From the NCBI GenBank assembly GCA_022616275.1, contig JAKEFB010000115.1, forward strand, positions 1-64,000: DNA of 64,000 nt, in the 5' to 3' direction. A model generated the notes under the pieces. The model saw only the letters and a list, made by a program, of their open reading frames with translations, had not been told where the DNA came from and did not search any database. Both the position numbers and the translations under genes were made by a program. Below are positions 1 through 64,000 of the stretch, piece by piece. This DNA is from Chloroflexota bacterium (GTDB lineage: Bacteria; Chloroflexota; Anaerolineae; Promineifilales; Promineifilaceae). Each line of letters starts with the position of its first letter. Position 1 is the stretch's first letter.

Positions 1-3000
1 GACAACACCACCGACCAGGGCGTGCTGACCGCTCCCTTTGACGGCAACAAGGCCAAGCTGTACCGCTACTGGGATAACGCCTGGAACGACGCCAGCGCCA
101 TCTGGCTGAACCCCGCTGGCAATCCCCCAGCTACCCAACGTGAGCCCTTGACCATCACCGAAGAGAGCCGGCCCGACGTCTACACCGTCGCCAGCCACGG
201 CTACGCCTTCAACAGCAGCACCTTCTACGACGGCTTCGGCCGGCCCATCCAGACGCGGGACATTTATGCCGAAGTGGCCGGGCAGAGCCTGCGGCGGGAG
301 ATCATCACCACCACCGCCTACCACGCCCGGGGCGGGGTCGCCTGCCAGACCGTCCCCTACGACGTGGCCTTCTACTCCGACCGCGGCCTGGTCTGGCCGG
401 ATTCCCCCTACGTGGCTACCCCCTGCGACGACGCCACCCTGGACCAGACCCTCACCACCTACAGCGACCGGGGCAAAGTGGACACGGTGACCGCCCCCAA
501 CGGCCTGGCGACCGACTACAACTTCTACGTCTACGACACCTTCACCGTCGGCAACTATACCAAGACGACGATAGAACAGGTCATAGACGCCAACAATCAC
601 GTCGTCAACCGGTTGTTCAACGCCCGTGGCCAGCTCATCCAGGTCCGGGAGTACACCGGGGCCAACCCCTGGCCGGACTACGCCCAGACGACTTATACTT
701 ATGACCTGCTGGGCAACCTGGTCACGGTGGTGGACGGCCTCAACAACACCACCAACCTGTACTACGACGTCCTGGGGCGAAAGATTGAGATGGACGACCC
801 CGACATGGGCGAGTGGAAATACAGCTACGACGCGGCCGGCAACCTGACCCGGCAAGAAGCCAATCCGGGCATGGCCGACGAAAAGATAGTCTGCTTCACC
901 TACGACGTGCTCAACCGGATGAAGGTCAAATACACCGACGAGGACCCCAGCGCCGGCTGCCCCACCCCGCCGGTTGCCGGCAACACCCACCTGGCCACCT
1001 ACGTCTACGACCAAGCGACCAACGGCCTGGGCCAGCCCTACACCGTCAGTTGGGGGCCGTCGCCCACCCAGAACTTCGACAAGTTCTACTACGACACCCG
1101 CGGCCGGATGTACCTGCAAGAGCGGCGCATAGACAACCGGCTGTATACGATGCAGACGACCAGCTTCGACGCCCTGGACCGGCCGTTGGCGGTCAGCTAC
1201 CCTAACGGCGAGAGTGTCACCATCGGCTACGACCACGAGGGCGAGAACAGCCTCAGCGCCGGGTCCGATAGCCTGGTCACGAACCTGACCTACAACGGCC
1301 GGGGGCAGATGGCCCAGCTCAGCCGGGGCAACACCACCAACCTCCTCTACGTCTACTACGCCATGACCGCCAACCCCGGCACGGGCAACAACAACGGCCG
1401 GCTCAACAAAATCCAGTACGGCGGCATCAACGACGCCCTGGCCGACTACACCTACACCTATGACAAAGTCGGCAACGTCCTCAGCCTGATGAGCAGCGAG
1501 AAGCCGGCCGGCCAGTCCACCCAGACCGAGACCCAGACCTTCAGCTACGACGAGCTGAACCGGCTGGATACGGCCAATGGGGCCGGCAACGCCACGCTGG
1601 GCATTCCCGTCTACAGCCACGATTACGACTATGATAAGGTTGGCAACATTGACCTGGTCAGCAAAGATGGGCTGGTTACCGATTACAGCTATACCCCGGC
1701 CCAGTACGTGACCCACAGCCAGCCCCACGCCGTCAAGAGCCTCACCGGCCTCACGGGGACGTTCGGCTACGACCGGCACGGCAACATGACCACCCGGCCG
1801 GACAGCGCCGGCACCTACAGCCAGCTCTTCGACGCCCTCAACCGCCTGGTCGAGGTCACGCGGGCCGGCTGGAACGTGACCACCACCTTCGCCTACAACG
1901 ACGGCGAGCAGCGGGTCAGGAGCCGGGTGGAGACGGCCGGCAGCAGCCAATACACCACCTACTACCCCTTCCCCACCTACGAGGAGCAGGTCGAGGCCAC
2001 CTGGCAGTACGTCGAAGGCAAAGGCTGGGACTGGGTGACGACCGGCGTCGTCATCCGGCGCAGCGTCTACAGCCTGGCCGGGCAGGCCATCGCCAGCCGC
2101 GTCAGCGGCGACCCCCTCTCCGGCAACAACGGCCTGTTCTACTTCCAGGCTGACCAGTTGGGCAGCACCAGCAGCCTGAGCACCACCGGCGGCGCGCTGG
2201 TGGCCGGCAGCACCGCCCGTTACCTGCCCTTCGGCGGCTTCCGCGGCACGCCGCCGGCCCAGACCATTACCGACCGCGGTTTTACCGGCCACAAACACAA
2301 CAATCTCGGCACAACGAGTGTGGGCCTCATCTACATGGGCGCACGATTTTTTGTGCCCTCGATAGGGAGGTTTGCCTCGGCCGATACTATTGTGCCGAAC
2401 CCGGCCAATCCGCAAACTCTTAACAGATATTCCTACGTTCTCAACTCGCCTCTCCGGTACAATGACCCGACGGGCCATTCCTGCGATGCGCCTGTTGATC
2501 AACCAGAAGCTACTTCTTGCCAGCTAAACCAAAGCCTGATTTACACGTTAAGTGGCGGCCTGTTTAAGCTTATTTTGGAAGGTTGGACCGGCGCGGAAAC
2601 GAGATTGATACGGAAGGCGGTTGAAGCGCTAATAAGCGGTTTAGGTGGTGATCTGAACCTGCTGTCCGCCCTCTTAGGTGGCCAGCAAATAGGAATAAGG
2701 CGTGACACTTACAGCGATGGACTCATGGCGTGGAGTCCAAGAAAGGACTCGATATTTGTTGGAAATGAATCGTTCGCCCGCTCACAAGTCACAACAAATT
2801 GGGAATTCGCTCACGAGGTTGCTCATGCTATTGAACGAACCTTTGCCTCGGGGGAGGAGTTTATGGACTGGACGGATGGATCTATTGAGGTTGTTGGAAC
2901 AGAGGGTGGATTTATACGACGTCAATACTTTCCAGGTGATCTGACTGATGGGTATGAAGAAGATGCAAAGCAGTGGGCTGTCGGGAGTGGTCGCGACCCC

Positions 3001-3213
3001 TCAGAGGACTGGGCGGATACTTTTGCTTATTTCACGGTGGGTCAAGGCCATTATTCCGAATATTTGCCTGGAAGCACCCCTGACACGGCAAACCGTGGAC
3101 CGGGCATGATCCCAGGTAGCAATGGGCCTGGGGCCAGGCGCGAAAACTACTACAACCGCGTGTTGCGAAGGGCAGCCTTTTCTGTTGACCCGACACCGGA
3201 TAGAGGATATTAA
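1..3213 (+). CDS. RHS/YD-repeat protein, 3' part, with metallopeptidase-like C-terminal tip
   Basis: Partial at the 5' end: the frame is open from base 1, leaving 1070 visible residues; the GTG at 22 is not a believable start. Residues to about 770 are degenerate YD repeats (YTYDLLGN, YSYDAAGN, FDALNR and similar), which in this family build the hollow RHS cage. The conserved RHS core end follows (GRFASAD, LNRYSYVLNSP, then DPTGH at bases 2464-2478). After it comes a tip of about 245 residues, unlike the core in base composition (lower GC, fewer GGCCGG words), as in polymorphic toxins. The tip carries HEVAH (bases 2812-2826) and later SEDWADTFAYF, resembling a zincin site with a downstream acidic ligand. 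Probably a secreted or surface toxin-type protein. The zinc site is inferred from motifs only. Confidence 0.9.
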   Translation, partial: DNTTDQGVLTAPFDGNKAKLYRYWDNAWNDASAIWLNPAGNPPATQREPLTITEESRPDVYTVASHGYAFNSSTFYDGFGRPIQTRDIYAEVAGQSLRREIITTTAYHARGGVACQTVPYDVAFYSDRGLVWPDSPYVATPCDDATLDQTLTTYSDRGKVDTVTAPNGLATDYNFYVYDTFTVGNYTKTTIEQVIDANNHVVNRLFNARGQLIQVREYTGANPWPDYAQTTYTYDLLGNLVTVVDGLNNTTNLYYDVLGRKIEMDDPDMGEWKYSYDAAGNLTRQEANPGMADEKIVCFTYDVLNRMKVKYTDEDPSAGCPTPPVAGNTHLATYVYDQATNGLGQPYTVSWGPSPTQNFDKFYYDTRGRMYLQERRIDNRLYTMQTTSFDALDRPLAVSYPNGESVTIGYDHEGENSLSAGSDSLVTNLTYNGRGQMAQLSRGNTTNLLYVYYAMTANPGTGNNNGRLNKIQYGGINDALADYTYTYDKVGNVLSLMSSEKPAGQSTQTETQTFSYDELNRLDTANGAGNATLGIPVYSHDYDYDKVGNIDLVSKDGLVTDYSYTPAQYVTHSQPHAVKSLTGLTGTFGYDRHGNMTTRPDSAGTYSQLFDALNRLVEVTRAGWNVTTTFAYNDGEQRVRSRVETAGSSQYTTYYPFPTYEEQVEATWQYVEGKGWDWVTTGVVIRRSVYSLAGQAIASRVSGDPLSGNNGLFYFQADQLGSTSSLSTTGGALVAGSTARYLPFGGFRGTPPAQTITDRGFTGHKHNNLGTTSVGLIYMGARFFVPSIGRFASADTIVPNPANPQTLNRYSYVLNSPLRYNDPTGHSCDAPVDQPEATSCQLNQSLIYTLSGGLFKLILEGWTGAETRLIRKAVEALISGLGGDLNLLSALLGGQQIGIRRDTYSDGLMAWSPRKDSIFVGNESFARSQVTTNWEFAHEVAHAIERTFASGEEFMDWTDGSIEVVGTEGGFIRRQYFPGDLTDGYEEDAKQWAVGSGRDPSEDWADTFAYFTVGQGHYSEYLPGSTPDTANRGPGMIPGSNGPGARRENYYNRVLRRAAFSVDPTPDRGY

Positions 3214-3214
3214 G

Positions 3215-4000
3215 ATGACAATTTACCCGTGGCTTAACAGGTGGTGGTCATGGGCAGCTATCTTGCTGGTGTTGGCCAGCGGCTGTACATCGCCTATAAG
3301 TGGGGAGGGCGTGCCGGTGACGCGGGAAGCACTGGAGCCAGAGCAGCCGGAACCTCCCCTTCCGGCCGAGGTCGAAAGAAGCCTGGATCGAACCGCGTGC
3401 CCGGCTCACTGCTGGCATGGCCTGGTGCTCGGCCAAACAGAAGAAGAGGTCGTCTCGGCGCTGCGTGGTGATCCCACCACGAACACGGCCGTTGATTTTC
3501 AGGACGGAGACTATTTGAGGATCCAGCATCACCGTGATAATGGTAGAACCTCGATTGATTGGTTCTTCAATTACAACGAACATGGCGCCACTATGTTAAA
3601 TGCTGACGGCCGGTTAAACCACATCGTGGTTCCCCTCGAGTCAACACTGCCCCTGCAGAACTTTTTAGACAGGCTCGGGCCACCAGAGTTGGTTAATCTT
3701 ACATCCCTGGAACGAGGTTTCACGATTACCGGCATGTGGTTGTATTACCTGGAACGAGGGCTCGGCCTGGAAGTGCGCCTGGTTGGCCAGCCGCCGGCCC
3801 TGGCCGGTGAAAGCCCCGTGCGACGCGTCTCTTTCTTCGATGCGGCTGGCGCGAACGAGTATCACTGCACCTCCGGTCTTATGCGCTGGGGTGGGCTGGC
3901 CGAGCTTGTCCGTTATGGTGCGCCGCAAAATTCCGACATCCTGGTGCGGATCTTACCGCCAGATTGTCCCTCCCTCGTGCCCACGCTTGTGGGCAAGTGA
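3215..4000 (+). CDS. Putative lipoprotein downstream of RHS gene
   Basis: A protein of 261 residues starting at ATG 3215, two bases after the RHS stop. Residues 1-25 are a lipoprotein signal (basic N-terminus, hydrophobic stretch, lipobox LASGC), so it should be anchored on the outer face of the membrane. A Pro/Glu-rich spacer precedes the soluble part. The motif CPAHCWHGLVLGQTEEEV begins the folded domain; similar PCW-hG-hxPGxT starts occur in lipoproteins I associate with Chloroflexota, but I know no function. Its tight coupling to the RHS gene makes it a candidate immunity or accessory protein for the RHS tip. That role is inference from position. Confidence 0.75.
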   Translation: MTIYPWLNRWWSWAAILLVLASGCTSPISGEGVPVTREALEPEQPEPPLPAEVERSLDRTACPAHCWHGLVLGQTEEEVVSALRGDPTTNTAVDFQDGDYLRIQHHRDNGRTSIDWFFNYNEHGATMLNADGRLNHIVVPLESTLPLQNFLDRLGPPELVNLTSLERGFTITGMWLYYLERGLGLEVRLVGQPPALAGESPVRRVSFFDAAGANEYHCTSGLMRWGGLAELVRYGAPQNSDILVRILPPDCPSLVPTLVGK

Positions 4001-4678
4001 TTGCTGCGGCTCGCCTGGTCGGCTGCCTATCAACGGTATCACCCTGGGGTAACCACCATGTGGCTCTCCGGGATAGGTATTGAGTTTTTTGAACGACAAA
4101 ACGGCCTGACCAACGGGCAACTGTTGGATAGTATCAACGGTGAGCCGGACGTTTTCCGCCGCCGGGCTGTCATCGCCGGGGTGGTCTCCCTGGCCCTGGT
4201 TATTGCCGGGTGTATTGCCCTGATTTACCGGCTTCTTACCCGCCTGACCACGCGGCCGATCGCTTTTACCGGCGCTTTTTTACTGGCTCTTGACCCCTTT
4301 CACCTGGCGGCCAGCAAGGTCCTGCACCTGGACGGTCTGCTCTCTGTCTTGATGCTGGTGAGTGCCCTGGCCTTGCAGGAACAAGGGGAAGGCCTGGACC
4401 TGGCCGCAGGCTATCTGAACAGCTTACCGGGGGCGGCCGATTGCCGGGCGGCCGTTTTCCAGGGGCTACCCAACTTTCGCAGCCACTTTGCCGGCGTGAC
4501 AGTGAGTTCGTTTCGTGACGAGGAAGTGAACTACCGGGTCTATTATTTGAACCATGTGCTCCGCCGGATGGAGCCGAAGGTGTGGGAGCCAAGCTGGAAC
4601 AGTGATAGGCAGGGCGAACCGTTTCTGACCGTTGCCTTTGACAGCGTCACCTGTGTCTGGGTTTACCGTAAAATGTGA
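4001..4678 (+). pseudogene. Deleted remnant of a GT39-type (dolichyl-phosphate-mannose) glycosyltransferase
   Basis: A 225-codon open frame begins right after the lipoprotein stop with a TTG and no ribosome binding site. AYQRYHPGVTTMWLSGIG resembles the early loop of membrane GT39/ArnT-like glycosyltransferases, and two hydrophobic segments follow (VIAGVVSLALVIAGCIAL; then AFLLALDPFHLAASKVLHLD, typical of the family). The sequence then jumps to a soluble tail beginning LDLAAGYLNSLPGAAD. Full-length relatives have several hundred more residues and many more membrane helices between these parts, and an N-terminal catalytic region with Asp residues that is absent here. So both the 5' end and the middle appear to be gone. 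Family assignment is from memory of motifs. Confidence 0.6.
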
Positions 4679-6796
4679 TTATTGAGGTGTCTGTGGCAGC
4701 CAGAACACAAAATCACTGCCTCCCCCAGGCGCGTCCTGGACAATAATTTCGCCTCCGTGAGCTTCGACCACCATGCGGCAGAAAGTTAAACCCAACCCTG
4801 TCCCTTTGTGCTCAGCGTGCTGGTTGGGCGCCTGGCCGTACTTCTCGAAGATTTTCTGTTTATGCTCGTCCGCTATCCCTTCACCGTTGTCCCGCACGTG
4901 AAAGATATACCGCCTATCCTGGGAGTGAACAAACACCTCGATTTTCCCTTCCCCGGTGGACGTATACTTGAAGGCATTACCGAGTAAATTATCCACCACC
5001 CGGCCGATCAATTCAGCATCTAATGACGCGACCCATTCGGGAGAGCATTCCAGGAGTAATTGCTTCTTTTCGGCCGCCGCTCGTGGAGCAAATTCTTGCA
5101 GACGTTCCTGGAGCAGTTGGTTAAGCTGTACTGGCTTGCGGCGCAACTGGAAGTTGCCAGACTCAAGCTTGCTGACGGTTAAAATGTTATCTATCAGACC
5201 TGCCAGACGCCGGATGCCGCTGCGAGCTATGTCCAAATACTGGTGGCGCGTTTCAGGCCCGACCCTGTCCCCGGCCATATTCAATAAATCCAGGCTGGCT
5301 GAGATAGAAGACAATGGGTTGCGCAAGTCGTGAACGATCATATGAGTCAGGTCGTCACGCATGGCTTCGGCCCGGCGCAGATTACTATAGGCCTGGCTTA
5401 GCTCGGTGGTCCGGCTATTGATAATACCGTTGGCGCGATGAACGACCAGCAGAAGGGCCATAAATAGGCCGGTCATTGTTAAGGCGGTAATGCCCAACCC
5501 TGCGTTCCGCGAACGCAAAATGGCCCCCGTTAGTTCCGGCGCTTCGCGGATGGTTTCAATGACGCCCATAGGCGGACCATCTACCTTGCGCCCCGAGAAG
5601 GGCACGAAGGTTAAGACGAGGTGTACATTCTGGCCTGGTTTGTAGCCAATAGGGGGTTCGTCGGGGGATCGGATTTGGACCGTCTGCACGCCATCCAATG
5701 CTTGCCCGTAGGCCGGCCGGACGTCGTCCGGCACGATTGTAGGATATTGGGGGTCATTTGGGTAAAGCACCTTGCCCCGGTCGTCATAGACGACGACGTT
5801 GCCGATCGGCAGAGACACTAACTGGGTTGTCACAATGTCGCGGATGTCTGCCGCTGTTGCCTCGGCCGGCAGCGCCCCGGTGATGGCCTGCGACAGGTTA
5901 CTGATCTGATCGGCCGCATCACTTTCAATCTGGGAGGCAGCCGTCTGGTAAGCAAAGCGGGCAAACAAATCGGAGGCCAATAGAGCCAGGAAGGAGGTGA
6001 AAATAAGAGAGGCGGCCGTGTAGTAGGGCAACAGGCGGAACTGGCGGGCCTGCTCGTACTCGGAAACCAGAACGTAGACTGAGGCAAGAAAACTGGCCAG
6101 GAGCACAAAATGATAGAGCCACCAGCTTAGCTGCCAGATGGGAAAGCCGTGCATGCTGATAGTCGCCTGCGCCAGCCACAGGGCAACGAAAGCCAGTACC
6201 CCATCTACCCGGGCATGGGTCATACGCCAGCTTTGCCACAAACGCCAGGTTGCAAACACCCACAGGATGAATGTCAAAAAGGCAATGATTTGTTTGTGCC
6301 AGGGATCAACCTGGGCCCCAAGTTGGTCAAGCCAGCCAGGGGCAAAGGCAGCCACAGCGAGATAAAGGATAGTAGCACCAACAGTCGCAAAAATGATACG
6401 ACGCACTGGCAACCGGGTGGATGGCCGATCCGGCCGATCCAGGCTCGCCAGGGCAAAAAGAAAGCCGCCGGAAAACAAGGTTAACCAGGCCGACCACTCA
6501 ATGGCCGGATGGGCGTGGTTAATGAGTGCCCCTGGCGTAACCAGGCCGTGCGAGGCGAAAACAGCGCCCATTACGGCAAAGGCTACGGCCGCCAGCAAAT
6601 GGCGTGTCTGAGCCACTTCCTGTAAGGCAAGGCTAAGTAAAATAGAAAGAACGGCCGCAGCAAAAGTTGTGAAAGTGACAACGTAGAAGTGAAACAGAAA
6701 TAAATTAGCCAGGACGTCGGCTTCTGGGACCAGCTTGAAAAAAGCCAATGTGACGAGCGGCAACGACAGGATAGCGCTGACGACCAATCGTTTCAT
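4679..6796 (-). CDS. Membrane sensor histidine kinase
   Basis: A protein of 705 residues. About seven hydrophobic helices occupy residues 1-270, followed by an extracytoplasmic sensor-like segment (about 275-430), one more helix (about 432-455), a coiled linker, HisKA with the phospho-acceptor His in HMIVHDLRNPLSS (about residue 490), and an HATPase domain with NLLGNAFKYT, DNGEGIADEH and GTGLGLTF. It is an orphan: no response regulator lies nearby. Its ATG overlaps the stop of the P460-cupredoxin lipoprotein by one base (TAATG), so the two are translationally coupled. It may sense the state of that lipoprotein or of the membrane redox chain; this is inference from coupling. Confidence 0.9.
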   Translation of the reverse strand: MKRLVVSAILSLPLVTLAFFKLVPEADVLANLFLFHFYVVTFTTFAAAVLSILLSLALQEVAQTRHLLAAVAFAVMGAVFASHGLVTPGALINHAHPAIEWSAWLTLFSGGFLFALASLDRPDRPSTRLPVRRIIFATVGATILYLAVAAFAPGWLDQLGAQVDPWHKQIIAFLTFILWVFATWRLWQSWRMTHARVDGVLAFVALWLAQATISMHGFPIWQLSWWLYHFVLLASFLASVYVLVSEYEQARQFRLLPYYTAASLIFTSFLALLASDLFARFAYQTAASQIESDAADQISNLSQAITGALPAEATAADIRDIVTTQLVSLPIGNVVVYDDRGKVLYPNDPQYPTIVPDDVRPAYGQALDGVQTVQIRSPDEPPIGYKPGQNVHLVLTFVPFSGRKVDGPPMGVIETIREAPELTGAILRSRNAGLGITALTMTGLFMALLLVVHRANGIINSRTTELSQAYSNLRRAEAMRDDLTHMIVHDLRNPLSSISASLDLLNMAGDRVGPETRHQYLDIARSGIRRLAGLIDNILTVSKLESGNFQLRRKPVQLNQLLQERLQEFAPRAAAEKKQLLLECSPEWVASLDAELIGRVVDNLLGNAFKYTSTGEGKIEVFVHSQDRRYIFHVRDNGEGIADEHKQKIFEKYGQAPNQHAEHKGTGLGLTFCRMVVEAHGGEIIVQDAPGGGSDFVFWLPQTPQ

Positions 6797-7734
6797 TACT
6801 CTGTTACTTCCACAATCCCCTTCATACCCGGCTGCATAGAACTACTATAAGCAAACACCCCTGGCGTGGCAAAGGTATAGCTGAAACTTTCGCCTGGCTG
6901 CAGCGTGCCGGAATCAAAAGCGCCATTATCAGACGTGACCGTATACCACACCTCGTCGCGGTTTAGCCAGGTTACTGTAGCGCCCGCTTGAACTGTTAAC
7001 GTCTGGGGGGCAAAGCGGTAATGGAAAGCTATAACCTCGTTTGTTCCCGGCGGCCGGGGTGTAGCCGATTCATCCGGGTTGAAAAACAGGTCCATCCGGA
7101 AAAGCCAATCAACTGTGGCAGATGATTCACGCACGTGGCAGGTGGCGCAACTGTTGGATCGCTCGGGTGGCGTCGAGTAAGAGCCGTCGGGTTTGTAGGC
7201 GACGTATTCCCACTCCCCGGTACGTTGCTGTTGATAAGCCTCGCCAAAGCCCTCGCCCTTGCGCATGACAAACAGGTTGACCAACTGCTCGCGAATGAGC
7301 CGCCCATGCTCGTCGAGCGCCAGAGCGCCGGCCGGATCCAGCCTGGGTCGCCAGATTTCCATGACAAAGACGCTCCCATATGGTAAGGGGCGGCCGGGTT
7401 CAGCGCCGGCCGCGACGTCGTTGCCGCAAATGACCCGGACTTGCTTGTTGTCTGGCCGGTCAACCACAAAGAGAAGCTTAAACTCCTCCTGATAGCCGGC
7501 CGGAAAACCAACCTGATCAACCTGGGGGGCTGGTCCGGGTGTGGGAGTGGGCGGCTGGCTGGCCGCTGGCGTTGGCGACGCGGCCGGGGTGGGCGGCGCG
7601 GCCGGGGTCTGCACCAGGCTAATTGCTGTCGCGGCGGTGCAGGCTGGCAACAAGGCCACGTCTCTCTCTGGCTGGCGGCCACAGCCGACCAGAGGTAAAA
7701 CAATAAACAAAAATGCCGCAAGGTGTTTCTTCAT
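6796..7734 (-). CDS. Lipoprotein with cytochrome P460 and degenerate cupredoxin domains
   Basis: A protein of 312 residues. The start is the ATG at 7734, preceded by a strong AAGGAGG; the open frame upstream belongs to a sigma-factor remnant. The lipobox is LVGCG, followed by a repetitive Pro/Ala/Thr linker (about 35-65). Residues about 75-215 look like a cytochrome P460 domain ending in a c-type haem site SCATCH. Residues about 230-312 have the plastocyanin-like fold pattern (TVTSDNGAFDSGTLQPGESF, GMKGIVEV). The expected copper ligands are mostly missing: Tyr replaces the first His (WYTVTS), and YSSSMQPGM lacks the usual Cys and His, leaving only Met. The haem domain is likely redox-active; the cupredoxin fold is probably copper-free. 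Coupled to the downstream kinase gene. Confidence 0.85.
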   Translation of the reverse strand: MKKHLAAFLFIVLPLVGCGRQPERDVALLPACTAATAISLVQTPAAPPTPAASPTPAASQPPTPTPGPAPQVDQVGFPAGYQEEFKLLFVVDRPDNKQVRVICGNDVAAGAEPGRPLPYGSVFVMEIWRPRLDPAGALALDEHGRLIREQLVNLFVMRKGEGFGEAYQQQRTGEWEYVAYKPDGSYSTPPERSNSCATCHVRESSATVDWLFRMDLFFNPDESATPRPPGTNEVIAFHYRFAPQTLTVQAGATVTWLNRDEVWYTVTSDNGAFDSGTLQPGESFSYTFATPGVFAYSSSMQPGMKGIVEVTE

Positions 7735-8057
7735 TGCCTTTGCCTCCTTTTTCTCCAGCCCCATGCGGACGCGCGTTTTGATCGTGCCCAGCGGGGTGTG
7801 GGTATATTCGGCCAGTTCACGCTGGCTCATGCCTTCAAAATAAGCCAGCTCCAGGCAAAGTGGAATTCGCTTGCCTTCTGCCAGACTTGCCAGAAGGTAT
7901 CCTGCAAAACCTCCTCGGCAACAGCCGGATCGCGCACGACACGCAGGATCAGGCTATAAACTATCTGGGCATGGCGATCATAAAGCGCCGCCATTGCTGC
8001 CGCGTCTCGTTGGGCAATCAGGCCGAGTAGCGTTTCATCAGCAACCTGAGCGTTCAT
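7735..8057 (-). pseudogene. ECF sigma factor remnant with internal deletion
   Basis: Starting at ATG 8057, the frame reads as sigma-70 region 2 (DETLLGLIAQRDAAAMAALY, then AEEVLQDTFWQVWQKASEF). Near base 7866 it jumps out of frame. In the next frame the sequence is the end of region 4 (CLELAYFEGMSQRELAEYT, TPLGTIKTRVRMGLEK). About 60-90 codons covering the rest of region 2 and most of region 4.1 are missing at this join, so no working sigma factor can be made. The region-4 frame has no stop of its own and runs into the lipoprotein gene. The promoter upstream is still good, so the remnant now acts as a 5' leader for the lipoprotein-kinase operon. Confidence 0.8.
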
Positions 8058-8107
8058 TCAAAGCCGCTACACCCTTACATAAAACCATGCTGGCAGATAG
8101 GCGCAGT

Positions 8108-8136
8108 ATAATAGGCCACACCCCGGAAAATTTCAA
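8108..8136 (-). promoter_or_regulatory. Sigma-70-type promoter for the sigma remnant/lipoprotein/kinase operon
   Basis: On the minus strand, TTGAAA (8136-8131) and TATTAT (8113-8108) are separated by exactly 17 bases. They lie about 50 bases upstream of the ATG at 8057. Confidence 0.6.
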
Positions 8137-8145
8137 TCGTTTAGG

Positions 8146-9621
8146 TTACAAGGGGCAAAGCTCTTCGGCCGTGTAATCCCGGTTCAACCAGCCGTAAAAA
8201 GAGCTGCCCAGCGGGTCCAGGATCTCCTCAGAGTGGGCGGCGGCATAGGCAATGGCCTGGGCGCAGCCGGCCGCCAGGCTCTCTTCCGCTTGGTAAGTCT
8301 GCCAGAAAGCACTGGCCAGGACGGCGTAGCGATGGCCGGCTGTGCCCGGCGGGAACCGTTCCTGGAGCGCGTTGTACGTGTTGATAGCGTTCGCCGGCCG
8401 GCCCATGACCAGGTGGGCCAGCACCATCCGGTAATGCGTGTAGGCCGCCAGGCGTTGCTGTTCGCCGGCGTCGGGCGGCAGGGGCGTGCCGGCCGCCGGC
8501 CCCAACGGTTGGTTCAGACTCCAGCCCCGCAGGCCCTCGTCGGCCAGGGCCTGTTCGTAGAACTGGAGTGCTTGCGCATAGTCACCGAATAGAAATGCCA
8601 GGTCCCCGTCCTGCACCGCCTCAAAGCGGTAGCGGGGCGGCGTGGTGTGGGCCGAGCGGGCCAGGGTAAAGGCTTGCCCATCCCAGGCCCAGGTGTCGCT
8701 GTGCTCGCGCCGGGGGCCGGCATAAGCCCAGGCCGAGGCGTTGTAGGCCGGCAGGCCGCCGACCAGCGCCAGCTCTTGCCGGCCGTCCTCGTCCATGTCG
8801 GTCAGCCGGCCGTCGCCGTTCAAGATGCCGGCCCCGCTGGCGTAGATCTGTTCCGGGAAATTGAGGCTGGCCTGCACCAGGTCCCGGAACTGCTGGCCGT
8901 CCCAGCGGACGATGAAGAAAACCGTCAGGAAGTTGACGCCCACCGGGCCGGGATAGTCCACGGCGCTGAAGACGATCTCCTTCAGGCCGTCCTGGTTCAG
9001 GTCGGCCACGGCCCGCACCTTTTGCCCGGCCGGCCGGGAGACCCGCTGGTCGGCGTCGAAGCGGCCGATGCGCTCGTACTGCCCTTGCCGGCAGCCAAAG
9101 ACCAGGATCACGCTGTTGGCGTCAATCACCTGGAGAGGTAAGTCCACGATGATTTCCGGGATAGCGTCGCCGGTCACGTCGGCCGGCAGCACCGTCGGAC
9201 TGAGCAGGTGGGGGCCGCCGGCCGTAGAAACGGCGAAACTACCCAGCGCCGCTTGCAACCCTTCGGCCTGGCCGCCGCTGTTCAGGTAACCGGCAACTTG
9301 CCATTCCAGGTTGTCTATCGAAGAGCCGGCAAAGCGAAAGTCGGTGGCCTTGCCGGGTGGGCACTGGCCGAGGGGAGAGGGAGAGGGAGAGGGGGAGAGG
9401 GGGGGCGGGGGTGAAGGCGTGAAAGAGGGCGGGGGAGACGTGGGGAGGGGGAGAGGGGGAGAGGGGGTGAAGGGGAGGGTAATGATCGGAGTGGGAGTGG
9501 CGGTAGGTGTAGGCGTAGGGGTGGCGGAGATAGCCTGGGGGGCGTTGGTTGGTCCACAGGCGGCCAGAAGGAGGCTAAAGACCAGCAGCAGGGTAAGGAT
9601 GTAGGTGTGGCGTTGTCCCAT
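8146..9621 (-). CDS. Lipoprotein with Pro-rich stalk and FG-GAP/VCBS-like repeats
   Basis: A protein of 491 residues. The signal peptide ends in the lipobox LLAACG. Residues about 30-90 are a Pro/Ser/Thr stalk. The body contains calcium-loop-like repeats of FG-GAP/VCBS type: DVTGDAIPEIIVD, DLNQDGLKEIVF and DMDEDGRQELALVGG. The last third looks alpha-helical, with a TPR-like stretch (FGDYAQALQFYEQAL; later TYNALQERFPPGTAGHRY). I infer a surface-anchored beta-propeller plus TPR protein, with an unknown ligand. The stalk is encoded by a pyrimidine-only run (purines on the plus strand, 9370-9480). Confidence 0.8.
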   Translation of the reverse strand: MGQRHTYILTLLLVFSLLLAACGPTNAPQAISATPTPTPTATPTPIITLPFTPSPPLPLPTSPPPSFTPSPPPPLSPSPSPSPLGQCPPGKATDFRFAGSSIDNLEWQVAGYLNSGGQAEGLQAALGSFAVSTAGGPHLLSPTVLPADVTGDAIPEIIVDLPLQVIDANSVILVFGCRQGQYERIGRFDADQRVSRPAGQKVRAVADLNQDGLKEIVFSAVDYPGPVGVNFLTVFFIVRWDGQQFRDLVQASLNFPEQIYASGAGILNGDGRLTDMDEDGRQELALVGGLPAYNASAWAYAGPRREHSDTWAWDGQAFTLARSAHTTPPRYRFEAVQDGDLAFLFGDYAQALQFYEQALADEGLRGWSLNQPLGPAAGTPLPPDAGEQQRLAAYTHYRMVLAHLVMGRPANAINTYNALQERFPPGTAGHRYAVLASAFWQTYQAEESLAAGCAQAIAYAAAHSEEILDPLGSSFYGWLNRDYTAEELCPL

Positions 9622-9707
9622 CTGACCGGCGTTTCCCTACATCTTAATACACCTGACACACCCAAATCAACTAAAAGTGGACAGGATGTCCGCGTTCCCA
9701 GGGCCTG

Positions 9708-9738
9708 CGTCGTCTATCGTCCGTCGTCCGTCGTCCGC
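9708..9738. repeat. Tandem GTCGTCC word repeat
   Basis: CGTCGTCTATCGTCCGTCGT and continuation, a run of the word CGTCGTC(C/T) just downstream of the aldehyde dehydrogenase stop. The same word, including GTCGTCTATCGTCC, recurs at 33971. Confidence 0.7.
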
Positions 9739-9743
9739 CATTC

Positions 9744-11270
9744 CTACTCCAAACCAAACTGGATGCCCTGGGCCAGCGGCAACTCGTGCGACCAGTTAAT
9801 GGTGTTGGTCTGCCGCCGCATGTACGCCTTCCAGGCGTCCGAACCCGACTCCCGGCCGCCGCCGGTCTCCTTTTCGCCGCCAAACGCGCCGCCAATTTCC
9901 GCGCCGGAGGTGCCGATGTTGACGTTGGCAATGCCGCAGTCGGAGCCACTGGTGGCCAGAAACCGCTCGGCCGTGTGCATGGAGTCGGTGAAGATGGCGC
10001 TGGACAGCCCCTGGGGCGCCTCGTTGTGCAGCCGGATGGCCTCGTCCAGCTCGTCGTACTCCAGCAGGTAAAGAATGGGAGCAAACGTTTCCTGGCGGAC
10101 GATCTCGGTCTGGGCCGGCATCTTGACGATAGCCGGCTCGACAAAGTTCTGGCCTAAATCGGGCCGGGCTTTACCACCCACCAGCACTTCGCCGCCGTCG
10201 GCCCTGGCCTGCTCCAGGGCGCCCATCATTTTTTCCACGGCCGCGCTGGTCACCAGCGGCCCTAGCAACGTCTTTTCGTCCAGCGGGTCGCCGATGGGCA
10301 CCTGCCGGTAAGCCCGGACCAACCGCCCGGTCAGGGCCGGGGCCACGTCCTTGTGGACAATCAGGCGGCGGGTGGTCGTGCAGCGCTGCCCGGCCGTGCC
10401 CACCGCGCCAAAAAGAATGGCCCGCGTGGCCAGCTCCAGATCGGCGTCCCGGGCCACGACGATGGCGTTGTTGCCGCCGCACTCCAGAATCGTCCGGCCA
10501 AAGCGGCCGGCCACCGTCTGGGCCACGTGGCGGCCGACCCGGGTGGAGCCGGTAAAGGAGATAAGCGGCAGCCGGTCGTCGTTGATCAACAGTTCCCCCA
10601 CTTCAGGGCCGGTCCCTACGACCAGGTTAAAAATGCCGCTCAGGCCGTGGTCGGCCATGACCCGGTTGCAAATGTGCTGCATGGCCACGGCCGTCAGCGG
10701 GGCCAGTTCCGACGGTTTCCAGATGACGGGGTCGCCGCAGACGGCGGCAATGGCCGCGTTCCAGGACCAGACGGCGACGGGGAAGTTGAAGGCGGTGATG
10801 ACGCCAATGGGGCCAAGCGGGTGCCACTGTTCATACATGCGGTGGGCCGGCCGTTCCGACTGCATCGTCAGGCCATACAGTTGCCTGGACAGGCCCACGG
10901 CAAAATCACAGATGTCAATCATTTCCTGGACTTCGCCCTGGCCCTCCACCCGGATCTTGCCCATTTCCAGGCTCACCAGGTCGCCCAGGGGTTCCTTTAA
11001 TTCTCGCACGGCTTCGCCCAGGTCGCGGATCAACTGGCCCCGTTGGGGAGCTGGCGTTTCCCGCCACCGTTGAAAAGCCTGCCCGGCTTGCCGCACGACC
11101 TGGTCATAAACGGCCGGGGTGGCCTGGACGATGGTGGCAATGGCCTCGCCGGTGGTGGGGTTGTAGGAGACCAGTTTCTGCCCTTTTTCGTCCTGGAGCC
11201 AGCCATCCGGGCCGCTGCCGGCCCCTGCGTTAATAGCCCCAATCTCGAGTTTTTCCAGCAATGCTTTCAT
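9744..11270 (-). CDS. Aldehyde dehydrogenase, family 7 (aminoadipate-semialdehyde dehydrogenase type)
   Basis: A protein of 508 residues from ATG 11270; an in-frame ATG at 11288 would add six residues. NAD(P)+-dependent oxidation of an aldehyde. The Rossmann part holds FNFPVAVWSWN and FTGSTRVGR; the catalytic Glu is in LECGGNN and the nucleophile Cys in GTAGQRCTTTRRL, the ALDH7 wording. The C-terminus FGGEKETGGGRESGSDAWK is also family 7. ALDH7 members oxidise alpha-aminoadipate semialdehyde in lysine breakdown; the substrate is inferred from family. It stands alone and is divergent from the potassium permease across a long AT-richer spacer. Confidence 0.92.
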   Translation of the reverse strand: MKALLEKLEIGAINAGAGSGPDGWLQDEKGQKLVSYNPTTGEAIATIVQATPAVYDQVVRQAGQAFQRWRETPAPQRGQLIRDLGEAVRELKEPLGDLVSLEMGKIRVEGQGEVQEMIDICDFAVGLSRQLYGLTMQSERPAHRMYEQWHPLGPIGVITAFNFPVAVWSWNAAIAAVCGDPVIWKPSELAPLTAVAMQHICNRVMADHGLSGIFNLVVGTGPEVGELLINDDRLPLISFTGSTRVGRHVAQTVAGRFGRTILECGGNNAIVVARDADLELATRAILFGAVGTAGQRCTTTRRLIVHKDVAPALTGRLVRAYRQVPIGDPLDEKTLLGPLVTSAAVEKMMGALEQARADGGEVLVGGKARPDLGQNFVEPAIVKMPAQTEIVRQETFAPILYLLEYDELDEAIRLHNEAPQGLSSAIFTDSMHTAERFLATSGSDCGIANVNIGTSGAEIGGAFGGEKETGGGRESGSDAWKAYMRRQTNTINWSHELPLAQGIQFGLE

Positions 11271-11304
11271 CGTTTGCCTAACTCCCATGCCTGAAATTGC
11301 ATCC

Positions 11305-11609
11305 TGATCATTATTCTACCAGCAAACCGGTGCAGACAAACCTCGCAGTTCTCCATTCGACCGCTCTCCCAGAGGTAGCACCCCAAAAACCCGCCGAGAT
11401 GATCAAGCCATGATCATCTCCACTCGTCCATCAAGGTGATCATTCGGCCGGCCAAATGATCATCTTGAACCCCACCCTCCCGCGTTCATCCCCCACATCC
11501 ACCTCCTAAATCACCCATTTTACCCCCTCACACCCTCCACAACCCCCCATTCAGCCCTTCTCTCCCCACCAGAGCAGAAGGTACTATAAAAAAAAATATT
11601 CTATGATCA
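11305..11609. promoter_or_regulatory. Cluster of six TGATCA palindromes
   Basis: TGATCA occurs at 11305, 11400, 11411, 11437, 11457 and 11604. Three copies are extended to ATGATCATCT (11410, 11456, 11603). Six copies of a 6-mer in 305 bases is far above chance and suggests an operator array in the divergent control region. Confidence 0.5.
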
Positions 11610-11661
11610 TCTTCATCACCTTGCCTCCATCTATCCTCAATGATTATTTATATCCAACTCT

Positions 11662-11700
11662 TTCTCTCCCTCTCCCTCTCCCTCTAACTCTAGCTCTAAC
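11662..11700. repeat. CT-rich tandem word repeat (CTCTCC / CTCTAACTC)
   Basis: A run of TCTCCC units passing into CTCTAACTCTAGCTCTAAC. The second word is the one found as inverted repeats at 51099 and 56386. Confidence 0.6.
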
Positions 11701-11744
11701 TTCTTCACCTCAACCATCAACAGAAATGCCGGTCACCCCTCAAG

Positions 11745-11774
11745 TTGTCAAAAGTTTGCAGGTTTGCATATAAT
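11745..11774 (+). promoter_or_regulatory. Promoter of the KimA-type permease
   Basis: TTGTCA (11745-11750), 18 bases, TATAAT (11769-11774). Start of transcription near 11781 would leave a leader of about 195 bases before the ATG at 11976. Confidence 0.55.
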
Positions 11775-11863
11775 CCATTTGGTTGTGTCCTACCAGGAAA
11801 CTTTGCTATGATTTTCCTCGTAAAGGGCGAGGATGTACAAACAATATGAGTGGTTCCTTGCAG

Positions 11864-11959
11864 CCCGTCAACCCAGCCAGTGGCTTTAGCTTTCCCCATT
11901 AGAAAAGCTCCCGGTTTCCTTAAATTATGGTTGAACATTTGGCCCTTCTGGCTGACGGG
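11864..11959 (+). promoter_or_regulatory. Possible structured leader RNA of the permease gene
   Basis: CCCGTCA at 11864-11870 is complementary to TGACGGG at 11953-11959, which touches the AAGGGAG ribosome binding site. A smaller hairpin (TCCTCG-7-CGAGGA) lies upstream near 11815-11833. The long-range pairing could hide the ribosome binding site. I could not match it to the c-di-AMP (ydaO) riboswitch consensus. Confidence 0.35.
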
Positions 11960-11975
11960 AAGGGAGTGTTGAAAG

Positions 11976-13892
11976 ATGTCTGTTTCATTTAACGCCATTA
12001 AACGCTTATTGATTGGCCAGCCGTTCCCAACACGCGCCGAAATTCACGAGCGGCTGGACAAGATTCGAGCCCTGGCCATCTTTGCTTCAGACCCGATCAG
12101 TAGCAACGCGTACGCCACCGAAGCGATCATGAGCGTATTGCTATTGATGGGCAGCGCCGCGTTGTCGCTAACGCTGCCGGTTGCCCTCGGCATCGTGGTT
12201 CTGGTATTACTGGTTGTTTTTAGCTACATCCAGACAATCTTACACTATCCCGATGGTGGCGGGGCTTACACGGTCACCAAGGATAACCTGGGCGTCCGGC
12301 CGTCGCTCCTGGCGGCGGGCGCGTTGCTGACCGATTACGTGTTGACAGTATCGGTGTCCGTGTCGGCCGGCGTCCGGGCTGTTACCTCGGCCTTCCCGGA
12401 AACGTTTGACTACCGGGTCTGGATGGCTCTGGCGGCCATCGCTTTGCTGACCTGGGTCAACCTGCGAGGCGTTCGGGAAAGCGGCACCATTTTTGCCTTC
12501 CCCACCTACGCCTTTGTCGGCGGCGTTTTGCTGGTCATTATCATTGGCCTGGTGCGTTACTTCGGTTTGTTTGGCGTTGAACCAATCGTGACAACATTAC
12601 CCGTGATTGAGCCCGAAGAGCCAATCACTGATTTTCTCTACATCTGGCTAATTTTGCGGGCTTTTGCCGCCGGTTGTACAGCTCTGACCGGTATTGAAGC
12701 CATCAGCAACGGTACCCAGGCCTTCAAGCCACCGGAATCCAGGAACGCTGCCAAGACGATGGTAGTGATGGGGTTGATGGCCATGTCTCTGTTTATTGGT
12801 ATCAGTTTTCTGGCTACTCACCTGCACTTGGTACCGATGGAGGGAGGCGAGAGTATCCTGTCCCAAATGACCCGAACGGTTGCCGGCGGCGGGGTCCTCT
12901 ATTACTGGGTCACACTGTTCACCACCCTGATCCTATTCCTGGCCGCCAACACCGGTTACCAGGACTTTCCCCGGTTAAGCTCCTTCCTGGCCAACGATGG
13001 CTTTTTGCCGCGCTGGCTGCAAAATCGGGGCGACCGGCTGGTCTTTAGCTGGGGCATTCTGGTCCTGGCCTTTGTCGCTTCGCTGATCGTGATCATCTTC
13101 CAGGCCGACGAAATTGCCATGCTACCTCTGTACGCCCTGGGGGTGATGCTCAGCTTTACCCTGTCCCAGTTTGGCATGGTGCGGCTGATGGGCCGGATCG
13201 CCCACCTGAAGCCAGGCGAGACGATGCAGACCCAGGTAACAACCATCCATTATGAAAGTGGCTGGTGGTGGAAGCGGGCGCTCAACTTTGTTGGCGGTAC
13301 GACAACTTTGATCGTACTCATTATCCTGATCGTCACCAAGTTTAAGGACGGAGCCTGGGTCATCGTCCTGGCCATTCCGGTGTTGTTCTGGCTGTTCCGC
13401 TCAATCAGGCACCACTACCAACACGTGGCCGAGTCGCTGCGCACCAAAGAGTTGACAATGGATAAGCTGGCCGAAATCGGCGACGTGGTCATTGTCTCCA
13501 TTGCCGACGTCCACCGGGGTACGTTGCGCGCCCTTCGCTACGCCAAGCGTATCTCCAAAAATGTACGCGCTGTTTCGGTGGTAACCAACAGGGAAGCGAA
13601 GGATCGATTCCTGCGCCGCTGGAACCGTTTCCCGGAAATCACCGGGGACGTCGAGCTGGTGCTGTTGGAGTACGAATACCGGGACATCCTGACGCCCCTG
13701 GTGGAGTACATTGAGCACGTCAACAATGCCGAATACCCCAACCAGTTGGTCACGGTGGTCATTCCCGAGTTCGTGCCGGAATCCTTCTGGGCCCAGTTAC
13801 TGCACAACCAGACGGCTAACTTGCTCCGCTTCCGGCTGCGCGCTTATAAAGATGTCATCGTCATTGACGTACCGTTCCACATTCCGGGTTAA
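11976..13892 (+). CDS. APC-superfamily permease, KimA (YdaO)-type potassium transporter
   Basis: A protein of 638 residues with about 12 membrane helices (residues about 45-480) and a cytoplasmic C-terminal domain of about 150 residues. The opening IKRLLIGQP, SSNAYATEAI, YPDGGGAYTV and TALTGIEAISNG follow Bacillus KimA, and the tail (VIPEFVPESFWAQLLHNQTA) matches the USP-like C-terminal domain of that family. KimA imports K+ with protons and is inhibited by c-di-AMP; function here is inferred from the strong family likeness. The phosphotransferase gene overlaps its stop by one base. A long leader and a six-site TGATCA array precede it, so regulation is likely. Confidence 0.85.
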   Translation: MSVSFNAIKRLLIGQPFPTRAEIHERLDKIRALAIFASDPISSNAYATEAIMSVLLLMGSAALSLTLPVALGIVVLVLLVVFSYIQTILHYPDGGGAYTVTKDNLGVRPSLLAAGALLTDYVLTVSVSVSAGVRAVTSAFPETFDYRVWMALAAIALLTWVNLRGVRESGTIFAFPTYAFVGGVLLVIIIGLVRYFGLFGVEPIVTTLPVIEPEEPITDFLYIWLILRAFAAGCTALTGIEAISNGTQAFKPPESRNAAKTMVVMGLMAMSLFIGISFLATHLHLVPMEGGESILSQMTRTVAGGGVLYYWVTLFTTLILFLAANTGYQDFPRLSSFLANDGFLPRWLQNRGDRLVFSWGILVLAFVASLIVIIFQADEIAMLPLYALGVMLSFTLSQFGMVRLMGRIAHLKPGETMQTQVTTIHYESGWWWKRALNFVGGTTTLIVLIILIVTKFKDGAWVIVLAIPVLFWLFRSIRHHYQHVAESLRTKELTMDKLAEIGDVVIVSIADVHRGTLRALRYAKRISKNVRAVSVVTNREAKDRFLRRWNRFPEITGDVELVLLEYEYRDILTPLVEYIEHVNNAEYPNQLVTVVIPEFVPESFWAQLLHNQTANLLRFRLRAYKDVIVIDVPFHIPG

Positions 13893-14887
13893 TGGACGAC
13901 CGACGCACCGATTACTTGCCGGCCTTCGACGCCTGGCCAGAATGGGGAGCCGCCTTTACCAACGTGACTCTGTGGCGGCCGCTGCTGGCGCATTTATACC
14001 AGCAAGCGGGCCTGGGGGAGTTGGGGGCGGTAGAGGCCGGCTTTCCCGGGAGCTGCGCCGTTTTTATCGTTGATCGCCAGGTTGTCATCAAGCTCTTTCC
14101 CCCCTTTCTACCCCAGGACTACGAGCGAGAACTGGATGTCTACCACTTGTTGGACGGCCGGCTGGAACCGTACCTGCCGCGCCTGCTGGCCCACGGCGTC
14201 TACCACGATCGGGTGGATTATCCCTATCTGGCCCTGGAATTCTGCCCCGGCCAGCCCATCCGGGAGGTGCGCCAGGAGTTAAGCCAGAGCGACAAAACGA
14301 TTATTGCCCGGGAAGTGGGATGGATGATTCGCACCGTTCACGAAACACCCCTCGACGGAGTAAAGGCTTTTGACCCCCGGCCGGCGGCCTGGCTGGCATT
14401 CCTGGAGCAGCGACGACGTGACTATCTGGACGAACTGCGCCACAAGGCGTCGCTACCGGAACGGGTATTGGAGGAGGTGGCCGGCCTGCTGGCGGTTGGC
14501 CCCAATCTGCCGGCTGATTTTCGCCCCAGGTTGCTCAATGCCGACCTGACGGAAGACCATTTGTTGCTGGTCCGGCGGTTGGGCGAGTGGCGAATTTCGG
14601 CCCTGATTGATTGGGCAGACGCCCTGGTGGGAGCGGCCGAATACGAGTGGGTGGCGCTGTGGTTCGGCCTGTGCGGCCAGGACCCGGCTCTGTTCCGCGA
14701 GATTATGCAGGCTTATGACCCGGCCTTTTCTCTGGATCGTCGCTTCCGGCGACAGATGCTGGCCTATACTTTCCTGCACCGTTTCGGCCCGGCCATCGTG
14801 GGAGAGTTGCTGGGCCAGCCAGGCGCCCCCAGCATTCACTCCCTGGCCGATTTACAATCCTGGCTCTGGCCACCTGAGTTGGAATGA
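13892..14887 (+). CDS. Aminoglycoside phosphotransferase/choline-kinase-like protein
   Basis: A protein of 331 residues starting in the TAATG overlap with the permease stop, hence translationally coupled. It has the APH kinase fold: VVIKLFPP (ATP-binding Lys), YLALEFCPGQPIREV (hinge) and a catalytic loop LLNADLTEDHLLL, where Asn replaces the usual His of HGD, then LIDWADALVGAAEYE (metal-binding Asp). Members phosphorylate small molecules. The substrate is unknown; constant coupling to a potassium permease may mean a regulatory role. The stop codon lies inside the palindrome shared with the converging EamA gene. Confidence 0.8.
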   Translation: MDDRRTDYLPAFDAWPEWGAAFTNVTLWRPLLAHLYQQAGLGELGAVEAGFPGSCAVFIVDRQVVIKLFPPFLPQDYERELDVYHLLDGRLEPYLPRLLAHGVYHDRVDYPYLALEFCPGQPIREVRQELSQSDKTIIAREVGWMIRTVHETPLDGVKAFDPRPAAWLAFLEQRRRDYLDELRHKASLPERVLEEVAGLLAVGPNLPADFRPRLLNADLTEDHLLLVRRLGEWRISALIDWADALVGAAEYEWVALWFGLCGQDPALFREIMQAYDPAFSLDRRFRRQMLAYTFLHRFGPAIVGELLGQPGAPSIHSLADLQSWLWPPELE

Positions 14888-14919
14888 GAGGGTAACACAG
14901 CGTGTTACCCTCTCATTCC
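14881..14919. terminator. Perfect 18-bp palindrome, bidirectional terminator encoding both stop codons
   Basis: GGAATGAGAGGGTAACAC, a 3-base loop AGC, then its exact reverse complement. It holds the TGA of the phosphotransferase (14885-14887) and, on the other strand, the TAA of the EamA gene (14907-14905). Each converging gene reads its last codons from its own arm. No long T-run follows. Confidence 0.8.
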
Positions 14920-15753
14920 CTGGCGGCTACGGTGGACGATGTAAACGCCCGTGAGCACGGCAATGCCGCCGGCCGCCTGCCACGGTCCTAGAGATTCACC
15001 CAGCAAGGGGACGGCCAGGAGAGCAGTGACCACCGGCTGGCCCAGCCCGGCCGGGGCGACGATAGAGGCTGGCAGGTAGCCCAGGGCATCGCTAAAGGCG
15101 AACTGGCCAACCACCTGGACCAGTAGGCCCAGGGCCAGGAAGTTGAGGTAAGTGTTGCTGGAGTAGCCGGTGAGAGGTTGGTCGAAGAGCAGGGCGGTGA
15201 TCAGCAAGACCACGGCCGATCCGGCCGCAGCCAGCCAGAAGTAAGTCAGCGAGTCCAGGCGCTGGCGGCCGCGTTGGGTGACCAGGAAGTAGCCGCCATA
15301 AAACATGCCGGCCAGCAGCCCCAGGAAAGAACCTATTCCTAACGACACGTTGCGCAGCGCGTCTAGCCCCAGGATGAGCGCCGCGCCGCTAATAGACAGG
15401 AGCAGCCCCAGCCAAAAGGTCGTGTTTAGCTTTTCCCGGAAGAAAATCAACGCCCCCAGCCCAACCCATAGAGGCGCGGTGTTGCCCAGGAGCGTTGGAT
15501 TCGTCGCGCCGCTAAGGAGTACGCCGGTGTTCCACAGGGCCAGGTCGCCGGCAAAGAACAGGCCCCCCAGGAGGGCAATCAGAACTTCTCGGCGGGGCAA
15601 CGGTTTGGTCGCTGGCAGGCGGCGAGCAAAGGGCCAGGCCAGCGCCAGCAGGGCAATAGCCATTCGGTAAAAGCCGGTGACAACACCCGGGGCGTTAGCC
15701 CAGGCGACGAAGATGCCGGAAAAACCCAGGCTGACAATGCCGATAGCCAGCAT
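14905..15753 (-). CDS. EamA/DMT-family transporter
   Basis: A protein of 282 residues from ATG 15753; the open frame upstream overlaps the kinase gene and contains no ATG, GTG or TTG close by, so the start is uncertain. About ten membrane helices form two EamA repeats (first SLGFSGIFVAWANAPG..FYRM, second starting LLAGMFYGGYFLVTQ, with the usual PVVTALLAVPLLGE near the end). Likely exports a metabolite; substrate unknown. It follows the PAS kinase gene by about 38 bases on the same strand and may be co-transcribed. Its last codons come from the shared palindrome. Confidence 0.85.
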   Translation of the reverse strand: MLAIGIVSLGFSGIFVAWANAPGVVTGFYRMAIALLALAWPFARRLPATKPLPRREVLIALLGGLFFAGDLALWNTGVLLSGATNPTLLGNTAPLWVGLGALIFFREKLNTTFWLGLLLSISGAALILGLDALRNVSLGIGSFLGLLAGMFYGGYFLVTQRGRQRLDSLTYFWLAAAGSAVVLLITALLFDQPLTGYSSNTYLNFLALGLLVQVVGQFAFSDALGYLPASIVAPAGLGQPVVTALLAVPLLGESLGPWQAAGGIAVLTGVYIVHRSRQGMRG

Positions 15754-15790
15754 GAGGTAAGGGCGAAGCGGGGTGGATGGAGAGTGGTCG

Positions 15791-17242
15791 TTAATAATTC
15801 GGTTGGCTGTTTTCGGTCTCGTTGAAAAGGGGCAGAGCCAGGCTGAATGTGCTGCCGATCCCCAAATCGCTCCTTGCCCAGACCCGGCCGTCGTGCTGTT
15901 CGACGATGGAACGGGTGATAAACAGGCCCAGGCCAACGCCAGGAACGCTAAAGGTCAGCTCGTTGCGAGCCCGGAAGAAACGGCTGAACAGGTAAGGCAG
16001 ATCGTTGCTGGCAATACCAACGCCAGTGTCCACCACATCGGCCCGGGCTTCATTAGCTTCACGGAAAACTCGCACTTCCACCCGGCCGGTAGGCAGGGTG
16101 TAATTATAGGCGTTGCTGAGCAGATTATAGGTGGCCCAGTACAGCCTGTCCCTATCTCCATATATCCACAACGGCTCTGGGTGGGGCTGAACGGTGAGAG
16201 TTAGCCCCTTGGCTTCTACCCGCGTGCGCCAGCGCTCGACCACCTCCACGACCACGTCGTTGAAGGAAATCCTTTCCTTGACCAGGCTCAATTCGCCGGC
16301 CTGGATTTGGGACATATCAATCAGGCCGTTGATGTGCTGCATCAACTGGTTCGTGTTATGGCTGATAGCTTTGGCGAAGCGTAGGGCATGGTCGTCGCTA
16401 TCCCTATCGTACAGACGGATTAAGAGGTCACTGTACCCCTTAATGGCCGTTAATGGCGTGCGGAGTTCGTGGGAAATACTGGCAATAAAGCTGTCCTTCA
16501 AATTTTCCGCTTCGGCCTCGCGCGTAATGTCCCGTAGCACGACCACAGTCCCCAGACTTTCGCCGTCGGGGGTTCGCACCGGGGCGGCCGAAGCGCTGAG
16601 AACCCGGCCGCCAACCCGGAAACGACGGGTTTGTTGGGCCAGCAGTGGATTTGACGCCGAGCCGGCATCCTCAGTAGCCTGGCCGCCGAAAAGGAAATCC
16701 GGCAACTCGCGCAAGGGCGCGTAGGAGAAGTCACTGGACATGTCGGCCAGAATGCGGTTGGCGGCCGGGTTGGAGGTCACAATCTGGTTGTTAGAGTCCA
16801 GGACGATGACGCCGTCGGCAATACTGCTCAAGACCGCTTCCAGCTTACTGGCCTGTTCCAACAACTGGCGGTTCCGCTCCGCCAGCCGTTGGCTGACTTC
16901 CAGATACGATTCGTCGGCCTGATTATTCTGATCGGTGCTTTCGTTAGTAGACGATATCGGCACGGCGTTTCCGGGATCGTGACTGCGGTTTCGGCGCAGA
17001 CGCTGAAAAACCAAGAGACCAATAACCAGGACACCCAAAACAACTAAAACGGCCGTCATAGTGGTCGAGGTGCCATCTACCTGCAGGGCTGTCAGGGAGC
17101 CAGCCAAGCAACAATAGCCACCAGTCGCGAATTGGTGAGCAAACATCTGCCTGCATTCCGGGCCAATAACTGCTCCCATCTTGTTATAGTCGGTCAGATA
17201 CCACCCTGAGCACGTCTGACTGTTCTGCTGGAATGTTAACAC
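15791..17242 (-). CDS. PAS-domain sensor histidine kinase
   Basis: Up to 483 residues. One membrane helix (about 62-80, AVLVVLGVLVIGLLVF), a coiled linker, PAS (about 130-255; ADGVIVLDSNNQIVTSNPAA, VLRDITREAE), HisKA with SHELRTPLTAIKGYSDLL (His about 270), and HATPase with NLLSNAYNYT, DTGVGIASND and GVGLGLFITRSIVEQH. The 61 residues before the helix look unlike a sensor domain; the ATG at 17059, directly before the helix, is an alternative start. It is an orphan kinase with no response regulator beside it. Confidence 0.85.
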   Translation of the reverse strand: MLTFQQNSQTCSGWYLTDYNKMGAVIGPECRQMFAHQFATGGYCCLAGSLTALQVDGTSTTMTAVLVVLGVLVIGLLVFQRLRRNRSHDPGNAVPISSTNESTDQNNQADESYLEVSQRLAERNRQLLEQASKLEAVLSSIADGVIVLDSNNQIVTSNPAANRILADMSSDFSYAPLRELPDFLFGGQATEDAGSASNPLLAQQTRRFRVGGRVLSASAAPVRTPDGESLGTVVVLRDITREAEAENLKDSFIASISHELRTPLTAIKGYSDLLIRLYDRDSDDHALRFAKAISHNTNQLMQHINGLIDMSQIQAGELSLVKERISFNDVVVEVVERWRTRVEAKGLTLTVQPHPEPLWIYGDRDRLYWATYNLLSNAYNYTLPTGRVEVRVFREANEARADVVDTGVGIASNDLPYLFSRFFRARNELTFSVPGVGLGLFITRSIVEQHDGRVWARSDLGIGSTFSLALPLFNETENSQPNY

Positions 17243-17388
17243 TTTAGGCTTGCCTGGTCAATTTGACAGAGGTAATGTTATACTTGGAAAAAGCCCAACA
17301 GGTTCAACGAAGGATACATTATGACCAACTGGTACCAAAAAGAGGCAATCACATTACGCCAGGGCTTAACCACAGCAGAGAAGAATCC

Positions 17389-20082
17389 ATGAAACGTTCA
17401 CCCATAGAATCAACGCTACGCTGGCATACCCTGCCGAGTGAAACAATATTCTCTCACCTAAACGCCACGCCCGCCGGGTTGACCGGGGTTGAGGCGGTTC
17501 AGCGTTTGGCGGAATATGGCCCAAATGAACTGCAAGCCGCCCACCGCATCTCGCCGTGGATGTTGCTCTTCGAGCAGTTCAAGAATGTGCTGATTATTAT
17601 TTTGCTGGTGGCCACGGCGCTTTCGGCCTTCCTTGGCCACGGTACCGAAGCCATCGCCATTGCTGTCATTGTGCTGTTTGCAGTGCTGTTAGGGTTTGTA
17701 CAGGAATACCGCGCCGAACGCGCCATCGAGGCCTTGCGCCAACTGGCCGCGCCCACTGCCACCGTCCTGCGTGATAACGAGGAAGTTGAACTTCCAGCCC
17801 GGGACCTCGTGCCGGGTGATGTGACTCTCTTGCGCGCCGGTGACAAAGTCCCTGCTGATGTCCGACTCACTGAAGTGGTCAATTTGCAAATCGAAGAGGC
17901 CGCACTCACTGGTGAGTCAATTCCGGTGGAAAAACACGCCGCGCTAATTCCCGGCGACGATTTGGCCTTAGGTGATCGCAAGAACATGGGCTACGCTGGT
18001 ACCACCGCCACCTATGGCCGGGGTCGTGGAGTGGTCGTCGCTACTGGCATGAATACCCAGTTCGGCAAGATTGCTCAAATGCTACAGAGTGTTGAAACTG
18101 GCAAGACCCCGTTGCAGGAAAACTTGGATAAAGTTGGTCATAAGTTGGCGCGGGCCGCTTTCGTGATTGTGGCCATCATCGTGGCCCTCGGCCTGTTTCG
18201 CGGCCAGCCCTTCATCGAGATGTTGATTTTCGGTATTGCACTGGCAGTCGCCGTCGTCCCGGAAGCGTTGCCGGCGGTGGTCACGATTTCACTTGCTCTC
18301 GGCGTGCAGAGGATGGTCAAGCGCAACGCGCTCATACGCCGCCTCCCGGCGGTCGAAACGCTCGGCAGTACGTCCGTTATCTGTTCCGACAAGACTGGTA
18401 CACTGACGAAAGACGAGATGACGGCCCGCAAAATATTTGTGGCCGGACAGGTGCTGGAAGTATCCGGGGCGGGCTATGAACCGAGCGGCCAGTTCTCGCG
18501 CAACGGCTCAACCGCCGAACCGTCCAGCGCATTGAAATTACTGTTGCAAGGCGCTGCTCTGGCTTCCGACGCACACATCGTCCATAGCGAGGCCGATGGC
18601 CGCTGGCACGTCAAAGGCGACCCGACTGAGGGCGCGTTGGTGGTCGCCGCCGCCAAAGCCGGGTTACACAAGGCTAATCTCGATACGCAATTCCCGCGCG
18701 TGAATGAAATCCCGTTTACTTCCGAGACCAAACGTATGACTACGTTGCACAAAGGGCCTGAGGGGGCTGTTGCCTACTCCAAAGGCGCACCGGAAATCAT
18801 CCTCGACTCGTGTGTGCGACAATTGACGGCGGAAGGGGAGAAGGCACTTGACGCCGCTAGTCGAGAGGCGATTCTGGAATTAGCCCGCCAGATGGCGAGC
18901 GAGGCCCTGCGCGTGCTGGCGGTGGCCTCCAGAGCGGGCGGTACACTGGAAACTGCTGAACACGACATGACCTTCCTCGGATTGGTGGGGATGATTGACC
19001 CGCCGCGCCCCGAGGCGAAGGCTGCGATTCAAACATGTGAGCAGGCCGGGATTAAGGTTGTGATGATTACGGGCGACCACCCACTAACTGCGCAGGCCGT
19101 GGCCCGCGAACTGGGTCTGCTTAAAAATGGCCGCGTGGTCACCGGAGTAGAGTTGGCAGCATTGAGCGACGCCGACTTTGAACGCGAGGTGGAAAACATT
19201 GAGGTCTACGCCCGCGTCTCGCCGGCGCATAAACTGCGCGTGGTCACGGCTCTACAAAAGAACGGCTATATTGTGGCGATGACGGGAGACGGGGTGAACG
19301 ATGCGCCTGCACTCAAGAAAGCCGACATCGGCATCGCCATGGGCATCACCGGTACGGACGTGACCAAAGAGGCCGCCGCCATGACGCTCACCGACGACAA
19401 CTTTGCTTCCATCGTCGCGGCGGTAGAAGAAGGGCGTGGCGTCTTTGGCAACATCAAGAAATACCTAATGTACCTGCTTTCGTCAAACATTGGCGAGATT
19501 GGCCTGATGTTCGGGGCCACGCTGTTGGGCCTGCCCCTGCCGCTGACCGCCGTGCAAATCCTGTACGTCAACCTCGCCACAGACGGCCTGCCCGCCCTGG
19601 CCTTGTCAGTGGATCCCCGCGAAGCGGACATAATGCACCGTAAACCACGTAACCCGCGCACCGGTATCTTCACCCGGCCCATTGTCACCCTCATGGTAGT
19701 GGGCGGATTGTGGTCGGCGCTGGTCAACCTGGGCCTGTTTGCATGGGCGCTGAACTCTGGCCGCAGCCTTGAAGAAGCCATAACGATGACATTTGTCTTG
19801 CTGGTGCTGATTCAATTCTTTAAAGCCTACAACTTCCGCTCCGACCGGCACTCAGTGCTGAATCGGCCGTTTGCCAACAAGTGGTTGAATTGGGCCATTC
19901 TGTGGGAAGTCATGCTATTAGTCTTAATCATCTATGTGCCTTTCCTGCACAATGCCTTTGGCACTTACGCTTTGCCTCTGGTGGACTGGGTCATTGTCAT
20001 TCTCTTAGCCCTCACCATTTCGCCGGTGCTGGAACTGGCGAAGTGGATGGAGCGGCATGGCTGGTTTGGGAAGCTGATGTAA
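17389..20082 (+). CDS. P-type cation-transporting ATPase (Ca2+/SERCA-like, P2)
   Basis: A protein of 897 residues from ATG 17389 (GAGAAG nearby); an open frame upstream has no ribosome binding site. N-terminal cation ATPase domain (residues 10-75), actuator with TGES (174-177), helix 4 PEALP (291-295), phosphorylation site DKTGTLT (334-340), nucleotide domain with KGAPE, hinge TGDGVNDAPALKKADIGIAMG, and C-terminal helices. PEALP and the domain order point to P2 ATPases exporting Ca2+ or another cation. The substrate is not provable here. The gene seems poorer in the CGGCCG word than its neighbours, a weak sign of different origin. Confidence 0.92.
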   Translation: MKRSPIESTLRWHTLPSETIFSHLNATPAGLTGVEAVQRLAEYGPNELQAAHRISPWMLLFEQFKNVLIIILLVATALSAFLGHGTEAIAIAVIVLFAVLLGFVQEYRAERAIEALRQLAAPTATVLRDNEEVELPARDLVPGDVTLLRAGDKVPADVRLTEVVNLQIEEAALTGESIPVEKHAALIPGDDLALGDRKNMGYAGTTATYGRGRGVVVATGMNTQFGKIAQMLQSVETGKTPLQENLDKVGHKLARAAFVIVAIIVALGLFRGQPFIEMLIFGIALAVAVVPEALPAVVTISLALGVQRMVKRNALIRRLPAVETLGSTSVICSDKTGTLTKDEMTARKIFVAGQVLEVSGAGYEPSGQFSRNGSTAEPSSALKLLLQGAALASDAHIVHSEADGRWHVKGDPTEGALVVAAAKAGLHKANLDTQFPRVNEIPFTSETKRMTTLHKGPEGAVAYSKGAPEIILDSCVRQLTAEGEKALDAASREAILELARQMASEALRVLAVASRAGGTLETAEHDMTFLGLVGMIDPPRPEAKAAIQTCEQAGIKVVMITGDHPLTAQAVARELGLLKNGRVVTGVELAALSDADFEREVENIEVYARVSPAHKLRVVTALQKNGYIVAMTGDGVNDAPALKKADIGIAMGITGTDVTKEAAAMTLTDDNFASIVAAVEEGRGVFGNIKKYLMYLLSSNIGEIGLMFGATLLGLPLPLTAVQILYVNLATDGLPALALSVDPREADIMHRKPRNPRTGIFTRPIVTLMVVGGLWSALVNLGLFAWALNSGRSLEEAITMTFVLLVLIQFFKAYNFRSDRHSVLNRPFANKWLNWAILWEVMLLVLIIYVPFLHNAFGTYALPLVDWVIVILLALTISPVLELAKWMERHGWFGKLM

Positions 20083-20098
20083 ACTTTCAGTCAATCCT

Positions 20099-21259
20099 CT
20101 AATCCCCCTGCTCCACAGAAGGCGCGAGAGGCGGGGGCAGTTCTTCTCCGCCGGGCGCTCCAGCCACTTCGGTCACTGGGGCTTCGGCCGCCGGTTCCGG
20201 CCAGGGGTCCAGCCCCAGCAACCTGGCCCGAACGTAGCGGCCGATCACGCCGCAGGTAGCCATGATCGGCAAGATAATCAACGCGCCCAGAATACCCTGC
20301 AACACGGCGGCCGAAATGATAGCCAGGAAGACCAGGCCGGTGTTCATGTGTAGAAAACGGCCCATGACGTGTGGCCGTAGCCAGAGAGACTTGATTTGCG
20401 TCAACACCAGGTAAATCCCGGCTACCAGCACAGCAAACCAAAAGTTGGAAAGGGGCAAAAAGACAGAACCCTCCAGCAGGGCGACCAGGACGGCCACCGT
20501 ACCGGCAATCACCGGCCCCAGTTCCGGGATCATGCTGAGCAGGCCGGTGAGAATGCCCAGAGCCACCGCGCCCGGCAGGCCAATGGCCACACCCACAATC
20601 ACAAACACCACGCCCATAATCAGCATCAGGGCCAGCGTCCCCCGCACGTAGGCCAGCCAGAGCACGTTAATCTCTTCTAGCAGCCGCCTGATGTCTTCCC
20701 GGCCGCCTTCGGGAGCCAGGTTCACCAACCAATCGCGCAACCCCACCCAGTCCATCAGCAGGTAGTAAGTCGTGACCAGGATGATTAATAGCCAGATCAG
20801 GCTGATGGAAGTGGTTTCAATGACTGTCAGGGCGCTTTCGGCCGCCGGGGCCAGCGATTCGTCACTGGCCCCAAAGACGTTGGTCCAGATCTGGCTGAGG
20901 ACGATCGGCCGGCCGAGGATGACTACCGGCTCATTCAGCAGGCTTTCGATGTCTCGCTGGACAATCAATAGATCGGAAGAAAGAGTACGTGCTTGCCGGG
21001 CAACTACCGGGACCAACGTACCGGGCGTGGCAATGAGGATGATCAGCAGAAAGAAGTAGACCAGGCTGACGGACCATTTGCGGCTGAGATTGGTACGCTG
21101 CTGGACAAAGCGCACGGTAGGGTTTAAGACATAGGCGGCCAGGCAGGCAATAGTCAGTGGCCACAACAGCGGCCGGACCAGGTAAAAAAACAGGCCCAGC
21201 ACAAAAAGAATGAGGATGGCCACAATCACGCGTGTGGTGATGCTCCACTGTGATGACAT
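20099..21259 (-). CDS. AI-2E family transporter
   Basis: A protein of 386 residues with about eight membrane helices in the AI-2E/PerM arrangement: two N-terminal helices, a long loop (about 85-150), a pair near IWLLIILVTTYYLLMDW, and the C-terminal block LPGAVALGILTGLLSMIPELGPVIAG that defines the family. The tail (about 30 residues, Pro/Glu-rich) is soluble. GGGGAGG precedes the ATG. Members export signalling molecules or act as ion antiporters; the substrate is unknown. It converges on the P-type ATPase with only 16 bases between stops. Confidence 0.9.
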   Translation of the reverse strand: MSSQWSITTRVIVAILILFVLGLFFYLVRPLLWPLTIACLAAYVLNPTVRFVQQRTNLSRKWSVSLVYFFLLIILIATPGTLVPVVARQARTLSSDLLIVQRDIESLLNEPVVILGRPIVLSQIWTNVFGASDESLAPAAESALTVIETTSISLIWLLIILVTTYYLLMDWVGLRDWLVNLAPEGGREDIRRLLEEINVLWLAYVRGTLALMLIMGVVFVIVGVAIGLPGAVALGILTGLLSMIPELGPVIAGTVAVLVALLEGSVFLPLSNFWFAVLVAGIYLVLTQIKSLWLRPHVMGRFLHMNTGLVFLAIISAAVLQGILGALIILPIMATCGVIGRYVRARLLGLDPWPEPAAEAPVTEVAGAPGGEELPPPLAPSVEQGD

Positions 21260-21285
21260 ACGCTACCTCCCCGGGTAGTTGCCGG

Positions 21286-22143
21286 TCACCTGCTGTAGCG
21301 GACCGGCCGGAACAGGCTGCGGTCGAACTGGTGGAGCTGATCAGGGCCGACAGCCAACAGGGCCTGGTGAGCGTCGGCTGCGTCGGCCCGCAATTGGGCC
21401 ACGTCTACGCCCCGGCAGACGGCCGGCAACGGCTCCAGCCATTGGCGAACGCGTAAAAACATCTTGATTGCTCCCTGGTAATTGCCTCGTTCAATTTGCA
21501 GATAGGCTACCGCCACCTGCAAAATGGCCCGGTACAGGTCCCTGGCGGCGCTATTATCTTCGTTCCAGGCCTCTTCCAGGTATTCGTGGGCTTCAAAAAA
21601 CTCGCCCCGGTTAAACTCTTCCAGTCCCTGGAGGGCCGGGGCGGATAGCAGCCCCTGGCAGGCATCAGCCACGGCCGCATAATTCTGAACGCGAGCGTGG
21701 TTCTGAATTAGCTCCGGCAGGGCGGCCATAAAGCGGGAACGGGCGACCACGGCGTCGGCCGCCAGGTTTCGGGCTGCCTGGAGCATTTCTGTGTCTACAT
21801 GCGGGCCATAACCCAGCACCGGCACGCGGCGTGTCGCTGGCGACGATTTCAGCAACGGAATCCACCGCCGCCAGGGAATGGCCTCGTTGGCCAGGTCAAA
21901 AATCAGCAGCGCTGGTTGCCAGGCCGTGACTTTGTCTACCAGGGCAGCTTCCTGGCCAAAAACGGGCTCGGCGGCTTGCTTCTCCGGTGTTCTGGCGTTT
22001 GCCGGCGCAACGTCGGCCGCGCCTCCCACCAGGGTCACCCGATACCCCAGTTGGCGGGCCACATTTTCGATTTTTGTCGTTACCATCAAATCGGCCACAA
22101 AAGCCACAATCAGGGGTAAAGACACCTTGCTGTTACCGCTCAT
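21286..22143 (-). CDS. DUF309 protein with N-terminal pseudo-receiver-like domain
   Basis: A protein of 285 residues. Residues 1-140 look like a receiver-type fold (IVAFVADLMVTTKIENVARQ; PALLIFDLANE; RRVPVLGYG), but the usual acidic pocket and phospho-Asp are not clear. Residues about 170-255 are the DUF309 domain (FNRGEFFEAHEYLEEAW, then YRAILQVAVAYLQIERGNY). DUF309 function is unknown. No ribosome binding site is visible: a TAAAAT box ends seven bases before the ATG, so the message may be leaderless. It is divergent from the CBS gene. Confidence 0.8.
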   Translation of the reverse strand: MSGNSKVSLPLIVAFVADLMVTTKIENVARQLGYRVTLVGGAADVAPANARTPEKQAAEPVFGQEAALVDKVTAWQPALLIFDLANEAIPWRRWIPLLKSSPATRRVPVLGYGPHVDTEMLQAARNLAADAVVARSRFMAALPELIQNHARVQNYAAVADACQGLLSAPALQGLEEFNRGEFFEAHEYLEEAWNEDNSAARDLYRAILQVAVAYLQIERGNYQGAIKMFLRVRQWLEPLPAVCRGVDVAQLRADAADAHQALLAVGPDQLHQFDRSLFRPVRYSR

Positions 22144-22172
22144 TTTTTAGATTTTAGCAAAGTTTAGGCCAA

Positions 22173-22201
22173 TTGACATGGTCAAAGGGGCATGGTAACA
22201 T
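22173..22201 (+). promoter_or_regulatory. Promoter of the CBS-domain gene
   Basis: TTGACA (22173-22178), 17 bases, TAACAT (22196-22201). The -35 lies in a small palindrome TTGAC-ATG-GTCAA (22173-22185), a possible operator between the divergent DUF309 and CBS genes. The 5' leader would be about 90 bases. Confidence 0.6.
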
Positions 22202-22296
22202 GAGCCCGGCTCTGGGGGTGTTGCCTAGCCCCTGATCTTTAGAGAGGGTAACCGATAGGTTGGGGAAGCTATTTCAGGCTATGGGAGAACGGACAG

Positions 22297-22737
22297 ATGA
22301 AAATAAGCAGAATTTTGTCCACTAAAAGTAGAGAAGTGCTGACAGCTCGCCCGGAGCAAAGCTTACGGGATGTCGTGGACTTGTTAGTGAAGCATAATAT
22401 CGGAGCCCTGGTTGTGCTGGACGAGGAAGAGCGGCTGGTAGGCATTATTTCTGAGCGAGACGTGATCCGCCGGTTAGCATCCCACGCCGACGCCCTATCC
22501 TTGACAGTGGACGAAGTGATGACGCGGCGAGTCATTGTTGGCATGCCCCAGGACGATGTCATGTCGGTGGCCAATACTATGACGGAAAAGCGCTTTCGCC
22601 ATTTACCCATCCTGGATAAGGGCCGCTTGGTCGGTATCATTTCCATTGGGGATATTATCAAGGCCCAAAGGGACGCCTATCGCGGTGAAATTGATACCCT
22701 GGAAACCCAAATCATGGCTGACCAGGTGAGTGATTAG
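22297..22737 (+). CDS. Tandem CBS-domain protein
   Basis: A protein of 146 residues made of two CBS motifs: residues about 8-65 (SLRDVVDLLVKHNIGALVVL, LVGIISERDVIRRL) and 75-130 (DDVMSVANTMTEKRFRHLPI, LVGIISIGDIIKA). Stand-alone CBS pairs bind adenosyl ligands such as AMP, ATP or SAM and sense energy state. GGGAGAAC precedes the ATG. The last codons (VSD then stop) run into the GAGATTAG repeat, and the ferredoxin-NADP reductase gene follows. Confidence 0.92.
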   Translation: MKISRILSTKSREVLTARPEQSLRDVVDLLVKHNIGALVVLDEEERLVGIISERDVIRRLASHADALSLTVDEVMTRRVIVGMPQDDVMSVANTMTEKRFRHLPILDKGRLVGIISIGDIIKAQRDAYRGEIDTLETQIMADQVSD

Positions 22738-22802
22738 AACAAGAGATTAGAGATTAGAGATTGGTCAATCTCCAATCTCTAATCTCCAATTGCCAATCTC
22801 CC
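22738..22802. repeat. Inverted word repeat, GAGATTAGAGATTGG family
   Basis: AGAGATTAGAGATTAGAG, a short centre, then CCAATCTCTAATCTCC and CCAATTGCCAATCTCC. Forms a long imperfect hairpin between the CBS and reductase genes. Related copies are at 36245 and 56519. Confidence 0.75.
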
Positions 22803-22822
22803 TCCATTGAAAGGAGCATTGC

Positions 22823-24226
22823 ATGTCGCAAGCAGGTACTCAATCAAATCCATTGCGGGTGGCCATCATTGGCGCAGGGCCGGCCGGCTTTTACGCGGTA
22901 GAGAGGCTCTTCAAGCAAAAAGACCTGACCGTCGAAGTGGATATGTATGATCGCCTGCCGACCCCTTATGGCCTGGTGCGAAATGGCGTGGCCCCCGACC
23001 ACCAGAAAATCAAGTCGGTGACGAAGGTGTTTGATCGCCTGGCAGCCCAGCCCCAGTTTCGCTTTTTCGGCTACGTGGAATTGGGCAAGGACATCACCGT
23101 GGCCGATTTACGCCGCCACTACCACCAAATCGTCTATACCACAGGGGCGCAAACCGACCGTTCTTTAAATATTCCTGGCATTGACCTGAAGGGTAGTCAC
23201 GCCGCCACCGAGTTTGTCGCCTGGTATAACGGCCACCCCGATTACCGCCATTATCAATTTGATCTGTCGCAGGAGCACGCGGTCGTGATCGGCGTGGGTA
23301 ACGTGGCTGTAGACGTGTGCCGTATCCTCTGCCGGACGCCGGAAGAGCTGGCCAGGACCGACATCGCCGGCTACGCCCTGGAGGCGTTGAGCCAGAGCCG
23401 GGTAAAGGTCGTCTACATGCTCGGCCGGCGCGGGCCGGCCCAGGCAGCCTACACCGCCCCGGAAGTAAAGGAGCTGGGCGAGCTGGCCGACGCCGACGTA
23501 ATCGTTTTGCCGGAGGAAGCGGAGTTGGACGAGCTGAGCCAGGCCTCGCTGGCCGACGGGGCCGACCGGGGCACGATGCGCCAGGTGGAATTGATCCAGG
23601 AATTCTCCCGGCGGCCGCCGGCCGGGAAATCGCGCCAGTTAATCTTGCGTTTCCTGGTTTCGCCGGTAGAGCTGATTGGGGACGAGAATGGACAGGTGAT
23701 CTGCCTGCGACTGGTGAAGAATGAGTTGTATGCGACAGAAGCCGGCTCGCTTCGCGCCCGGCCGACAGAGCAGTATGAGGAGATACCGGCCGGCCTGGTT
23801 TTCCGCTCCATTGGCTACCAGGGCGTGCCGCTGCCAGACGTACCCTTTAATGATAATTGGGGCGTCATTTTGAACGAGGGCGGCCGGGTCATTCACCCGG
23901 AAACCCGCCAGCCGGTGGTGGGCGAGTACGCCGCCGGCTGGATCAAGCGTGGCCCAACTGGAGTGATTGGAACGAACAAGCCTGACGCGGCCGAGACGGT
24001 GGAACTGATGTTGAAAGACCTGGCCAGCGGCCGGATTTTGAGCCCTGAATGCCCTGATGCCACGGCCGCCGAACAAATGGTCCGCAAACGGCAGCCTCAC
24101 TACTTTTCCTACGAAGATTGGCTTAAGCTGGACGAAATCGAGGTTGCCAGAGGGACCGAGCAGGGCCGGCCGCGAGTCAAACTTACCACTGTCGAGGAGA
24201 TGTTGGCCGCCGTAGGCAAGAAGTAG
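22823..24226 (+). CDS. Ferredoxin-NADP+ reductase, adrenodoxin-reductase (FprA) type
   Basis: A protein of 467 residues with a strong ribosome binding site (AAAGGAGC). FAD site IIGAGPAGFYAVERL near the N-terminus, RNGVAPDHQKIKSV (family hallmark), NADP site VVIGVGNVAVDVCRIL, and C-terminal GWIKRGPTGVIGTNKPDA contacting FAD. It moves electrons between NADP(H) and ferredoxin in the cytoplasm. No ferredoxin gene is adjacent. The double RNase H gene starts five bases after its stop. Confidence 0.95.
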   Translation: MSQAGTQSNPLRVAIIGAGPAGFYAVERLFKQKDLTVEVDMYDRLPTPYGLVRNGVAPDHQKIKSVTKVFDRLAAQPQFRFFGYVELGKDITVADLRRHYHQIVYTTGAQTDRSLNIPGIDLKGSHAATEFVAWYNGHPDYRHYQFDLSQEHAVVIGVGNVAVDVCRILCRTPEELARTDIAGYALEALSQSRVKVVYMLGRRGPAQAAYTAPEVKELGELADADVIVLPEEAELDELSQASLADGADRGTMRQVELIQEFSRRPPAGKSRQLILRFLVSPVELIGDENGQVICLRLVKNELYATEAGSLRARPTEQYEEIPAGLVFRSIGYQGVPLPDVPFNDNWGVILNEGGRVIHPETRQPVVGEYAAGWIKRGPTGVIGTNKPDAAETVELMLKDLASGRILSPECPDATAAEQMVRKRQPHYFSYEDWLKLDEIEVARGTEQGRPRVKLTTVEEMLAAVGKK

Positions 24227-24231
24227 ACAGC

Positions 24232-25119
24232 ATGAAAGTGGTGATTTACACCGATGGAGGGGCCGACCCCAATCCTGGCGTCGGTGGTTGGGCGGCCATT
24301 TTACAGGCCGATGGCCAGGAAAAAGTGCTGACCGGCCACGATCCCTGGACGACAAATAACCGCATGGAATTGCAGGCGGCGATAGCTGCCCTCCAGGCCC
24401 TGCGCCGGCCAGCCGAAGTGGAGTTCTATACCGATTCAGAATATTTGCGCCAGGGCATTACCGGGTGGATTGAGAAGTGGGCGGCTCGTAGTTGGGTGCA
24501 TAAAGATGGCCGGCCGGTGGCCAACGCCGACTTGTGGCGGCAACTGTGGCCGTTGACTAAACAGCACACCATTTACTGGCATTGGGTTCGGGGTCACACC
24601 GGAGATTCGCTCAACGAGCGGGTAGACCAGCTTGCCCGGCAGGCCCGGCTGGAAATTACGCCGGCGCCCGGGGTGGCGGTCGGGGCACCGCGACTCTACG
24701 TCCGCTCTTCCTGTCGCGGCAATCCCGGCCCTGGTGGCTGGGGCGCTGTTTTGGAGCAAGATGGCGAGACGGTCCAAACGAGCGGCAGCGATCCCCGGAC
24801 GACGAACAACCGGATGGAATTAACGGCCGTGATCGAGGGCTTGCGGCTGCTACCGTCGGGCAGCGCCGTGCAGGTTTTCACCACCTCGGACTACGTTTAC
24901 CAGGGAGCCACCCGCTGGATTCACGGCTGGCGACAGCGGGAATGGAAAAAACCAGACGGGCAACCGGTCAGCAACCAGGATTTGTGGCAGATGCTCGACC
25001 AGTTGATGGGCTTATATACCATTAGTTGGGTCAACGCCAAAGGGGAGGCAGGGCAGGAAACGCTTGCCCTCCATGAGGCGGCCACGCTGGCCTCGACGGC
25101 GACCGATTCCCTTGCCTGA
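24232..25119 (+). CDS. Tandem RNase HI fusion; second domain appears inactive
   Basis: A protein of 295 residues holding two RNase HI folds. Domain 1 (about 1-145) keeps the four acidic residues and His: YTDGGADPNPG, NNRMELQAA, YTDSEYL, GHTGDSLNERVDQLA. Domain 2 (about 152-290) follows the same template but loses most of them: VRSSCRGNPGPGG lacks the first Asp, FTTSDYVYQG lacks the third, and KGEAGQETLALHEAA lacks the His and last Asp; only the Glu in NNRMELTA remains. Expected activity is cleavage of RNA in RNA-DNA hybrids by domain 1, with domain 2 perhaps binding substrate. Likely co-transcribed with the reductase gene. Confidence 0.9.
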   Translation: MKVVIYTDGGADPNPGVGGWAAILQADGQEKVLTGHDPWTTNNRMELQAAIAALQALRRPAEVEFYTDSEYLRQGITGWIEKWAARSWVHKDGRPVANADLWRQLWPLTKQHTIYWHWVRGHTGDSLNERVDQLARQARLEITPAPGVAVGAPRLYVRSSCRGNPGPGGWGAVLEQDGETVQTSGSDPRTTNNRMELTAVIEGLRLLPSGSAVQVFTTSDYVYQGATRWIHGWRQREWKKPDGQPVSNQDLWQMLDQLMGLYTISWVNAKGEAGQETLALHEAATLASTATDSLA

Positions 25120-25212
25120 CTGTCTTTTTTTGGCCTTCTATCCGCCGCTAAAGATTGAAAATTTCAGTGAATAAACAGGTAATGGACAGGCGGACAACAG
25201 GCAAACTAGATG

Positions 25213-25440
25213 TCAGGAAGATTTTTCGTCGGCCTTGCGGACGAAGCGGCAGGTGGCGTGCAGGAAGCCAAAATCACCGGCCGGGGGCATCAATTCGTCT
25301 ACTTCAACGATCTTAAAAACCAGGCCGTCAAAGCTGACTTCGTCGCCAACGCGAGGCTCTTTGTCGGTGTTGATGATCGCCCCGGGGTGTTTGCCGCCCT
25401 CGACCACGTAACTAACCTTGTAATAAACTGCCTTACTCAT
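25213..25440 (-). CDS. Small conserved-looking protein, function unknown
   Basis: A protein of 75 residues, soluble and slightly acidic (KVSYVVEGGKHPGAIINTD; GDEVSFDGLVFKIVEVDEL), likely a small beta-rich fold. It has one Cys and no membrane segment or motif I recognise. It starts 21 bases after the cyclic-nucleotide-binding gene on the same strand and is probably in its operon. The composition and codon pattern look like a real gene. Confidence 0.6.
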   Translation of the reverse strand: MSKAVYYKVSYVVEGGKHPGAIINTDKEPRVGDEVSFDGLVFKIVEVDELMPPAGDFGFLHATCRFVRKADEKSS

Positions 25441-25461
25441 TCAATCTTTAAGACCCCTTGC

Positions 25462-25899
25462 CTACATTTGGGCCAGGTTGCGATGGCGTAATTTAAAGGC
25501 CAGGTCACTGGCCAGGTTGCGCATGAAAAAGTAACCAATCCTGAGATTAGAACGCGCCAGCTCTTCAAAATGTTTCTGATCCAACAGGTATAGCAGGCAT
25601 CCCTCACTAGTCGCGCGGACGGAGGCCGAACGGTAGCCCTGGTCTAACAGGGCCATTTCCCCGACTACCTGCCCTTTGCCCAGGACCACTAACACGCGTT
25701 CGTTGGCTAATCCTTCAATGAAGACCTCGGCCGATCCCTTGGCGATGATAAACATTTCGTTGCCAGTCGTGTTTTGCGCAACAATGATTTCCGCTGGGGC
25801 CACTTCTCTTGGCGTGCAAATAGAAGCCACTTGTTCCAGCTCTGACTGGTCAAGTCCGGCAAACAAATGCACTAATTTTAGCAATTCCCAATTTGCCAT
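25462..25899 (-). CDS. Cyclic nucleotide-binding domain protein
   Basis: A protein of 145 residues from ATG 25899, which has GGAGGAAAG in front; an in-frame ATG at 25959 has none. It is a single cNMP-binding fold: LFAGLDQSELEQVASIC, then VVGEMALLDQGYRSASVRA, the phosphate-binding cassette. No effector domain is fused. The cassette has the Arg-Ser-Ala-Ser shape of real cAMP/cGMP binders. It resembles the C-terminal part of the GNAT-CNBD gene 1.6 kb away. Possible -10 box TATACT at 25929-25924. Confidence 0.85.
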   Translation of the reverse strand: MANWELLKLVHLFAGLDQSELEQVASICTPREVAPAEIIVAQNTTGNEMFIIAKGSAEVFIEGLANERVLVVLGKGQVVGEMALLDQGYRSASVRATSEGCLLYLLDQKHFEELARSNLRIGYFFMRNLASDLAFKLRHRNLAQM

Positions 25900-25971
25900 T
25901 CTTTCCTCCGCCAACGCCAGTCTAGTATAACCCGGCCTCATCCTTTTGCCACTTCTCACTTCATTTTCACC

Positions 25972-26004
25972 AAACCCCGCAGATTTTCAAAACCTGCGCG
26001 GTTT
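25972..26004. repeat. Inverted repeat around AAACCTGCGCGGTTT
   Basis: AAACCCCGCAGATTTT and AAAACCTGCGCGGTTT form an imperfect hairpin just upstream of the tRNA promoter, possibly ending minus-strand or upstream transcription. Confidence 0.5.
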
Positions 26005-26012
26005 CACCTTCT

Positions 26013-26040
26013 TTGACTTTTGGGACCAAAGTGGTACAAT
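26013..26040 (+). promoter_or_regulatory. Promoter of tRNA-Leu
   Basis: TTGACT (26013-26018), 16 bases, TACAAT (26035-26040). Transcription would begin about nine bases before the mature tRNA. Confidence 0.65.
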
Positions 26041-26055
26041 GCATTTTCATAGCCC

Positions 26056-26139
<84 letters not shown>

Positions 26140-26148
26140 CCTGACGAC

Positions 26149-26183
26149 GGCCCGACCACAACCTGGTCCGGGCTGTTTTTTTT
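26149..26183 (+). terminator. Rho-independent terminator after tRNA-Leu
   Basis: GGCCCGACCA and TGGTCCGGGC pair with one bulge around a short loop, followed by a run of nine T (26175-26183). Confidence 0.75.
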
Positions 26184-26211
26184 GCTGGTAAAACGTCTCT
26201 ACAACCCCGGT

Positions 26212-26239
26212 TTGAGAAATTTGGCGCAAATTGTATAAT
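26212..26239 (+). promoter_or_regulatory. Promoter of the three-repeat membrane protein gene
   Basis: TTGAGA (26212-26217), 16 bases, TATAAT (26234-26239), about 45 bases before the ATG. Confidence 0.6.
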
Positions 26240-26285
26240 TTTGGGGCTAACGAAAAGGCATCATGTCGCGCCAGAGGAAAGAGCT

Positions 26286-27368
26286 ATGAATGTTGTGATA
26301 ATTACCACCGTCGTGGTGACCCTGACCGTGCTGTTTGGCGTTCTCATGGCAGCAGTTTTTGTGGTCCTCAGCAACCTGGTAACGGCCGGGCAGGCAACCG
26401 TCGAGCAGGAGAAGAAAAGCTACAATCCGAATCTCACCCTCGGCTACAAGATCCCCGTAGAAGCCGACCTGGAGACCCAGTTAAAGAAAGCTCGCCTGGA
26501 GGCGGCCAAACGCGCCGCCAGTTTGCCCCGTGGAGCCAACCTGCGCATTGGCCGGCTAGGGGCGGAGAACAAGGACACAGCCCGGGAGGGTGCGCTCAAG
26601 CACGATCCCCTCACTGCCGTACGAATTGCCGCCTTTCATGGTTGGCAGGGATTGCGCTCCGGCGCGGCAACCGGCCAGCAGGCGGCCATAACTACCGGAG
26701 CCACGGCGGCGCGGCCGGCCGCGCCGGCCAAACGCGCCGAAGACCTGGTGCCAGGTAAGGACTACCAGGAGATTCCGATTACCGACGACATGAGCCCTGA
26801 GGAAGTCCGCAAGGCCCGAATTGCCAATGCCAAGGCCAGGTCGGCGGCGGTGAAGGCCCTGAAAGCGGCCGGGGCGCCGGCCGGAGCGCCAGCGGCCGAC
26901 GGCGAAGCAATGGCCCCGGTGGCCGTGGCCGAACCAACGGCCGTGGCCGAACCGGTGGCTGTGGGCGGCGAAGGAATTGAACCGGTGGCCGGCCGTGACT
27001 ACCAGGAGATTCCGATTACCGCCGACATGAGCCCCGAAGAAGTCCGCAAGGCCCGGATTGCTAACGCCAAGGCCAAATCGGCCGCGGCCAAGGCGCTCAG
27101 GGCGGCCGGAGCACAGGCGGGGCCGGCCGCCGGCGCGCCGGCCAGCCGGCCGGCCCCGGCCGAGGCAGCGGTGGCCGAAGCCCCAGCTCCCCAGGCCCCG
27201 GCCGAGGCGGCCCAGAGCAGCATCCCCAGGCCGGAGTATATTGAAATTACCGGCGATATGAGCCCCGACGAGATCCGTAAGGCGCGGATTGCCAATGCCA
27301 AGCTCAAGTCCGCTTACGCCAAGGCCTTGAAAGAAGCCGGCATTGACCCGGCCACGGTGGCAGAGTAA
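26286..27368 (+). CDS. Single-pass membrane protein with three copies of an unrecognised motif
   Basis: A protein of 360 residues from ATG 26286 (GAGGAAAG in front). Residues 4-30 are one membrane helix (VVVTLTVLFGVLMAAVFVVL), probably with the rest in the cytoplasm. Three copies of a module of about 35 residues follow (near 157, 237 and 317): DYQEIPIT, then DMSPEEVRKARIANAKAKSA and a KALKAAG helix. Linkers are Ala/Pro/Glu-rich. The second copy is nearly identical to the first; the third is shortened (MSPDEIRKARIANAKLKSAY). I do not recognise the module. It looks like a membrane-tethered array of short basic helices that could bind a partner in several copies. Confidence 0.8.
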   Translation: MNVVIITTVVVTLTVLFGVLMAAVFVVLSNLVTAGQATVEQEKKSYNPNLTLGYKIPVEADLETQLKKARLEAAKRAASLPRGANLRIGRLGAENKDTAREGALKHDPLTAVRIAAFHGWQGLRSGAATGQQAAITTGATAARPAAPAKRAEDLVPGKDYQEIPITDDMSPEEVRKARIANAKARSAAVKALKAAGAPAGAPAADGEAMAPVAVAEPTAVAEPVAVGGEGIEPVAGRDYQEIPITADMSPEEVRKARIANAKAKSAAAKALRAAGAQAGPAAGAPASRPAPAEAAVAEAPAPQAPAEAAQSSIPRPEYIEITGDMSPDEIRKARIANAKLKSAYAKALKEAGIDPATVAE

Positions 27369-27376
27369 TTACCGGC

Positions 27377-27439
27377 AGTGCCTGGCACGGGGCAGAACCA
27401 CTCCAGATAATTAAGGGCCTTTGCCCCGTGCCAGGCACT
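27377..27439. repeat. 18-bp perfect inverted repeat, AGTGCCTGGCACGGGGCA
   Basis: Arms at 27377-27394 and 27422-27439 are exact reverse complements separated by 27 bases. Lies between two converging genes and probably ends transcription. Confidence 0.75.
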
Positions 27440-27447
27440 ATGTTGGG

Positions 27448-27480
27448 GTAATTGGGTAATTACCCAATTACTCAATTACT
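27448..27480. repeat. GTAATTGGGTAATTACCC palindrome
   Basis: A 24-bp perfect palindrome (27448-27471, GTAATTGGGTAA and TTACCCAATTAC) plus another CAATTAC unit. Supplies the last codons of the GNAT-CNBD gene on the minus strand. The same word occurs at 35208 and 38584. Confidence 0.8.
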
Positions 27481-29100
27481 TTCTTTATTGGCCGTCGGTG
27501 AATGGCTGAGGTAAAAGCGTTCGTCCAGGTCGGCCAATTTTTGCCCTAACGAAATGGCCATGTTGCGCATTACCTTAAGGCCGATACGGGGGTAGCGATT
27601 GACAAGATTTTCGAAATCGTGATATTTCAGGGCCGCCAGCTTGACATCGCTGGCCGCCACGGCCGTGGCCCCGTAGGCTTGCTGGGAGACCAGGGAGATC
27701 TCCCCCAGGAAGTCGCCGGCGTGTACGTGACCAACCAGTGTGCAGCCATCGGGGGCGTAGATGTCCATACTCCCGTTCATAACCATGTAAAAGGCGTCAC
27801 CTCGCTCGCCGGCCCTCAATACGACCCGGCCGGCCGGATGAGCAACCACCTGGCACAGCCCGGCGATCTTGGCTAATTCCCCTTCTTCCAATCCCTGAAA
27901 AATAGCCATGTGGTGGCTGGCCTCGTTGACGAACAACCCCAGGCGTTTTTCTTCAAAACCTTGCCGTACCAGTTCAAACAATTCCTGGCTCTCCTGGGTC
28001 AGTTGCACGTCGTCAATATCCAGGGGGACATATACTTTGGCCATCTTAATGGTGTCTAGCCGTTCTACTTCGTGGAAGACAAAGGACGGGCAATAAGCCA
28101 CCGGCACGAACCCCAGGTTACTGAGCGTGCGTTGGATATTGGGCCAATAGGCGCTGACGGTAATTTCCAGGTATTCGGCCTGGTATTTTTCGCGGGCCCG
28201 GGAATCCAGTGCCTTTAGCAGAAAGCCGGCTACGTCGTCGCGCAGGTCAATCAGCTCCAGTACCTTAATGCTGCGGCCGATAGTATCCACGGTGAAACCG
28301 ATAGCGCCGACAATTTTGCCATTTTCGCGGGCCACAATGTAATGAGAGTTGCGCGACTGCAACAAAAAGAGGCCGTAGGTCAGTTGCAGGTTGCCGAAAA
28401 CGTGGCGCCGCGATAACCGGCCGCGCTCAATGCGCAGCAGGGAGGGCAGCCCGGATTGGCTGAGTTCTTCGACCTCAAAGTCCGTGCCAATGGGATAGCC
28501 CTCGACGTCGTCCACAGCAATGAGGTCGTTTTCCAGCCCCAGGTTTTGCAGAGCCAACTGGCCCAGCAGAAACGCTTCCGGAATGACGCGGGGATTGTTG
28601 CGGCGCAGCTTTTGGGCCGGGCCAAAGAGCTTGGCAGTCAGCACTAGGCTTTCCCGGTTGTCCAGCAACACCTTTTGCGGCAGAAAGCCAATAGGCTGCA
28701 GGCCAAACTTGTGGGAAATGCGTTGGGCGTAGGTGTGGGCTGTCCGGCATTCGGCTAGGCCAAAGTGTAGCCGCTGCTCGGCAAATTCCAGCCGGGCCCG
28801 CATCAGGGCCGAACCTACGCCCAGTCCCCGGTAGCCGGGGTCTACAGCCAACCGGCCGAACTCGCCACACAGGTCGGCGTAAGCCCCAACCTCAAAATAG
28901 ACAGATGCGGTCCCGACGATGTGGTCGTCTGCTTCGGCCAGGAGTGATAGATAACTATCCTGGTAAATACTCCGTTTTAACCACTCGTCGCTATAAAACT
29001 CCTTGTAAGGGTAATTTTCGCCATATGACCGGTAGAACAGATTGCGAATTCCCTCTAGATCGGCCTCCGTAACGGGTCTTACGCGAATCGAAGACGCCAT
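27472..29100 (-). CDS. GNAT acetyltransferase-like protein fused to a cyclic nucleotide-binding domain
   Basis: A protein of 542 residues; of three nearby ATGs, the one at 29100 is best spaced from AAGGAGG. Residues about 5-160 are a GNAT domain with the acetyl-CoA loop DPGYRGLGVGSALM. Residues about 170-360 look like a second, degenerate GNAT (YIVARENGKIVGAIGFTVD; YLEITVSAYWPNIQRTLSNL). Residues about 400-530 are a cNMP-binding domain (GDFLGEISLVSQQAYGATAV). The phosphate cassette lacks the Arg of strong cAMP binders. Mycobacterial cAMP-gated protein acetyltransferases have the same two parts in reverse order; by analogy this may be a ligand-gated acetyltransferase. Confidence 0.85.
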   Translation of the reverse strand: MASSIRVRPVTEADLEGIRNLFYRSYGENYPYKEFYSDEWLKRSIYQDSYLSLLAEADDHIVGTASVYFEVGAYADLCGEFGRLAVDPGYRGLGVGSALMRARLEFAEQRLHFGLAECRTAHTYAQRISHKFGLQPIGFLPQKVLLDNRESLVLTAKLFGPAQKLRRNNPRVIPEAFLLGQLALQNLGLENDLIAVDDVEGYPIGTDFEVEELSQSGLPSLLRIERGRLSRRHVFGNLQLTYGLFLLQSRNSHYIVARENGKIVGAIGFTVDTIGRSIKVLELIDLRDDVAGFLLKALDSRAREKYQAEYLEITVSAYWPNIQRTLSNLGFVPVAYCPSFVFHEVERLDTIKMAKVYVPLDIDDVQLTQESQELFELVRQGFEEKRLGLFVNEASHHMAIFQGLEEGELAKIAGLCQVVAHPAGRVVLRAGERGDAFYMVMNGSMDIYAPDGCTLVGHVHAGDFLGEISLVSQQAYGATAVAASDVKLAALKYHDFENLVNRYPRIGLKVMRNMAISLGQKLADLDERFYLSHSPTANKESN

Positions 29101-29116
29101 CATTGCCTCCTTCAAT

Positions 29117-29151
29117 AGCTGCCAGCCATCAGCTTTTAGCTATCAGCTTTT
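29117..29151. repeat. CAGCTATCAGCTTTT word repeat
   Basis: AGCTGCCAGCCATCAGC then TTTTAGCTATCAGCTTTT: imperfect direct repeats in the spacer between the divergent GNAT-CNBD and GAF kinase genes. Confidence 0.5.
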
Positions 29152-29164
29152 CTTTTAGTAGAAA

Positions 29165-29280
29165 CCTACCCACCTGCTACTTGCAAACTTCCATACTCGC
29201 ACACTCGCACACTTGCACACTTGCATACTCGCATACTCGCACACTTGCCTACCTGCCACCTGCCCACTCGCCCACTGCCT
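29165..29280. repeat. Direct-repeat tract of ACTCGCAC / ACTTGCAC units
   Basis: About ten units of eight to ten bases (ACTCGCAC, ACTTGCAC, ATACTCGC, CCACTCGC) in one orientation, without the inverted half seen elsewhere. It is not a CRISPR array: units are too short and have no spacers. It sits directly upstream of the kinase -10 box. Confidence 0.7.
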
Positions 29281-29290
29281 GGCGCTATGT

Positions 29291-29296
29291 TACAAT
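29291..29296 (+). promoter_or_regulatory. -10 box TACAAT of the GAF/PAS kinase gene
   Basis: TACAAT ends eight bases before the GTG at 29304, so transcription would start at or next to the start codon. The message is probably leaderless. No good -35 is visible. Confidence 0.45.
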
Positions 29297-29303
29297 TTTA
29301 CTC

Positions 29304-30893
29304 GTGTTAGTGGATTATCGCATTCGCCAAAGAGAATATTTATTGGCGATTAGCCGGGCGCTCACTTCAGAATTGGACCTGGGTGACGTCTTACGGATTA
29401 TTGTCCAGGCTTCCGTGGAATTTATTTCGGGGCGGGCAGGCGCCATTGTCCTGGCCGATCCAATAGACCACACCTTTCGTATCGCAGCCATATACGGGCT
29501 GCCCCGAGAGCATTTTGAGCGGTACGTGCCGCTCCTCCAGGGGTTGCCTTACGAAGAGGGCAGTGAGAACGAAGCTATCCCCGAGCTGACTTGGCGAATG
29601 CAAAAAGTGGCCCAGGCGGCCGAGATCGGCGTGGCCCAGGTTTTACGCCTGCCGATGATGAGCGGTGAAACGCTCATTGGCATGATTTACGTCTTCCAGG
29701 CCGGCAACTACCACATCAGCAGCGACGCGGCCGGGTTATTGCAAAGCTTTGCCGACCAGGCCGCCATTGCCGTTAAAAACGCCCGGCTGTACCAGGAAGT
29801 GATTGCCGAGAAACAGCGGCTGGATGCCATTCTGGAGCAGAGCGCTGATGGCATCATGATTCTGGGCCCCCAGTTGGAGATTACACGCTTTAACCCGGCC
29901 CTCAGCCGGATGACAGGTTGGGACGCGGCCGGGGCTGTTGGTCGGCCGCACGAAGAATTGATCCGCTGGCAAAAACTGCGAACTGACCAGGACCTGGAAA
30001 CAGCCCTGGCCAATGGCTGGCCTTTGCCGGGCGCTGTCCACCTCTACGTGGAGGGCGAACTTCTTCGACGTGACAACAAGCTCATCAGTCTGGGGATTAC
30101 CTATGCGCCGCTGCTCAATCACCGGGGTGTAATGACCAGCATTATTGCCAACGTTCGTGACCTGACCCGCTACCGGGAAGAAGAAGCGCTGCAAAAAACC
30201 TTTATTTCAATAGTCAGCCACGAGCTGAAAACGCCGGTTTCAATTATTAAAGGGTATGCCGGTACACTACGCCGGCGAGACGCTCACTGGTCGGCCGACG
30301 TGCAGGACGAATACCTGGCCGTGATTGAAGAAGAGGCTGACAACCTGGCTGATCTGATTGATAATCTGCTGGAGGCTTCGCGGCTGCAATCGGGTACATT
30401 CAAGCTGGAGTTGAACGACGAAGTTGATCTGCCTAAGCTGGCGGCCGAGACGGTCCGCAAATTTTCCAGCCAGACAGACAGGCACAACTTCGTCCTGGAC
30501 TTTCCCCCGGACTACCCTATGGCCCTGGGAGACGAGCGCCGCCTGACGCAGGTGTTTAATAACCTGGTCAGTAATGCTATCAAATATTCACCCGATGGCG
30601 GGCAGATCGTTATTCGCGGCGAGGTCCACGCCAATTATGTCACTGTTTCAGTGCAGGACCAGGGCATTGGTATTCCTGCTCACCAACACCATAAAATCTT
30701 TGAAAAGTTCAGCCGGCTAGACAATGCCTTGAGCCGTAATACGGACGGGACTGGCCTGGGGTTATTTTTGACCAAAGCCATTGTTGAGGCCCACGGTGGC
30801 AGCATCTGGTTCCACAGCAACGAGCGGCCGACCAACGGCAACCCACCCGGCACAACTTTTACCTTTTCATTACCACGGGAAAATCGTTCGTAG
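29304..30893 (+). CDS. Soluble GAF-PAS sensor histidine kinase
   Basis: A protein of 529 residues from GTG 29304 (GTG 29310 is possible). Sequence upstream in this frame is low-complexity repeat DNA and is unlikely to be coding. Residues about 15-165 are a GAF domain, 175-300 a PAS domain (ADGIMILGPQLEITRFNPAL; VRDLTRYREEEALQ), then HisKA with SHELKTPVSIIKGYAGTL and HATPase with NLVSNAIKYS, DQGIGIPAHQ and GTGLGLFLTKAIVEAHGG. There is no membrane helix, so it senses a cytoplasmic signal. No response regulator is adjacent. The CpXC gene follows 43 bases downstream. Confidence 0.9.
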   Translation: MLVDYRIRQREYLLAISRALTSELDLGDVLRIIVQASVEFISGRAGAIVLADPIDHTFRIAAIYGLPREHFERYVPLLQGLPYEEGSENEAIPELTWRMQKVAQAAEIGVAQVLRLPMMSGETLIGMIYVFQAGNYHISSDAAGLLQSFADQAAIAVKNARLYQEVIAEKQRLDAILEQSADGIMILGPQLEITRFNPALSRMTGWDAAGAVGRPHEELIRWQKLRTDQDLETALANGWPLPGAVHLYVEGELLRRDNKLISLGITYAPLLNHRGVMTSIIANVRDLTRYREEEALQKTFISIVSHELKTPVSIIKGYAGTLRRRDAHWSADVQDEYLAVIEEEADNLADLIDNLLEASRLQSGTFKLELNDEVDLPKLAAETVRKFSSQTDRHNFVLDFPPDYPMALGDERRLTQVFNNLVSNAIKYSPDGGQIVIRGEVHANYVTVSVQDQGIGIPAHQHHKIFEKFSRLDNALSRNTDGTGLGLFLTKAIVEAHGGSIWFHSNERPTNGNPPGTTFTFSLPRENRS

Positions 30894-30936
30894 AAACCTG
30901 ATAGGGAGATACCCCCTCAGGAGCTTAGGAGAATCC

Positions 30937-32271
30937 ATGCTTACTCAAATTGTCTGCCCTAAGTGCCAAAACCCTTACACGGCCGAGGTACACCAGATCG
31001 TTGATGTTGGCCAGGAGCCGGAGCTGAAGATGGCGCTTTTAAACGGCTATCTCAACGTCGCCGTTTGCCCTCACTGCCGGACGGCTACCCAGGTGGCGAC
31101 GCCGCTGCTCTATCACGACCCGGAACACGAGTTGTTTATGGTCTACGTGCCGATAGAACTGAGCATGAAGCAGGCTGATCAGGAGAAGCTGATTGGCCAG
31201 TTGGTCCGGCGGGCCATGGACAACTTGCCGCCGGAGCAGCGGCGCGGCTACATGTTCCAGCCACAGACGATCATCAGCCTGCAAACGTTTATGGAGAAGA
31301 TCCTGGAAACGGAAGGCATTACCCCTGAAATGTTAGCCCGCCAGCGGAAGCAGGCTGAATTATTGCAAACCCTCTCTACGGCCGACAAAGAGGTGGTAGA
31401 TATCCTGCTGAAGGAACGGGCCGATGAGATTGACGAAGGCTTCTTTGCCTTGCTGCGCGCCTCGGTTGACGCCGCCGAACAGGCAGGCCAGGACGATAGG
31501 GCCTTAAAGCTCATCAACTTGCAGGCCCGGCTGTACCGGGAAACGGAGTACGGCCGGCGGCTGGACCAGCAACAGCGCGCTCTACACGCCTTTAGCCGCG
31601 ATGCCCGTAAAGAAGGGTTGACGCCCAAGCTGCTGCTAAAACACGTCCTGGCCAACCGCGACGACGAAATGGTGGTGGACGCCCTGATCATGGCCGGCCA
31701 GCAGGCGTTTAATTATCAATTTTTTGCCGAGTTGTCCGACAAAATCGAAAAACGACAAAAATCGGGTGTAGAGAGCGAAGAGTACGTGAAGCTGCGCGAA
31801 CACCTCCTGGAAATCCAGGAAGCTCTCCAGCGACGTTCTCAAGAAATCCTGGAAGGCGCCCAAAGGACGTTGCAGGAAATTCTACGGGCAGAAGATAAGG
31901 CCGCGGCCGTACGGGCTAACCTGGGCCACATAGACGACGCTTTTATGTACGTGCTGTCGGCTAACCTGGCCCAGGCAGAACAACGCGGCAACACCGTCCA
32001 GGCTATGGCTCTGCGGGATGTCCAGGAGCTGATTATGCAAGAGATTGAAAGCCAATCTCCCCCTGAAATCCGGCTGATCAACCAACTAATCCGGGCCGAA
32101 ACTAAGGAGGCGCAACAGCAATTGCTGGATAAAAATGGACAATTAATCAGGCCGGACCTGCTGCGGGTGGTCCAGGCCATCAAGGCTGAGATGGGGGAAT
32201 CAAACGCGCCGGAACTGAATAGCCAACTGGCTGAAATTGAAGCGTTGATTGAGGCGCGCCTTAAAGGTTAG
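30937..32271 (+). CDS. CpXC-domain protein
   Basis: A protein of 444 residues from ATG 30937 (TAGGAGA in front). Residues 1-115 are a CpXC domain with two zinc-knuckle pairs, CPKCQNPY (about 7-10) and CPHCRTAT (about 45-48). The rest is almost wholly alpha-helical and rich in Gln, Glu and Arg, with coiled-coil stretches (about 290-350). Function of CpXC proteins is unknown. It follows the GAF/PAS kinase and its 3' end overlaps the converging FHA gene by four bases (TTAG), which is unusually tight. Confidence 0.8.
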   Translation: MLTQIVCPKCQNPYTAEVHQIVDVGQEPELKMALLNGYLNVAVCPHCRTATQVATPLLYHDPEHELFMVYVPIELSMKQADQEKLIGQLVRRAMDNLPPEQRRGYMFQPQTIISLQTFMEKILETEGITPEMLARQRKQAELLQTLSTADKEVVDILLKERADEIDEGFFALLRASVDAAEQAGQDDRALKLINLQARLYRETEYGRRLDQQQRALHAFSRDARKEGLTPKLLLKHVLANRDDEMVVDALIMAGQQAFNYQFFAELSDKIEKRQKSGVESEEYVKLREHLLEIQEALQRRSQEILEGAQRTLQEILRAEDKAAAVRANLGHIDDAFMYVLSANLAQAEQRGNTVQAMALRDVQELIMQEIESQSPPEIRLINQLIRAETKEAQQQLLDKNGQLIRPDLLRVVQAIKAEMGESNAPELNSQLAEIEALIEARLKG

Positions 32272-32921
32272 TGAGGCTCGTTGTCCAACCGGAAACCGTG
32301 GCCACGCACAGTAACAATGTATTCGTAACTGTCCAGCTCGGCCAGCCGGTCCCGCAATCGCCGCACCAGGGCGTCAATCGCCTGTTCGGAAACGCCAATA
32401 CCCTCAGTGCCGGGCCAGACAGCGTCTATGATGGCGTCCCTATCCACCACGGCACTGTTGGCATCGTAGAGTGTTTCCAGCAGGCGAAATTGGGATAGCG
32501 ACAGAGGTGGGTCTAATTCCCGGCCGTTTACCCGCACGGCGCGCTGGCGCTTGTCCAACGACAAATTGCCCGGCCGGTCGCTCACCTCTTCCACTGTCAG
32601 GGGCATGGTGGCGTCGCTACCTACAAAGAGCAATTTCACGGCCAGAGCGATTTGAATTTCGTCGCCGTCACGAAGGGACGCCGAGCCTTTTACCTGGACG
32701 CCGTTCAGGTGGGTGCCGTTCTTGCTGTCGAGATCGTAAAGCCGGTAGCCGCCATTTTCATAGGTGATCTTGGCATGGTGGCGCGAGACCTGGCGCTCAG
32801 GCAAGACGAGCTGGCATTCGCTGCCCCGGCCAATTAAAAACTCCTCTGCGTCCAACGTCCAACGCTCCCCGGCCAGTTGACCTTCACGAACAATGAGTAC
32901 CGGTTTTTCGTCCATGATCAT
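32268..32921 (-). CDS. FHA domain - winged-helix (OmpR-type) DNA-binding protein
   Basis: A protein of 217 residues. Residues about 8-100 are an FHA domain with GRGSECQLVL, VSRHHAKI and DLDSKNGTHLNG, the phosphothreonine-binding residues. Residues about 125-215 form an OmpR/PhoB-type winged helix (LSLSQFRLLETLYD; VSEQAIDALVRRLRDRL; VRGHGFRL). This should let Thr phosphorylation steer transcription. The gene is divergent from a Ser/Thr kinase 30 bases away, its likely partner. An ATG at 32915 is an alternative start. Confidence 0.92.
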   Translation of the reverse strand: MIMDEKPVLIVREGQLAGERWTLDAEEFLIGRGSECQLVLPERQVSRHHAKITYENGGYRLYDLDSKNGTHLNGVQVKGSASLRDGDEIQIALAVKLLFVGSDATMPLTVEEVSDRPGNLSLDKRQRAVRVNGRELDPPLSLSQFRLLETLYDANSAVVDRDAIIDAVWPGTEGIGVSEQAIDALVRRLRDRLAELDSYEYIVTVRGHGFRLDNEPH

Positions 32922-32936
32922 TCAGCCCTCTTCAAT

Positions 32937-32942
32937 TACAAT
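32937..32942 (+). promoter_or_regulatory. -10 box TACAAT of the Ser/Thr kinase gene
   Basis: TACAAT ends nine bases before the ATG at 32952, giving a leaderless or near-leaderless message. No ribosome binding site is visible. Confidence 0.45.
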
Positions 32943-32951
32943 TATGCAAGC

Positions 32952-33935
32952 ATGATACCAGCACTTGAAAGTGGAACTATTTTACGCGGACGCTACAAGC
33001 TGACCAAAATAGTCGGCCAGGGAGGTATGGGTAACGTCTACCGGGCCGAGGATTTGCGCTTGCCGGGCCGCTTGTGCGCCATTAAAGAAGTCCGGCCGGA
33101 ACCAGGCGCCTCGCCAGAAATTCGCCGGCAGGCGCAGAGCCAGTTTTTGCGCGAGGCCAGCCTGCTGGCGCAACTGGACCATCCGAACCTGCCGAAGGTG
33201 TCCGATTTCTTTACCGAGGGTGATCAGGATTACCTGGTGATGGACTTTGTGCCAGGTCATGACTTGAAAGAATTGATTGACGAGGCCCGAGCCGCCGGCC
33301 GCCTGCTGGACGCTACCGTCGTCTTGAACTGGGCTATCCAAATCATAGACGCCATTACTTACCTGCACCAACAAGACCCCCCTGTTTTACACCGGGATAT
33401 TAAACCTGCCAACATCAAATTAACCCCGGACAACCGGATCAAGCTGGTTGATTTTGGATTGGCCAAGCTGCTGGCCAGCGACGACACGCGGACCATCACC
33501 GTTATCCAGGGACGGGGTACAGCGCTTTATACACCCTTGGAACAATATGGCGGCGAAAGTGAACATACTGACGTGCGCTCCGATATTTATGCGCTAGGGG
33601 CTACGCTGTACCATTTGCTTACCTGCCAGCCCCCACCGGAGGCCAAGGAAAGATTTCTGAACCCTAGTGTACTCCGCCCGGTACACGTGATCAACAAGGA
33701 AGTAAGCTTGCAGGTCTCGGAAGCGGTACAGTGGGGGATGGAAATGCACCCCGACGACCGGCCGGAAAGCATGGCCATGTTTCGTCAAGTCTTGTTGGGC
33801 GACCGCCGCCGGCCTGGTAAGGCGGAACTGCTGCCGGCCGAATCAGACCTGCGAGAAGCGCTAAAAGACAACTCCGTCATTGCCGTCGTGGCCCTGGGGC
33901 TGTTTGTGCTGGCCATCCTACTCACTATCTTGTAG
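32952..33935 (+). CDS. Membrane-anchored serine/threonine protein kinase
   Basis: A protein of 327 residues from ATG 32952. PKN-type kinase domain (about 15-275): glycine loop VGQGGMGNVYRAED, Lys in CAIKEV, HRDIKPANIKL, DFGLAKLL and APE-like TPLEQYGG. The C-terminus is one membrane helix (about 308-326, VVALGLFVLAILL) with no outer sensor domain, so the kinase is tethered to the inner face by its tail. It faces the FHA-winged-helix gene and together they form a likely phospho-Thr relay. Confidence 0.93.
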   Translation: MIPALESGTILRGRYKLTKIVGQGGMGNVYRAEDLRLPGRLCAIKEVRPEPGASPEIRRQAQSQFLREASLLAQLDHPNLPKVSDFFTEGDQDYLVMDFVPGHDLKELIDEARAAGRLLDATVVLNWAIQIIDAITYLHQQDPPVLHRDIKPANIKLTPDNRIKLVDFGLAKLLASDDTRTITVIQGRGTALYTPLEQYGGESEHTDVRSDIYALGATLYHLLTCQPPPEAKERFLNPSVLRPVHVINKEVSLQVSEAVQWGMEMHPDDRPESMAMFRQVLLGDRRRPGKAELLPAESDLREALKDNSVIAVVALGLFVLAILLTIL

Positions 33936-33970
33936 AAACCTTTCCAAAAGATATTTTTCTCTGGCCAACT

Positions 33971-33997
33971 GTCGTCTATCGTCCATCGTCTGTCGTC
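33971..33997. repeat. Tandem GTCGTC word repeat, second copy
   Basis: GTCGTCTATCGTCCATCGTC then TGTCGTC; the first 14 bases are identical to part of the 9708 copy. Lies between the kinase stop and the ABC promoter. Confidence 0.7.
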
Positions 33998-34003
33998 AAA
34001 TGC

Positions 34004-34031
34004 TTGACACATTGGCAAGCTTTGATATATT
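34004..34031 (+). promoter_or_regulatory. Strong sigma-70 promoter of the ABC ATPase gene
   Basis: TTGACA (34004-34009), 16 bases, TATATT (34026-34031). The leader to the ATG at 34106 is about 68 bases. Confidence 0.75.
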
Positions 34032-34105
34032 TTGGATAGTCTGATTTCTCATAGTTAGGCTGCTTCCTTTAATTCAACCAGTTGCCCCATGAAGGAGAAG
34101 GCGCC

Positions 34106-35206
34106 ATGGCAAGTGTAACCTATAGACATGTATACAAGCGGTTCGGGGACTTCACAGCGGTCGCCGACCTGAGTATTGACGTCGCCGACAAAGAATTCGT
34201 CGTCTTCGTCGGGCCGAGTGGCTGCGGCAAGTCCACTTGCCTGCGGATGCTGGCCGGACTAGAGGAAATCACCGATGGCGAAATCCTCATTGGTGACCGG
34301 GTGGTTAACGACGTGCCGCCCAAAGACCGGGACATCGCTATGGTCTTCCAGAGCTACGCCCTGTACCCGCACATGAGCGTCTACGACAACATGGCCTTCG
34401 GGCTGAAGCTACGCAAGACACCGAAGGCGGAGATAGATCGGCGGGTGAAAGAGGCGGCCGAAATCTTAGGACTGGGCCAGTTGCTCGACCGTAAGCCAAA
34501 GGCGCTATCGGGCGGGCAGCGGCAGCGGGTGGCGGTGGGGCGAGCGATCGTGCGCGAGCCGGCCGTGTTCCTGATGGACGAGCCTTTGTCGAACCTGGAC
34601 GCCAAGCTGCGGGTATCGGCACGGGCGGAGATCTCCAAGCTGCACAAACGGCTGGGGACGACGTTCATCTACGTCACCCACGACCAGGTGGAAGCGATGA
34701 CGATGGGCGACCGGATCATGGTCATCAAGGACGGGGTCTTGCAGCAGATAGACACGCCACGGTCGTTGTATACGGAGCCGCACAACATCTTCGTCGCCGG
34801 GTTCATCGGTAGCCCGAGCATGAACTTCTTCAACGCCACCCTGGTCAGCGAAGACGGGCGGCTGTACGCCGACGCGGGCGACTTCCGGGTCCACGTGCCG
34901 GAGGATCGCAGGAGCGCCTTCCAGAACTACACCGGCAAGGAAGTGGTCTTGGGGCTGCGGCCGGAAGACATTCATGGGACGAACTATGCCCCGCCGAACA
35001 TCAACGCCGCACCCATGGAAGGGACGGTTGAGGTAGTGGAGTTGCTGGGGCACGAGTTACACCTGTACATCAACACGGGCAAGAATAACCTGGTGGCCAT
35101 TGTAGACACCCGGATGGCGCCGAAGGTCGGCAACAAGGTTGGGTTGGTGGCCAACGTGGACCACCTGCACATGTTTGACAAAGAATCGGAGATGGCCATC
35201 CGCTGA
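34106..35206 (+). CDS. ABC transporter ATP-binding protein, sugar type (UgpC/MsmK-like)
   Basis: A protein of 366 residues from ATG 34106 with AAGGAG in front. Walker A GPSGCGKST, Q-loop FQSYALYPHMSV, signature LSGGQRQRVAVGRA, Walker B FLMDEPLSNLD and switch VTHDQVEAMTMGDR, then a C-terminal TOBE/OB regulatory domain (about 240-366; VVLGLRPEDI). Such ATPases power carbohydrate importers and may serve several permeases. No permease or binding protein is adjacent, which fits a shared ATPase. It has its own strong promoter. Confidence 0.95.
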   Translation: MASVTYRHVYKRFGDFTAVADLSIDVADKEFVVFVGPSGCGKSTCLRMLAGLEEITDGEILIGDRVVNDVPPKDRDIAMVFQSYALYPHMSVYDNMAFGLKLRKTPKAEIDRRVKEAAEILGLGQLLDRKPKALSGGQRQRVAVGRAIVREPAVFLMDEPLSNLDAKLRVSARAEISKLHKRLGTTFIYVTHDQVEAMTMGDRIMVIKDGVLQQIDTPRSLYTEPHNIFVAGFIGSPSMNFFNATLVSEDGRLYADAGDFRVHVPEDRRSAFQNYTGKEVVLGLRPEDIHGTNYAPPNINAAPMEGTVEVVELLGHELHLYINTGKNNLVAIVDTRMAPKVGNKVGLVANVDHLHMFDKESEMAIR

Positions 35207-35207
35207 T

Positions 35208-35276
35208 CTGATAATTCAGTAATTAGGTAATTGGGTAATTACCCAAGACCAATTACTGAATTACCCAACTACCCCT
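35208..35276. repeat. GTAATTGGGTAATTACCC word repeat, imperfect copy
   Basis: CAGTAATTAGGTAATTGGG, the centre TAATTACCC, then CCAATTACTGAATTACCC. Imperfect arms; same family as 27448 and 38584. Confidence 0.75.
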
Positions 35277-35294
35277 AATTGGAGGAAGTGAGGG

Positions 35295-35326
35295 GCCGCT
35301 GCTCAACGAGCAGCGGCTTTTCTTTT
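35295..35326 (+). terminator. Rho-independent terminator or attenuator just before the EamA start
   Basis: GCCGCTGCTC, loop AAC, GAGCAGCGGC (perfect 10-bp stem), then TTTTCTTTT. It ends ten bases before the ATG at 35336, leaving no room for a promoter, so it may act as an attenuator for that gene. Confidence 0.8.
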
Positions 35327-35335
35327 GGAGCAGGT

Positions 35336-36259
35336 ATGGAAGATCGAAAAGTCTGGAGCGCGTTCCTATTGTTAGCCCTTACCTGGGGAACCTCCTTCTT
35401 GTTCATTAAAGTGGCCTTGCGGACCTTGCAGCCCATCACCTTGGTGGCGCTGCGGCTGCTGGTCGGTTGGCTAGGGTTGATGGTCATTGCTCGCTGGCAG
35501 GGGCTGACCCTGCCCCGGGAACGGCGGTTGTGGAAACATCTGGCATTGATGGGGTTGCTGAATACGGCCGTGCCCTTTGTCCTGATCACCTGGGCCGAGT
35601 CGGGGCCAAAAGGGGTAGACAGCGCCGTGGCTTCGGTGTTAAACAGCACGGTTCCCCTTTTTAGCCTGGTCATTGCCGGCTGGATCTTGCGGGCCGAGCC
35701 AACCACAGCCGGGCGGGTGGTTGGGTTGTTGGTGGGCTTCGCCGGGGTACTCTTGCTCTTTAGCCGCAACCTGACCGGCGAGTGGGGTGGGCTGGCCCCG
35801 CAACTGGCCGTAGTGGCGGCTGCCCTGTGCTACGCCCTTTCTTCCAGCTACGCCCGCCGCTACCTGGTGGGCGTCAAGCCGGTCGTTGTCTCCGCCGGGC
35901 AGTTGTTGGTCGCCACCGGGGTGGCCTGGCTGGCCGCCTTTCTGGGGGAAGATTTCGCTCAGCAGAGCCTGACGGTAGCCAGCGCCGGGGCCATTCTCTG
36001 GCTGGGGTTACTCGGTTCCTGCCTGGCTTACATTCTCTACTTTTACATCTTGCAGCAATGGGGAGCAACTCGCACCACCCTGGTTACTTACATCTTGCCG
36101 GTGGTAGGCGTATCGGCCGGGGCGCTGTTCCTGGGCGAACAGGTAGACTGGCGACTGGTAGTCGGCGGCTTGCTCATCTTGAGTGGGGTTGGCGCCGTGA
36201 ATTGGCGGCCGCGCCGGGTCCCTCTGTCCGAACCGGTTAAGGCAGAGATTGGAGATTAG
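35336..36259 (+). CDS. EamA/DMT-family transporter
   Basis: A protein of 307 residues from ATG 35336 (GGAGCAGGT in front). About ten membrane helices in two EamA repeats: LALTWGTSFLFIKVALRTL at the start, GPKGVDSAVASVLNSTVPLF in the middle, and YILPVVGVSAGALFLGEQVDW near the end. Likely a metabolite or amino-acid exporter. A perfect terminator hairpin sits directly before its ribosome binding site, which suggests control by attenuation from upstream. Its last codons (EIGD) are part of the GAGATTGG repeat shared with the converging MFS gene. Confidence 0.88.
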   Translation: MEDRKVWSAFLLLALTWGTSFLFIKVALRTLQPITLVALRLLVGWLGLMVIARWQGLTLPRERRLWKHLALMGLLNTAVPFVLITWAESGPKGVDSAVASVLNSTVPLFSLVIAGWILRAEPTTAGRVVGLLVGFAGVLLLFSRNLTGEWGGLAPQLAVVAAALCYALSSSYARRYLVGVKPVVVSAGQLLVATGVAWLAAFLGEDFAQQSLTVASAGAILWLGLLGSCLAYILYFYILQQWGATRTTLVTYILPVVGVSAGALFLGEQVDWRLVVGGLLILSGVGAVNWRPRRVPLSEPVKAEIGD

Positions 36260-36313
36260 AGATTGTGAGCAACCCCTGGTTGCCAATCTCCTAATCTCCA
36301 ACCTCTAATCTCC
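36245..36313. repeat. Inverted word repeat, GAGATTAG family, between converging genes
   Basis: GAGATTGGAGATTAGAGATT, the core TGAGCAACCCCTGGTTGCC, then AATCTCCTAATCTCC and CTCTAATCTCC. It encodes the C-terminal codons and stops of both EamA (36259) and MFS (36291). Its core matches the copy at 56519. Confidence 0.8.
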
Positions 36314-37517
36314 CAAACAGCGGCAGCAACAACACCGTCAGGAACGCGCAGAAGGCAAAGACCGCCGGAAGGCCGGCCACTTCGGCAATGCCGCCGGCCA
36401 CGGCCGCACCCAGCGACAGAGAGCCAAAGCCGAAAAGCCGCATCACGCCGCTGACCCGGCCCAACATGGCGTCTGGCACGACCTGTTGCCGGATGGACGT
36501 AACGACGACCCCCCACATCGTGCTGCCAATTCCACCGATGACGGCTGCCGCGCCGATGGCCCAGGGGTTGGCCGTGAACGCCGGAATGGCCAGCATGACG
36601 AACGTGCCCAGAATATCCGCGCCAATAGCCCAGCGCCGGCCGAGCCAGCGCACGAGAGGGGTGGCCAGCAGCGCCCCGGCCACGCCGCCAATGCCGATGC
36701 TGGTCAACAACACCCCATAGCCGAATTCGGATAGACCCCCGGGGCCGGGCGCGACCACGTACAACACCATGACGGCCGCCCAGGCGCTCCAGCCCAGGTT
36801 CATGACAGCCACAATTATGGCTAACGAACGCAATAGCGCATGATTCCATACGTAGTGGAGGCCGGCTCGAATGTCTACGAGCATTTGCGGCCGGCTCGTA
36901 TTCACTGGACGGAAGGAGCCGGCCATGAGCAACAGCGCCAGGGCCGCAGCCAGGTAAAGCCCTGAACTTGCGCCAAAGGCCAGCGCCAGGCTGAGGGCGG
37001 CAATCGCCCCACCCAGGGGCGGTCCAATGAACTCGTTGGTGATTGTGGTAACGCCCACCAGCCTCGCGTTGGCGCGCTCAAGCTCCGCTGGTTTGACTAT
37101 GGACGGCAAAACGGTTGAGGCCGCCGTATCGGCCAGCGTTTCGGCAACTCCCAGGGCGAGCGCGACCAGGTACAAGAACGGCAGGGACAACAGGTCGGTG
37201 GTAAAGCCTACCACCAGCGCGGCCAGAACGCCCATGCGCAGCAGGTTTGCGCCGACCATCATCTGCTGCCGGTCGTGTCTGTCGGCCAGGGCGCCGGCCG
37301 GGAGGGCAAAGAGGAGCCACGGCAGCCGGACGGCGAAAGCCACCCCGGCCACCAGGCTCGGAGAGGTGGTTAGCCTGGCGGCGAGCAGGGGCAGAGCCAG
37401 CTTAAAGACGCCGTCGGCCAGGTTAGAGACGGCCGTCGCCGTCCACAAGGCCCAAAAACTGTTGACCTGGCGGAACCGGGCCAGTGTGTTGGTTGATCCA
37501 GCGATGAGATCGGACAT
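36291..37517 (-). CDS. MFS transporter
   Basis: A protein of 408 residues from ATG 37517 (GAAAGAGAG in front); an in-frame ATG at 37562 is less likely. About 12 membrane helices, with the MFS-type loop LPAGALADRHDRQQMM between helices 2 and 3, NEFIGPPLGGAIAAL in helix 5, and a long cytoplasmic centre. The sequence type resembles the macrolide or siderophore exporters (MefA/EntS-like). Substrate unknown. Divergent from the CGNR regulator, a common pairing for drug efflux. Confidence 0.88.
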   Translation of the reverse strand: MSDLIAGSTNTLARFRQVNSFWALWTATAVSNLADGVFKLALPLLAARLTTSPSLVAGVAFAVRLPWLLFALPAGALADRHDRQQMMVGANLLRMGVLAALVVGFTTDLLSLPFLYLVALALGVAETLADTAASTVLPSIVKPAELERANARLVGVTTITNEFIGPPLGGAIAALSLALAFGASSGLYLAAALALLLMAGSFRPVNTSRPQMLVDIRAGLHYVWNHALLRSLAIIVAVMNLGWSAWAAVMVLYVVAPGPGGLSEFGYGVLLTSIGIGGVAGALLATPLVRWLGRRWAIGADILGTFVMLAIPAFTANPWAIGAAAVIGGIGSTMWGVVVTSIRQQVVPDAMLGRVSGVMRLFGFGSLSLGAAVAGGIAEVAGLPAVFAFCAFLTVLLLPLFGRLEVGD

Positions 37518-37670
37518 TGTGTGCTCTCTTTCAGGTTTGTACTGTGCATTTAATGCGCACAATGAACGGGGCTACTCCTTGACAAACGGTAGATACCATG
37601 CTAAAAAGTAAGGAGTAAAACTAGTAATGAGGCTTACTATATCAGAATTCGCGTAAGGAGTCAATAGGCT

Positions 37671-38222
37671 ATGAGTGCTTACTATGAGCGTTTGGCGGCG
37701 CTGGTCGAGGAGTTGATTAACACGTATGACACCTACCTGGAAGAGCCTGAACATCTGCGGGAACCGGCCGATCTCCAGCGCTTTTTGCGGGAACAGGGGA
37801 TACGAGTAGACGCTCCAATCGGCAAGGCAGAGCTTGAAGCGGTACGTGAGTTGCGCAGCCAGTTGCGGGAAATTTGGCTCGCGGACGAAGAGGCGGGCGT
37901 GGCTGTTGATCGGCTGAATGGATTGTTGGCCACTGCCTGTGTAGCGCCACAGCTTAAGGCCGGCCAGGAGGGGACGTGGCGCCTCGAATTTGCTGTCGAG
38001 GCCAGCACGCCGCTCGTCCGGCGACTGGCCGTTGAAAGCGCCCTGGGGTTGAGCGCCGCGTTGGCCGAGCATGGCTTCGAACGCATGAAAGCCTGCCAGG
38101 CCGAACCCTGCCGTGACGTTTTTATTGATACGTCCCGCAACCGCTCTCGCCGCTTCTGCTCGGACCGCTGCGCCAACCGCTATCACATCGCCGCATTTCG
38201 TGATCGCCAGCGGTTAGCTTAA
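37671..38222 (+). CDS. CGNR zinc-finger / ABATE-domain regulator
   Basis: A protein of 183 residues. The N-terminal helical part (about 10-130) is ABATE-like (LVEELINTYD, then AVRELRSQLREI); the C-terminal treble-clef zinc finger reads CQAEPC, then RRFCSDRCANRYHIAAFR, in which the family's CGNR is CANR. Members are transcription regulators with a stress-related N-terminal domain. AAGGAGT lies nine bases before the ATG. Divergent from the MFS gene, it probably regulates it. The next gene starts ten bases after its stop. Confidence 0.88.
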   Translation: MSAYYERLAALVEELINTYDTYLEEPEHLREPADLQRFLREQGIRVDAPIGKAELEAVRELRSQLREIWLADEEAGVAVDRLNGLLATACVAPQLKAGQEGTWRLEFAVEASTPLVRRLAVESALGLSAALAEHGFERMKACQAEPCRDVFIDTSRNRSRRFCSDRCANRYHIAAFRDRQRLA

Positions 38223-38232
38223 GGGTACGCGG

Positions 38233-38589
38233 ATGCCGGAAGCCAATTACCAGGTCGGTGAGACCTTTCACGTTCAATTTGTCTGGCGGCTGCCGGAGGG
38301 CGACTTTTTGCGGGCTATTTTCACGGCCGAGGTGCTGCATCGCGACTTTGTTTCCGACAAGTACGTCGTCCGCCTGGCCGAATTTGTCGCCGGCCGGCAG
38401 GAGGCGGCCGATGGCACGATGCGGCCGGAAGCAGAGCTGTCTCGCGACTACTGGGCCATGGTCGGCCGTCTGCCCGGCCGGAAAATCTCCCTCGCCTTTG
38501 AAGCCGGCGACGGCCGGCCGTTGTGGCTCCGCCTGGCAACCCTGACCGGAGAGCACAACTTCTTCTCCCGCCTCAACAGGCCGGAGTAA
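38233..38589 (+). CDS. Hypothetical protein downstream of CGNR regulator
   Basis: A protein of 118 residues, soluble, predicted beta-rich (VGETFHVQFVWRLPEGDFL; KISLAFEAGDGRPLWLRLAT). No Cys, membrane helix or motif I recognise. Ten bases separate it from the regulator, so they are co-transcribed. The stop codon and last codon lie in the 38584 palindrome. Confidence 0.65.
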   Translation: MPEANYQVGETFHVQFVWRLPEGDFLRAIFTAEVLHRDFVSDKYVVRLAEFVAGRQEAADGTMRPEAELSRDYWAMVGRLPGRKISLAFEAGDGRPLWLRLATLTGEHNFFSRLNRPE

Positions 38590-38635
38590 TTGAGTAATTG
38601 GGTAATTACCCAATTACTCAATTACTCAATTACTT
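38584..38635. repeat. 44-bp perfect palindrome of the GTAATTGGG word
   Basis: GAGTAATTGAGTAATTGGG plus TAA and its exact reverse complement span 38584-38627, with one more CAATTAC unit after. It contains the TAA of the upstream gene and abuts the TAA of the converging membrane protein gene; bidirectional terminator. Confidence 0.85.
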
Positions 38636-40162
38636 CTCCTGCTGCGCCTTGACCGTAATATTCTGAATCGTGCCGAAGGCCGCCTCGCTGACACTTTTGA
38701 CCGCTTGCAGACGAGTGAGCTGATCGTGCCAGAAGCTGGAGCCAGCGCTGGCGGCCAGTCCGGTGAGGATGATGCCGGCCGTGATATTGTTGGCCAGGGT
38801 CACGTTGAAAAGGAGCAGGGAGTAAGTGCCCTGGGGCACCAGGATAGCGGTTAGAAAATTGGCTGCGCCGTCGGGCAGCAGCGGGTCCAGGAGGTTGGCC
38901 GAATCAATTTGCAGCATATAGGCCAGCACGATGCCGACGATAACCGACAACGTCCGCAGCCAACGAACCCGCGAAGCGGCTTCGTCCTGGTGCCGTTGTT
39001 CCAGCTCCAACATGACCCGCGCTGTCTCGGTAACGTCGTCAATGTGGGGAGAGATGCGCAACGTTCTGTCGTCGTCCCCCCGGCGCATCAGCCGGTTCCA
39101 CGCCCGCTCAATGCCGCTCAGCACCTGGCCGATGCCCGGCCAGGTGCTGAGCTTCCGCCAGACCTTGCGCGCCGGGCTCTGGATCATGTAGCGTTGCCGC
39201 TCTACCCCTTTTAATAACTCGTTGAGGGAAGCCAGGTAAATGTCCACCTGCTGGCTGGAGAGGCTTTCAAATTTTGTCAGGAACGTTTTAAACCAATCGT
39301 CCACCGCCTGCAGCTCGGTCTCCGGCAGGCCCAACCCGCTCAGTTGCGGCCGTAGCACCTGGAAGTAATTCTTCTCGACCACACTGCGGGAACCGGCCGA
39401 CAGTATACCGAGCTGGTTGCGGGCCCAGGTGACGACAATGTCGGCCGTCTGGCCTTGTAACAACAGGACAGTTCGGCGTAGCAACTCCTGGGCGTCGGCC
39501 TGCGACAACTGGACCAGCAACTGGTTAATTTTGTCCTGCAGGGGAACAGTGATGTAGTCGCCCAGGCTAAGCTCGGCCGCCAGCCGGCTGATAGCTTCGC
39601 CCAATTCCTTGCTGACCAGTTGGACCAATTCTTCCTGTGTAGGTAATGGTTCGGCTTTGACCTTTTGCAAAATCGTTTTAACAGCCTGGCCGATGTGCCC
39701 TTCTTGCAACTGGAAAATAAAGTCCTCGGCCTCGGCGACCGGCTTGAGCAAGTTACTCAGGGCCGTAATGTGGCGCTGTAACTGCTGTTCCGCCTCCAAA
39801 CTGGCCCCCAGGTTTTCCAGCGTCCCGGGGACCAGGTCCTTAAACTGTTCCATCGCCTGGCGAGCCGTGGGTTTGGTTTTCAGGCCGATGGCCAGCTTGG
39901 CCACGTCTACAGTAATTTCCGTGCCGATGGCCATTGTGAACATGATAACCACGTACAGGCCCAACGTAGCCAGGATGGCCGACAGTCCTGCCGGTAGGGC
40001 CGACTCTTCCTCCCCACCATCCTGCTCCACCGGCTGGCTGCCAGTGGTGGTCGTTGTCTTCTGCGGCTGGTCCTGGCCCTGCCCGGCCGCCGGCGGGGCC
40101 GCCGACATCATGCCAACCATCAAGACAAATGCTACCCCCAACGAGAGAACTCGACGCGACAT
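38630..40162 (-). CDS. Large membrane protein of unknown function
   Basis: A protein of 510 residues. Signal peptide (1-27, ending AAPPAAGQG), a polar Thr/Gln/Glu region, one membrane helix (about 62-82, LATLGLYVVIMFTMAIGTEI), a long helical domain rich in Gln and Leu with coiled-coil character (about 105-400), then two or three helices near the end (about 412-430, 445-460 and 470-490). I do not recognise the family. The gene is downstream of the DprE1-like oxidase on the same strand, separated by a word repeat. Real by length, codon use and signal peptide. Confidence 0.8.
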   Translation of the reverse strand: MSRRVLSLGVAFVLMVGMMSAAPPAAGQGQDQPQKTTTTTGSQPVEQDGGEEESALPAGLSAILATLGLYVVIMFTMAIGTEITVDVAKLAIGLKTKPTARQAMEQFKDLVPGTLENLGASLEAEQQLQRHITALSNLLKPVAEAEDFIFQLQEGHIGQAVKTILQKVKAEPLPTQEELVQLVSKELGEAISRLAAELSLGDYITVPLQDKINQLLVQLSQADAQELLRRTVLLLQGQTADIVVTWARNQLGILSAGSRSVVEKNYFQVLRPQLSGLGLPETELQAVDDWFKTFLTKFESLSSQQVDIYLASLNELLKGVERQRYMIQSPARKVWRKLSTWPGIGQVLSGIERAWNRLMRRGDDDRTLRISPHIDDVTETARVMLELEQRHQDEAASRVRWLRTLSVIVGIVLAYMLQIDSANLLDPLLPDGAANFLTAILVPQGTYSLLLFNVTLANNITAGIILTGLAASAGSSFWHDQLTRLQAVKSVSEAAFGTIQNITVKAQQEK

Positions 40163-40178
40163 AGTCCCTCCTTAAACA

Positions 40179-40278
40179 GTGATGAGCAGTGAGCGATGAG
40201 CGATGAGTGATACACTAAGAGTTGCTCATTGCTTGCGATTGGCTTTGCCAATCGTCACTCATTGCTCATTGCTTATTA
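40179..40278. repeat. GAGCAATGAG / CTCATTGCTC inverted word repeat
   Basis: GATGAGCAGTGAGCGATGAG units, then GCTCATTGC, a perfect inner hairpin CGATTGGC-TTT-GCCAATCG (40236-40254), and CTCATTGCTCATTGC. It encodes the last residues (SNEQ) of the oxidase. The same word is at 60081. Confidence 0.8.
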
Positions 40279-41761
40279 TTGGCACAAAAATGCGCCGCCA
40301 GAGATTAGTTTGCAGAATGTTGTCCGGGTCGCAGCGGGCTTTGAGGGCCCGGAACCGGTCAATGGTATCCCGGCCCAGGGTGGCGACAGCGACCTCCGGC
40401 CGCAAGGTGCTGTCCTTGGCCAGGTAAAAGCGGCCGCCGGCCGCGAGCACAATTTCGTCCAGCTCGGCCGCCAGGCGCACGACCGCCGCCCGGCGGCGTG
40501 GCGTAATACGGAAATCCATAGCCAGAGAGTAGCCGTCCAGGGCGTGAGTGATCAGGAAGTTGTTGTCCGGCCGGTGGCGCTTGAGCACGGACAGGTAATT
40601 GGGTAGGCCACGCCGCTGGCACAGCCGCAGCATCTCGCTGAAAGCGTCCAGAGTGTTTTCGGCCGGGATGAAACTCTGGTATTGAATCAGACCACCTGGC
40701 CCGTACGACTTCTTCCAATCGGGAATATAGTTGAGCAAGAAATGAAAAGCGGCGTGAGGCTGCTGGTACTTTTGGCCGTGAGTGAAGCGGGAAGACCAAT
40801 ATTTGCCCATGTTGACCAGGCGCGTTCCGGCGTTGTTCATGAACGGCTGCATGAAGCGCCACATGATGGAGCGAGGCACAAAACCCAACAAGGTGTCGGG
40901 CAGGTGCTGGCGGTCCAGCCGCAGCGTCTGGCTGGGGTTGGGGTCGGCCCCGGGCGGCAGGTAGTTAGCCTTGTGGATCTGGCCCCGGCCGAGCGACTTC
41001 CCCCGGGCCAAGGCGTCAATCCAGCCTACCAGGTAATCGGCCGTGGGCAGGTGTTCGTCGAACTGGGCCAGCATCTCTTTCAGGCTGCCGCTGGCCAGGG
41101 CTTCCACATTGAGCAGGCCAGAGTAGACCCGCTTCAGGCTCAGCGTAATGCTGGTAAAAGTGCCCACCACGCCGAAGCCGCCAATGGCCGCGTGAAAGAG
41201 GTCGGCGTTTTTCTCCCGGCTGCAGGCGATAATCTCCCCGGAGGGGAGCATCAGGTCAAATTCGTAAATGTGGTCGCCGATGGTGCCCACTTTCCAGGCG
41301 TTTTTGCCGTGGATGTTCATCCCGGCGCAGCCGCCGATGGTCGGATGCATCGTGCCGGGGACCACGGCCGGCCACCAGCCGTCTTCCAGGGCGTACTGCC
41401 ACAACTGGGCCATGGTGACGCCTGGTTCGACCTGGATCCGGCCGCCGGCCGGGTCCCAGGCCAGGATGCGATTCATGCGCTGCATGTCCAGGGTAATTTG
41501 CTCGCTATTTAAGGGCGCGTCGCCGTAACTGTTGCCGGCCCCGCGCAGGCCCACGCTCCGGCCGCTGCGGCGGGCCAGGTCAAAGACGTCGCGCAGCCCC
41601 TCGGTCGTGCTCGGCCGGAAAACGTAGCCCATCGCGCTGCTGGCCCCGCCCCAGGCCGGGACGTTTTCCAGCTTGTCGGCCGGCAACGGGGAGAAGAGTT
41701 GGTCACCTGGAATCTCTTGTTCGTTGTTCTGGCGTCGAACGCGCCGTTTTTCCTCTATCAA
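40259..41761 (-). CDS. FAD-linked oxidase, DprE1-like
   Basis: A protein of 500 residues. VAO/PCMH-type FAD fold: GAGNSYGDAPLN (pyrophosphate loop), PGTMHPTIGGCAGMNIHGKN and GGFGVVGTFTSI, then an ALO-type C-terminal half (SVLKRHRPDN; LDGYSLAMDF; ALKARCDPDNILQ). It resembles DprE1, which oxidises decaprenylphosphoryl ribose for arabinan synthesis, and sits in one operon with a DprE2-like reductase, so a lipid-linked sugar epimerase pair is plausible. TAAGGAG before its ATG overlaps the MazF stop. Its last codons come from the CTCATTGC repeat. Confidence 0.85.
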   Translation of the reverse strand: MIEEKRRVRRQNNEQEIPGDQLFSPLPADKLENVPAWGGASSAMGYVFRPSTTEGLRDVFDLARRSGRSVGLRGAGNSYGDAPLNSEQITLDMQRMNRILAWDPAGGRIQVEPGVTMAQLWQYALEDGWWPAVVPGTMHPTIGGCAGMNIHGKNAWKVGTIGDHIYEFDLMLPSGEIIACSREKNADLFHAAIGGFGVVGTFTSITLSLKRVYSGLLNVEALASGSLKEMLAQFDEHLPTADYLVGWIDALARGKSLGRGQIHKANYLPPGADPNPSQTLRLDRQHLPDTLLGFVPRSIMWRFMQPFMNNAGTRLVNMGKYWSSRFTHGQKYQQPHAAFHFLLNYIPDWKKSYGPGGLIQYQSFIPAENTLDAFSEMLRLCQRRGLPNYLSVLKRHRPDNNFLITHALDGYSLAMDFRITPRRRAAVVRLAAELDEIVLAAGGRFYLAKDSTLRPEVAVATLGRDTIDRFRALKARCDPDNILQTNLWRRIFVPIISNEQ

Positions 41762-41771
41762 GGGCTACTCC

Positions 41772-42125
41772 TTAAGACCTGGCTTTCGCGCTTACAATAA
41801 GATAGTTACTTAACGTCCTTAACAGTCGTTTATGCCGCTCTGGAGAAATAGTGCCAATAGAACCGATAATGCGATTACCGGGAATAATAGCCAGGAAACC
41901 AAGTCGGATTAGTGACTGAGTCAACAAGCCACTTGAGGGAAAATCTGCGTCGTTCGGCCAGATTATTTCATCAAAGCCTTTGACTCGTTGGTGTAGTTGT
42001 GTGCTGACGCCACAAACGAGCAGATCATTGTAGCCTGGCATTTTTCGTAGGACGATTGCCGGCCGGTTTTTTAATCGACCATCCGCTTGAGGAATCGGCG
42101 TCAAAATGACATCACCCTCGTTCAT
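41772..42125 (-). CDS. MazF/PemK-family toxin-like protein
   Basis: A protein of 117 residues with the PemK/MazF pattern: GDVILTPIPQADGRLKNRP then AIVLRKMPG, later GLLTQSLIRLGFLAII. Family members cleave mRNA or act as growth-control RNases. There is no MazE-type antitoxin; instead the gene overlaps the HEPN gene by 14 bases. GC is well below its neighbours. It could be the toxin of the pair or a second RNase. Function is inferred from family. Confidence 0.8.
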   Translation of the reverse strand: MNEGDVILTPIPQADGRLKNRPAIVLRKMPGYNDLLVCGVSTQLHQRVKGFDEIIWPNDADFPSSGLLTQSLIRLGFLAIIPGNRIIGSIGTISPERHKRLLRTLSNYLIVSAKARS

Positions 42126-42849
42126 ACTTTGGGTTTGGTTCCTTGATTAAATCTAAGGAATAGTCAGGTTCATTCTCACCGTAAGCATAGGATAACTGGC
42201 TGGCTGAGAAATGTAGCCATATTTCTCGCTCTTGAATAGCCTGTAGATCCTCTTCCTTAATAAAGTGCTTTACTACCATCGCCACTAGCGAAAGCGCCTT
42301 CTCCAGGACTTCGTTATCATCTGCATCATCAGCTCGTTTGCCGCCGTGGAACAGGTTGTTTCTAACAGTATAGAGCATAAGAACAATCTGTTCAGCTAAA
42401 GCATCTCTATTCACATCTTCTTGATCGCCCTGCATATAATTTTCATAGAGCTTTGTGTCAATAGGACTCCAGACAGGGTGTCTTGAGCTTGTGGTACGAC
42501 CAACATTAAGCACACCATTTAGCTTTTTACCAGAGGCATCGTATTCGATTTTATGTCCTCGCCAGCTCGGTATTCGATATGCAAAGAATCTTGTACTGTC
42601 ATGGGTTATTAATTGATGTTTCAAATCATCACCCAGTTCATTAACTGCCATTACGATCTGAGCTTTTTCTCCTGGCCTTTTTGCTTGGCCTCCTTTTTTT
42701 TGGTCGGCAATTTTCACATAAATATTGTTAAATGCTGCCCAGAAACACAAAAACTCTGCATACGGTGGGGTAGTTTGTTTTACCAAATACACTTCCGCAA
42801 GTTCAAGCATTGAGTATGCCACTGGGATTTCTTCACGGGCAAAAACCAT
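42112..42849 (-). CDS. HEPN-domain (Apea-like) protein, putative RNase or antitoxin partner
   Basis: A protein of 245 residues from ATG 42849, which has AAGGAG eight bases upstream; an ATG at 42876 overlapping the SDR stop has none. FLCFWAAFNNIYVKI (33-47) and TVRNNLFHGGKRADD (161-175) are the two HEPN signatures; Arg163 and His168 form the RX4H motif of metal-independent HEPN RNases. About 75 residues follow (MVVKHFIKEEDLQ, then an aromatic-rich end). GC is near 40-45 % by eye against over 60 % outside. It overlaps the MazF-like gene, and both split an otherwise continuous reductase-oxidase operon. Horizontal gain is likely. Confidence 0.75.
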   Translation of the reverse strand: MVFAREEIPVAYSMLELAEVYLVKQTTPPYAEFLCFWAAFNNIYVKIADQKKGGQAKRPGEKAQIVMAVNELGDDLKHQLITHDSTRFFAYRIPSWRGHKIEYDASGKKLNGVLNVGRTTSSRHPVWSPIDTKLYENYMQGDQEDVNRDALAEQIVLMLYTVRNNLFHGGKRADDADDNEVLEKALSLVAMVVKHFIKEEDLQAIQEREIWLHFSASQLSYAYGENEPDYSLDLIKEPNPKYERG

Positions 42850-42875
42850 TTTGCTGTTCTCCTTACTCGCATTCA

Positions 42876-43661
42876 TTACACGTTCAAACGGCGGAAGATG
42901 ACGGATGGGATATTGCGAATGACCAGGCTGACGAAACGCCAGCGGGCTGGGATGTAAACGGCCTGCTTTTTGTTTTCGATGGCTTTATAGATTTGCCCGG
43001 CCGCCTCATCCGGGGAGATGACCCAGAACGTCTTGGGGGCGTTTTCCAACAGGACGGTGTCTACAAAGCCGGGTTTGATTGTAGTCACGGTCACGCCGTG
43101 CTGCGACAGCCGGTTGCGCAGCGCCTCCAGGTAGGTGTCCAGGCCGGCCTTGCTGGCGTTGTAGCCGGGATTGAGCCGCCGGCCGCGGTCGGCCGCAATA
43201 GAGGAAATGGCGACGACGTGGCCGGCTTTAGCCCGTTCGAAGCGCAGCGCCGCCTGGCCTAGCCAGGCCATCGCCCCCAATAGATTGACGTTGACCATGG
43301 CCGCGTCTTTTTCAAAGTTGTACTCGTCTGGAGCCATGGCCGGCTGGACGCCGGCCGTGTAGAGGATCAGGTCCAGGCCGCCCAACTCGGTGACAATGCG
43401 CTGGAACAACTCCGGCGTTTCCTCAAAACGGGTGACGTTGTGCGGGTAAGATAGGGCCCGGGCCCCATTGGGCGAGGCGCTGTTGATGCCCTGGCACAGC
43501 TCGGCCAGCTTAGCCTCGCGCCGGGCGACGGCGGCCACATGGTAACCCTGGTGGGCCAGCTCGCGGACCACGGCCGCACCGATGCCGGACGAAGCGCCGA
43601 CGACGATAGCCGTTTTGCGTGGTTCCAGCGGCCGGGTAGGCGGCAGCGATTGCTCACTCAT
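42876..43661 (-). CDS. Short-chain dehydrogenase/reductase, DprE2-like
   Basis: A protein of 261 residues from ATG 43661 (GGGAAGAAC in front); an earlier ATG at 43691 is less likely. NAD(P) site VVGASSGIGAAVVREL, Ser in ISSIAADRG and the catalytic pair in YNASKAG, followed by TIKPGFVDT. Best likeness is DprE2, the 2-ulose reductase acting after DprE1. First gene of an operon SDR, HEPN, MazF, oxidase on the minus strand. Confidence 0.88.
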   Translation of the reverse strand: MSEQSLPPTRPLEPRKTAIVVGASSGIGAAVVRELAHQGYHVAAVARREAKLAELCQGINSASPNGARALSYPHNVTRFEETPELFQRIVTELGGLDLILYTAGVQPAMAPDEYNFEKDAAMVNVNLLGAMAWLGQAALRFERAKAGHVVAISSIAADRGRRLNPGYNASKAGLDTYLEALRNRLSQHGVTVTTIKPGFVDTVLLENAPKTFWVISPDEAAGQIYKAIENKKQAVYIPARWRFVSLVIRNIPSVIFRRLNV

Positions 43662-43885
43662 ACTGTTCTTCCCTTGATTCAGCAGACCCATCTGGCGCCG
43701 GCATATCAGCCCGGCCGCGCCCAGGTCTGAATCTGCCGAGGTTCAGATCGTTATTTTAACACAAGCACAATGAGATAACAGTGTCGAAAGACAGTCGGTT
43801 AGTATGACAGTCGTCTAGGCAGGCCATTTTGTTACGGGCTGGCCGATTTGCCGATTATAATACAACAACCGGAGGTTTTTCAGAG

Positions 43886-44083
43886 ATGGAAGATTGGCTG
43901 GTTGCGGGTGTTATGGGCGGAGCTGTTGGTCTGATCGTTGGTTTGTGCGGCGCCAGTAGTGTATTCTGGCTGTTAGCCGCCTATCATCTGCATCCCTTTG
44001 TTGTTTACGGCGGCGCAATCCTGGTCGGTCTCGCCTTGTTTATGGTGACGACAGTTTTGATTGCCAAGCGAGTCAATGAGTGA
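43886..44083 (+). CDS. Small two-helix membrane protein
   Basis: A protein of 65 residues with GGAGG eleven bases before ATG 43886 and a TATAAT box at 43856-43861. Two membrane helices (about 5-28, GVMGGAVGLIVGLCGASSVF; about 36-58, VVYGGAILVGLALFMVTTVL) joined by a short loop with two His. No known family recognised. It lies between the DprE-like operon, divergent, and the histidine operon. Confidence 0.65.
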   Translation: MEDWLVAGVMGGAVGLIVGLCGASSVFWLLAAYHLHPFVVYGGAILVGLALFMVTTVLIAKRVNE

Positions 44084-44118
44084 GGAAACAGAAATATTGG
44101 CGGTTGCGATTTGCCAAT

Positions 44119-44146
44119 TTGCCAATTAGCGTAGCTTTGTTACAAT
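44119..44146 (+). promoter_or_regulatory. Promoter of the histidine operon
   Basis: TTGCCA (44119-44124), 16 bases, TACAAT (44141-44146). Transcription would start about 44153, a few bases before the leader peptide. Confidence 0.6.
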
Positions 44147-44166
44147 TCCGTTCCAATATGAACAGT

Positions 44167-44250
44167 ATGACACGCACGTTTGCCCACCATCATCATGGCT
44201 TTAACCAACCGCCTGGTCGGGCAGAACGGCTTGCGTGTCCGCAGTCATGA
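44167..44250 (+). CDS. hisL: His operon leader peptide
   Basis: A 27-residue frame from ATG 44167 (or 30 residues from ATG 44158). It starts MTRTFAHHHHGFNQPP, with four consecutive His codons (CAC CAT CAT CAT, 44185-44196). The Escherichia coli hisL also begins MTR and carries a His run. It lies between the promoter and a terminator hairpin in front of hisG, so ribosome stalling at the His codons when charged tRNA-His is scarce probably allows read-through. No clear ribosome binding site is present and the message may be near-leaderless. The alternative pairing that would prevent the terminator is not evident to me. Confidence 0.75.
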   Translation: MTRTFAHHHHGFNQPPGRAERLACPQS

Positions 44251-44287
44251 TGTAACTCGATTCATTTCCTAACTGCGACAGACAAAA

Positions 44288-44320
44288 GCGCTCCCTGGTC
44301 CAGGGCGCGCTTTTTATTTT
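44288..44320 (+). terminator. Attenuator terminator before hisG
   Basis: GCGCTCCCTG, loop GTC, CAGGGCGCGC (one mismatch in ten pairs), then TTTTTATTTT. It sits 40 bases before hisG and 38 after the leader-peptide stop. An upstream hairpin can form between TGTCCGCAGT (44236-44245) and ACTGCGACA (44272-44280). Confidence 0.8.
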
Positions 44321-44341
44321 AGATTTTAGATTTTAGATTTT
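44313..44341. repeat. ATTTTAG direct word repeat
   Basis: Three to four direct copies of ATTTTAG, running out of the attenuator T-run toward hisG. An inverted arrangement of the same word is at 55121. Confidence 0.65.
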
Positions 44342-44359
44342 GGATGGAGTGAGGAAGAG

Positions 44360-45364
44360 ATGACGACAGACCGAACTGAGATCCGCCTGGCATTGCCGAG
44401 CAAGGGGGTGCTGGCTGAGGATGCCCTGGCCTTACTGGCCAACGCCGGGCTGCGGGTACACAAGCCCAACCCGCGCCAGTACCGGGCCACGATTCCCAGC
44501 CTGCCCGGCCTGACCGTCCTGTTCCAGCGCGCCGGCGACATCGTTGTCAGCGTGCGCGATGGTAGCGTGGACTTTGGCATTACCGGCCGGGACGTGGTGG
44601 CCGAGCAGGGTGGCGAAAACGGCCGGGTGCTGCTGCTCCAGCCGGAGCTGGGCTTCGGCAGTTGTACGCTGAACGCCATTGTCCCCGAAAGCTGGGAAGA
44701 GGTGCGCCGGATGGCCGACCTGGGCCGCAAACAAGCCGGGCTGGGCCATCCCCTGCGGGTAGTGACCCGTTTCCCGAAGCTGACCCGCGCCTTCTTTGAC
44801 CGGCACGGCCTGGCGGACGCGCAACTGATTTCGGCCGAAGGCACGCTGGAAATCGCCCCCAGCATTGGCTATGCCGACCTGATTGTGGACCTGGTCTCGA
44901 CGGGAACGACGCTGCGCGACAACCGGCTGCGGGCGCTGGACGACGGTCTGATTCTCCGCTCTCAGGCCTGCCTGATTGCCAACCGGCCGGCGCTGCAAGA
45001 GCGGCCGGAAGTGTTGGCCCTGGCCCGGCAACTACTGGAGTTTATCGTCGCTTACTTGCGGGCGGTGGACAACGTCTCCATTTTTGCCAACGTGCGCGGC
45101 GACTCTCCCGAGGCGATTGCCGGCCGGGTCCTGACCCAGTCGGTCATCGGCGGCTTGCAGGGGCCGACCATTTCCCGCGTCTTCGCCCGTGAGGGGGGCG
45201 ACTGGTACGCCGTCAACGTCGTCATCCGCAAAGACCAACTGGCCCAGGCCATTGCCGAGCTGCGGGCCATCGGCGGCAGCGGCGTGGTCGTCACCCCGGT
45301 GACCTTTATCTTCGAGGAAGAGCCACCGGCCTACCAGCGCATGCTCGCCGCCCTAGAAGAATGA
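44360..45364 (+). CDS. hisG: ATP phosphoribosyltransferase, long form
   Basis: A protein of 334 residues. First step of histidine synthesis: ATP plus PRPP to phosphoribosyl-ATP. Substrate-domain motifs LALPSKGVLAEDALALL, SVRDGSVDFGITGRDVV, and the PRPP loop DLVSTGTTLRDN. A C-terminal domain (about 235-334) of the ACT-like regulatory type follows, as in long, HisZ-independent HisG, so histidine feedback is expected. The ribosome binding site is weak. First structural gene after the leader-terminator. Confidence 0.95.
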   Translation: MTTDRTEIRLALPSKGVLAEDALALLANAGLRVHKPNPRQYRATIPSLPGLTVLFQRAGDIVVSVRDGSVDFGITGRDVVAEQGGENGRVLLLQPELGFGSCTLNAIVPESWEEVRRMADLGRKQAGLGHPLRVVTRFPKLTRAFFDRHGLADAQLISAEGTLEIAPSIGYADLIVDLVSTGTTLRDNRLRALDDGLILRSQACLIANRPALQERPEVLALARQLLEFIVAYLRAVDNVSIFANVRGDSPEAIAGRVLTQSVIGGLQGPTISRVFAREGGDWYAVNVVIRKDQLAQAIAELRAIGGSGVVVTPVTFIFEEEPPAYQRMLAALEE

Positions 45365-45370
45365 AGGGAC

Positions 45371-45489
45371 ACAGCTTTTCATGATGAAAGCTGACTGGTC
45401 TTTAATCACGAATGTCGCGAATGGACGAATGTCGCGAATGCTTTATATTTTTTATTCGCGTCATTCGTTTTATTCGTGTCATTCGCGTT
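45371..45489. repeat. CGCGAATG inverted word repeat between hisG and hisD
   Basis: A small hairpin (CAGCTTT..AAAGCTG, 45372-45393), then CGAATGTCGCGAATGG and CGAATGTCGCGAATG facing ATTCGCGTCATTCG and ATTCGTGTCATTCGCG. A long stem inside the operon. The same word is at 47946 and 53026. Confidence 0.75.
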
Positions 45490-45521
45490 TCATATCGGCG
45501 TCTATTTGATCGGAGGTGCAA

Positions 45522-46862
45522 ATGTTCAAGATTTATGACCTGGAGACGGCGCGGCGGACGATTTTGCGGCGGGGCGTTGTTGGCCAGGAAGCCTATCCGC
45601 CGGCCGTGCTGGCCCGGACAGAGGCGGTCTTTGGCCCTGGTGTGCCACCGCCCCAGGCGGTGGCTCGCATTCTGGCTTCGGTCCGGGAGGAAGGGGACGC
45701 CGCCCTGCGCCATTGGTCGGAACTGCTGGACAGGAACCGGCCGGACGATTTTCGGATTCCGGCGGCCGAATTGGCGGCCGCTTACCAGGCCTTGCCAGCC
45801 GCCCTGGCCCAGGCGCTGGAGACGGCCGCCGGCCGCATCCGCGCCTTTCACCAGCGGCAGCCGCTGCCCAACTGGCAGACGGCCGAGCTGGGCGGTGTCC
45901 TCGGCCAGCGGGTGACGCCGATTGAGCGCGTCGGCGTCTACGTGCCCGGTGGCTCGGCCCCACTCCCTTCTTCCCTGCTGATGTCGGTCATTCCGGCCCG
46001 GGTGGCCGGCGTCCGCCAGATCGTCGTCTGCACCCCGCCCCGGCCGCACCCGGCCATTCTGGCTGCTGCCCACCTTTGCGGGCTGGAGGCGGTCTACCAG
46101 GTCGGCGGAGCCCAGGCCATTGCTGCCCTGGCTTTTGGCACGGAGAGCGTGCCCCGGGTAGACAAGATCGTTGGAGCCGGCAACCTGTTCGTCACCCTGG
46201 CCAAACAGCAGGTCTACGGCCTGGTGGGGCTGGACGGGCTGGCTGGCCCGACCGAGACGATGGTCATTGCCGACGAAACGGCCAATCCGGCCTGGGTGGC
46301 GGCCGACCTGCTGGCCCAGGCCGAGCACGACACGCTGGCCAGCGCCATCTTGCTGACGCCGGAGCGGCCGCTGGCCGAGGCTGTCCAGGCTGAGATAGCC
46401 CGCCAGGTGGAGAGTCTGTCGCGAGCTGAAATCATTGCCATTTCCCTGGCCCAGCGGGGTGGAGCGGTACTTACCCCAGATCTGGAGACGGCCGCCGGCT
46501 TGGCCAACGACTATGCCCCGGAACACCTCTGCCTGTCCGTAGCTGACCCGGCGGCGCTGGCCGGCCGGATACAGCACGCCGGTGGCCTGTTCCTGGGCGA
46601 GCGCTCATTTGAGGTCCTGGGCGATTACGCGGCCGGCCCCAGCCATGTTATGCCAACTGGCGGCACGGCCCGTTTTGCCTCGCCGCTCAACGTCTTGGAC
46701 TTCGTCAAGATCACCAGCCTGGTCGCCCTGGACGCCGAAACCAGCCTGGCCCTCAGCGGGGTAGCGGCCGAGCTGGCCCAGGCCGAGTCTCTCACCGCCC
46801 ACGCCGCCGCGGCCGGGTTCAGAATGTCAAGAGGAAGAAGATGTTTGATCCGACAGCATTAG
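45522..46862 (+). CDS. hisD: Histidinol dehydrogenase
   Basis: A protein of 446 residues from ATG 45522 with CGGAGG in front; a GTG two codons earlier overlaps the binding site. Converts L-histidinol to histidine in two NAD+-dependent oxidations with zinc. Motifs: YVPGGSAPLPSSLLMSVIPA, VGAGNLFVTLAKQQVYG, GPTETMVIADE, and catalytic PEHLCLSVAD. The C-terminus is a short basic extension that overlaps hisC by 22 bases, indicating coupled translation. Confidence 0.96.
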   Translation: MFKIYDLETARRTILRRGVVGQEAYPPAVLARTEAVFGPGVPPPQAVARILASVREEGDAALRHWSELLDRNRPDDFRIPAAELAAAYQALPAALAQALETAAGRIRAFHQRQPLPNWQTAELGGVLGQRVTPIERVGVYVPGGSAPLPSSLLMSVIPARVAGVRQIVVCTPPRPHPAILAAAHLCGLEAVYQVGGAQAIAALAFGTESVPRVDKIVGAGNLFVTLAKQQVYGLVGLDGLAGPTETMVIADETANPAWVAADLLAQAEHDTLASAILLTPERPLAEAVQAEIARQVESLSRAEIIAISLAQRGGAVLTPDLETAAGLANDYAPEHLCLSVADPAALAGRIQHAGGLFLGERSFEVLGDYAAGPSHVMPTGGTARFASPLNVLDFVKITSLVALDAETSLALSGVAAELAQAESLTAHAAAAGFRMSRGRRCLIRQH

Positions 46863-47938
46863 TCAGGCCGCAGGTGAGGGAGATGCCGGCCTATGAGCCG
46901 ATTTTGCCGTTTGAGGTCTTGTCGCAGCAATTGGGCCGGGCGGCCGGGCGGATTACCAAGCTGGACGCCAACGAGAACCCCTACGGCCCGCTGCCGGCCG
47001 TGGCCGAAGCCCTGGCTGCCTTGCCCTATGCCCACGTCTACCCGGACCCGGAGAGCCGGCGGCTGCGTCAGGCGCTGGCGGCTTATCACAACCTGCCGGC
47101 CGGGAATCTACTGGCCGGGGCCGGGGCCGACGAGTTGATTGACCTGATCATGCGCCTCTTCCTGGAGCCGGGCGATAGCGTCGTCAACTGCCCGCCAACC
47201 TTCGGCATGTACGCCTTTGACGCCGACATTCATGGGGCCAGGGTTATTTCCGTTTACCGCCGGCCGAACTTTTCCATAGACATAGCGGCCATTGAAGCGG
47301 CCGTGGCGGCGCACCGGCCGAAGTTGCTCTTCCTGGCCTCGCCCAACAACCCGGATGGTAGCCTGTTGCCGGCCGGCGCGCTGGAACGACTGCTGGCCCT
47401 GCCGGTGGTGGTGATCCTGGACGAAGCGTACGTCGAGTTTGCCCCGGCCGGGACTAGTCGGCTGTGCGACGTGCTGTACTATCCTAACCTGGTGGTTCTG
47501 CGGACCTTCAGCAAGTGGGCCGGGCTGGCCGGGCTGCGGGTAGGCTATGGCGCTTTCCCGGCCGGGTTGATGCCCCACTTGTGGAAAATCAAGCAGCCCT
47601 ATAACGTCTCCGTGGCGGCGACGACGGCGGCGCTGGTGTCGCTTCAGTATGCCTCCCAGTTGGAACAGACAGGCCGGAAGCTTATCGCCGAACGGGAGCG
47701 GCTGTACAACCTGCTGCAAGCCGTCCCCTGGCTGAAACCGTACCCGTCCCAGGCCAACTTTATCCTCTGCCGCGTGGCCGGCCGGGACGCGGCGGCGCTG
47801 AAGCGGCGGTTGGCCGCAGCCGGCGTTCTGGTCCGCTACTTCGACAAGCCGGGCCTGCGAGACCACCTCCGCATCAGCGTCGGCCGCCCCAAAGACACCG
47901 AGGCGTTGTTGCAAGCTTTGATGATTTGCAGTGAATGA
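46841..47938 (+). CDS. hisC: Histidinol-phosphate aminotransferase
   Basis: A protein of 365 residues; AAGAGGAAG precedes the ATG inside hisD. PLP-dependent transfer of an amino group from glutamate to imidazole-acetol phosphate. Motifs: KLDANENPYGP, AGADELIDLIMRLFL, ASPNNPDGSLL, VILDEAYVEF and the PLP lysine in RTFSKWAGLAGLRVGYG. A fold-type I class II aminotransferase of normal length. Confidence 0.95.
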   Translation: MFDPTALVRPQVREMPAYEPILPFEVLSQQLGRAAGRITKLDANENPYGPLPAVAEALAALPYAHVYPDPESRRLRQALAAYHNLPAGNLLAGAGADELIDLIMRLFLEPGDSVVNCPPTFGMYAFDADIHGARVISVYRRPNFSIDIAAIEAAVAAHRPKLLFLASPNNPDGSLLPAGALERLLALPVVVILDEAYVEFAPAGTSRLCDVLYYPNLVVLRTFSKWAGLAGLRVGYGAFPAGLMPHLWKIKQPYNVSVAATTAALVSLQYASQLEQTGRKLIAERERLYNLLQAVPWLKPYPSQANFILCRVAGRDAAALKRRLAAAGVLVRYFDKPGLRDHLRISVGRPKDTEALLQALMICSE

Positions 47939-47945
47939 TGACTAA

Positions 47946-48046
47946 TGAAAAATCGCGAATAGCGCGAATAGGCGAATGACGCCAATGGTTTTTCTCGAAA
48001 ATAAAAAAATTCGCGCCATTGGTGCATTCGCGTTATTCGCGTTTTC
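47946..48046. repeat. CGCGAATAG inverted word repeat between hisC and hisB
   Basis: CGCGAATAGCGCGAATAGGC and CGAATGACGCCAATGG face CGCGCCATTGG, then CATTCGCG and TTATTCGCG. A strong stem inside the operon, ending just before the hisB ribosome binding site. Confidence 0.75.
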
Positions 48047-48072
48047 CCCTCTACCCGGGAAAGGAGGCATTT

Positions 48073-48660
48073 ATGCGTAGCGTTGAGATTGAACGGAAGA
48101 CGAAAGAGACGGAGATTCGCCTGGGGCTGAAGCTGGACGGGACGGGACATGCTGAGATAGACACGGGTATTGGCTTCCTGGACCACATGCTGCACCACGT
48201 TGCCGGGCATGGGCTGTTTGACCTGCGGCTAATAGCCCGTGGAGACCTGCACGTGGACAACCACCACACCGTAGAGGATTGTGCCCTGGCCCTGGGCCAG
48301 GCCTTTGACCTGGCGCTGGGCGAGCGGGCCGGGATTGCCCGCCTGGGGTCGGCTTACGTGCCGATGGACGAGGCCCTGGCCTTTGTGGCCGTGGACCTTT
48401 CCGGCCGGCCCTACTGCGTGGTCGAGGCAACCTGGTACACCCCGGCCGTGGGCGGCATTGCCACCAGCCTGTTCCCGCACTTTCTGCACTCGCTGGCGGT
48501 AACGGCCCGCTGCAATCTGCACGCCCGGCTGCTTTACGGCCGGGACGACCACCACCAGGTCGAGGCGCTGTTTAAGGCCCTCGGCCGGGCGCTGGACGTG
48601 GCCACGCAACTGGACCCACGCCGGGCCGGGGCCATTCCTAGCACCAAGGGGGTGTTGTGA
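48073..48660 (+). CDS. hisB: Imidazoleglycerol-phosphate dehydratase
   Basis: A protein of 195 residues from ATG 48073 (GGGAAAGGAGG); a GTG-started frame upstream lies in repeat DNA. Dehydrates IGP to imidazole-acetol phosphate using Mn2+. Motifs: [32 protein letters not shown], and the second half [16 protein letters not shown] and [17 protein letters not shown]. It lacks a fused phosphatase, so histidinol phosphatase must be coded elsewhere. Confidence 0.96.
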
Positions 48661-49262
48661 TGATTGCTCTGGTAGATAGCGGTGTCGGAAATTTGCGCTC
48701 GGTGGAGAAGGCGTTGGCCACTGTGGGGGCCGAGGTTTGTCTGACGGCCGACCCGGCGATCATCCTGGCGGCCGGGAAAGTGGCGCTGCCGGGGGTGGGG
48801 GCCTTTGGCGATACGATGGACGGGCTGCGGCGTTGGAGCCTGGTGGGCGTCCTGGAACAGGTGGCCGGTCGGTGTACGCCGCTGCTGGGCATTTGCGTGG
48901 GCATGCAGGTCTTGTTTGAGGGCAGCGAGGAGATGGGCGACCACGCCGGGTTGGGCCTGTTGCCCGGCCGGGTGCGGCGCTTTGCCTTGCCGGGGCTAAA
49001 GGTCCCGCAAACTGGCTGGAACCAGTTGGAGCCGGTGCGGCCCAGCCCGCTATTTCGGGATTTGCCGCCGGGCAGCTACGCCTATTTCAACCACAGCTAC
49101 TACTGCGACCCGGCCGACCCGGCCGACGTCCTGGCCGTCACCGAGTATGGGCTGCCCTACGCCTCGGCCGTGCAGCGTGGCAACCTCTACGGCGTCCAGT
49201 TCCACCCGGAGAAGAGCCAGGCGGTGGGGCTGGCTATCCTGCGTAATTTTGTGGCGATGTAG
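48660..49262 (+). CDS. hisH: Imidazole glycerol phosphate synthase, glutaminase subunit
   Basis: A protein of 200 residues; its ATG overlaps the hisB TGA by one base. Class I glutaminase that feeds ammonia to HisF. Motifs: DSGVGNLRSVEKAL, ALPGVGAFGD, nucleophile Cys in LLGICVGMQ, and the His-Glu pair in GVQFHPEKS. Normal length. Coupled translation with hisB. Confidence 0.96.
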   Translation: MIALVDSGVGNLRSVEKALATVGAEVCLTADPAIILAAGKVALPGVGAFGDTMDGLRRWSLVGVLEQVAGRCTPLLGICVGMQVLFEGSEEMGDHAGLGLLPGRVRRFALPGLKVPQTGWNQLEPVRPSPLFRDLPPGSYAYFNHSYYCDPADPADVLAVTEYGLPYASAVQRGNLYGVQFHPEKSQAVGLAILRNFVAM

Positions 49263-49263
49263 G

Positions 49264-49989
49264 ATGGATACTTTTACCGTATACCCGGCGATAGATTTGC
49301 GAAAGGGGCGGGTGGTGCGGCTGGTGCAGGGAGACCCGGCCCGGCAGACGGTCTATGGGGATGACCCGGCGGCCGTAGCCCGGCGCTGGCTGGCCGCCGG
49401 GGCGAATTGGCTGCACGTGGTCAACCTGGATGGAGCTTTTGGCGAGGAAGAGTCGGCCAACATAGCTGCACTACGGGCTATCCTGGCCGCGGCCGGACCG
49501 GGCCGGGTCCAATTTGGCGGTGGGCTACGCAGCCTGGCCGATATGGAGCAGACGCTGGAGTGGGGCGTCGGCCGGGTCATCCTGGGCACGGCCGCGGTCG
49601 AGTCGCCTGAGCTGGTAGCCGAAGCTGTCGCTCGCTTTAGCCCGGAGCGGGTGGGGGTGGGCATTGACGCTCGCGACAACCGGGTGCGGGTGAAGGGTTG
49701 GGTTGAAGCCAGCGACCTGGAGCCGGCAACGTTGGGGCGACAGTTGGCTGGACTGGGCGTTCGCACCGTGGTCTACACCAACATTGCCCGCGACGGCGCC
49801 GGTCGGGGGGTGGACGTGGCCGCGTCGCAACAACTGGCTGAGGGCACTGGCCTGGCGGTCATTGCCTCTGGTGGGGTAGCCTCGGCCGCCGACGTGGCTG
49901 CGGTGCGGGCCGCCGGGTTGAGCGGGGTGATTGTCGGCCGGGCCCTGTACGAAGGGCAGGTCCGGCTGGAGGAGATGTTGTCATGTTAG
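49264..49989 (+). CDS. hisA: Phosphoribosylformimino-5-aminoimidazole carboxamide ribotide isomerase
   Basis: A protein of 241 residues from ATG 49264, one base after the hisH stop. A beta-alpha barrel isomerase that opens the ribose of ProFAR. Motifs: [18 protein letters not shown] (catalytic Asp in AIDL), [24 protein letters not shown] and [13 protein letters not shown]. Not a PriA-type dual enzyme on any evidence seen. Overlaps hisF by seven bases. Confidence 0.95.
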
Positions 49990-50756
49990 CCAGGCGCATT
50001 ATCCCCTGCCTGGACGTGAAAGACGGCCGGGTGGTCAAGGGCGTCAACTTTGTGAATTTGCGGGACGCTGGCGACCCGGTGGAGCAGGCCCGCGTCTACG
50101 ACCGGATGGGGGCCGACGAGCTGGTTTTCCTGGACATTTCGGCCACGCCGGAAGGGCGGCGGACGACGGCCGGCATGGTCCGGCGGGTGGCTGACGAGAT
50201 TTTTCTACCGCTGACGGTCGGCGGCGGCATTCGCACGATTGAGGACGTGCGGGCGCTGCTGCTGGCCGGGGCCGACAAGGTCAGTATCAATTCGGCGGCG
50301 GTGCGCGACCCGGCGCTACTGACGGGGGCGGCCGAACGGTTTGGCAGCCAGTGCGTGGTCCTGGCCATTGACGCCCGGCGGGCTGGCGATAGGCGGTGGG
50401 AGGTGTTCGTCAACGGCGGCCGGCGTCCGGCCGGGCTGGACGCCGTCGCCTGGGCCAGGCGCGGCGTGGCGCTGGGCGCGGGCGAGATCCTGCTGACCAG
50501 CATGGACGCCGACGGCACGCTGGCCGGCTACGACCTGGCCCTGACGCGAGCCGTGGCCGAGGCGGTCAGCGTGCCGGTCATTGCCAGCGGCGGGGCCGGC
50601 GCATTGGCCCATTTTGCCGGGGTGTTGACTGAGGGCCGGGCCGACGCCGCCCTGGCCGCCTCACTTTTTCATGACAGGAAGCTGACAGTGAGCGAAGTAA
50701 AGGACTATTTGCTGGCCCAGGGGATCCCGGTCCGGCCGGTGATGGAAGTTTTTTGA
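49983..50756 (+). CDS. hisF: Imidazole glycerol phosphate synthase, cyclase subunit
   Basis: A protein of 257 residues overlapping the end of hisA by seven bases. A beta-alpha barrel that uses ammonia from HisH to make IGP and AICAR. Motifs: [17 protein letters not shown] (catalytic Asp), [45 protein letters not shown] (catalytic Asp) and [13 protein letters not shown]. Confidence 0.96.
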
Positions 50757-50780
50757 CGCAAAGATGCGGAGGCACAAAAA
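50757..50780. repeat. ACGCAAAGATGCGGAGGCAC word between hisF and hisI
   Basis: A short CGCAAAGATGCGGAGGCACA tract that carries the hisI ribosome binding site (GGAGG). It resembles the other intergenic words but has no inverted half. Confidence 0.4.
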
Positions 50781-50782
50781 GG

Positions 50783-51100
50783 ATGGCATTAAAATTTAAT
50801 AGGAGTGGTTTGATCCCGGCCGTGGTCCAGGACGCGGCGACGAGAGAAGTGTTGATGGTAGGCTGGATGAACGGTGAGGCGCTGCGGTTGACCCAGGAAA
50901 CGAGCCAGGCCCATTTCTGGAGCCGCAGCCGGGGCGAGCTGTGGCGTAAGGGAGCGACGTCGGGCAACACCCTGGCCGTTCAGGAAATTTTTGTGGATTG
51001 TGACAGGGATGCCCTGCTGCTGCGGGTGACGCCGGCCGGGCCAACCTGCCACACAGGGGAGCAGTCGTGTTTTTATCGCCTGCTTGAGGAGTTGGAGTAA
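50783..51100 (+). CDS. hisI: Phosphoribosyl-AMP cyclohydrolase
   Basis: A protein of 105 residues from ATG 50783. Opens the adenine ring of PR-AMP; zinc and Mg2+ enzyme. Motifs: [48 protein letters not shown], and zinc Cys residues in [12 protein letters not shown]. Stand-alone, with HisE as a separate gene downstream. Its last residues (LEELE) blend into the GAGTTAGAG repeat. Confidence 0.95.
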
Positions 51101-51153
51101 GAGTTAGAGGATTGAGTGAATAAACTCTAACTCTAACTCAAAGCTCTAACTCT
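51099..51153. repeat. GAGTTAGAG / CTCTAACTC inverted word repeat
   Basis: AAGAGTTAGAGG, then AACTCTAACTCTAACTC and GCTCTAACTC. Hairpin between hisI and hisE, ending directly before the hisE GGAGG. Related to 56386. Confidence 0.7.
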
Positions 51154-51165
51154 TTGGAGGAAGAG

Positions 51166-51441
51166 ATGTTGCAGGAGTTGTTTGCTATTATTGAGGCGCG
51201 GAAAGTGGAGGCAGTGGCAGGGTCGTACACGGCCGAACTACTGGCTGGTGGTGAAGACGTGATCCTGAAAAAAGTGGGTGAGGAGGCGATGGAGGTGATC
51301 CTGGCCGCCAAAGGCCAGGGCAACCAGCGGCTGGTGGAGGAAACGGCCGATCTCTTCTACCACGTGCTGGTCTTGCTGGCCCAGCGAGGGCTGAGCCTGG
51401 CCGACGTCGAGGAGGAACTGCGCCGCCGTCACCGCCGTTGA
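51166..51441 (+). CDS. hisE: Phosphoribosyl-ATP pyrophosphohydrolase
   Basis: A protein of 91 residues from ATG 51166, with GGAGG in front; the frame also opens at a TTG overlapping that site. An all-alpha MazG-fold enzyme that removes pyrophosphate from PR-ATP. Motifs: VGEEAMEVILAAK and ETADLFYHVLVLLAQRGLS, with Mg2+-binding Glu and Asp. Last gene of the operon, making the run G, D, C, B, H, A, F, I, E complete except for histidinol phosphatase (HisN/HisJ type). Confidence 0.95.
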   Translation: MLQELFAIIEARKVEAVAGSYTAELLAGGEDVILKKVGEEAMEVILAAKGQGNQRLVEETADLFYHVLVLLAQRGLSLADVEEELRRRHRR

Positions 51442-51565
51442 AGGGGCTGGCCTGGTAATAAGGAAGCGACACAATCTAACTACAGATATACCCGCAGGTT
51501 ATAGGCGGATACATGACGCCGCGCCTGGTTCCATGCTACGATGGCTGGTGACGTTTTTATATGTG

Positions 51566-51613
51566 CTCGTTATCGAGAACCGTTCTCGTTATAGAGGACC
51601 GTTCTCGTCATCG
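51566..51613 (+). promoter_or_regulatory. Tandem 19-bp operator-like repeat
   Basis: A 19-base unit, CTCGTTATCGAGAACCGTT at 51566-51584, is repeated at 51585-51603 with two changes, and a third partial copy follows. The perfect palindrome CGAGAAC-C-GTTCTCG sits at 51574-51588, with a one-mismatch version at 51594-51606. Probably a double binding site for a dimeric regulator of the gene at 51629. Confidence 0.6.
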
Positions 51614-51628
51614 GGATTGGAGGCAGGT

Positions 51629-52120
51629 ATGAGTGTCAAAGCCCCGGCCCGGCTGCGCCAGCTTGTAGACTGGCGAGCGGCCGTCATCGCCGGCGTCGTC
51701 GCCGGCGCCGTCTTTTTGGTGCTGCAAATGATATTGTTTCCCCTGGTAACAGGCGGCGCTCCCTGGGTGGTCATGCGGATGATTGCCGCCATTGTCATGG
51801 GAGAGGGTGTGCTGCCGCCGCCGGCCGACTTCGATCCCGTCATTTTCCTGGTGGCGCTGCTGGTCAATTTTGCCCTGTCTATCCTCTTTGCCCTTATCCT
51901 GGCCGTCATTGTCCACCGCTGGGGCCTGCTGGTGGGGGTTATAGGCGGTGCGCTTTTTGGCCTGGCCGTGTACGCCATCAATTTCTACACCTTCTCCTTT
52001 TTCTTTCCCTGGTTTTTCCCTGTTCGTAGCTGGATAGATGTACTGACCCTTGTCATCTACGGCGCGGTGGCCGGCGGCGTGTACGAGGCCCTGGAAGTGG
52101 AGCGGTTTGTGCCGGTTTGA
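51629..52120 (+). CDS. Small integral membrane protein, function unknown
   Basis: A protein of 163 residues from ATG 51629 with GGAGG in front. Four membrane helices (about 18-40, 72-95, 98-120 and 130-152): AAVIAGVVAGAVFLVLQMI, VALLVNFALSILFALILAVI, GLLVGVIGGALFGLAVYAI and VLTLVIYGAVAGGVYEAL. An aromatic-rich loop (FYTFSFFFPWFFPV) precedes the last. No family recognised for certain. Control by the tandem operator upstream is likely. Confidence 0.75.
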   Translation: MSVKAPARLRQLVDWRAAVIAGVVAGAVFLVLQMILFPLVTGGAPWVVMRMIAAIVMGEGVLPPPADFDPVIFLVALLVNFALSILFALILAVIVHRWGLLVGVIGGALFGLAVYAINFYTFSFFFPWFFPVRSWIDVLTLVIYGAVAGGVYEALEVERFVPV

Positions 52121-52149
52121 GTGTTCGGCACTGGTTTTAGGAGTTGCTT

Positions 52150-52989
52150 ATGGTCGTACGACGATCGCGCGCGCGGGGAGGAATTAGCTGGGGGAGGATT
52201 ATTATTGCCCTGATTGTGGCGGCTTTTTCATTGATATCGTACTTTGGCTCCAAGGTCTATAACCCTGTTACCGACGAAGATCAGTACATCAGCATGACCA
52301 AGGAGCAAGAAATTGCTTTGGGCTTGCAGGCGGCGCCGGAGATGGCCCAGGAGTTCGGCGGGCTGGACCCGGATGAAGACGCCCAGGCGTTTCTGGACGC
52401 CGTTTGCCAGCAGTTGACGAGCAGCAGCGACATCACCCAGGCGGACTGGCCGTTTGAGTGCCACCTCCTGGCCGACCCGGAGACGATCAACGCCTTTGCC
52501 CTGCCTGGCGGGCAGGTGTTCATTACCGCCGCCCTCTTTGACCAGTTGGAGACGGAAGGGCAACTGGCCGGGGTGATGGCCCACGAGATTGGCCACGTAG
52601 TCGCCCGCCACGGGGCGGAGCACCTGGCCAAGGCTCAGTTGACCCAGGGGTTGACCGGTGCGGCCGTCATTGCCACTTATGATCCCAACGATCCGAACAG
52701 CCAGCGGACGGCCCAGGTGGCCTTGTTGATCGGCGAGTTGATTAACTTGAAATTCAGCCGCGAGGACGAGTTAGAGTCGGATCGCCTGGGGGTGCGCTTT
52801 ATGGCTGACGCCGGCTACGATCCCCGGTCGCTGATCCGGGTGATGGAGATCCTGGCGGCGGCCAGCGAAGGGGCCGGGCCGCCCGAGTTTTTCAGCACTC
52901 ACCCCAACCCGGACAACCGCATTACCCGGATTCAAGAGGCCATTGACGCGGAATTTCCTGATGGGATCCCGGAGGGGTTAATTCCATAA
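52150..52989 (+). CDS. M48-family zinc metalloprotease
   Basis: A protein of 279 residues from ATG 52150 (AGGAG in front). One N-terminal membrane helix (about 16-36), then a peptidase M48 domain: MAHEIGHVVARH holds the two His and Glu, and EDELESDRLGVRFMADAG the third ligand Glu. STHPNPDNRI near the end is typical of BepA/YfgC-type M48 proteins. Likely a membrane-anchored quality-control protease. It follows the four-helix protein gene by 29 bases. Confidence 0.92.
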   Translation: MVVRRSRARGGISWGRIIIALIVAAFSLISYFGSKVYNPVTDEDQYISMTKEQEIALGLQAAPEMAQEFGGLDPDEDAQAFLDAVCQQLTSSSDITQADWPFECHLLADPETINAFALPGGQVFITAALFDQLETEGQLAGVMAHEIGHVVARHGAEHLAKAQLTQGLTGAAVIATYDPNDPNSQRTAQVALLIGELINLKFSREDELESDRLGVRFMADAGYDPRSLIRVMEILAAASEGAGPPEFFSTHPNPDNRITRIQEAIDAEFPDGIPEGLIP

Positions 52990-53025
52990 GCGGTGTTTTT
53001 TCGACCAGCAGCACCCGCCTGATCA

Positions 53026-53085
53026 TTCACAATATTCGCGCCATTCGCCCGGTGTAATACGCTCATTCGCAGCCATTCGCGATTT
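53026..53085. repeat. CATTCGCG word repeat
   Basis: ATTCGCGCCATTCGC, CATTCGCAGCCATTCGCG: direct copies of the word found as inverted repeats in the histidine operon at 45371 and 47946. Confidence 0.6.
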
Positions 53086-53132
53086 CCTGCGGCCGTTGGT
53101 TTTCTATAGGGCTGGACGGTACACTTAACAGG

Positions 53133-54101
53133 ATGCCGCCTTCCTACATTGAATGGATTCGCAGCCGGGTCGGCCGGCGCAAGATATTCCTGACTTTCGC
53201 CACCACCGTGTTGCACGACGACGCCGGGCGGATTCTGCTGCAGCGGCGGACTGACTTTGACTGGTGGGGGTTGCCCGGTGGCGTGCTGGAAATAGAGGAA
53301 GATATCTTAACCTGCGCCCGGCGCGAGTTACTGGAAGAGGTCGGGCTGGCGGCTGGCGAATTGCGATTGGTCGGCGTTTACACCGACCCGCGCTACGAGG
53401 TGACTTACCCTAACGGCGACCAGGTCCAGCAATTTACCGTATGCTTCAGTGGCCCGTTGGCCGGCGGCCGGTTGCGGCTGGAGGAAACGGAAGTTCGCGG
53501 CGTCCGGTGGTTCGAGCCGGCCAGCCTGCCCTGGGGCGAGATTCCTCTCTGGTACACTGATATGCTACGCAACTACCTGGCCGGCGGCCCGCCGGCTTTC
53601 GAGCCGCCCGCCCGCACCGGACAGACGGCAGCCCAGATCGCCTCGGTCCGGGCGTTCATTGGCCAGGCAATGGTTATCGGCGTTGGCGGGAAAACGGCCG
53701 TCGTTCGCGACGACGGCCGGGTGCTGATGGTCCGGCGCGGCGACAACGGCGCCTGGGTTTTCCCCGGCGGCTTTTGCGACCTGGGGGAAAACGTGGCGGC
53801 CACGGCCGTGCGGGAGATGCGGGAGGAAGCAGGGCTGGAGGTGGCGCTGGAACGCATCCTGGGCGTTTATTCCTCGCCGCACTTCCATTACACCTACCCC
53901 AACGGCGACCAGGTCAAGAGCGTGGCCGTGCTTTTCCGGGCCCGCCCGGCCGGTGGTATGGCCGGGGTGGATGGGCAGGAAAGCCTGGAACTGGCCTGGC
54001 TGACGCCGGCCGAAGTCCTGGCGAAAATGGATGGCCATCCCTTTAAGCCGCTCTACACGGCCGCCATCCAGCACCTGGACGAGGGCCACTTCGTCTTGTA
54101 A
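53133..54101 (+). CDS. Tandem Nudix hydrolase
   Basis: A protein of 322 residues with two complete Nudix domains. Box 1 is in GGVLEIEEDILTCARREL then LEEVGL (about 48-70); box 2 in GGFCDLGENVAATAVREM then REEAGL (about 212-234). Both keep the REXXEEXGX core, so both may be active. The halves are alike throughout (YEVTYPNGDQVQQF against FHYTYPNGDQVKSV), pointing to gene duplication and fusion. Substrate is a nucleoside-diphosphate derivative of unknown kind. A TACACT box lies about 15 bases before the ATG. Confidence 0.9.
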   Translation: MPPSYIEWIRSRVGRRKIFLTFATTVLHDDAGRILLQRRTDFDWWGLPGGVLEIEEDILTCARRELLEEVGLAAGELRLVGVYTDPRYEVTYPNGDQVQQFTVCFSGPLAGGRLRLEETEVRGVRWFEPASLPWGEIPLWYTDMLRNYLAGGPPAFEPPARTGQTAAQIASVRAFIGQAMVIGVGGKTAVVRDDGRVLMVRRGDNGAWVFPGGFCDLGENVAATAVREMREEAGLEVALERILGVYSSPHFHYTYPNGDQVKSVAVLFRARPAGGMAGVDGQESLELAWLTPAEVLAKMDGHPFKPLYTAAIQHLDEGHFVL

Positions 54102-54104
54102 GCC

Positions 54105-55118
54105 ATGCTTTCTCTGAGGCGAAGCCTGGTCCCCGTGATTTTGCTGCTGACCCTGGTCTTCGGCCTGGGGACGGCCGGCTACTGGCTGATTGAAGGCTGG
54201 CCGCTGCTCGACTCGTTTTACATGACGGCTATTACCTTGACGACGGTCGGCTTTAGCGAAGTCCGGCCGCTATCTAACGATGGCCGGCTATTTACCATTG
54301 CCTTGCTTTTCCTGGGGGTGGGCACGGCCGCTTACGGCTTTAGCGCCGTGGGTGAATACGTTCTGGCCAGCGGGCTGGGGCCACGGATGAGGAGAAGGCG
54401 GATGATGCGAATTATCAACGGCTTGCACGATCATGTCATTGTCTGCGGCTACGGCCGGGTGGGGCGCAGCGCCGTGGCGACCCTGCTGGAAAGCCAGCGA
54501 AAAGTGGTTGTCGTCGAGCTGCAGACAAGGCTGGTCGAGGAATTGCAAGAGCTGGGTGTTACTGTCGTGCATGGCGACGCTACCAGGGATGAGACGCTGC
54601 GCCAGGCTGGCATTGAACGGGCCACGGGGTTAATGGTCTGCGGCGGCAGCGACGCCGACAACCTGTTCATCGTTCTCTCGGCCCGAACGTTGAACTCCAG
54701 GCTGCATATCGTCGCCCGCTGCGTGGTCTCGGATAACGAAAGCAAAATGCGCCGGGCCGGGGCCGACCGGGTCGTGTCGCCCTACCAGATCGGCGGCCGT
54801 CACATGGCTAACGTGCTTCTCCGGCCGCACGTGACCGAGTTCCTGGACGTGGTGACGCTGGATAGCGGCCTGGAGCTGTGGCTGGAAGAGTTGTTGATTG
54901 CGCCGGATTCGTCCCTGGCCGGCCAGACGGCGATCGAGGCCGATTTGCGCCGGCGGACCGGGGTGACGCTGGTGGCGCTGCTGCGCGGTTCGTCCCGGGC
55001 CACGCTGACGCCGGACGAAAACACCCGCTTTGAGCCCGGCGACGAGTTGATCGTCCTGGGAACGCGAGAACAACTGCTCAACCTGGAACGTCTGGCCAAT
55101 GGGAAGATGGGACACTGA
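54105..55118 (+). CDS. Two-helix potassium channel with RCK (TrkA-N/TrkA-C) domains
   Basis: A protein of 337 residues starting three bases after the Nudix stop. Helix 1 (about 8-28), pore with the filter TTVGFSE, helix 2 (about 64-86), RCK N-terminal Rossmann domain with VIVCGYGRVGRSAVATLL (about 112-130) and a TrkA-C domain (about 255-330). Filter TVGFS instead of TVGYG suggests K+ with altered selectivity. Tetrameric ligand-gated channel in the membrane. Co-transcribed with the tandem Nudix gene; perhaps the Nudix product hydrolyses the RCK ligand, which is inference. Confidence 0.92.
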   Translation: MLSLRRSLVPVILLLTLVFGLGTAGYWLIEGWPLLDSFYMTAITLTTVGFSEVRPLSNDGRLFTIALLFLGVGTAAYGFSAVGEYVLASGLGPRMRRRRMMRIINGLHDHVIVCGYGRVGRSAVATLLESQRKVVVVELQTRLVEELQELGVTVVHGDATRDETLRQAGIERATGLMVCGGSDADNLFIVLSARTLNSRLHIVARCVVSDNESKMRRAGADRVVSPYQIGGRHMANVLLRPHVTEFLDVVTLDSGLELWLEELLIAPDSSLAGQTAIEADLRRRTGVTLVALLRGSSRATLTPDENTRFEPGDELIVLGTREQLLNLERLANGKMGH

Positions 55119-55120
55119 AT

Positions 55121-55194
55121 AGAATTTTAGATTGTGGATTGTGGATTTTAGATTGGCCTTGAATCCAAAATCTAAAATCAAAAATCCAAAATTG
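55121..55194. repeat. GATTTTAGATTG / AATCTAAAATCC inverted word repeat
   Basis: TTTTAGATTGTGGATTGTGG then ATTTTAGATTGG, centre CCTTG, AATCCAAAATCTAAAATC and AAAAATCCAAAATT. A long AT-rich hairpin before the PLP enzyme gene; related to the direct repeat at 44313. Confidence 0.75.
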
Positions 55195-55205
55195 ATGGAG
55201 TGCTG

Positions 55206-56405
55206 ATGAGTAAGGATAAGCAACCTTCCTGGGGCCAGCAGACGGCGGCCATTCACGCCGGGGACGCAGCTAACCCGTCTACCGCCGTGGTCTCGCCGAT
55301 TTACCAGAGCGCCACGTTTCGTTTTGAAGAGCCGGCCGACATTGCCACGGCGATGGTGGCCACGGCCCATCCCCAGTTTTACGGCCGCTACGCCACGCCC
55401 AATACCAAGCAGGTTGAGGCGACTGTGGCCCGGCTGGAGGGAGGCGAGGCGGCGCTGGCTGCAGCTTCCGGCATGGCCGCCATTTCCCTGGCGCTGCTTA
55501 GCCATCTGCAGGCGGGCGACCACGTGGTCGCCCAAACGACCCTTTACCCGACGACCTACAACTTAATCGCCCACAAACTGCCGACCCTCGGCATTGAGTC
55601 CACCCTGGTGGAGCAGACCGACCTGGCGGCTTTCGCCGCCGCCATCCGGCCCAATACCCGGCTGGTCTACGTGGAAAGCCCGGCCAACCCCGTTCTGTCC
55701 CTGACCGACCTGGCGGCCGTGGCCCAACTGGCCCAGACCCACCACCTGGTCGCCATAGCCGACAACACCTTTGCCACGCCGTACAACCAGCGGCCGCTGA
55801 GCCTGGGCTTTGACGTGGTCGTCCACAGCGCCACCAAGTACCTGGCTGGCCATTCCGACGTGGTCGCCGGGGTGGTGGTCAGCAGCGCGGCGCGCGTTGA
55901 GCAGATGTGGCGCAATCATGTCATGCTGGGAGCCGTGTTACACCCCTTCGAAGCCTGGCTGGTGGAGCGAGGCTTGAAGACCTTTGGCCTGCGCCTGGCC
56001 CGGCACAATGCCAACGCCCAGGCCGTGGCCGAATTCCTGCAGGGACACCCGGCCGTACGTCGGGTCTATTACCCCGGCCTGCCCGGCCACCCCCAACACG
56101 AGCTGGCCCGGCAGCAGATGCCCGGCGGCTTTGGCGGCATGGTCTCTTTTGACTTGCGGGGCGGCCGGGCGGCTGGCTACCATCTCTTAAAGCATCTCAA
56201 GCTGATCTGCCAGGCAGTCAGCCTGGGCGGCGTCCACTCCCTGATTACCCACCCGGCCAGCACCATTTCGGCCGTGCAAACAGACGAGGAGATTGCCGCC
56301 AGCGGCGTCTTGCCGGGGCTGGTCCGCCTGTCGGTGGGCCTGGAAGAAGCAGCCGACCTGGTGGCCGACCTGGCTCAAGCGTTGGAAGAGTTAGAGTTAG
56401 AGTAG
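55206..56405 (+). CDS. Cys/Met-metabolism PLP enzyme (cystathionine gamma-synthase/lyase family)
   Basis: A protein of 399 residues from ATG 55206 (GGAG before it). Fold type I PLP enzyme: FYGRYATPNTKQVEATVARL, AAASGMAAISLALL, VYVESPANPVLSLTDL, IADNTFATPYNQRPL, and the PLP Lys in HSATKYLAGHSDVVAG. It could be an O-acetylhomoserine sulfhydrylase, cystathionine gamma-synthase or methionine gamma-lyase; the motifs do not decide. The C-terminus ELELE is encoded by the GAGTTAGAG repeat that follows. Confidence 0.9.
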   Translation: MSKDKQPSWGQQTAAIHAGDAANPSTAVVSPIYQSATFRFEEPADIATAMVATAHPQFYGRYATPNTKQVEATVARLEGGEAALAAASGMAAISLALLSHLQAGDHVVAQTTLYPTTYNLIAHKLPTLGIESTLVEQTDLAAFAAAIRPNTRLVYVESPANPVLSLTDLAAVAQLAQTHHLVAIADNTFATPYNQRPLSLGFDVVVHSATKYLAGHSDVVAGVVVSSAARVEQMWRNHVMLGAVLHPFEAWLVERGLKTFGLRLARHNANAQAVAEFLQGHPAVRRVYYPGLPGHPQHELARQQMPGGFGGMVSFDLRGGRAAGYHLLKHLKLICQAVSLGGVHSLITHPASTISAVQTDEEIAASGVLPGLVRLSVGLEEAADLVADLAQALEELELE

Positions 56406-56443
56406 GGAGTTAGAGTTCTGGAACTCTAACTCAAAACTCTAAC
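56386..56443. repeat. GAGTTAGAG / CTCTAACTC inverted word repeat overlapping a gene end
   Basis: GAAGAGTTAGAGTTAGAG, then a perfect hairpin GTTAGAGTTC-TG-GAACTCTAAC (56409-56430) and CTCTAACTT. Encodes the last seven codons of the PLP enzyme. Confidence 0.8.
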
Positions 56444-56518
56444 TTAGGGTTGCCAAGCGCGCTAACAATTAGTAGTATATAGGTACGTGCAACCTCATTC
56501 ATTGCTACAACGTATGGT

Positions 56519-56591
56519 GTAGAGATTCGAGATTCGAGATTGGAGATTATGAGCAGCCCAATGGTTGTCAATCTCTAATCTCCAATCTCCC
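56519..56591. repeat. Inverted word repeat, GAGATTCGAGATTGG family
   Basis: GAGATTCGAGATTCGAGATT, GGAGATTATGAGCAGCCCAA, TGGTTGTCAATCTC, then TAATCTCCAATCTCCC. The core (TGAGCA, CCC, TGGTTG, CAATCTC) is nearly that of 36245, so the two are true copies rather than independent simple repeats. Confidence 0.8.
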
Positions 56592-56616
56592 TTGATAAAA
56601 AGGAGCGTGGGCCAAA

Positions 56617-56982
56617 GTGTTTGATCCAGAACCCGAACTAATTACAATTGTCGAAGGGCCAACGCCGGAGTTCCGGCCGAGTCCCCATTTGTCGTTCCAA
56701 TCTATTTACGAAGGCCCGGAAGATTCCGAGATTGCCATGTGCGAGCTGCGGACGCTGAAAGGGGATTCCATCCTGAAGCGCTGCCGTGACGCCTGGAAGG
56801 AAGGCCGGCCGGTCAAGCTGGATTATCCCGACCACCTGCGCCTGCGCCAACAAGTGGACGTGGTGGCCATGCGGCTGCACGAGCTGGAAGAGGGGCCGTT
56901 GCTGGTGTTGTGGATTAGCCAGCCGGTTAATCAGCTTACCGAGGAAGAGCAGGATGAGGGCGAAGACGACGTGGGCTTTTGA
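56617..56982 (+). CDS. Hypothetical acidic protein
   Basis: A protein of 121 residues with GTG start at 56617 (AAGGAG about eleven bases upstream). Soluble, acidic at the C-terminus (EEEQDEGEDDVGF). SIYEGPEDSEIAMCELRTL, then RPVKLDYPDHLRLRQQVDVV. Not recognised. The four-GAF kinase starts nine bases after its stop, so the two are likely co-transcribed. Confidence 0.65.
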   Translation: MFDPEPELITIVEGPTPEFRPSPHLSFQSIYEGPEDSEIAMCELRTLKGDSILKRCRDAWKEGRPVKLDYPDHLRLRQQVDVVAMRLHELEEGPLLVLWISQPVNQLTEEEQDEGEDDVGF

Positions 56983-56991
56983 GAGCCAGGG

Positions 56992-59900
56992 ATGACTCAT
57001 TGGGCCGCGCCAAGCCAGCGGGCTGACCACCTAGCCGGTCTCTATGCCATCAGCCAGATTCTGAGCAGCACCCTGGACCTGGATGAACTTTTGGCGGCCC
57101 TGGTAACGGAAACGGCCCGGCTGTTGGCGGCGGCCGAGTGTACCGTTTCGCTGCTGGAGGGGAACGCCCTACACGTTTTTCAATCCTCACAAGCGCAATC
57201 GCCGGGCCAATTGCACCAACCACAATTGCCGGGCCAATTGCGCCCGCCATCACCACAACCAGCGAGGGGATACGACCTGAATGCTTACCCGGCTACCTGG
57301 CGGGCCATTCGGGAGCGCCAACCATTTTTCATAACCATTGGTGAGCCGGCCGTGCTGGCCGAATTTGGCTACCAGAGCCTGGTGCTGGCCCCCATTGTTT
57401 CCGGGGGGACAGCTATCGGCATCCTGGCGGCCTTCAGCGAGGCGGCCGGTTACTTTGACGAAGGGGCGGCCCAGTTGTTGCAGGCGGTTGCCAACCAGGC
57501 GGCGGCCGCTATTCGTAACGCCCGCCTGTACCAGGAAACGCAGCGCCAGGCCGAAGAACTGGACCTGCTCTACCGGGTCAGCCAGGCGATCAGCAGCGAG
57601 CTATCGGAGCGGGCCACCGTCCACCAGATTGCCCAGCAGGTCACACGGGCCTTTGGGGCGAGTGGCTGCGCTGTTTCTCGCTATGACCGGCAGCGAGAGT
57701 GCCTGGTCACGTTGCTGGATTACGAACCTGACGCGCCGCCGGCGAAGCTGGCCCTGGAGGGGACCGTTTATTTTCTGGACGATTATCCCCTGACGTGCCG
57801 GATCATGGCCGAAGGCCGGCCGGTGGTGGTCCAGCGCAATGACCCGGATACGGACCCGGCCGAGCGGGCGCTGCTGGATGAGACCGGTGTACAAACGGTG
57901 CTCGTGGCTCCACTGGTGGTGCGCGGCAACGCCATTGGCCTGTTGGAGATTTACCAGAGCGCCGCCCCTCGCCACTATAGCCCAGCCGAGCTTCGGCTGG
58001 CCGAGCGGCTGAGCGTAGACATTGCCGCCAGCCTGGACAACGCTCGCCTGTTCGACCAGACCCAGCAGCAGGCGCAACAGATGGCCATGCTCAGCGCCAT
58101 CCAGCACGCCATTATGTCGGCGCTGACGCCGGAGGCCATTCTGCGGGAAATTGTTAACCAGATCCAGTTTTTCCTGGAAGTAAATAGCTGTTCCGTTTTC
58201 CTTTACAATGAACGGACCAACCGGTTGGACCTGGCGCTGACGGCCGATCCGGACCTGGCCGGCCAGACGATTTCCATCCCGGTAGACAAGGGAATTGCCG
58301 GCCAGGCCATGCGCACCCGGCGCTCAATCCTGGTCAATGATACGGCCAGGAGCGCCGAGCACCAGGGTGTACTGCCTGGCTCAAAGCTGACCATTCGCTC
58401 CTTGCTGTGCGCCCCCCTCATTTTCCAGGACCGGGTGTTGGGCGTTATTCAGGCCTTGAGCGGCCTGCCGGAGGCTTTTTCGGAGTTGCACCTGACGCTG
58501 CTGGATTCGGTGGCCGCGGCCATGGCCGTGGCCCTGGAAAACGCCCGGCTGCACGCCGGCGTGCTCCGCCGGGTGGCTGAGCTAGACGCCCTATCCGGCT
58601 CCGGCTGGGCGGTGGCCGGGACCGGCGAACTGACCGAAATTTTACAGGCCATCGTCGCCGGGGCCAGCCGCGTGCCGGGCGTGGATTGGGCCAATATTCT
58701 CCTCTACTCGGCCGAAGAGAATCGCTTTTTCCAGCACATTTCCAGCCGGGGCAACGGCGCGCCGCCAGGGGACTCTCGCTCCAACGTCCGCAGCAGCGGC
58801 ATCAGCGCCCGAATCCTGCAGGAGAAAGCGCCCCTGCTGGTCAATGACGCGGCCGACGATCCCCGTGTCAGTCCCCGGGTGGTGGAGTACATGGGCATCC
58901 GCTCGTTCATTGGCGTGCCGGTTGTCATTGGCAACCTGCCCGTGGGCGTGCTATACGCTAACTCTTACCAGCCGCACGTGTTTGACGACGGGCACGTGTC
59001 GGTTATTGGCAGCCTGGCCACCCAGGCGGCCGTGGCCATTGAGCGGGCCCGCCTGCAGGACAGCATTCGCCAGAATGAACGCCAGTTGCAGGCCATCCTC
59101 AACAGCACGGCCGACGCCGTTATCGCCACCGGCGCCGACGGCCGGGTGACCCTCTTTAACCGGGCGGCCGAGGAATTGTTTCACCAGGCGGCGGCCCAGA
59201 CGGTGGGCCGGCCGGCGGCCGAGTTGTTTGCCGGGACCGACCTGGCCCGGACCCTGGCCGAAGCCGGCCAGGCGCCGGAAGTGGCCAACTTTGAGATGAA
59301 GCTGCCTGACGGCCGGACGTTTCTGGCCGCCTTGTCTATGGTCGCCGACGATGCCGGCCGTGGCCTGGGCCAGGTGGCGGTGCTGCACGACATTACTTAT
59401 CTGAAAGAGCTGGACCAGATGAAAAATGAGTTCGTGGCCACAGTGTCCCACGACCTCAAGAACCCCATCACCATCATTCAGGGCTTCGCCAAGCTGCTGC
59501 CGGCGCTGGGCCCGGTGAATACCGACCAGTTGTCTATGTTGCGGCGTATTGAGGATGCCAGCAACCGGATGTTGAGATTGGTGACAAATTTGCTAGATCT
59601 GGGCAAAATTGAGGCTGGTATGTCGGTCAATAAAAAGGGCTGCGACCTGGCGGAAATTACCCGCGAGGCGGCGATGCAGCTTGAGGAGCAGGCCCGGGCC
59701 AAGAACGTTTCCCTGGAGGTGGCAGCCGAGGCGGACACGCCCCTGCACGGCGACCCGGAGCGCCTGCAGCAGGTGGCCTACAACCTGATCCACAACGCCA
59801 TCAAGTACACCCCGGCCGCCGGCCGGGTCCAGGTGCGGGTGGTACGTAACGGGGCCGCCGCCAGCCTGGAAGTGTGCGATACCGGCTACGGCATCCCGGC

Positions 59901-60120
59901 CGCCGATTTGCCTTACATCTTTGACAAATTCTACCGGGTATCCAGCGACGAACTCCGGGAAATCGAAGGCACTGGCCTGGGGCTATCCATCGTCAAAGCC
60001 ATTGTGGACCAGCACCAGGGCCAAATTAAGGTCGAAAGCGAGCCAGGCCAGGGGACGACGTTTTTGGTGAAGTTGCCAACAGCAATGAGCAATGAGTTGA
60101 AAGCAATGAGTAATGAGTAG
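56992..60120 (+). CDS. Multi-GAF PAS sensor histidine kinase
   Basis: A soluble protein of 1042 residues. Four GAF domains (about 10-185, 195-355, 365-520 and 530-690), PAS (about 698-810; ADAVIATGADGRVTLFNRA), HisKA with SHDLKNPITIIQGFAKLL (about 822-840), and HATPase with NLIHNAIKYTPAAG, DTGYGIPAADLPYIFDKFYR and GTGLGLSIVKAIVDQH. GAF1 is interrupted near residues 68-92 by a Pro/Gln-rich insert made of a 27-base tandem repeat. The C-terminal residues AMSNELKAMSNE are encoded by the GAGCAATGAG repeat. Orphan kinase. Confidence 0.93.
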   Translation: MTHWAAPSQRADHLAGLYAISQILSSTLDLDELLAALVTETARLLAAAECTVSLLEGNALHVFQSSQAQSPGQLHQPQLPGQLRPPSPQPARGYDLNAYPATWRAIRERQPFFITIGEPAVLAEFGYQSLVLAPIVSGGTAIGILAAFSEAAGYFDEGAAQLLQAVANQAAAAIRNARLYQETQRQAEELDLLYRVSQAISSELSERATVHQIAQQVTRAFGASGCAVSRYDRQRECLVTLLDYEPDAPPAKLALEGTVYFLDDYPLTCRIMAEGRPVVVQRNDPDTDPAERALLDETGVQTVLVAPLVVRGNAIGLLEIYQSAAPRHYSPAELRLAERLSVDIAASLDNARLFDQTQQQAQQMAMLSAIQHAIMSALTPEAILREIVNQIQFFLEVNSCSVFLYNERTNRLDLALTADPDLAGQTISIPVDKGIAGQAMRTRRSILVNDTARSAEHQGVLPGSKLTIRSLLCAPLIFQDRVLGVIQALSGLPEAFSELHLTLLDSVAAAMAVALENARLHAGVLRRVAELDALSGSGWAVAGTGELTEILQAIVAGASRVPGVDWANILLYSAEENRFFQHISSRGNGAPPGDSRSNVRSSGISARILQEKAPLLVNDAADDPRVSPRVVEYMGIRSFIGVPVVIGNLPVGVLYANSYQPHVFDDGHVSVIGSLATQAAVAIERARLQDSIRQNERQLQAILNSTADAVIATGADGRVTLFNRAAEELFHQAAAQTVGRPAAELFAGTDLARTLAEAGQAPEVANFEMKLPDGRTFLAALSMVADDAGRGLGQVAVLHDITYLKELDQMKNEFVATVSHDLKNPITIIQGFAKLLPALGPVNTDQLSMLRRIEDASNRMLRLVTNLLDLGKIEAGMSVNKKGCDLAEITREAAMQLEEQARAKNVSLEVAAEADTPLHGDPERLQQVAYNLIHNAIKYTPAAGRVQVRVVRNGAAASLEVCDTGYGIPAADLPYIFDKFYRVSSDELREIEGTGLGLSIVKAIVDQHQGQIKVESEPGQGTTFLVKLPTAMSNELKAMSNE
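57196..57241 (+). repeat. 27-base tandem repeat inside the multi-GAF kinase gene
   Basis: The 19-base core CAATCGCCGGGCCAATTGC (57196-57214) is repeated with one change at 57223-57241. In frame it gives two copies of a 9-residue unit, QSPGQLHQP and QLPGQLRPP, inside GAF1. Confidence 0.75.
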
Positions 60121-60180
60121 TCAGTAGTGAAGAGGGGAAGTCACTTATTGCTCATCGCTCATTGCTCATTGCTCATCACT
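60081..60180. repeat. GAGCAATGAG / CTCATTGCTC inverted word repeat overlapping a gene end
   Basis: AGCAATGAGCAATGAG and AAGCAATGAGTAATGAGTAG, a spacer, then TTGCTCATCGCTCATTGC and TCATTGCTCATC. Encodes the last twelve codons of the multi-GAF kinase and ends ten bases before the enoyl-CoA hydratase ribosome binding site. Confidence 0.85.
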
Positions 60181-60194
60181 GTAAGGAGTTTGCG

Positions 60195-60980
60195 ATGAGT
60201 TACGAGACGATTTTGTACGACGCGGCCGATGGGATTGCCAAAATTACGCTGAACCGGCCGGAGACGCTGAACGCCTTTAACAACAAGATGACCGAAGAGA
60301 CGATAGACGCCTTTAAGCAAGCCGGCCGGGATAAAGCGGTGCGCTGCATCGTCATTACCGGCAGCGGCCGGGCCTTTTCCTCAGGGCAGGACTTGAAGGC
60401 CGTCCAGGACCGGGGCGAGGATTTCTCTATTGGCGACCACCTGCGCAGCGGCTATAACCGGCTCATTCTGCAGATGGTCCAATTGGAGAAGCCAATCGTC
60501 GGGGCGATTAACGGCGTCGCCGCCGGGGCTGGTTGCGGCGTGGCCCTGGCCTGTGACCTGCGAATCGCCTCTCACAAGGCCTGCTTTATGCAGGCCTTCA
60601 GCCGGGTGGGCCTCATCCCCGACAGCGGCACGACCTGGTTGCTGACGCGTCTCATCGGTTATTCGCGGGCCTACCAGATGGCCGTTACTGCCGACAGAAT
60701 TCCGGCCGATAAAGCCCTGGAGTGGGGACTGGTGAACGTCGTGGCACCGGAGGAGCAGTTGATGGAAATAGTTATGGCCTGGGCCGGGCCGCTCTCCACC
60801 GGCCCGACGCTGGCCTATGGCCTGACCAAGCGGGCCATGATCAAAGCCATGAACATGACCCTGGAAGAGGCCTTGGCCTATGAAGCGCAACTCCAGGAAA
60901 TCGCCGGCCGCAGCCACGACCGGATGGAAGGGGTGCAGGCGTTTCTGGAGAAGCGTGAACCACAGTTCAAAGGCGAGTAA
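60195..60980 (+). CDS. Enoyl-CoA hydratase/isomerase family protein
   Basis: A protein of 261 residues from ATG 60195 (TAAGGAG); an upstream in-frame ATG lies inside repeat DNA. Crotonase fold: ITLNRPETLNAFNNKM, oxyanion-hole segments SSGQDLKAVQ and INGVAAGAGCGVALACDL, and VGLIPDSGTTWLLTRLIG, where Asp (PDSG) matches PaaG/2,3-dehydroadipyl-CoA-type enzymes. Likely hydration or isomerisation of an enoyl-CoA. The 3-hydroxyacyl-CoA dehydrogenase gene follows, so the two act in sequence in acyl-CoA or phenylacetate breakdown. Confidence 0.92.
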   Translation: MSYETILYDAADGIAKITLNRPETLNAFNNKMTEETIDAFKQAGRDKAVRCIVITGSGRAFSSGQDLKAVQDRGEDFSIGDHLRSGYNRLILQMVQLEKPIVGAINGVAAGAGCGVALACDLRIASHKACFMQAFSRVGLIPDSGTTWLLTRLIGYSRAYQMAVTADRIPADKALEWGLVNVVAPEEQLMEIVMAWAGPLSTGPTLAYGLTKRAMIKAMNMTLEEALAYEAQLQEIAGRSHDRMEGVQAFLEKREPQFKGE

Positions 60981-60984
60981 GTGT

Positions 60985-61103
60985 CATGGTGTCAGGTGTC
61001 GGAGTTGGTCCAGCCAACTCTTGTCACGTGTCACGTGCCATGTACCGTGTCGTACTTGACACTTGACACTTGGCACTTGATACTGAAACACCTGACACAT
61101 GGA
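60985..61103. repeat. GTGTCAGGTGTC / TTGACACTTGACAC inverted word repeat
   Basis: GTCATGGTGTCAGGTGTC and TGTCACGTGTCACGTGCC face ACTTGACACTTGACACTTGG and ACCTGACACATGG; a small GTTGG..CCAAC stem lies between (61014-61018 region). Fills the whole spacer between hydratase and dehydrogenase genes. Confidence 0.75.
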
Positions 61104-61118
61104 ATGCGAGAGAACAAG

Positions 61119-61973
61119 ATGAATACAGTTAGTGTGATTGGCGCGGGGACGATGGGTGGGGGGATTGCTCAGGCGGCCGCTTTGGCTGGCTACCAGGTCA
61201 CTGTTTACGACGTCAACGGCGAGATCCTGGACCAGGCCAGGGAGCGGATCGTGGTCTCGATTGAGAAGGGCGTTTCCCTGGGCAAGACGGCCGGCGAGGT
61301 GGCCGAAAAGGCCAGGGGTAGCCTGCGCTTTACCAGTACGCTGGCAGAAACGGCCGCCGCCGACCTGGTCGTCGAGGCCGCGCCGGAGTCGTTGGTGCTG
61401 AAGCGAGAGATCTTTACCACCCTGGACACGGCCGCGCCGCCCCACACCATCCTGGCCAGCAATACCTCCAGCCTGAGCATCAACGCCCTGGCCGGGGCGA
61501 CGAAACGGCCGGACCGCTTCCTGGGGCTACACTTTTTCAACCCGGCCCACCTGATGAAGCTGGTCGAGGTCATTGCCGGCGACGATACCAGCCCCGAGAC
61601 GCTGGCCGCCGCCAACGCCTTCGTTGCCAGCCTGGGCAAAACGGCCGTCCCGTGCCAGGATACCCCGGCCTTTATCGTCAATCGCGTGGCCCGGCCGTTT
61701 TACGGCGAGGCGTTGCGCCTGTTGGGCGAGGGCGTGGCCGACGTGGACACCATTGACCGGCTGCTGAAGTCGGCCGGCTTTCGCATGGGGCCGTTTGAGC
61801 TGATTGACCTGATCGGCTGCGACGTGAACCTGGCCGTCGCCGAATCGGTCTACGCCGCTTACTTTCAGGACCCTCGCTACCGGCCGCACCCCATTCAGCG
61901 GCGCATGGTGGAGAGTGGCCGGCTGGGGCGCAAGAGCGGCCGGGGCTTCTACAACTACGCGGACGAGAAATAA
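61119..61973 (+). CDS. 3-hydroxyacyl-CoA dehydrogenase
   Basis: A protein of 284 residues from ATG 61119; the open frame upstream lies in repeat DNA. NAD site SVIGAGTMGGGIAQAAALAG, LASNTSSLSINALA (catalytic Ser), GLHFFNPAHLMKLVEVI (catalytic His and Glu pair), and C-terminal helices RVARPFYGEALRLL and GPFELIDLIG. Oxidises 3-hydroxyacyl-CoA to 3-ketoacyl-CoA. Hbd/PaaH-type length without a fused hydratase, which is provided by the preceding gene. Confidence 0.94.
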   Translation: MNTVSVIGAGTMGGGIAQAAALAGYQVTVYDVNGEILDQARERIVVSIEKGVSLGKTAGEVAEKARGSLRFTSTLAETAAADLVVEAAPESLVLKREIFTTLDTAAPPHTILASNTSSLSINALAGATKRPDRFLGLHFFNPAHLMKLVEVIAGDDTSPETLAAANAFVASLGKTAVPCQDTPAFIVNRVARPFYGEALRLLGEGVADVDTIDRLLKSAGFRMGPFELIDLIGCDVNLAVAESVYAAYFQDPRYRPHPIQRRMVESGRLGRKSGRGFYNYADEK

Positions 61974-61989
61974 GCCTATCAATAAAGAA

Positions 61990-62862
61990 ATGGATGATCA
62001 TATTGTCAGAACAATTGCCAGGTTGGTCGGGGTGCGGGCGATGGCCTGCGCCACGACCAACCTGGTGAATGAAGCCAACCGCCGCCACGGGACTGCCCCG
62101 ACGGCCGCCGCCGCCCTGGGGCAGGCCCTGACTGGCGGGGTGCTGCTGGGCGCTTTGTTGAAGGTCCAGCAGCGGATGGCGCTCAAATTCGAAGGGGATG
62201 GCCCGCTGCAAAAAATTGTCGTCGAGGCGGACAGCTACGGCGCGGTGCGCGGCTACGTCACCGTGCCGGCCATGGACCTGCCGAAGCGCCAGGACGAGTA
62301 CGACGTGACTGGGGCTATCGGCGACGGTTTTCTGACGGTAGTCAAGGATCTGCGGCTGAAAAATCTGTATGAGAGCGTGGTGCCCCTCACCGGCGGCAAA
62401 ATAGACGCCGATCTGACCTATTACCTGAACCAGTCGGAACAGGTTCCGACGGTCGTGCAGCTTGGGGTGGACGTTGGCGAAGATAGCCGGGCCGCGGCCG
62501 CTGGCGGCCTGTTGATCCAGGCCATTCCTCCCTACGACGTCGAAGTGGCCCGCCAACTGGCCAATCGGGTCCAGGAGTTGCCGCCGGTGGACGCCTTGCT
62601 GAAGGGCGGCCAGAGCCCGGAGGAAATCCTGGCCCTGGTCTTTGCCGACGTGCCCTACAAGGTGCTGGAGCAACGGCCGGTCCACTTTAAGTGCCAGTGC
62701 AGCAAGGAACGAACGGCCCGGGCTCTGATTGCCCTCGGCCGGGAAGAAATCCAATCCCTTCTGGAAACGGAAGGGCAGGCAGTCGTAGACTGCCACTTTT
62801 GCCACGAGCAGTACCTCTTCAACCGGGAGGAGTTAGAGGAGCTGCTTAAAGAGATGGGTTGA
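61990..62862 (+). CDS. hslO: Redox-regulated molecular chaperone Hsp33
   Basis: A protein of 290 residues from ATG 61990. The N-terminal substrate-binding part includes HGTAPTAAAALGQALTGGVL and DSYGAVRGYV; the C-terminal zinc redox switch has CQCSKE and CHFCHEQY, the CXC plus CXXC pairs. It is activated by oxidation and protects unfolded proteins. Weak ribosome binding site. Starts 16 bases after the dehydrogenase stop. Confidence 0.95.
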   Translation: MDDHIVRTIARLVGVRAMACATTNLVNEANRRHGTAPTAAAALGQALTGGVLLGALLKVQQRMALKFEGDGPLQKIVVEADSYGAVRGYVTVPAMDLPKRQDEYDVTGAIGDGFLTVVKDLRLKNLYESVVPLTGGKIDADLTYYLNQSEQVPTVVQLGVDVGEDSRAAAAGGLLIQAIPPYDVEVARQLANRVQELPPVDALLKGGQSPEEILALVFADVPYKVLEQRPVHFKCQCSKERTARALIALGREEIQSLLETEGQAVVDCHFCHEQYLFNREELEELLKEMG

Positions 62863-62863
62863 G

Positions 62864-62902
62864 AACCTCCCGGAGGTTGGCGATTGCGCCGGGCGGCCCG
62901 GC
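62864..62902. terminator. Two perfect hairpins after hslO
   Basis: AACCTCC-C-GGAGGTT (62864-62878) and GCCGGGC-G-GCCCGGC (62888-62902), one-base loops as palindromes. A third GGGAGGTTA arm near 62922 could pair with the first. No T-run; may end transcription or shield the mRNA end. Confidence 0.5.
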
Positions 62903-62972
62903 GACCATCACTTGAGCCTCAGGGAGGTTAAGCCACTTGATCCCCCACGTGCGGCGAAGTACCATTAACCTT

Positions 62973-63863
62973 ATGGAACACCACCATCATCACCACTCAC
63001 ACGAGGGCGCCGCCAGCTTGCGGACGGCCTTCTTCCTGAACCTGGCGTTTACCCTGCTGGAGATTGTCGGCGGTTTCTGGACCAACAGCCTGGCTATCTT
63101 ATCCGACGCCATCCACGATTTGGGGGACAGCCTATCACTGGGGCTGGCCTGGTATATGGAGCGCTATTCGCAGCGCGGCCGGGACCGGCGCTTTTCTTAT
63201 GGCTACCGGCGCTTTTCCTTGCTGGGAGCGGTCATCAGCACCATCGTCCTGATCGTTGGCTCCCTCTTTATCCTGAGCGAAGCCATTCCCCGGCTAATGA
63301 ATCCTGAACCGGCCTACGCCCCCGGTATGGCCCTTTTTGCTCTCGTCGGCATCCTGGTGAACGGATTGGCCGTGCTCCGGCTGCGGGGCAACCGCTCGTT
63401 AAACGCCCGGGTGGTCGCCTGGCACCTGCTGGAGGATGTGTTGGGCTGGGCGGCCGTGCTGGTTGTCAGCTTGATCCTGCTCTTTTGGAACGCTTACATC
63501 CTCGACGCCATCCTGTCCATTTTGATTACTCTCTACGTGCTCTATAACGTCGCCGGCAACCTGCGCCAGACGCTGGCCCTCTTTCTCCAGGCCGTGCCGG
63601 AGAACGTGGACGTGGAGGAGATCGAGCGCCAGTTACTGGCTATTGACAGAGTCCGATCAGTCCACCACACTCATGTCTGGTCTCTGGATGGGGAGCACCA
63701 CGTCCTGACGACTCACGTGGTAGTGGACGAAGAAGCCAGCAAGGACGACGTGCTCCGGGTCAAGGGAGCGATCAAGACCCTGACCGATGCCTTAGACGTG
63801 AGCCACACCACGGCCGAAATCGAATACCAGGACGAAGATTGCCGCATGGCCGAACTCATGTAG
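62973..63863 (+). CDS. Cation diffusion facilitator (zinc-type) transporter
   Basis: A protein of 296 residues from ATG 62973. A natural N-terminal His run (MEHHHHHHSHEG) probably gathers metal. Six membrane helices follow (about 18-190); helix 2 has LAILSDAIHDLGDSLSLG with the HxxxD-type metal site and helix 5 AWHLLEDVLGWAAV with the second. The C-terminal domain (about 210-290) has VHHTHVWSLDGEHHVLTTHV, the CDF cytoplasmic metal-binding fold. Exports Zn2+ or a similar ion by proton exchange. No good ribosome binding site is seen. Confidence 0.93.
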   Translation: MEHHHHHHSHEGAASLRTAFFLNLAFTLLEIVGGFWTNSLAILSDAIHDLGDSLSLGLAWYMERYSQRGRDRRFSYGYRRFSLLGAVISTIVLIVGSLFILSEAIPRLMNPEPAYAPGMALFALVGILVNGLAVLRLRGNRSLNARVVAWHLLEDVLGWAAVLVVSLILLFWNAYILDAILSILITLYVLYNVAGNLRQTLALFLQAVPENVDVEEIERQLLAIDRVRSVHHTHVWSLDGEHHVLTTHVVVDEEASKDDVLRVKGAIKTLTDALDVSHTTAEIEYQDEDCRMAELM

Positions 63864-63865
63864 AC

Positions 63866-64000
63866 CTACGGCACGACAGCAATCGCTTCCATTTCCATAA
63901 TGAAGTCGGGGTGCGCCAGGCCAGCAACATACGCCATCGTGATCAGGGGTGGATTGGGGCGGTTGCCCCAAATACGCTGGAACACCTCGAACCCGGGCTG
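63866..64000 (-). CDS. RidA (YjgF/YER057c/UK114) family protein, 3' part
   Basis: The last 44 residues of a gene that enters from the right edge, read on the minus strand. RPNPPLITMAYVAGLAHPDF and MEMEAIAVVP match the RidA C-terminus (normally ARTTVGVxxLP, VEIEAIA). RidA proteins hydrolyse reactive imines and enamines. The usual Arg in the catalytic ARTT-like segment is replaced by Pro-Leu-Ile-Thr here. It converges on the CDF gene with two bases between stop codons. Confidence 0.7.
   Translation of the reverse strand, partial: QPGFEVFQRIWGNRPNPPLITMAYVAGLAHPDFIMEMEAIAVVP

Follow-up and report, generated by a model that had tools for sequence, protein, structure and literature searches.

Heptamer repeats have long been noted in bacteria, and to our knowledge, how they arise has no accepted explanation. 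STRR heptamers were reportedly found in cyanobacteria by Mazel in 1990, and Elhai et al. are said to have described, in 2008, small dispersed repeats of Nostoc that are very small and often lie inside heptamer arrays. The GGGAATC heptamers of Xanthomonas, as described by Rehm et al. (2015; PMC4692102), are tandem 7 nt units that are mostly intergenic, on average 28 nt from the 5' neighbouring gene, with repeat lengths that vary among related species; paired sites in convergent (inverted) orientation number 70 and 75 in sets of 186 and 183 repeat patterns; the same description gives only a few inverted pairs for GGGGA(C/T)T in Nostoc. Hairpin-forming copies of cyanobacterial STRRs are described between hupS and hupL and before hoxW (PMC2670836), while for TAACTGA of the Beggiatoaceae 169 direct-repeat sets and one indirect set are given, mostly just upstream of start codons (MacGregor 2015; PMC4679880). 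REP and BIME are described as extragenic palindromes 3' of genes, present in many copies and at times in several types per genome (Di Nocera et al. 2013; PMC3733652). The tandem repeats of Borgs are described as rapidly evolving and recently formed, and are said to arise independently (PMC9879509).

The window analysed here, a stretch of 64,000 nt from a Chloroflexota bacterium, contains intergenic repeats that resemble several of these. As in the GGGAATC type described for Xanthomonas, there are tandem units of about 7 nt between genes with many inverted pairs, word elements numbering 240 across the 831 gaps counted in G000 and genus g23, although these rates are not genome-wide estimates because the contigs were picked for word hits or for matching such contigs. 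The STRRs of filamentous cyanobacteria are usually 7 nt tandem units, intergenic and in some cases hairpin-forming, and the 7 nt intergenic arrangement is shared, a likeness judged from descriptions in which GGGGA(C/T)T of Nostoc has few inverted pairs; the host here is Chloroflexota-like by its HisD. Intergenic 7 nt tandem arrays that are patchy among species also recall TAACTGA as described for the Beggiatoaceae, but that is a single word in direct repeats upstream of starts, whereas here there are many words, in palindromes, near stops. Borg repeats are likewise tandem, but are described as direct and on archaeal extrachromosomal elements, whereas those here are palindromic and bacterial. 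As for the small dispersed repeats reportedly found in Nostoc arrays, one common core is seen here within arrays of two different words. The suggestion of a sequence-only reading of the window that no named family fits is partly wrong, since inverted heptamer pairs near gene ends in Xanthomonas and STRR hairpins in cyanobacteria have been published. An Rfam search over the window returned tRNA only.

That reading had listed 18 sites with a word in tandem and again in inverted form, and 14 of them (22738, 27448, 35208, 36245, 38584, 40179, 45371, 47946, 51099, 55121, 56386, 56519, 60081, 60985) have both. Coordinates are given here without strand. A GAGATTR palindrome with a 2 nt loop lies at 22743..22797, shortly 3' of the stop codon at 22737, and another, with a core loop resembling GCAACC-N3-GGTTGC, at 36245..36305 in a convergent gap. 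The GGTAATTG palindrome at 27446..27480, also in a convergent gap, provides the gene 27472-29100, on the minus strand, with its stop codon, and the one at 35212..35263 has a distinct hairpin of ordinary, terminator-like form after it. The GAGTAATTG palindrome at 38584..38634 is near-perfect from end to end, overlaps the upstream gene's stop codon, and has an RNA fold z of -11.9. A nested hairpin accompanies the GAGCRAT palindrome at 40178..40273, an unrelated hairpin lies inside the GTGTCAR palindrome at 60985..61101, and the palindromes of GATTTTR at 55123..55193 and GAGCAAT at 60102..60176 complete those outside the his genes and gap 56406-56616, the second of these extending over the upstream gene's end. 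Within the his operon, for which the gene names were assigned by Pfam and the operon was inferred from gene order, there are palindromes of CGCGAATG at the hisG/hisD (45409..45485) and hisC/hisB (47950..48045) junctions and of GAGTTA at hisI/hisE (51099..51154), as the sequence-only reading had said.

At three other listed sites, 9708, 33971 and 44313, the tandem words are present and the inverted arm of the same word is not. These are a GTCGTCC array at 9710..9737, a GTCGTCC-type array at 33969..33997, and a GATTTTA array at 44316..44345, upstream of hisG and 3' of an ordinary, unrelated hairpin, so that gap 44084-44359, scored among those with palindrome and tandem array, holds a hairpin and a separate array. 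At the last, 53026, there are only scattered copies of ATTCGCG below the thresholds (53032..53081, counted by hand). An array of about 12 octamers of the GCANACTC/GCANACTT type at 29179..29276 was absent from that list. In all, of the 36 window gaps of 25–400 nt, 17 reach the thresholds: a palindrome accompanies the tandem array in 14, and three have the array alone. The more than twenty junctions originally claimed were too many. Each site was said to have one word, which is mostly true, but gap 56406-56616 has two palindromes built from two words, with GAGTTA at 56395..56444, which overlaps the upstream gene's end, and GAGATTC/GAGATTG with a core-like loop at 56522..56589, the second element in its gap, and there are chimeric arrays elsewhere in the genome (L044 8684, L047 1516, L034 16136).

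The observation itself is real, and larger in extent than first described. Palindrome and tandem array occur together in 57 of 251 gaps in 464 kb of the source genome, far above the mean of 0.0 in dinucleotide shuffles (10 per gap) and the 1 of 251 in coding segments, and one 15-base word has 182 occurrences genome-wide against 2 for the reversed word, so that chance origin is ruled out, as is an assembly artefact, since the same places carry elements in several separately assembled genomes. These counts come from thresholds chosen after inspection of the data and from gene calls by a crude purpose-made caller; gaps below 25 or above 400 nt, gaps with N, and ortholog flanks ending more than 60 nt from the gap were left out. 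About 0.79 Mb of the source genome was sampled and 0.464 Mb counted, the remainder serving only for the GAGATT loop and CGCGAATG match comparisons, and one part of the analysis used 56 of 80 loci, those below 8 kb being dropped. Of 288 arrays with T≥11, 210 are accompanied in the same gap by a palindrome of P≥11, and for 174 of them half or more of the array lies within that palindrome. The units are mostly 7–8 nt, with period 7 the commonest; there are 40–62 distinct unit strings per genome sample, and words are shared among many loci, a single one being present at dozens of places in one genome.

The elements adjoin stop codons and often provide the stop, with median distances of 3 and 0 nt; 143 of 191 are within 10 nt of a stop, against 107 expected under uniform placement. 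Divergent gaps are poorer, 17 of 114 having an element against 223 of 717 (p 3e-4). The 5' arm has stops in all three frames in 84 of 240 elements, and in 15 of 240 after a hypothetical arm swap. The G-rich arm comes first in 196 and second in 33, with the same bias in every gap type. Stop-codon supply is ruled out as the cause of this polarity, which persists at 70:14 where stops bring no advantage.

Similar dispersed copies with unrelated flanks, as in MITE-like elements, were found for the CGCGAATG element at 47950 only, which has four matches (80–83%, on C185, C38, C60 and C268) with the unit order kept. Among 29 sampled GAGATT palindromes, 10, judged by eye, have in common the GCAACC/GGTTGC-like core loop, and the other 19 count against whole-element copying for this word. 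With element boundaries that are approximate, direct repeats in the flanks show no clear excess suggestive of target-site duplication, at 12 of 174 for k=5 against 8.9 when permuted, 3 against 2.0 for k=6, 1 against 0.3 for k=7, and 1 against 0.1 for k=8. Two plasmid queries gave no match. A viral origin was considered and rejected: at least 120 viral stretches shared 15-mers among the matches listed, nearly all with a single match and taken for chance; a 23-mer gave five stretches, four of which are the same direct array (two per strand) and one a palindrome-like array (L407, 60% GC). Nor does loss of SbcCD account for the survival of the palindromes, SbcD being matched in 7 of 10 genomes, including low-load G060, with no relation visible, and elements being borne both by genomes with a match and by those without (G035, G005, G014).

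In five species of a related genus, 30 orthologous gaps have elements in at least two species, and 15 of these were scored by script as having different words. By eye, 11 are clear (clusters 6, 7, 12, 17, 18, 19, 22, 57, 61, 79 and 81) and two were rejected (14 and 32); two are doubtful, cluster 80 having the related words CGTGATG and CGTAATC/CGTGAAC, and cluster 84 a chimeric array in one species that also includes the other species' word. In the 13 that were kept, the flanking gene ends are 82–100% identical to the cluster's reference species. Cluster 6 has CGTGAAA/CGTGATG in G022, G035 and G063, and GGTTGCA/GGTGGCA in G061 and G062. In cluster 7 a GGTAATC-like word is present in four species and GCAGTGA in G035 alone, most simply read as a replacement, while cluster 17 has up to four different fillings across four species. 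Clusters 14 and 34 contrast filled gaps, which have a word-derived stop, with near-zero gaps, and cluster 2 includes an unfilled allele; unit number also varies among orthologous copies. This differs from GGGAATC of Xanthomonas, described for one word family, in that many words are present, half of the multi-species sites are scored as differing, and no single G-rich word is conserved at most orthologous sites.

Counted by pairs, which are not independent inside one cluster, 101 ortholog pairs have elements in both species, 69 of them with the same word, and 93 have an element in one species only. By hand arithmetic, different-word pairs number 32 of 283 (same-word pairs excluded) against 21.8 expected for independent placement, a modest excess, so that in some cases an apparent exchange may reflect independent gains by two species whose gap was previously empty, and not replacement. 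A smaller, earlier comparison of 102 pairs gave 46 with neither, 26 with one only, 15 the same and 15 different, under another similarity rule, which placed clusters 81 and 84 among the same-word gaps. The finding of different words in the same gap of relatives suggests that the hairpins are copied in and replaced, and are not preserved for their exact sequence.

It might be that these are functional RNA hairpins, acting as 3'-end stabilisers, pause sites or terminators, with selection on structure such that any word serves and words are exchangeable. The predicted RNA folds are strong, each of the 14 window palindromes folding better than every one of 200 shuffles; the position just 3' of stops and the paucity in divergent gaps are as would be expected, and palindromes without words fill some of the same orthologous gaps. 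Against this, mismatches between the arms are as often A·C as G·T (48:48 and 146:155 as G·T to A·C, in total 194:203), and arm changes are one-sided in 217 cases and two-sided in 34, with only 13 of the latter, in 4 clusters, retaining pairing, so that paired RNA is not visibly maintained and the compensatory or wobble-preserving changes of a conserved RNA are not seen. Two-sided changes do occur, as between G022 and G035, and concerted evolution of the arms, suggested by the one case of G022, is overturned by the same counts. Nor do the elements resemble intrinsic terminators, since 13 of 191 co-directional elements have 6 or more T among the 10 nt that follow, a share no higher than the 8 of 95 for palindromes without words. 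That three elements lie within one inferred his operon, that arm and stop codon frequently overlap, so that a ribosome terminating there would presumably open the hairpin, and that so many ortholog pairs have an element in one species only also make a role of this kind unlikely. Of the two options that the sequence-only reading had left open, copying gains support and a terminator or RNA-stability role is unsupported by sequence evolution.

A still less probable reading is that these are neutral simple-sequence repeats, heptamer arrays being made by local slippage and palindromes by hairpin-mediated template switching, with no copying between loci. The dominance of period 7–8, the differing unit numbers among orthologs, and the existence of chimeric arrays would all fit, but local origin fails to explain one word at dozens of places in one genome, and leaves unexplained the dispersed copies with a common unit order or loop; the scarcity of two-sided arm changes indicates that template switching seemingly does not keep the arms equal later. 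Miniature elements of the REP/BIME type, moved by RAYT or another hairpin-recognising Y1 (HUH) transposase, would also be palindromic, extragenic, 3' of genes and of high copy number, and Y1_Tnp is matched in all 10 genomes tested. However, it has 1–6 matches in each, low-load G060 included, so that its number does not track element load, and from these match counts no link to a transposase, RAYT included, was apparent in the 10 genomes. The tags are depleted: of 480 ends, 13 carry GTAG and 4 carry CGTC, where shuffled sequence gives 39.7 and 8.7. The arms here are tandem words, which do not feature in the published description of REP. On the depleted tags and the Y1_Tnp numbers this reading is disfavoured as highly improbable.

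The reading preferred here, to which a probability of about 0.5 is given, is that these are dispersed non-coding palindromic repeats with arms of tandem 7–9 nt words, born palindromic, decaying, and later replaced. New elements would arrive already palindromic, copied from other loci by transposition-like insertion or by template switching in repair or replication; the arrays would then expand and contract through slippage, and old elements would be lost and their place taken by elements of another word. Build-up at gene ends would follow because stop-bearing words with a period not divisible by three harm little there. Stop-codon clustering, recurring words, variable unit numbers, filled and empty alleles, word differences, chimeric arrays and independent arm change support this explanation, and its copying step in particular gains support from the recurring words, the CGCGAATG unit order, the shared loops, the word differences and the empty alleles. 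Against it stand the flanks with no clear excess of direct repeats, the failure to find a transposase link, a G-rich-first polarity that stop supply does not explain, the 19 GAGATT palindromes without the common core, the 69 ortholog pairs with one word, the modest excess of different-word pairs, and the two-sided arm changes that do occur. A bolder form, tentative and on balance doubtful, is that an active genome-wide process spreads an architecture and not a sequence, placing G-rich-first palindromes from a species-specific 7–9 nt vocabulary at gene ends, overwriting words over species-divergence time, adding stops and parting packed genes.

Within the open literature searched, the large vocabulary and the exchange of words appear to be new, inverted heptamer pairs and STRR hairpins being already known. 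The presence of many words side by side in one genome, of several comparable species, and of gaps with multiple fillings means that how such repeats originate, spread and are replaced can be tested directly. In these bacteria, the way in which genes end, stop codons included, is changed by non-coding repeats at many junctions, some within the histidine gene cluster among them.

Palindromes whose arms are tandem arrays of a short word, here called elements, are a real and strong feature of the genome of the window (G000; 8.53 Mb in 309 contigs). In a 464 kb sample, made up of the window and 400 kb of contigs bearing word matches, 57 of 251 gaps carry both a palindrome (score of at least 11.5) and a tandem array (score of at least 9); when each gap was shuffled 10 times with its dinucleotides preserved, the mean count was 0.0. 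Among length-matched coding segments the same combination is found in 1 of 251. The word GAGATTAGAGATTGG occurs 86+96 times genome-wide and its reversal 1+1 times, and several of the word families first listed were recovered by de novo 14-mers, independently of that list. The array periods (score of at least 9.5) are 6 (6 arrays), 7 (44), 8 (25), 9 (8), 10 (5), 11 (1), and 12 (1).

Of the 18 window sites first described as tandem and inverted, 14 are both, three are tandem only, and one is under the threshold; an array at 29179–29276 had been left out. Three elements do lie between his genes, within the cluster hisG-D-C-B-H-A-F-I-E (family assignment), which is probably a single operon. Among named genomes, the best matches to the window HisD come from Chloroflexota, at 77% for 'Chloroflexota bacterium M_MetaBat.120' and 74% for 'Ardenticatenales bacterium CSMAG_412'.

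Counting the best unit per array, where many distinct strings are mutual variants, there are 62 unit strings from 96 arrays in the G000 sample, with 55 from 87 in G061, 40 from 62 in G063, and 47 from 81 in G022, the last three being species of genus g23. The unrelated words GAGATTG, GAGTAATT, GAATGACGC, GGTTATT, GTCAAGT, GACGACG, GAGCAAT, and GATTTTA stand side by side in G000, and GTGATGC is an additional word in G061. Word sets vary between genomes of the family: GAGATTAGAGATTGG is shared by 17 of 35 relatives from the family and by a single one of 24 genomes from elsewhere, and GAGTAATTGGGTAATTG (at most 1 mismatch) is present in 18 of 53 family genomes, including G000, with counts of 105–521 in five g23 species, none in a sixth g23 genome, G060, and 175, 27, and 1 within genus g11. 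Genomes without either word can have the same architecture built from others (AATTACGAATTAGG and GAATGAC in G024, GGTGATG in G005). G060 is poor in elements (1/48 gaps), and around hisD in other genomes (56 loci) 17 of 371 gaps pass, several of the 17 not being clean. In genome G014 (locus L176, 2881–3010), some 17 units of the heptamer GTGAATG form a long direct array that has no inverted arm.

In a set of 831 gaps (251 from G000, 580 from g23 species; thresholds 11 and 8.5), 240 contain elements, 62 in G000 and 178 in g23. Elements lie a median of 3 nt from the stop codon in G000 and 0 nt in g23. In co-directional gaps the element is within 10 nt of the stop in 31/47 and 112/144 cases, respectively, giving 143/191 pooled, against 107 expected under uniform placement in the gap. 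Divergent gaps are poorer in elements than the other gap types (17/114 vs 223/717, p 3e-4). The 5' arm has more G than C in 196 elements and less in 33 (51:6 in G000, 145:27 in g23) and, because a palindrome reads the same on both strands, an element begins G-rich from either side. This polarity is seen in every gap type (>> 82:13, << 77:13, >< 24:5, <> 13:2), with non-word palindromes giving 17:17 in G000 and 57:33 in g23. Stops occur in all three frames of the 5' arm in 84/240 elements, and in 15/240 with the arms swapped; the polarity persists (70:14) where stops bring no advantage.

Word exchange, gain, and loss at orthologous gaps, for which the sequence-only reading suggested a comparison, were followed in 85 clusters of gaps from five g23 species (G022, G035, G061, G062, G063). 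In 45 of these clusters one or more species has an element. The 352 species pairs divide into 158 without an element, 93 with an element in one species only, 69 with the same word in both, and 32 with different words. Different-word pairs were scored in 15 of the 30 clusters with elements in at least two species and, by eye, 11 of these are clear, two doubtful (80, 84), and two rejected (14, 32). Cluster 6 has CGTGAAA/CGTGATG in three species and GGTTGCA/GGTGGCA in two, while cluster 7 has a GGTAATC-like word in four and GCAGTGA in G035. In cluster 19, GGTAATC in G022 stands against GCAGTGA in G035, with flank identities of 94 and 100%. Cluster 17 has four fillings in four species: two clean word palindromes, one mixed element, and one tandem array without an inverted arm. 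Both filled and unfilled alleles are seen, the element being absent from one species in cluster 2; clusters 14 and 34 combine species whose gap is 2 nt with others that have an element and a gene ending at a word-derived stop codon. Unit number varies among same-word orthologs. With same-word pairs set aside, the 32 different-word pairs compare with 21.8 expected under independent element placement (hand arithmetic), an excess that is only modest, and some cases may be separate gains rather than replacements.

Palindromes of GACCTGACAGGTTTT..AAAACCTGTCAGGTC are present at G022 C3:74972–75012 and in further g23 gaps where the ortholog carries a word palindrome. A repeat of about 130 bp at L164 14295–14446, with many copies at about 80% identity across g23 genomes, fills a gap in which some species lack it. 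In the window, a non-word palindrome at 27377–27439, AGTGCCTGGCACGGGGC...GCCCCGTGCCAGGCACT, adjoins a word palindrome, and a similar sequence is present at L043 3010–3275. The 14-mer of the AACCTCCCGGAGGTTG palindrome at 62864–62929 has a count of 11 in the 464 kb sample, which suggests another family of dispersed palindromes, one that lacks tandem words. The core ACTTCGTCCTGA..GGAC..AGTCCGAAG, inside GATTTTA and GAGATTG arrays (L031 2966–3117, L034 16136–16330), has the appearance of a small element inserted into word arrays.

A terminator or RNA-stability role had been raised as one option, and in RNA folding each of the 14 window palindromes beat every one of 200 shuffles. In an RNA hairpin under selection, G.U is expected in excess over A.C; in co-directional gaps, read along the transcribed strand, the arm mismatches G.T and A.C number 48 vs 48 in G000 and 146 vs 155 in g23. 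A T-rich tail follows 4/47 word elements in G000 and 9/144 in g23, and 3/22 and 5/73 non-word palindromes, and full termination at the three his-cluster elements would be harmful. Over the paired positions of the 69 same-word pairs, one-sided changes (217 cells) prevail over two-sided ones (34, of which 13, from 4 clusters, preserve pairing). Mean arm mismatch within an element is 13% and mean mismatch between orthologs 10%, the former being lower in 22/69 pairs. The arms therefore appear to have been equal at birth and to have drifted afterwards, which speaks for palindromic birth followed by decay and against both compensatory selection and continuous correction templated by the hairpin.

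Copying between loci is suggested by the CGCGAATG element at 47950, which has four dispersed matches (C185, C38, C60, C268; 80–83% identity) with unit order in common, an A/T-rich loop, and unrelated flanks; the element of L036 and that at window 45409 also align over this unit order, with more differences. By eye, 10 of 29 GAGATT palindromes have a GCAACC-N-GGTTGC-like core in common and the other 19 are without it, and in chimeric arrays two words are joined via shared letters. There is no clear excess of target-site duplications at element flanks, no REP tags were found at elements, and neither Y1 transposase number nor SbcD shows a link to them. The reading we prefer, given about an even chance (0.50, lowered from 0.55 because of the 21.8 expected pairs and the stricter count by eye), is of dispersed palindromic repeats that are copied in, decay, and are later replaced by another word. 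That an active genome-wide process propagates architecture rather than sequence, overwriting old words, is speculative, and was marked down slightly on the same grounds.

Searches of an open-access library yielded no report of such word palindromes from Chloroflexota, nor any of words being exchanged at orthologous gaps. For Xanthomonas, Rehm et al. 2015 (PMC4692102) report intergenic tandem arrays of a single heptamer family, GGGAATC, with 70 and 75 inverted pairs among 186 and 183 repeat patterns. STRR hairpins are described in filamentous cyanobacteria (PMC2670836), and MacGregor 2015 (PMC4679880) reports direct arrays of TAACTGA and refers to studies of heptanucleotide excess and of slippage. 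The elements described here appear to be a new variety of inverted tandem-heptamer repeats, set apart from those known by their large vocabulary and by the different words at conserved junctions.
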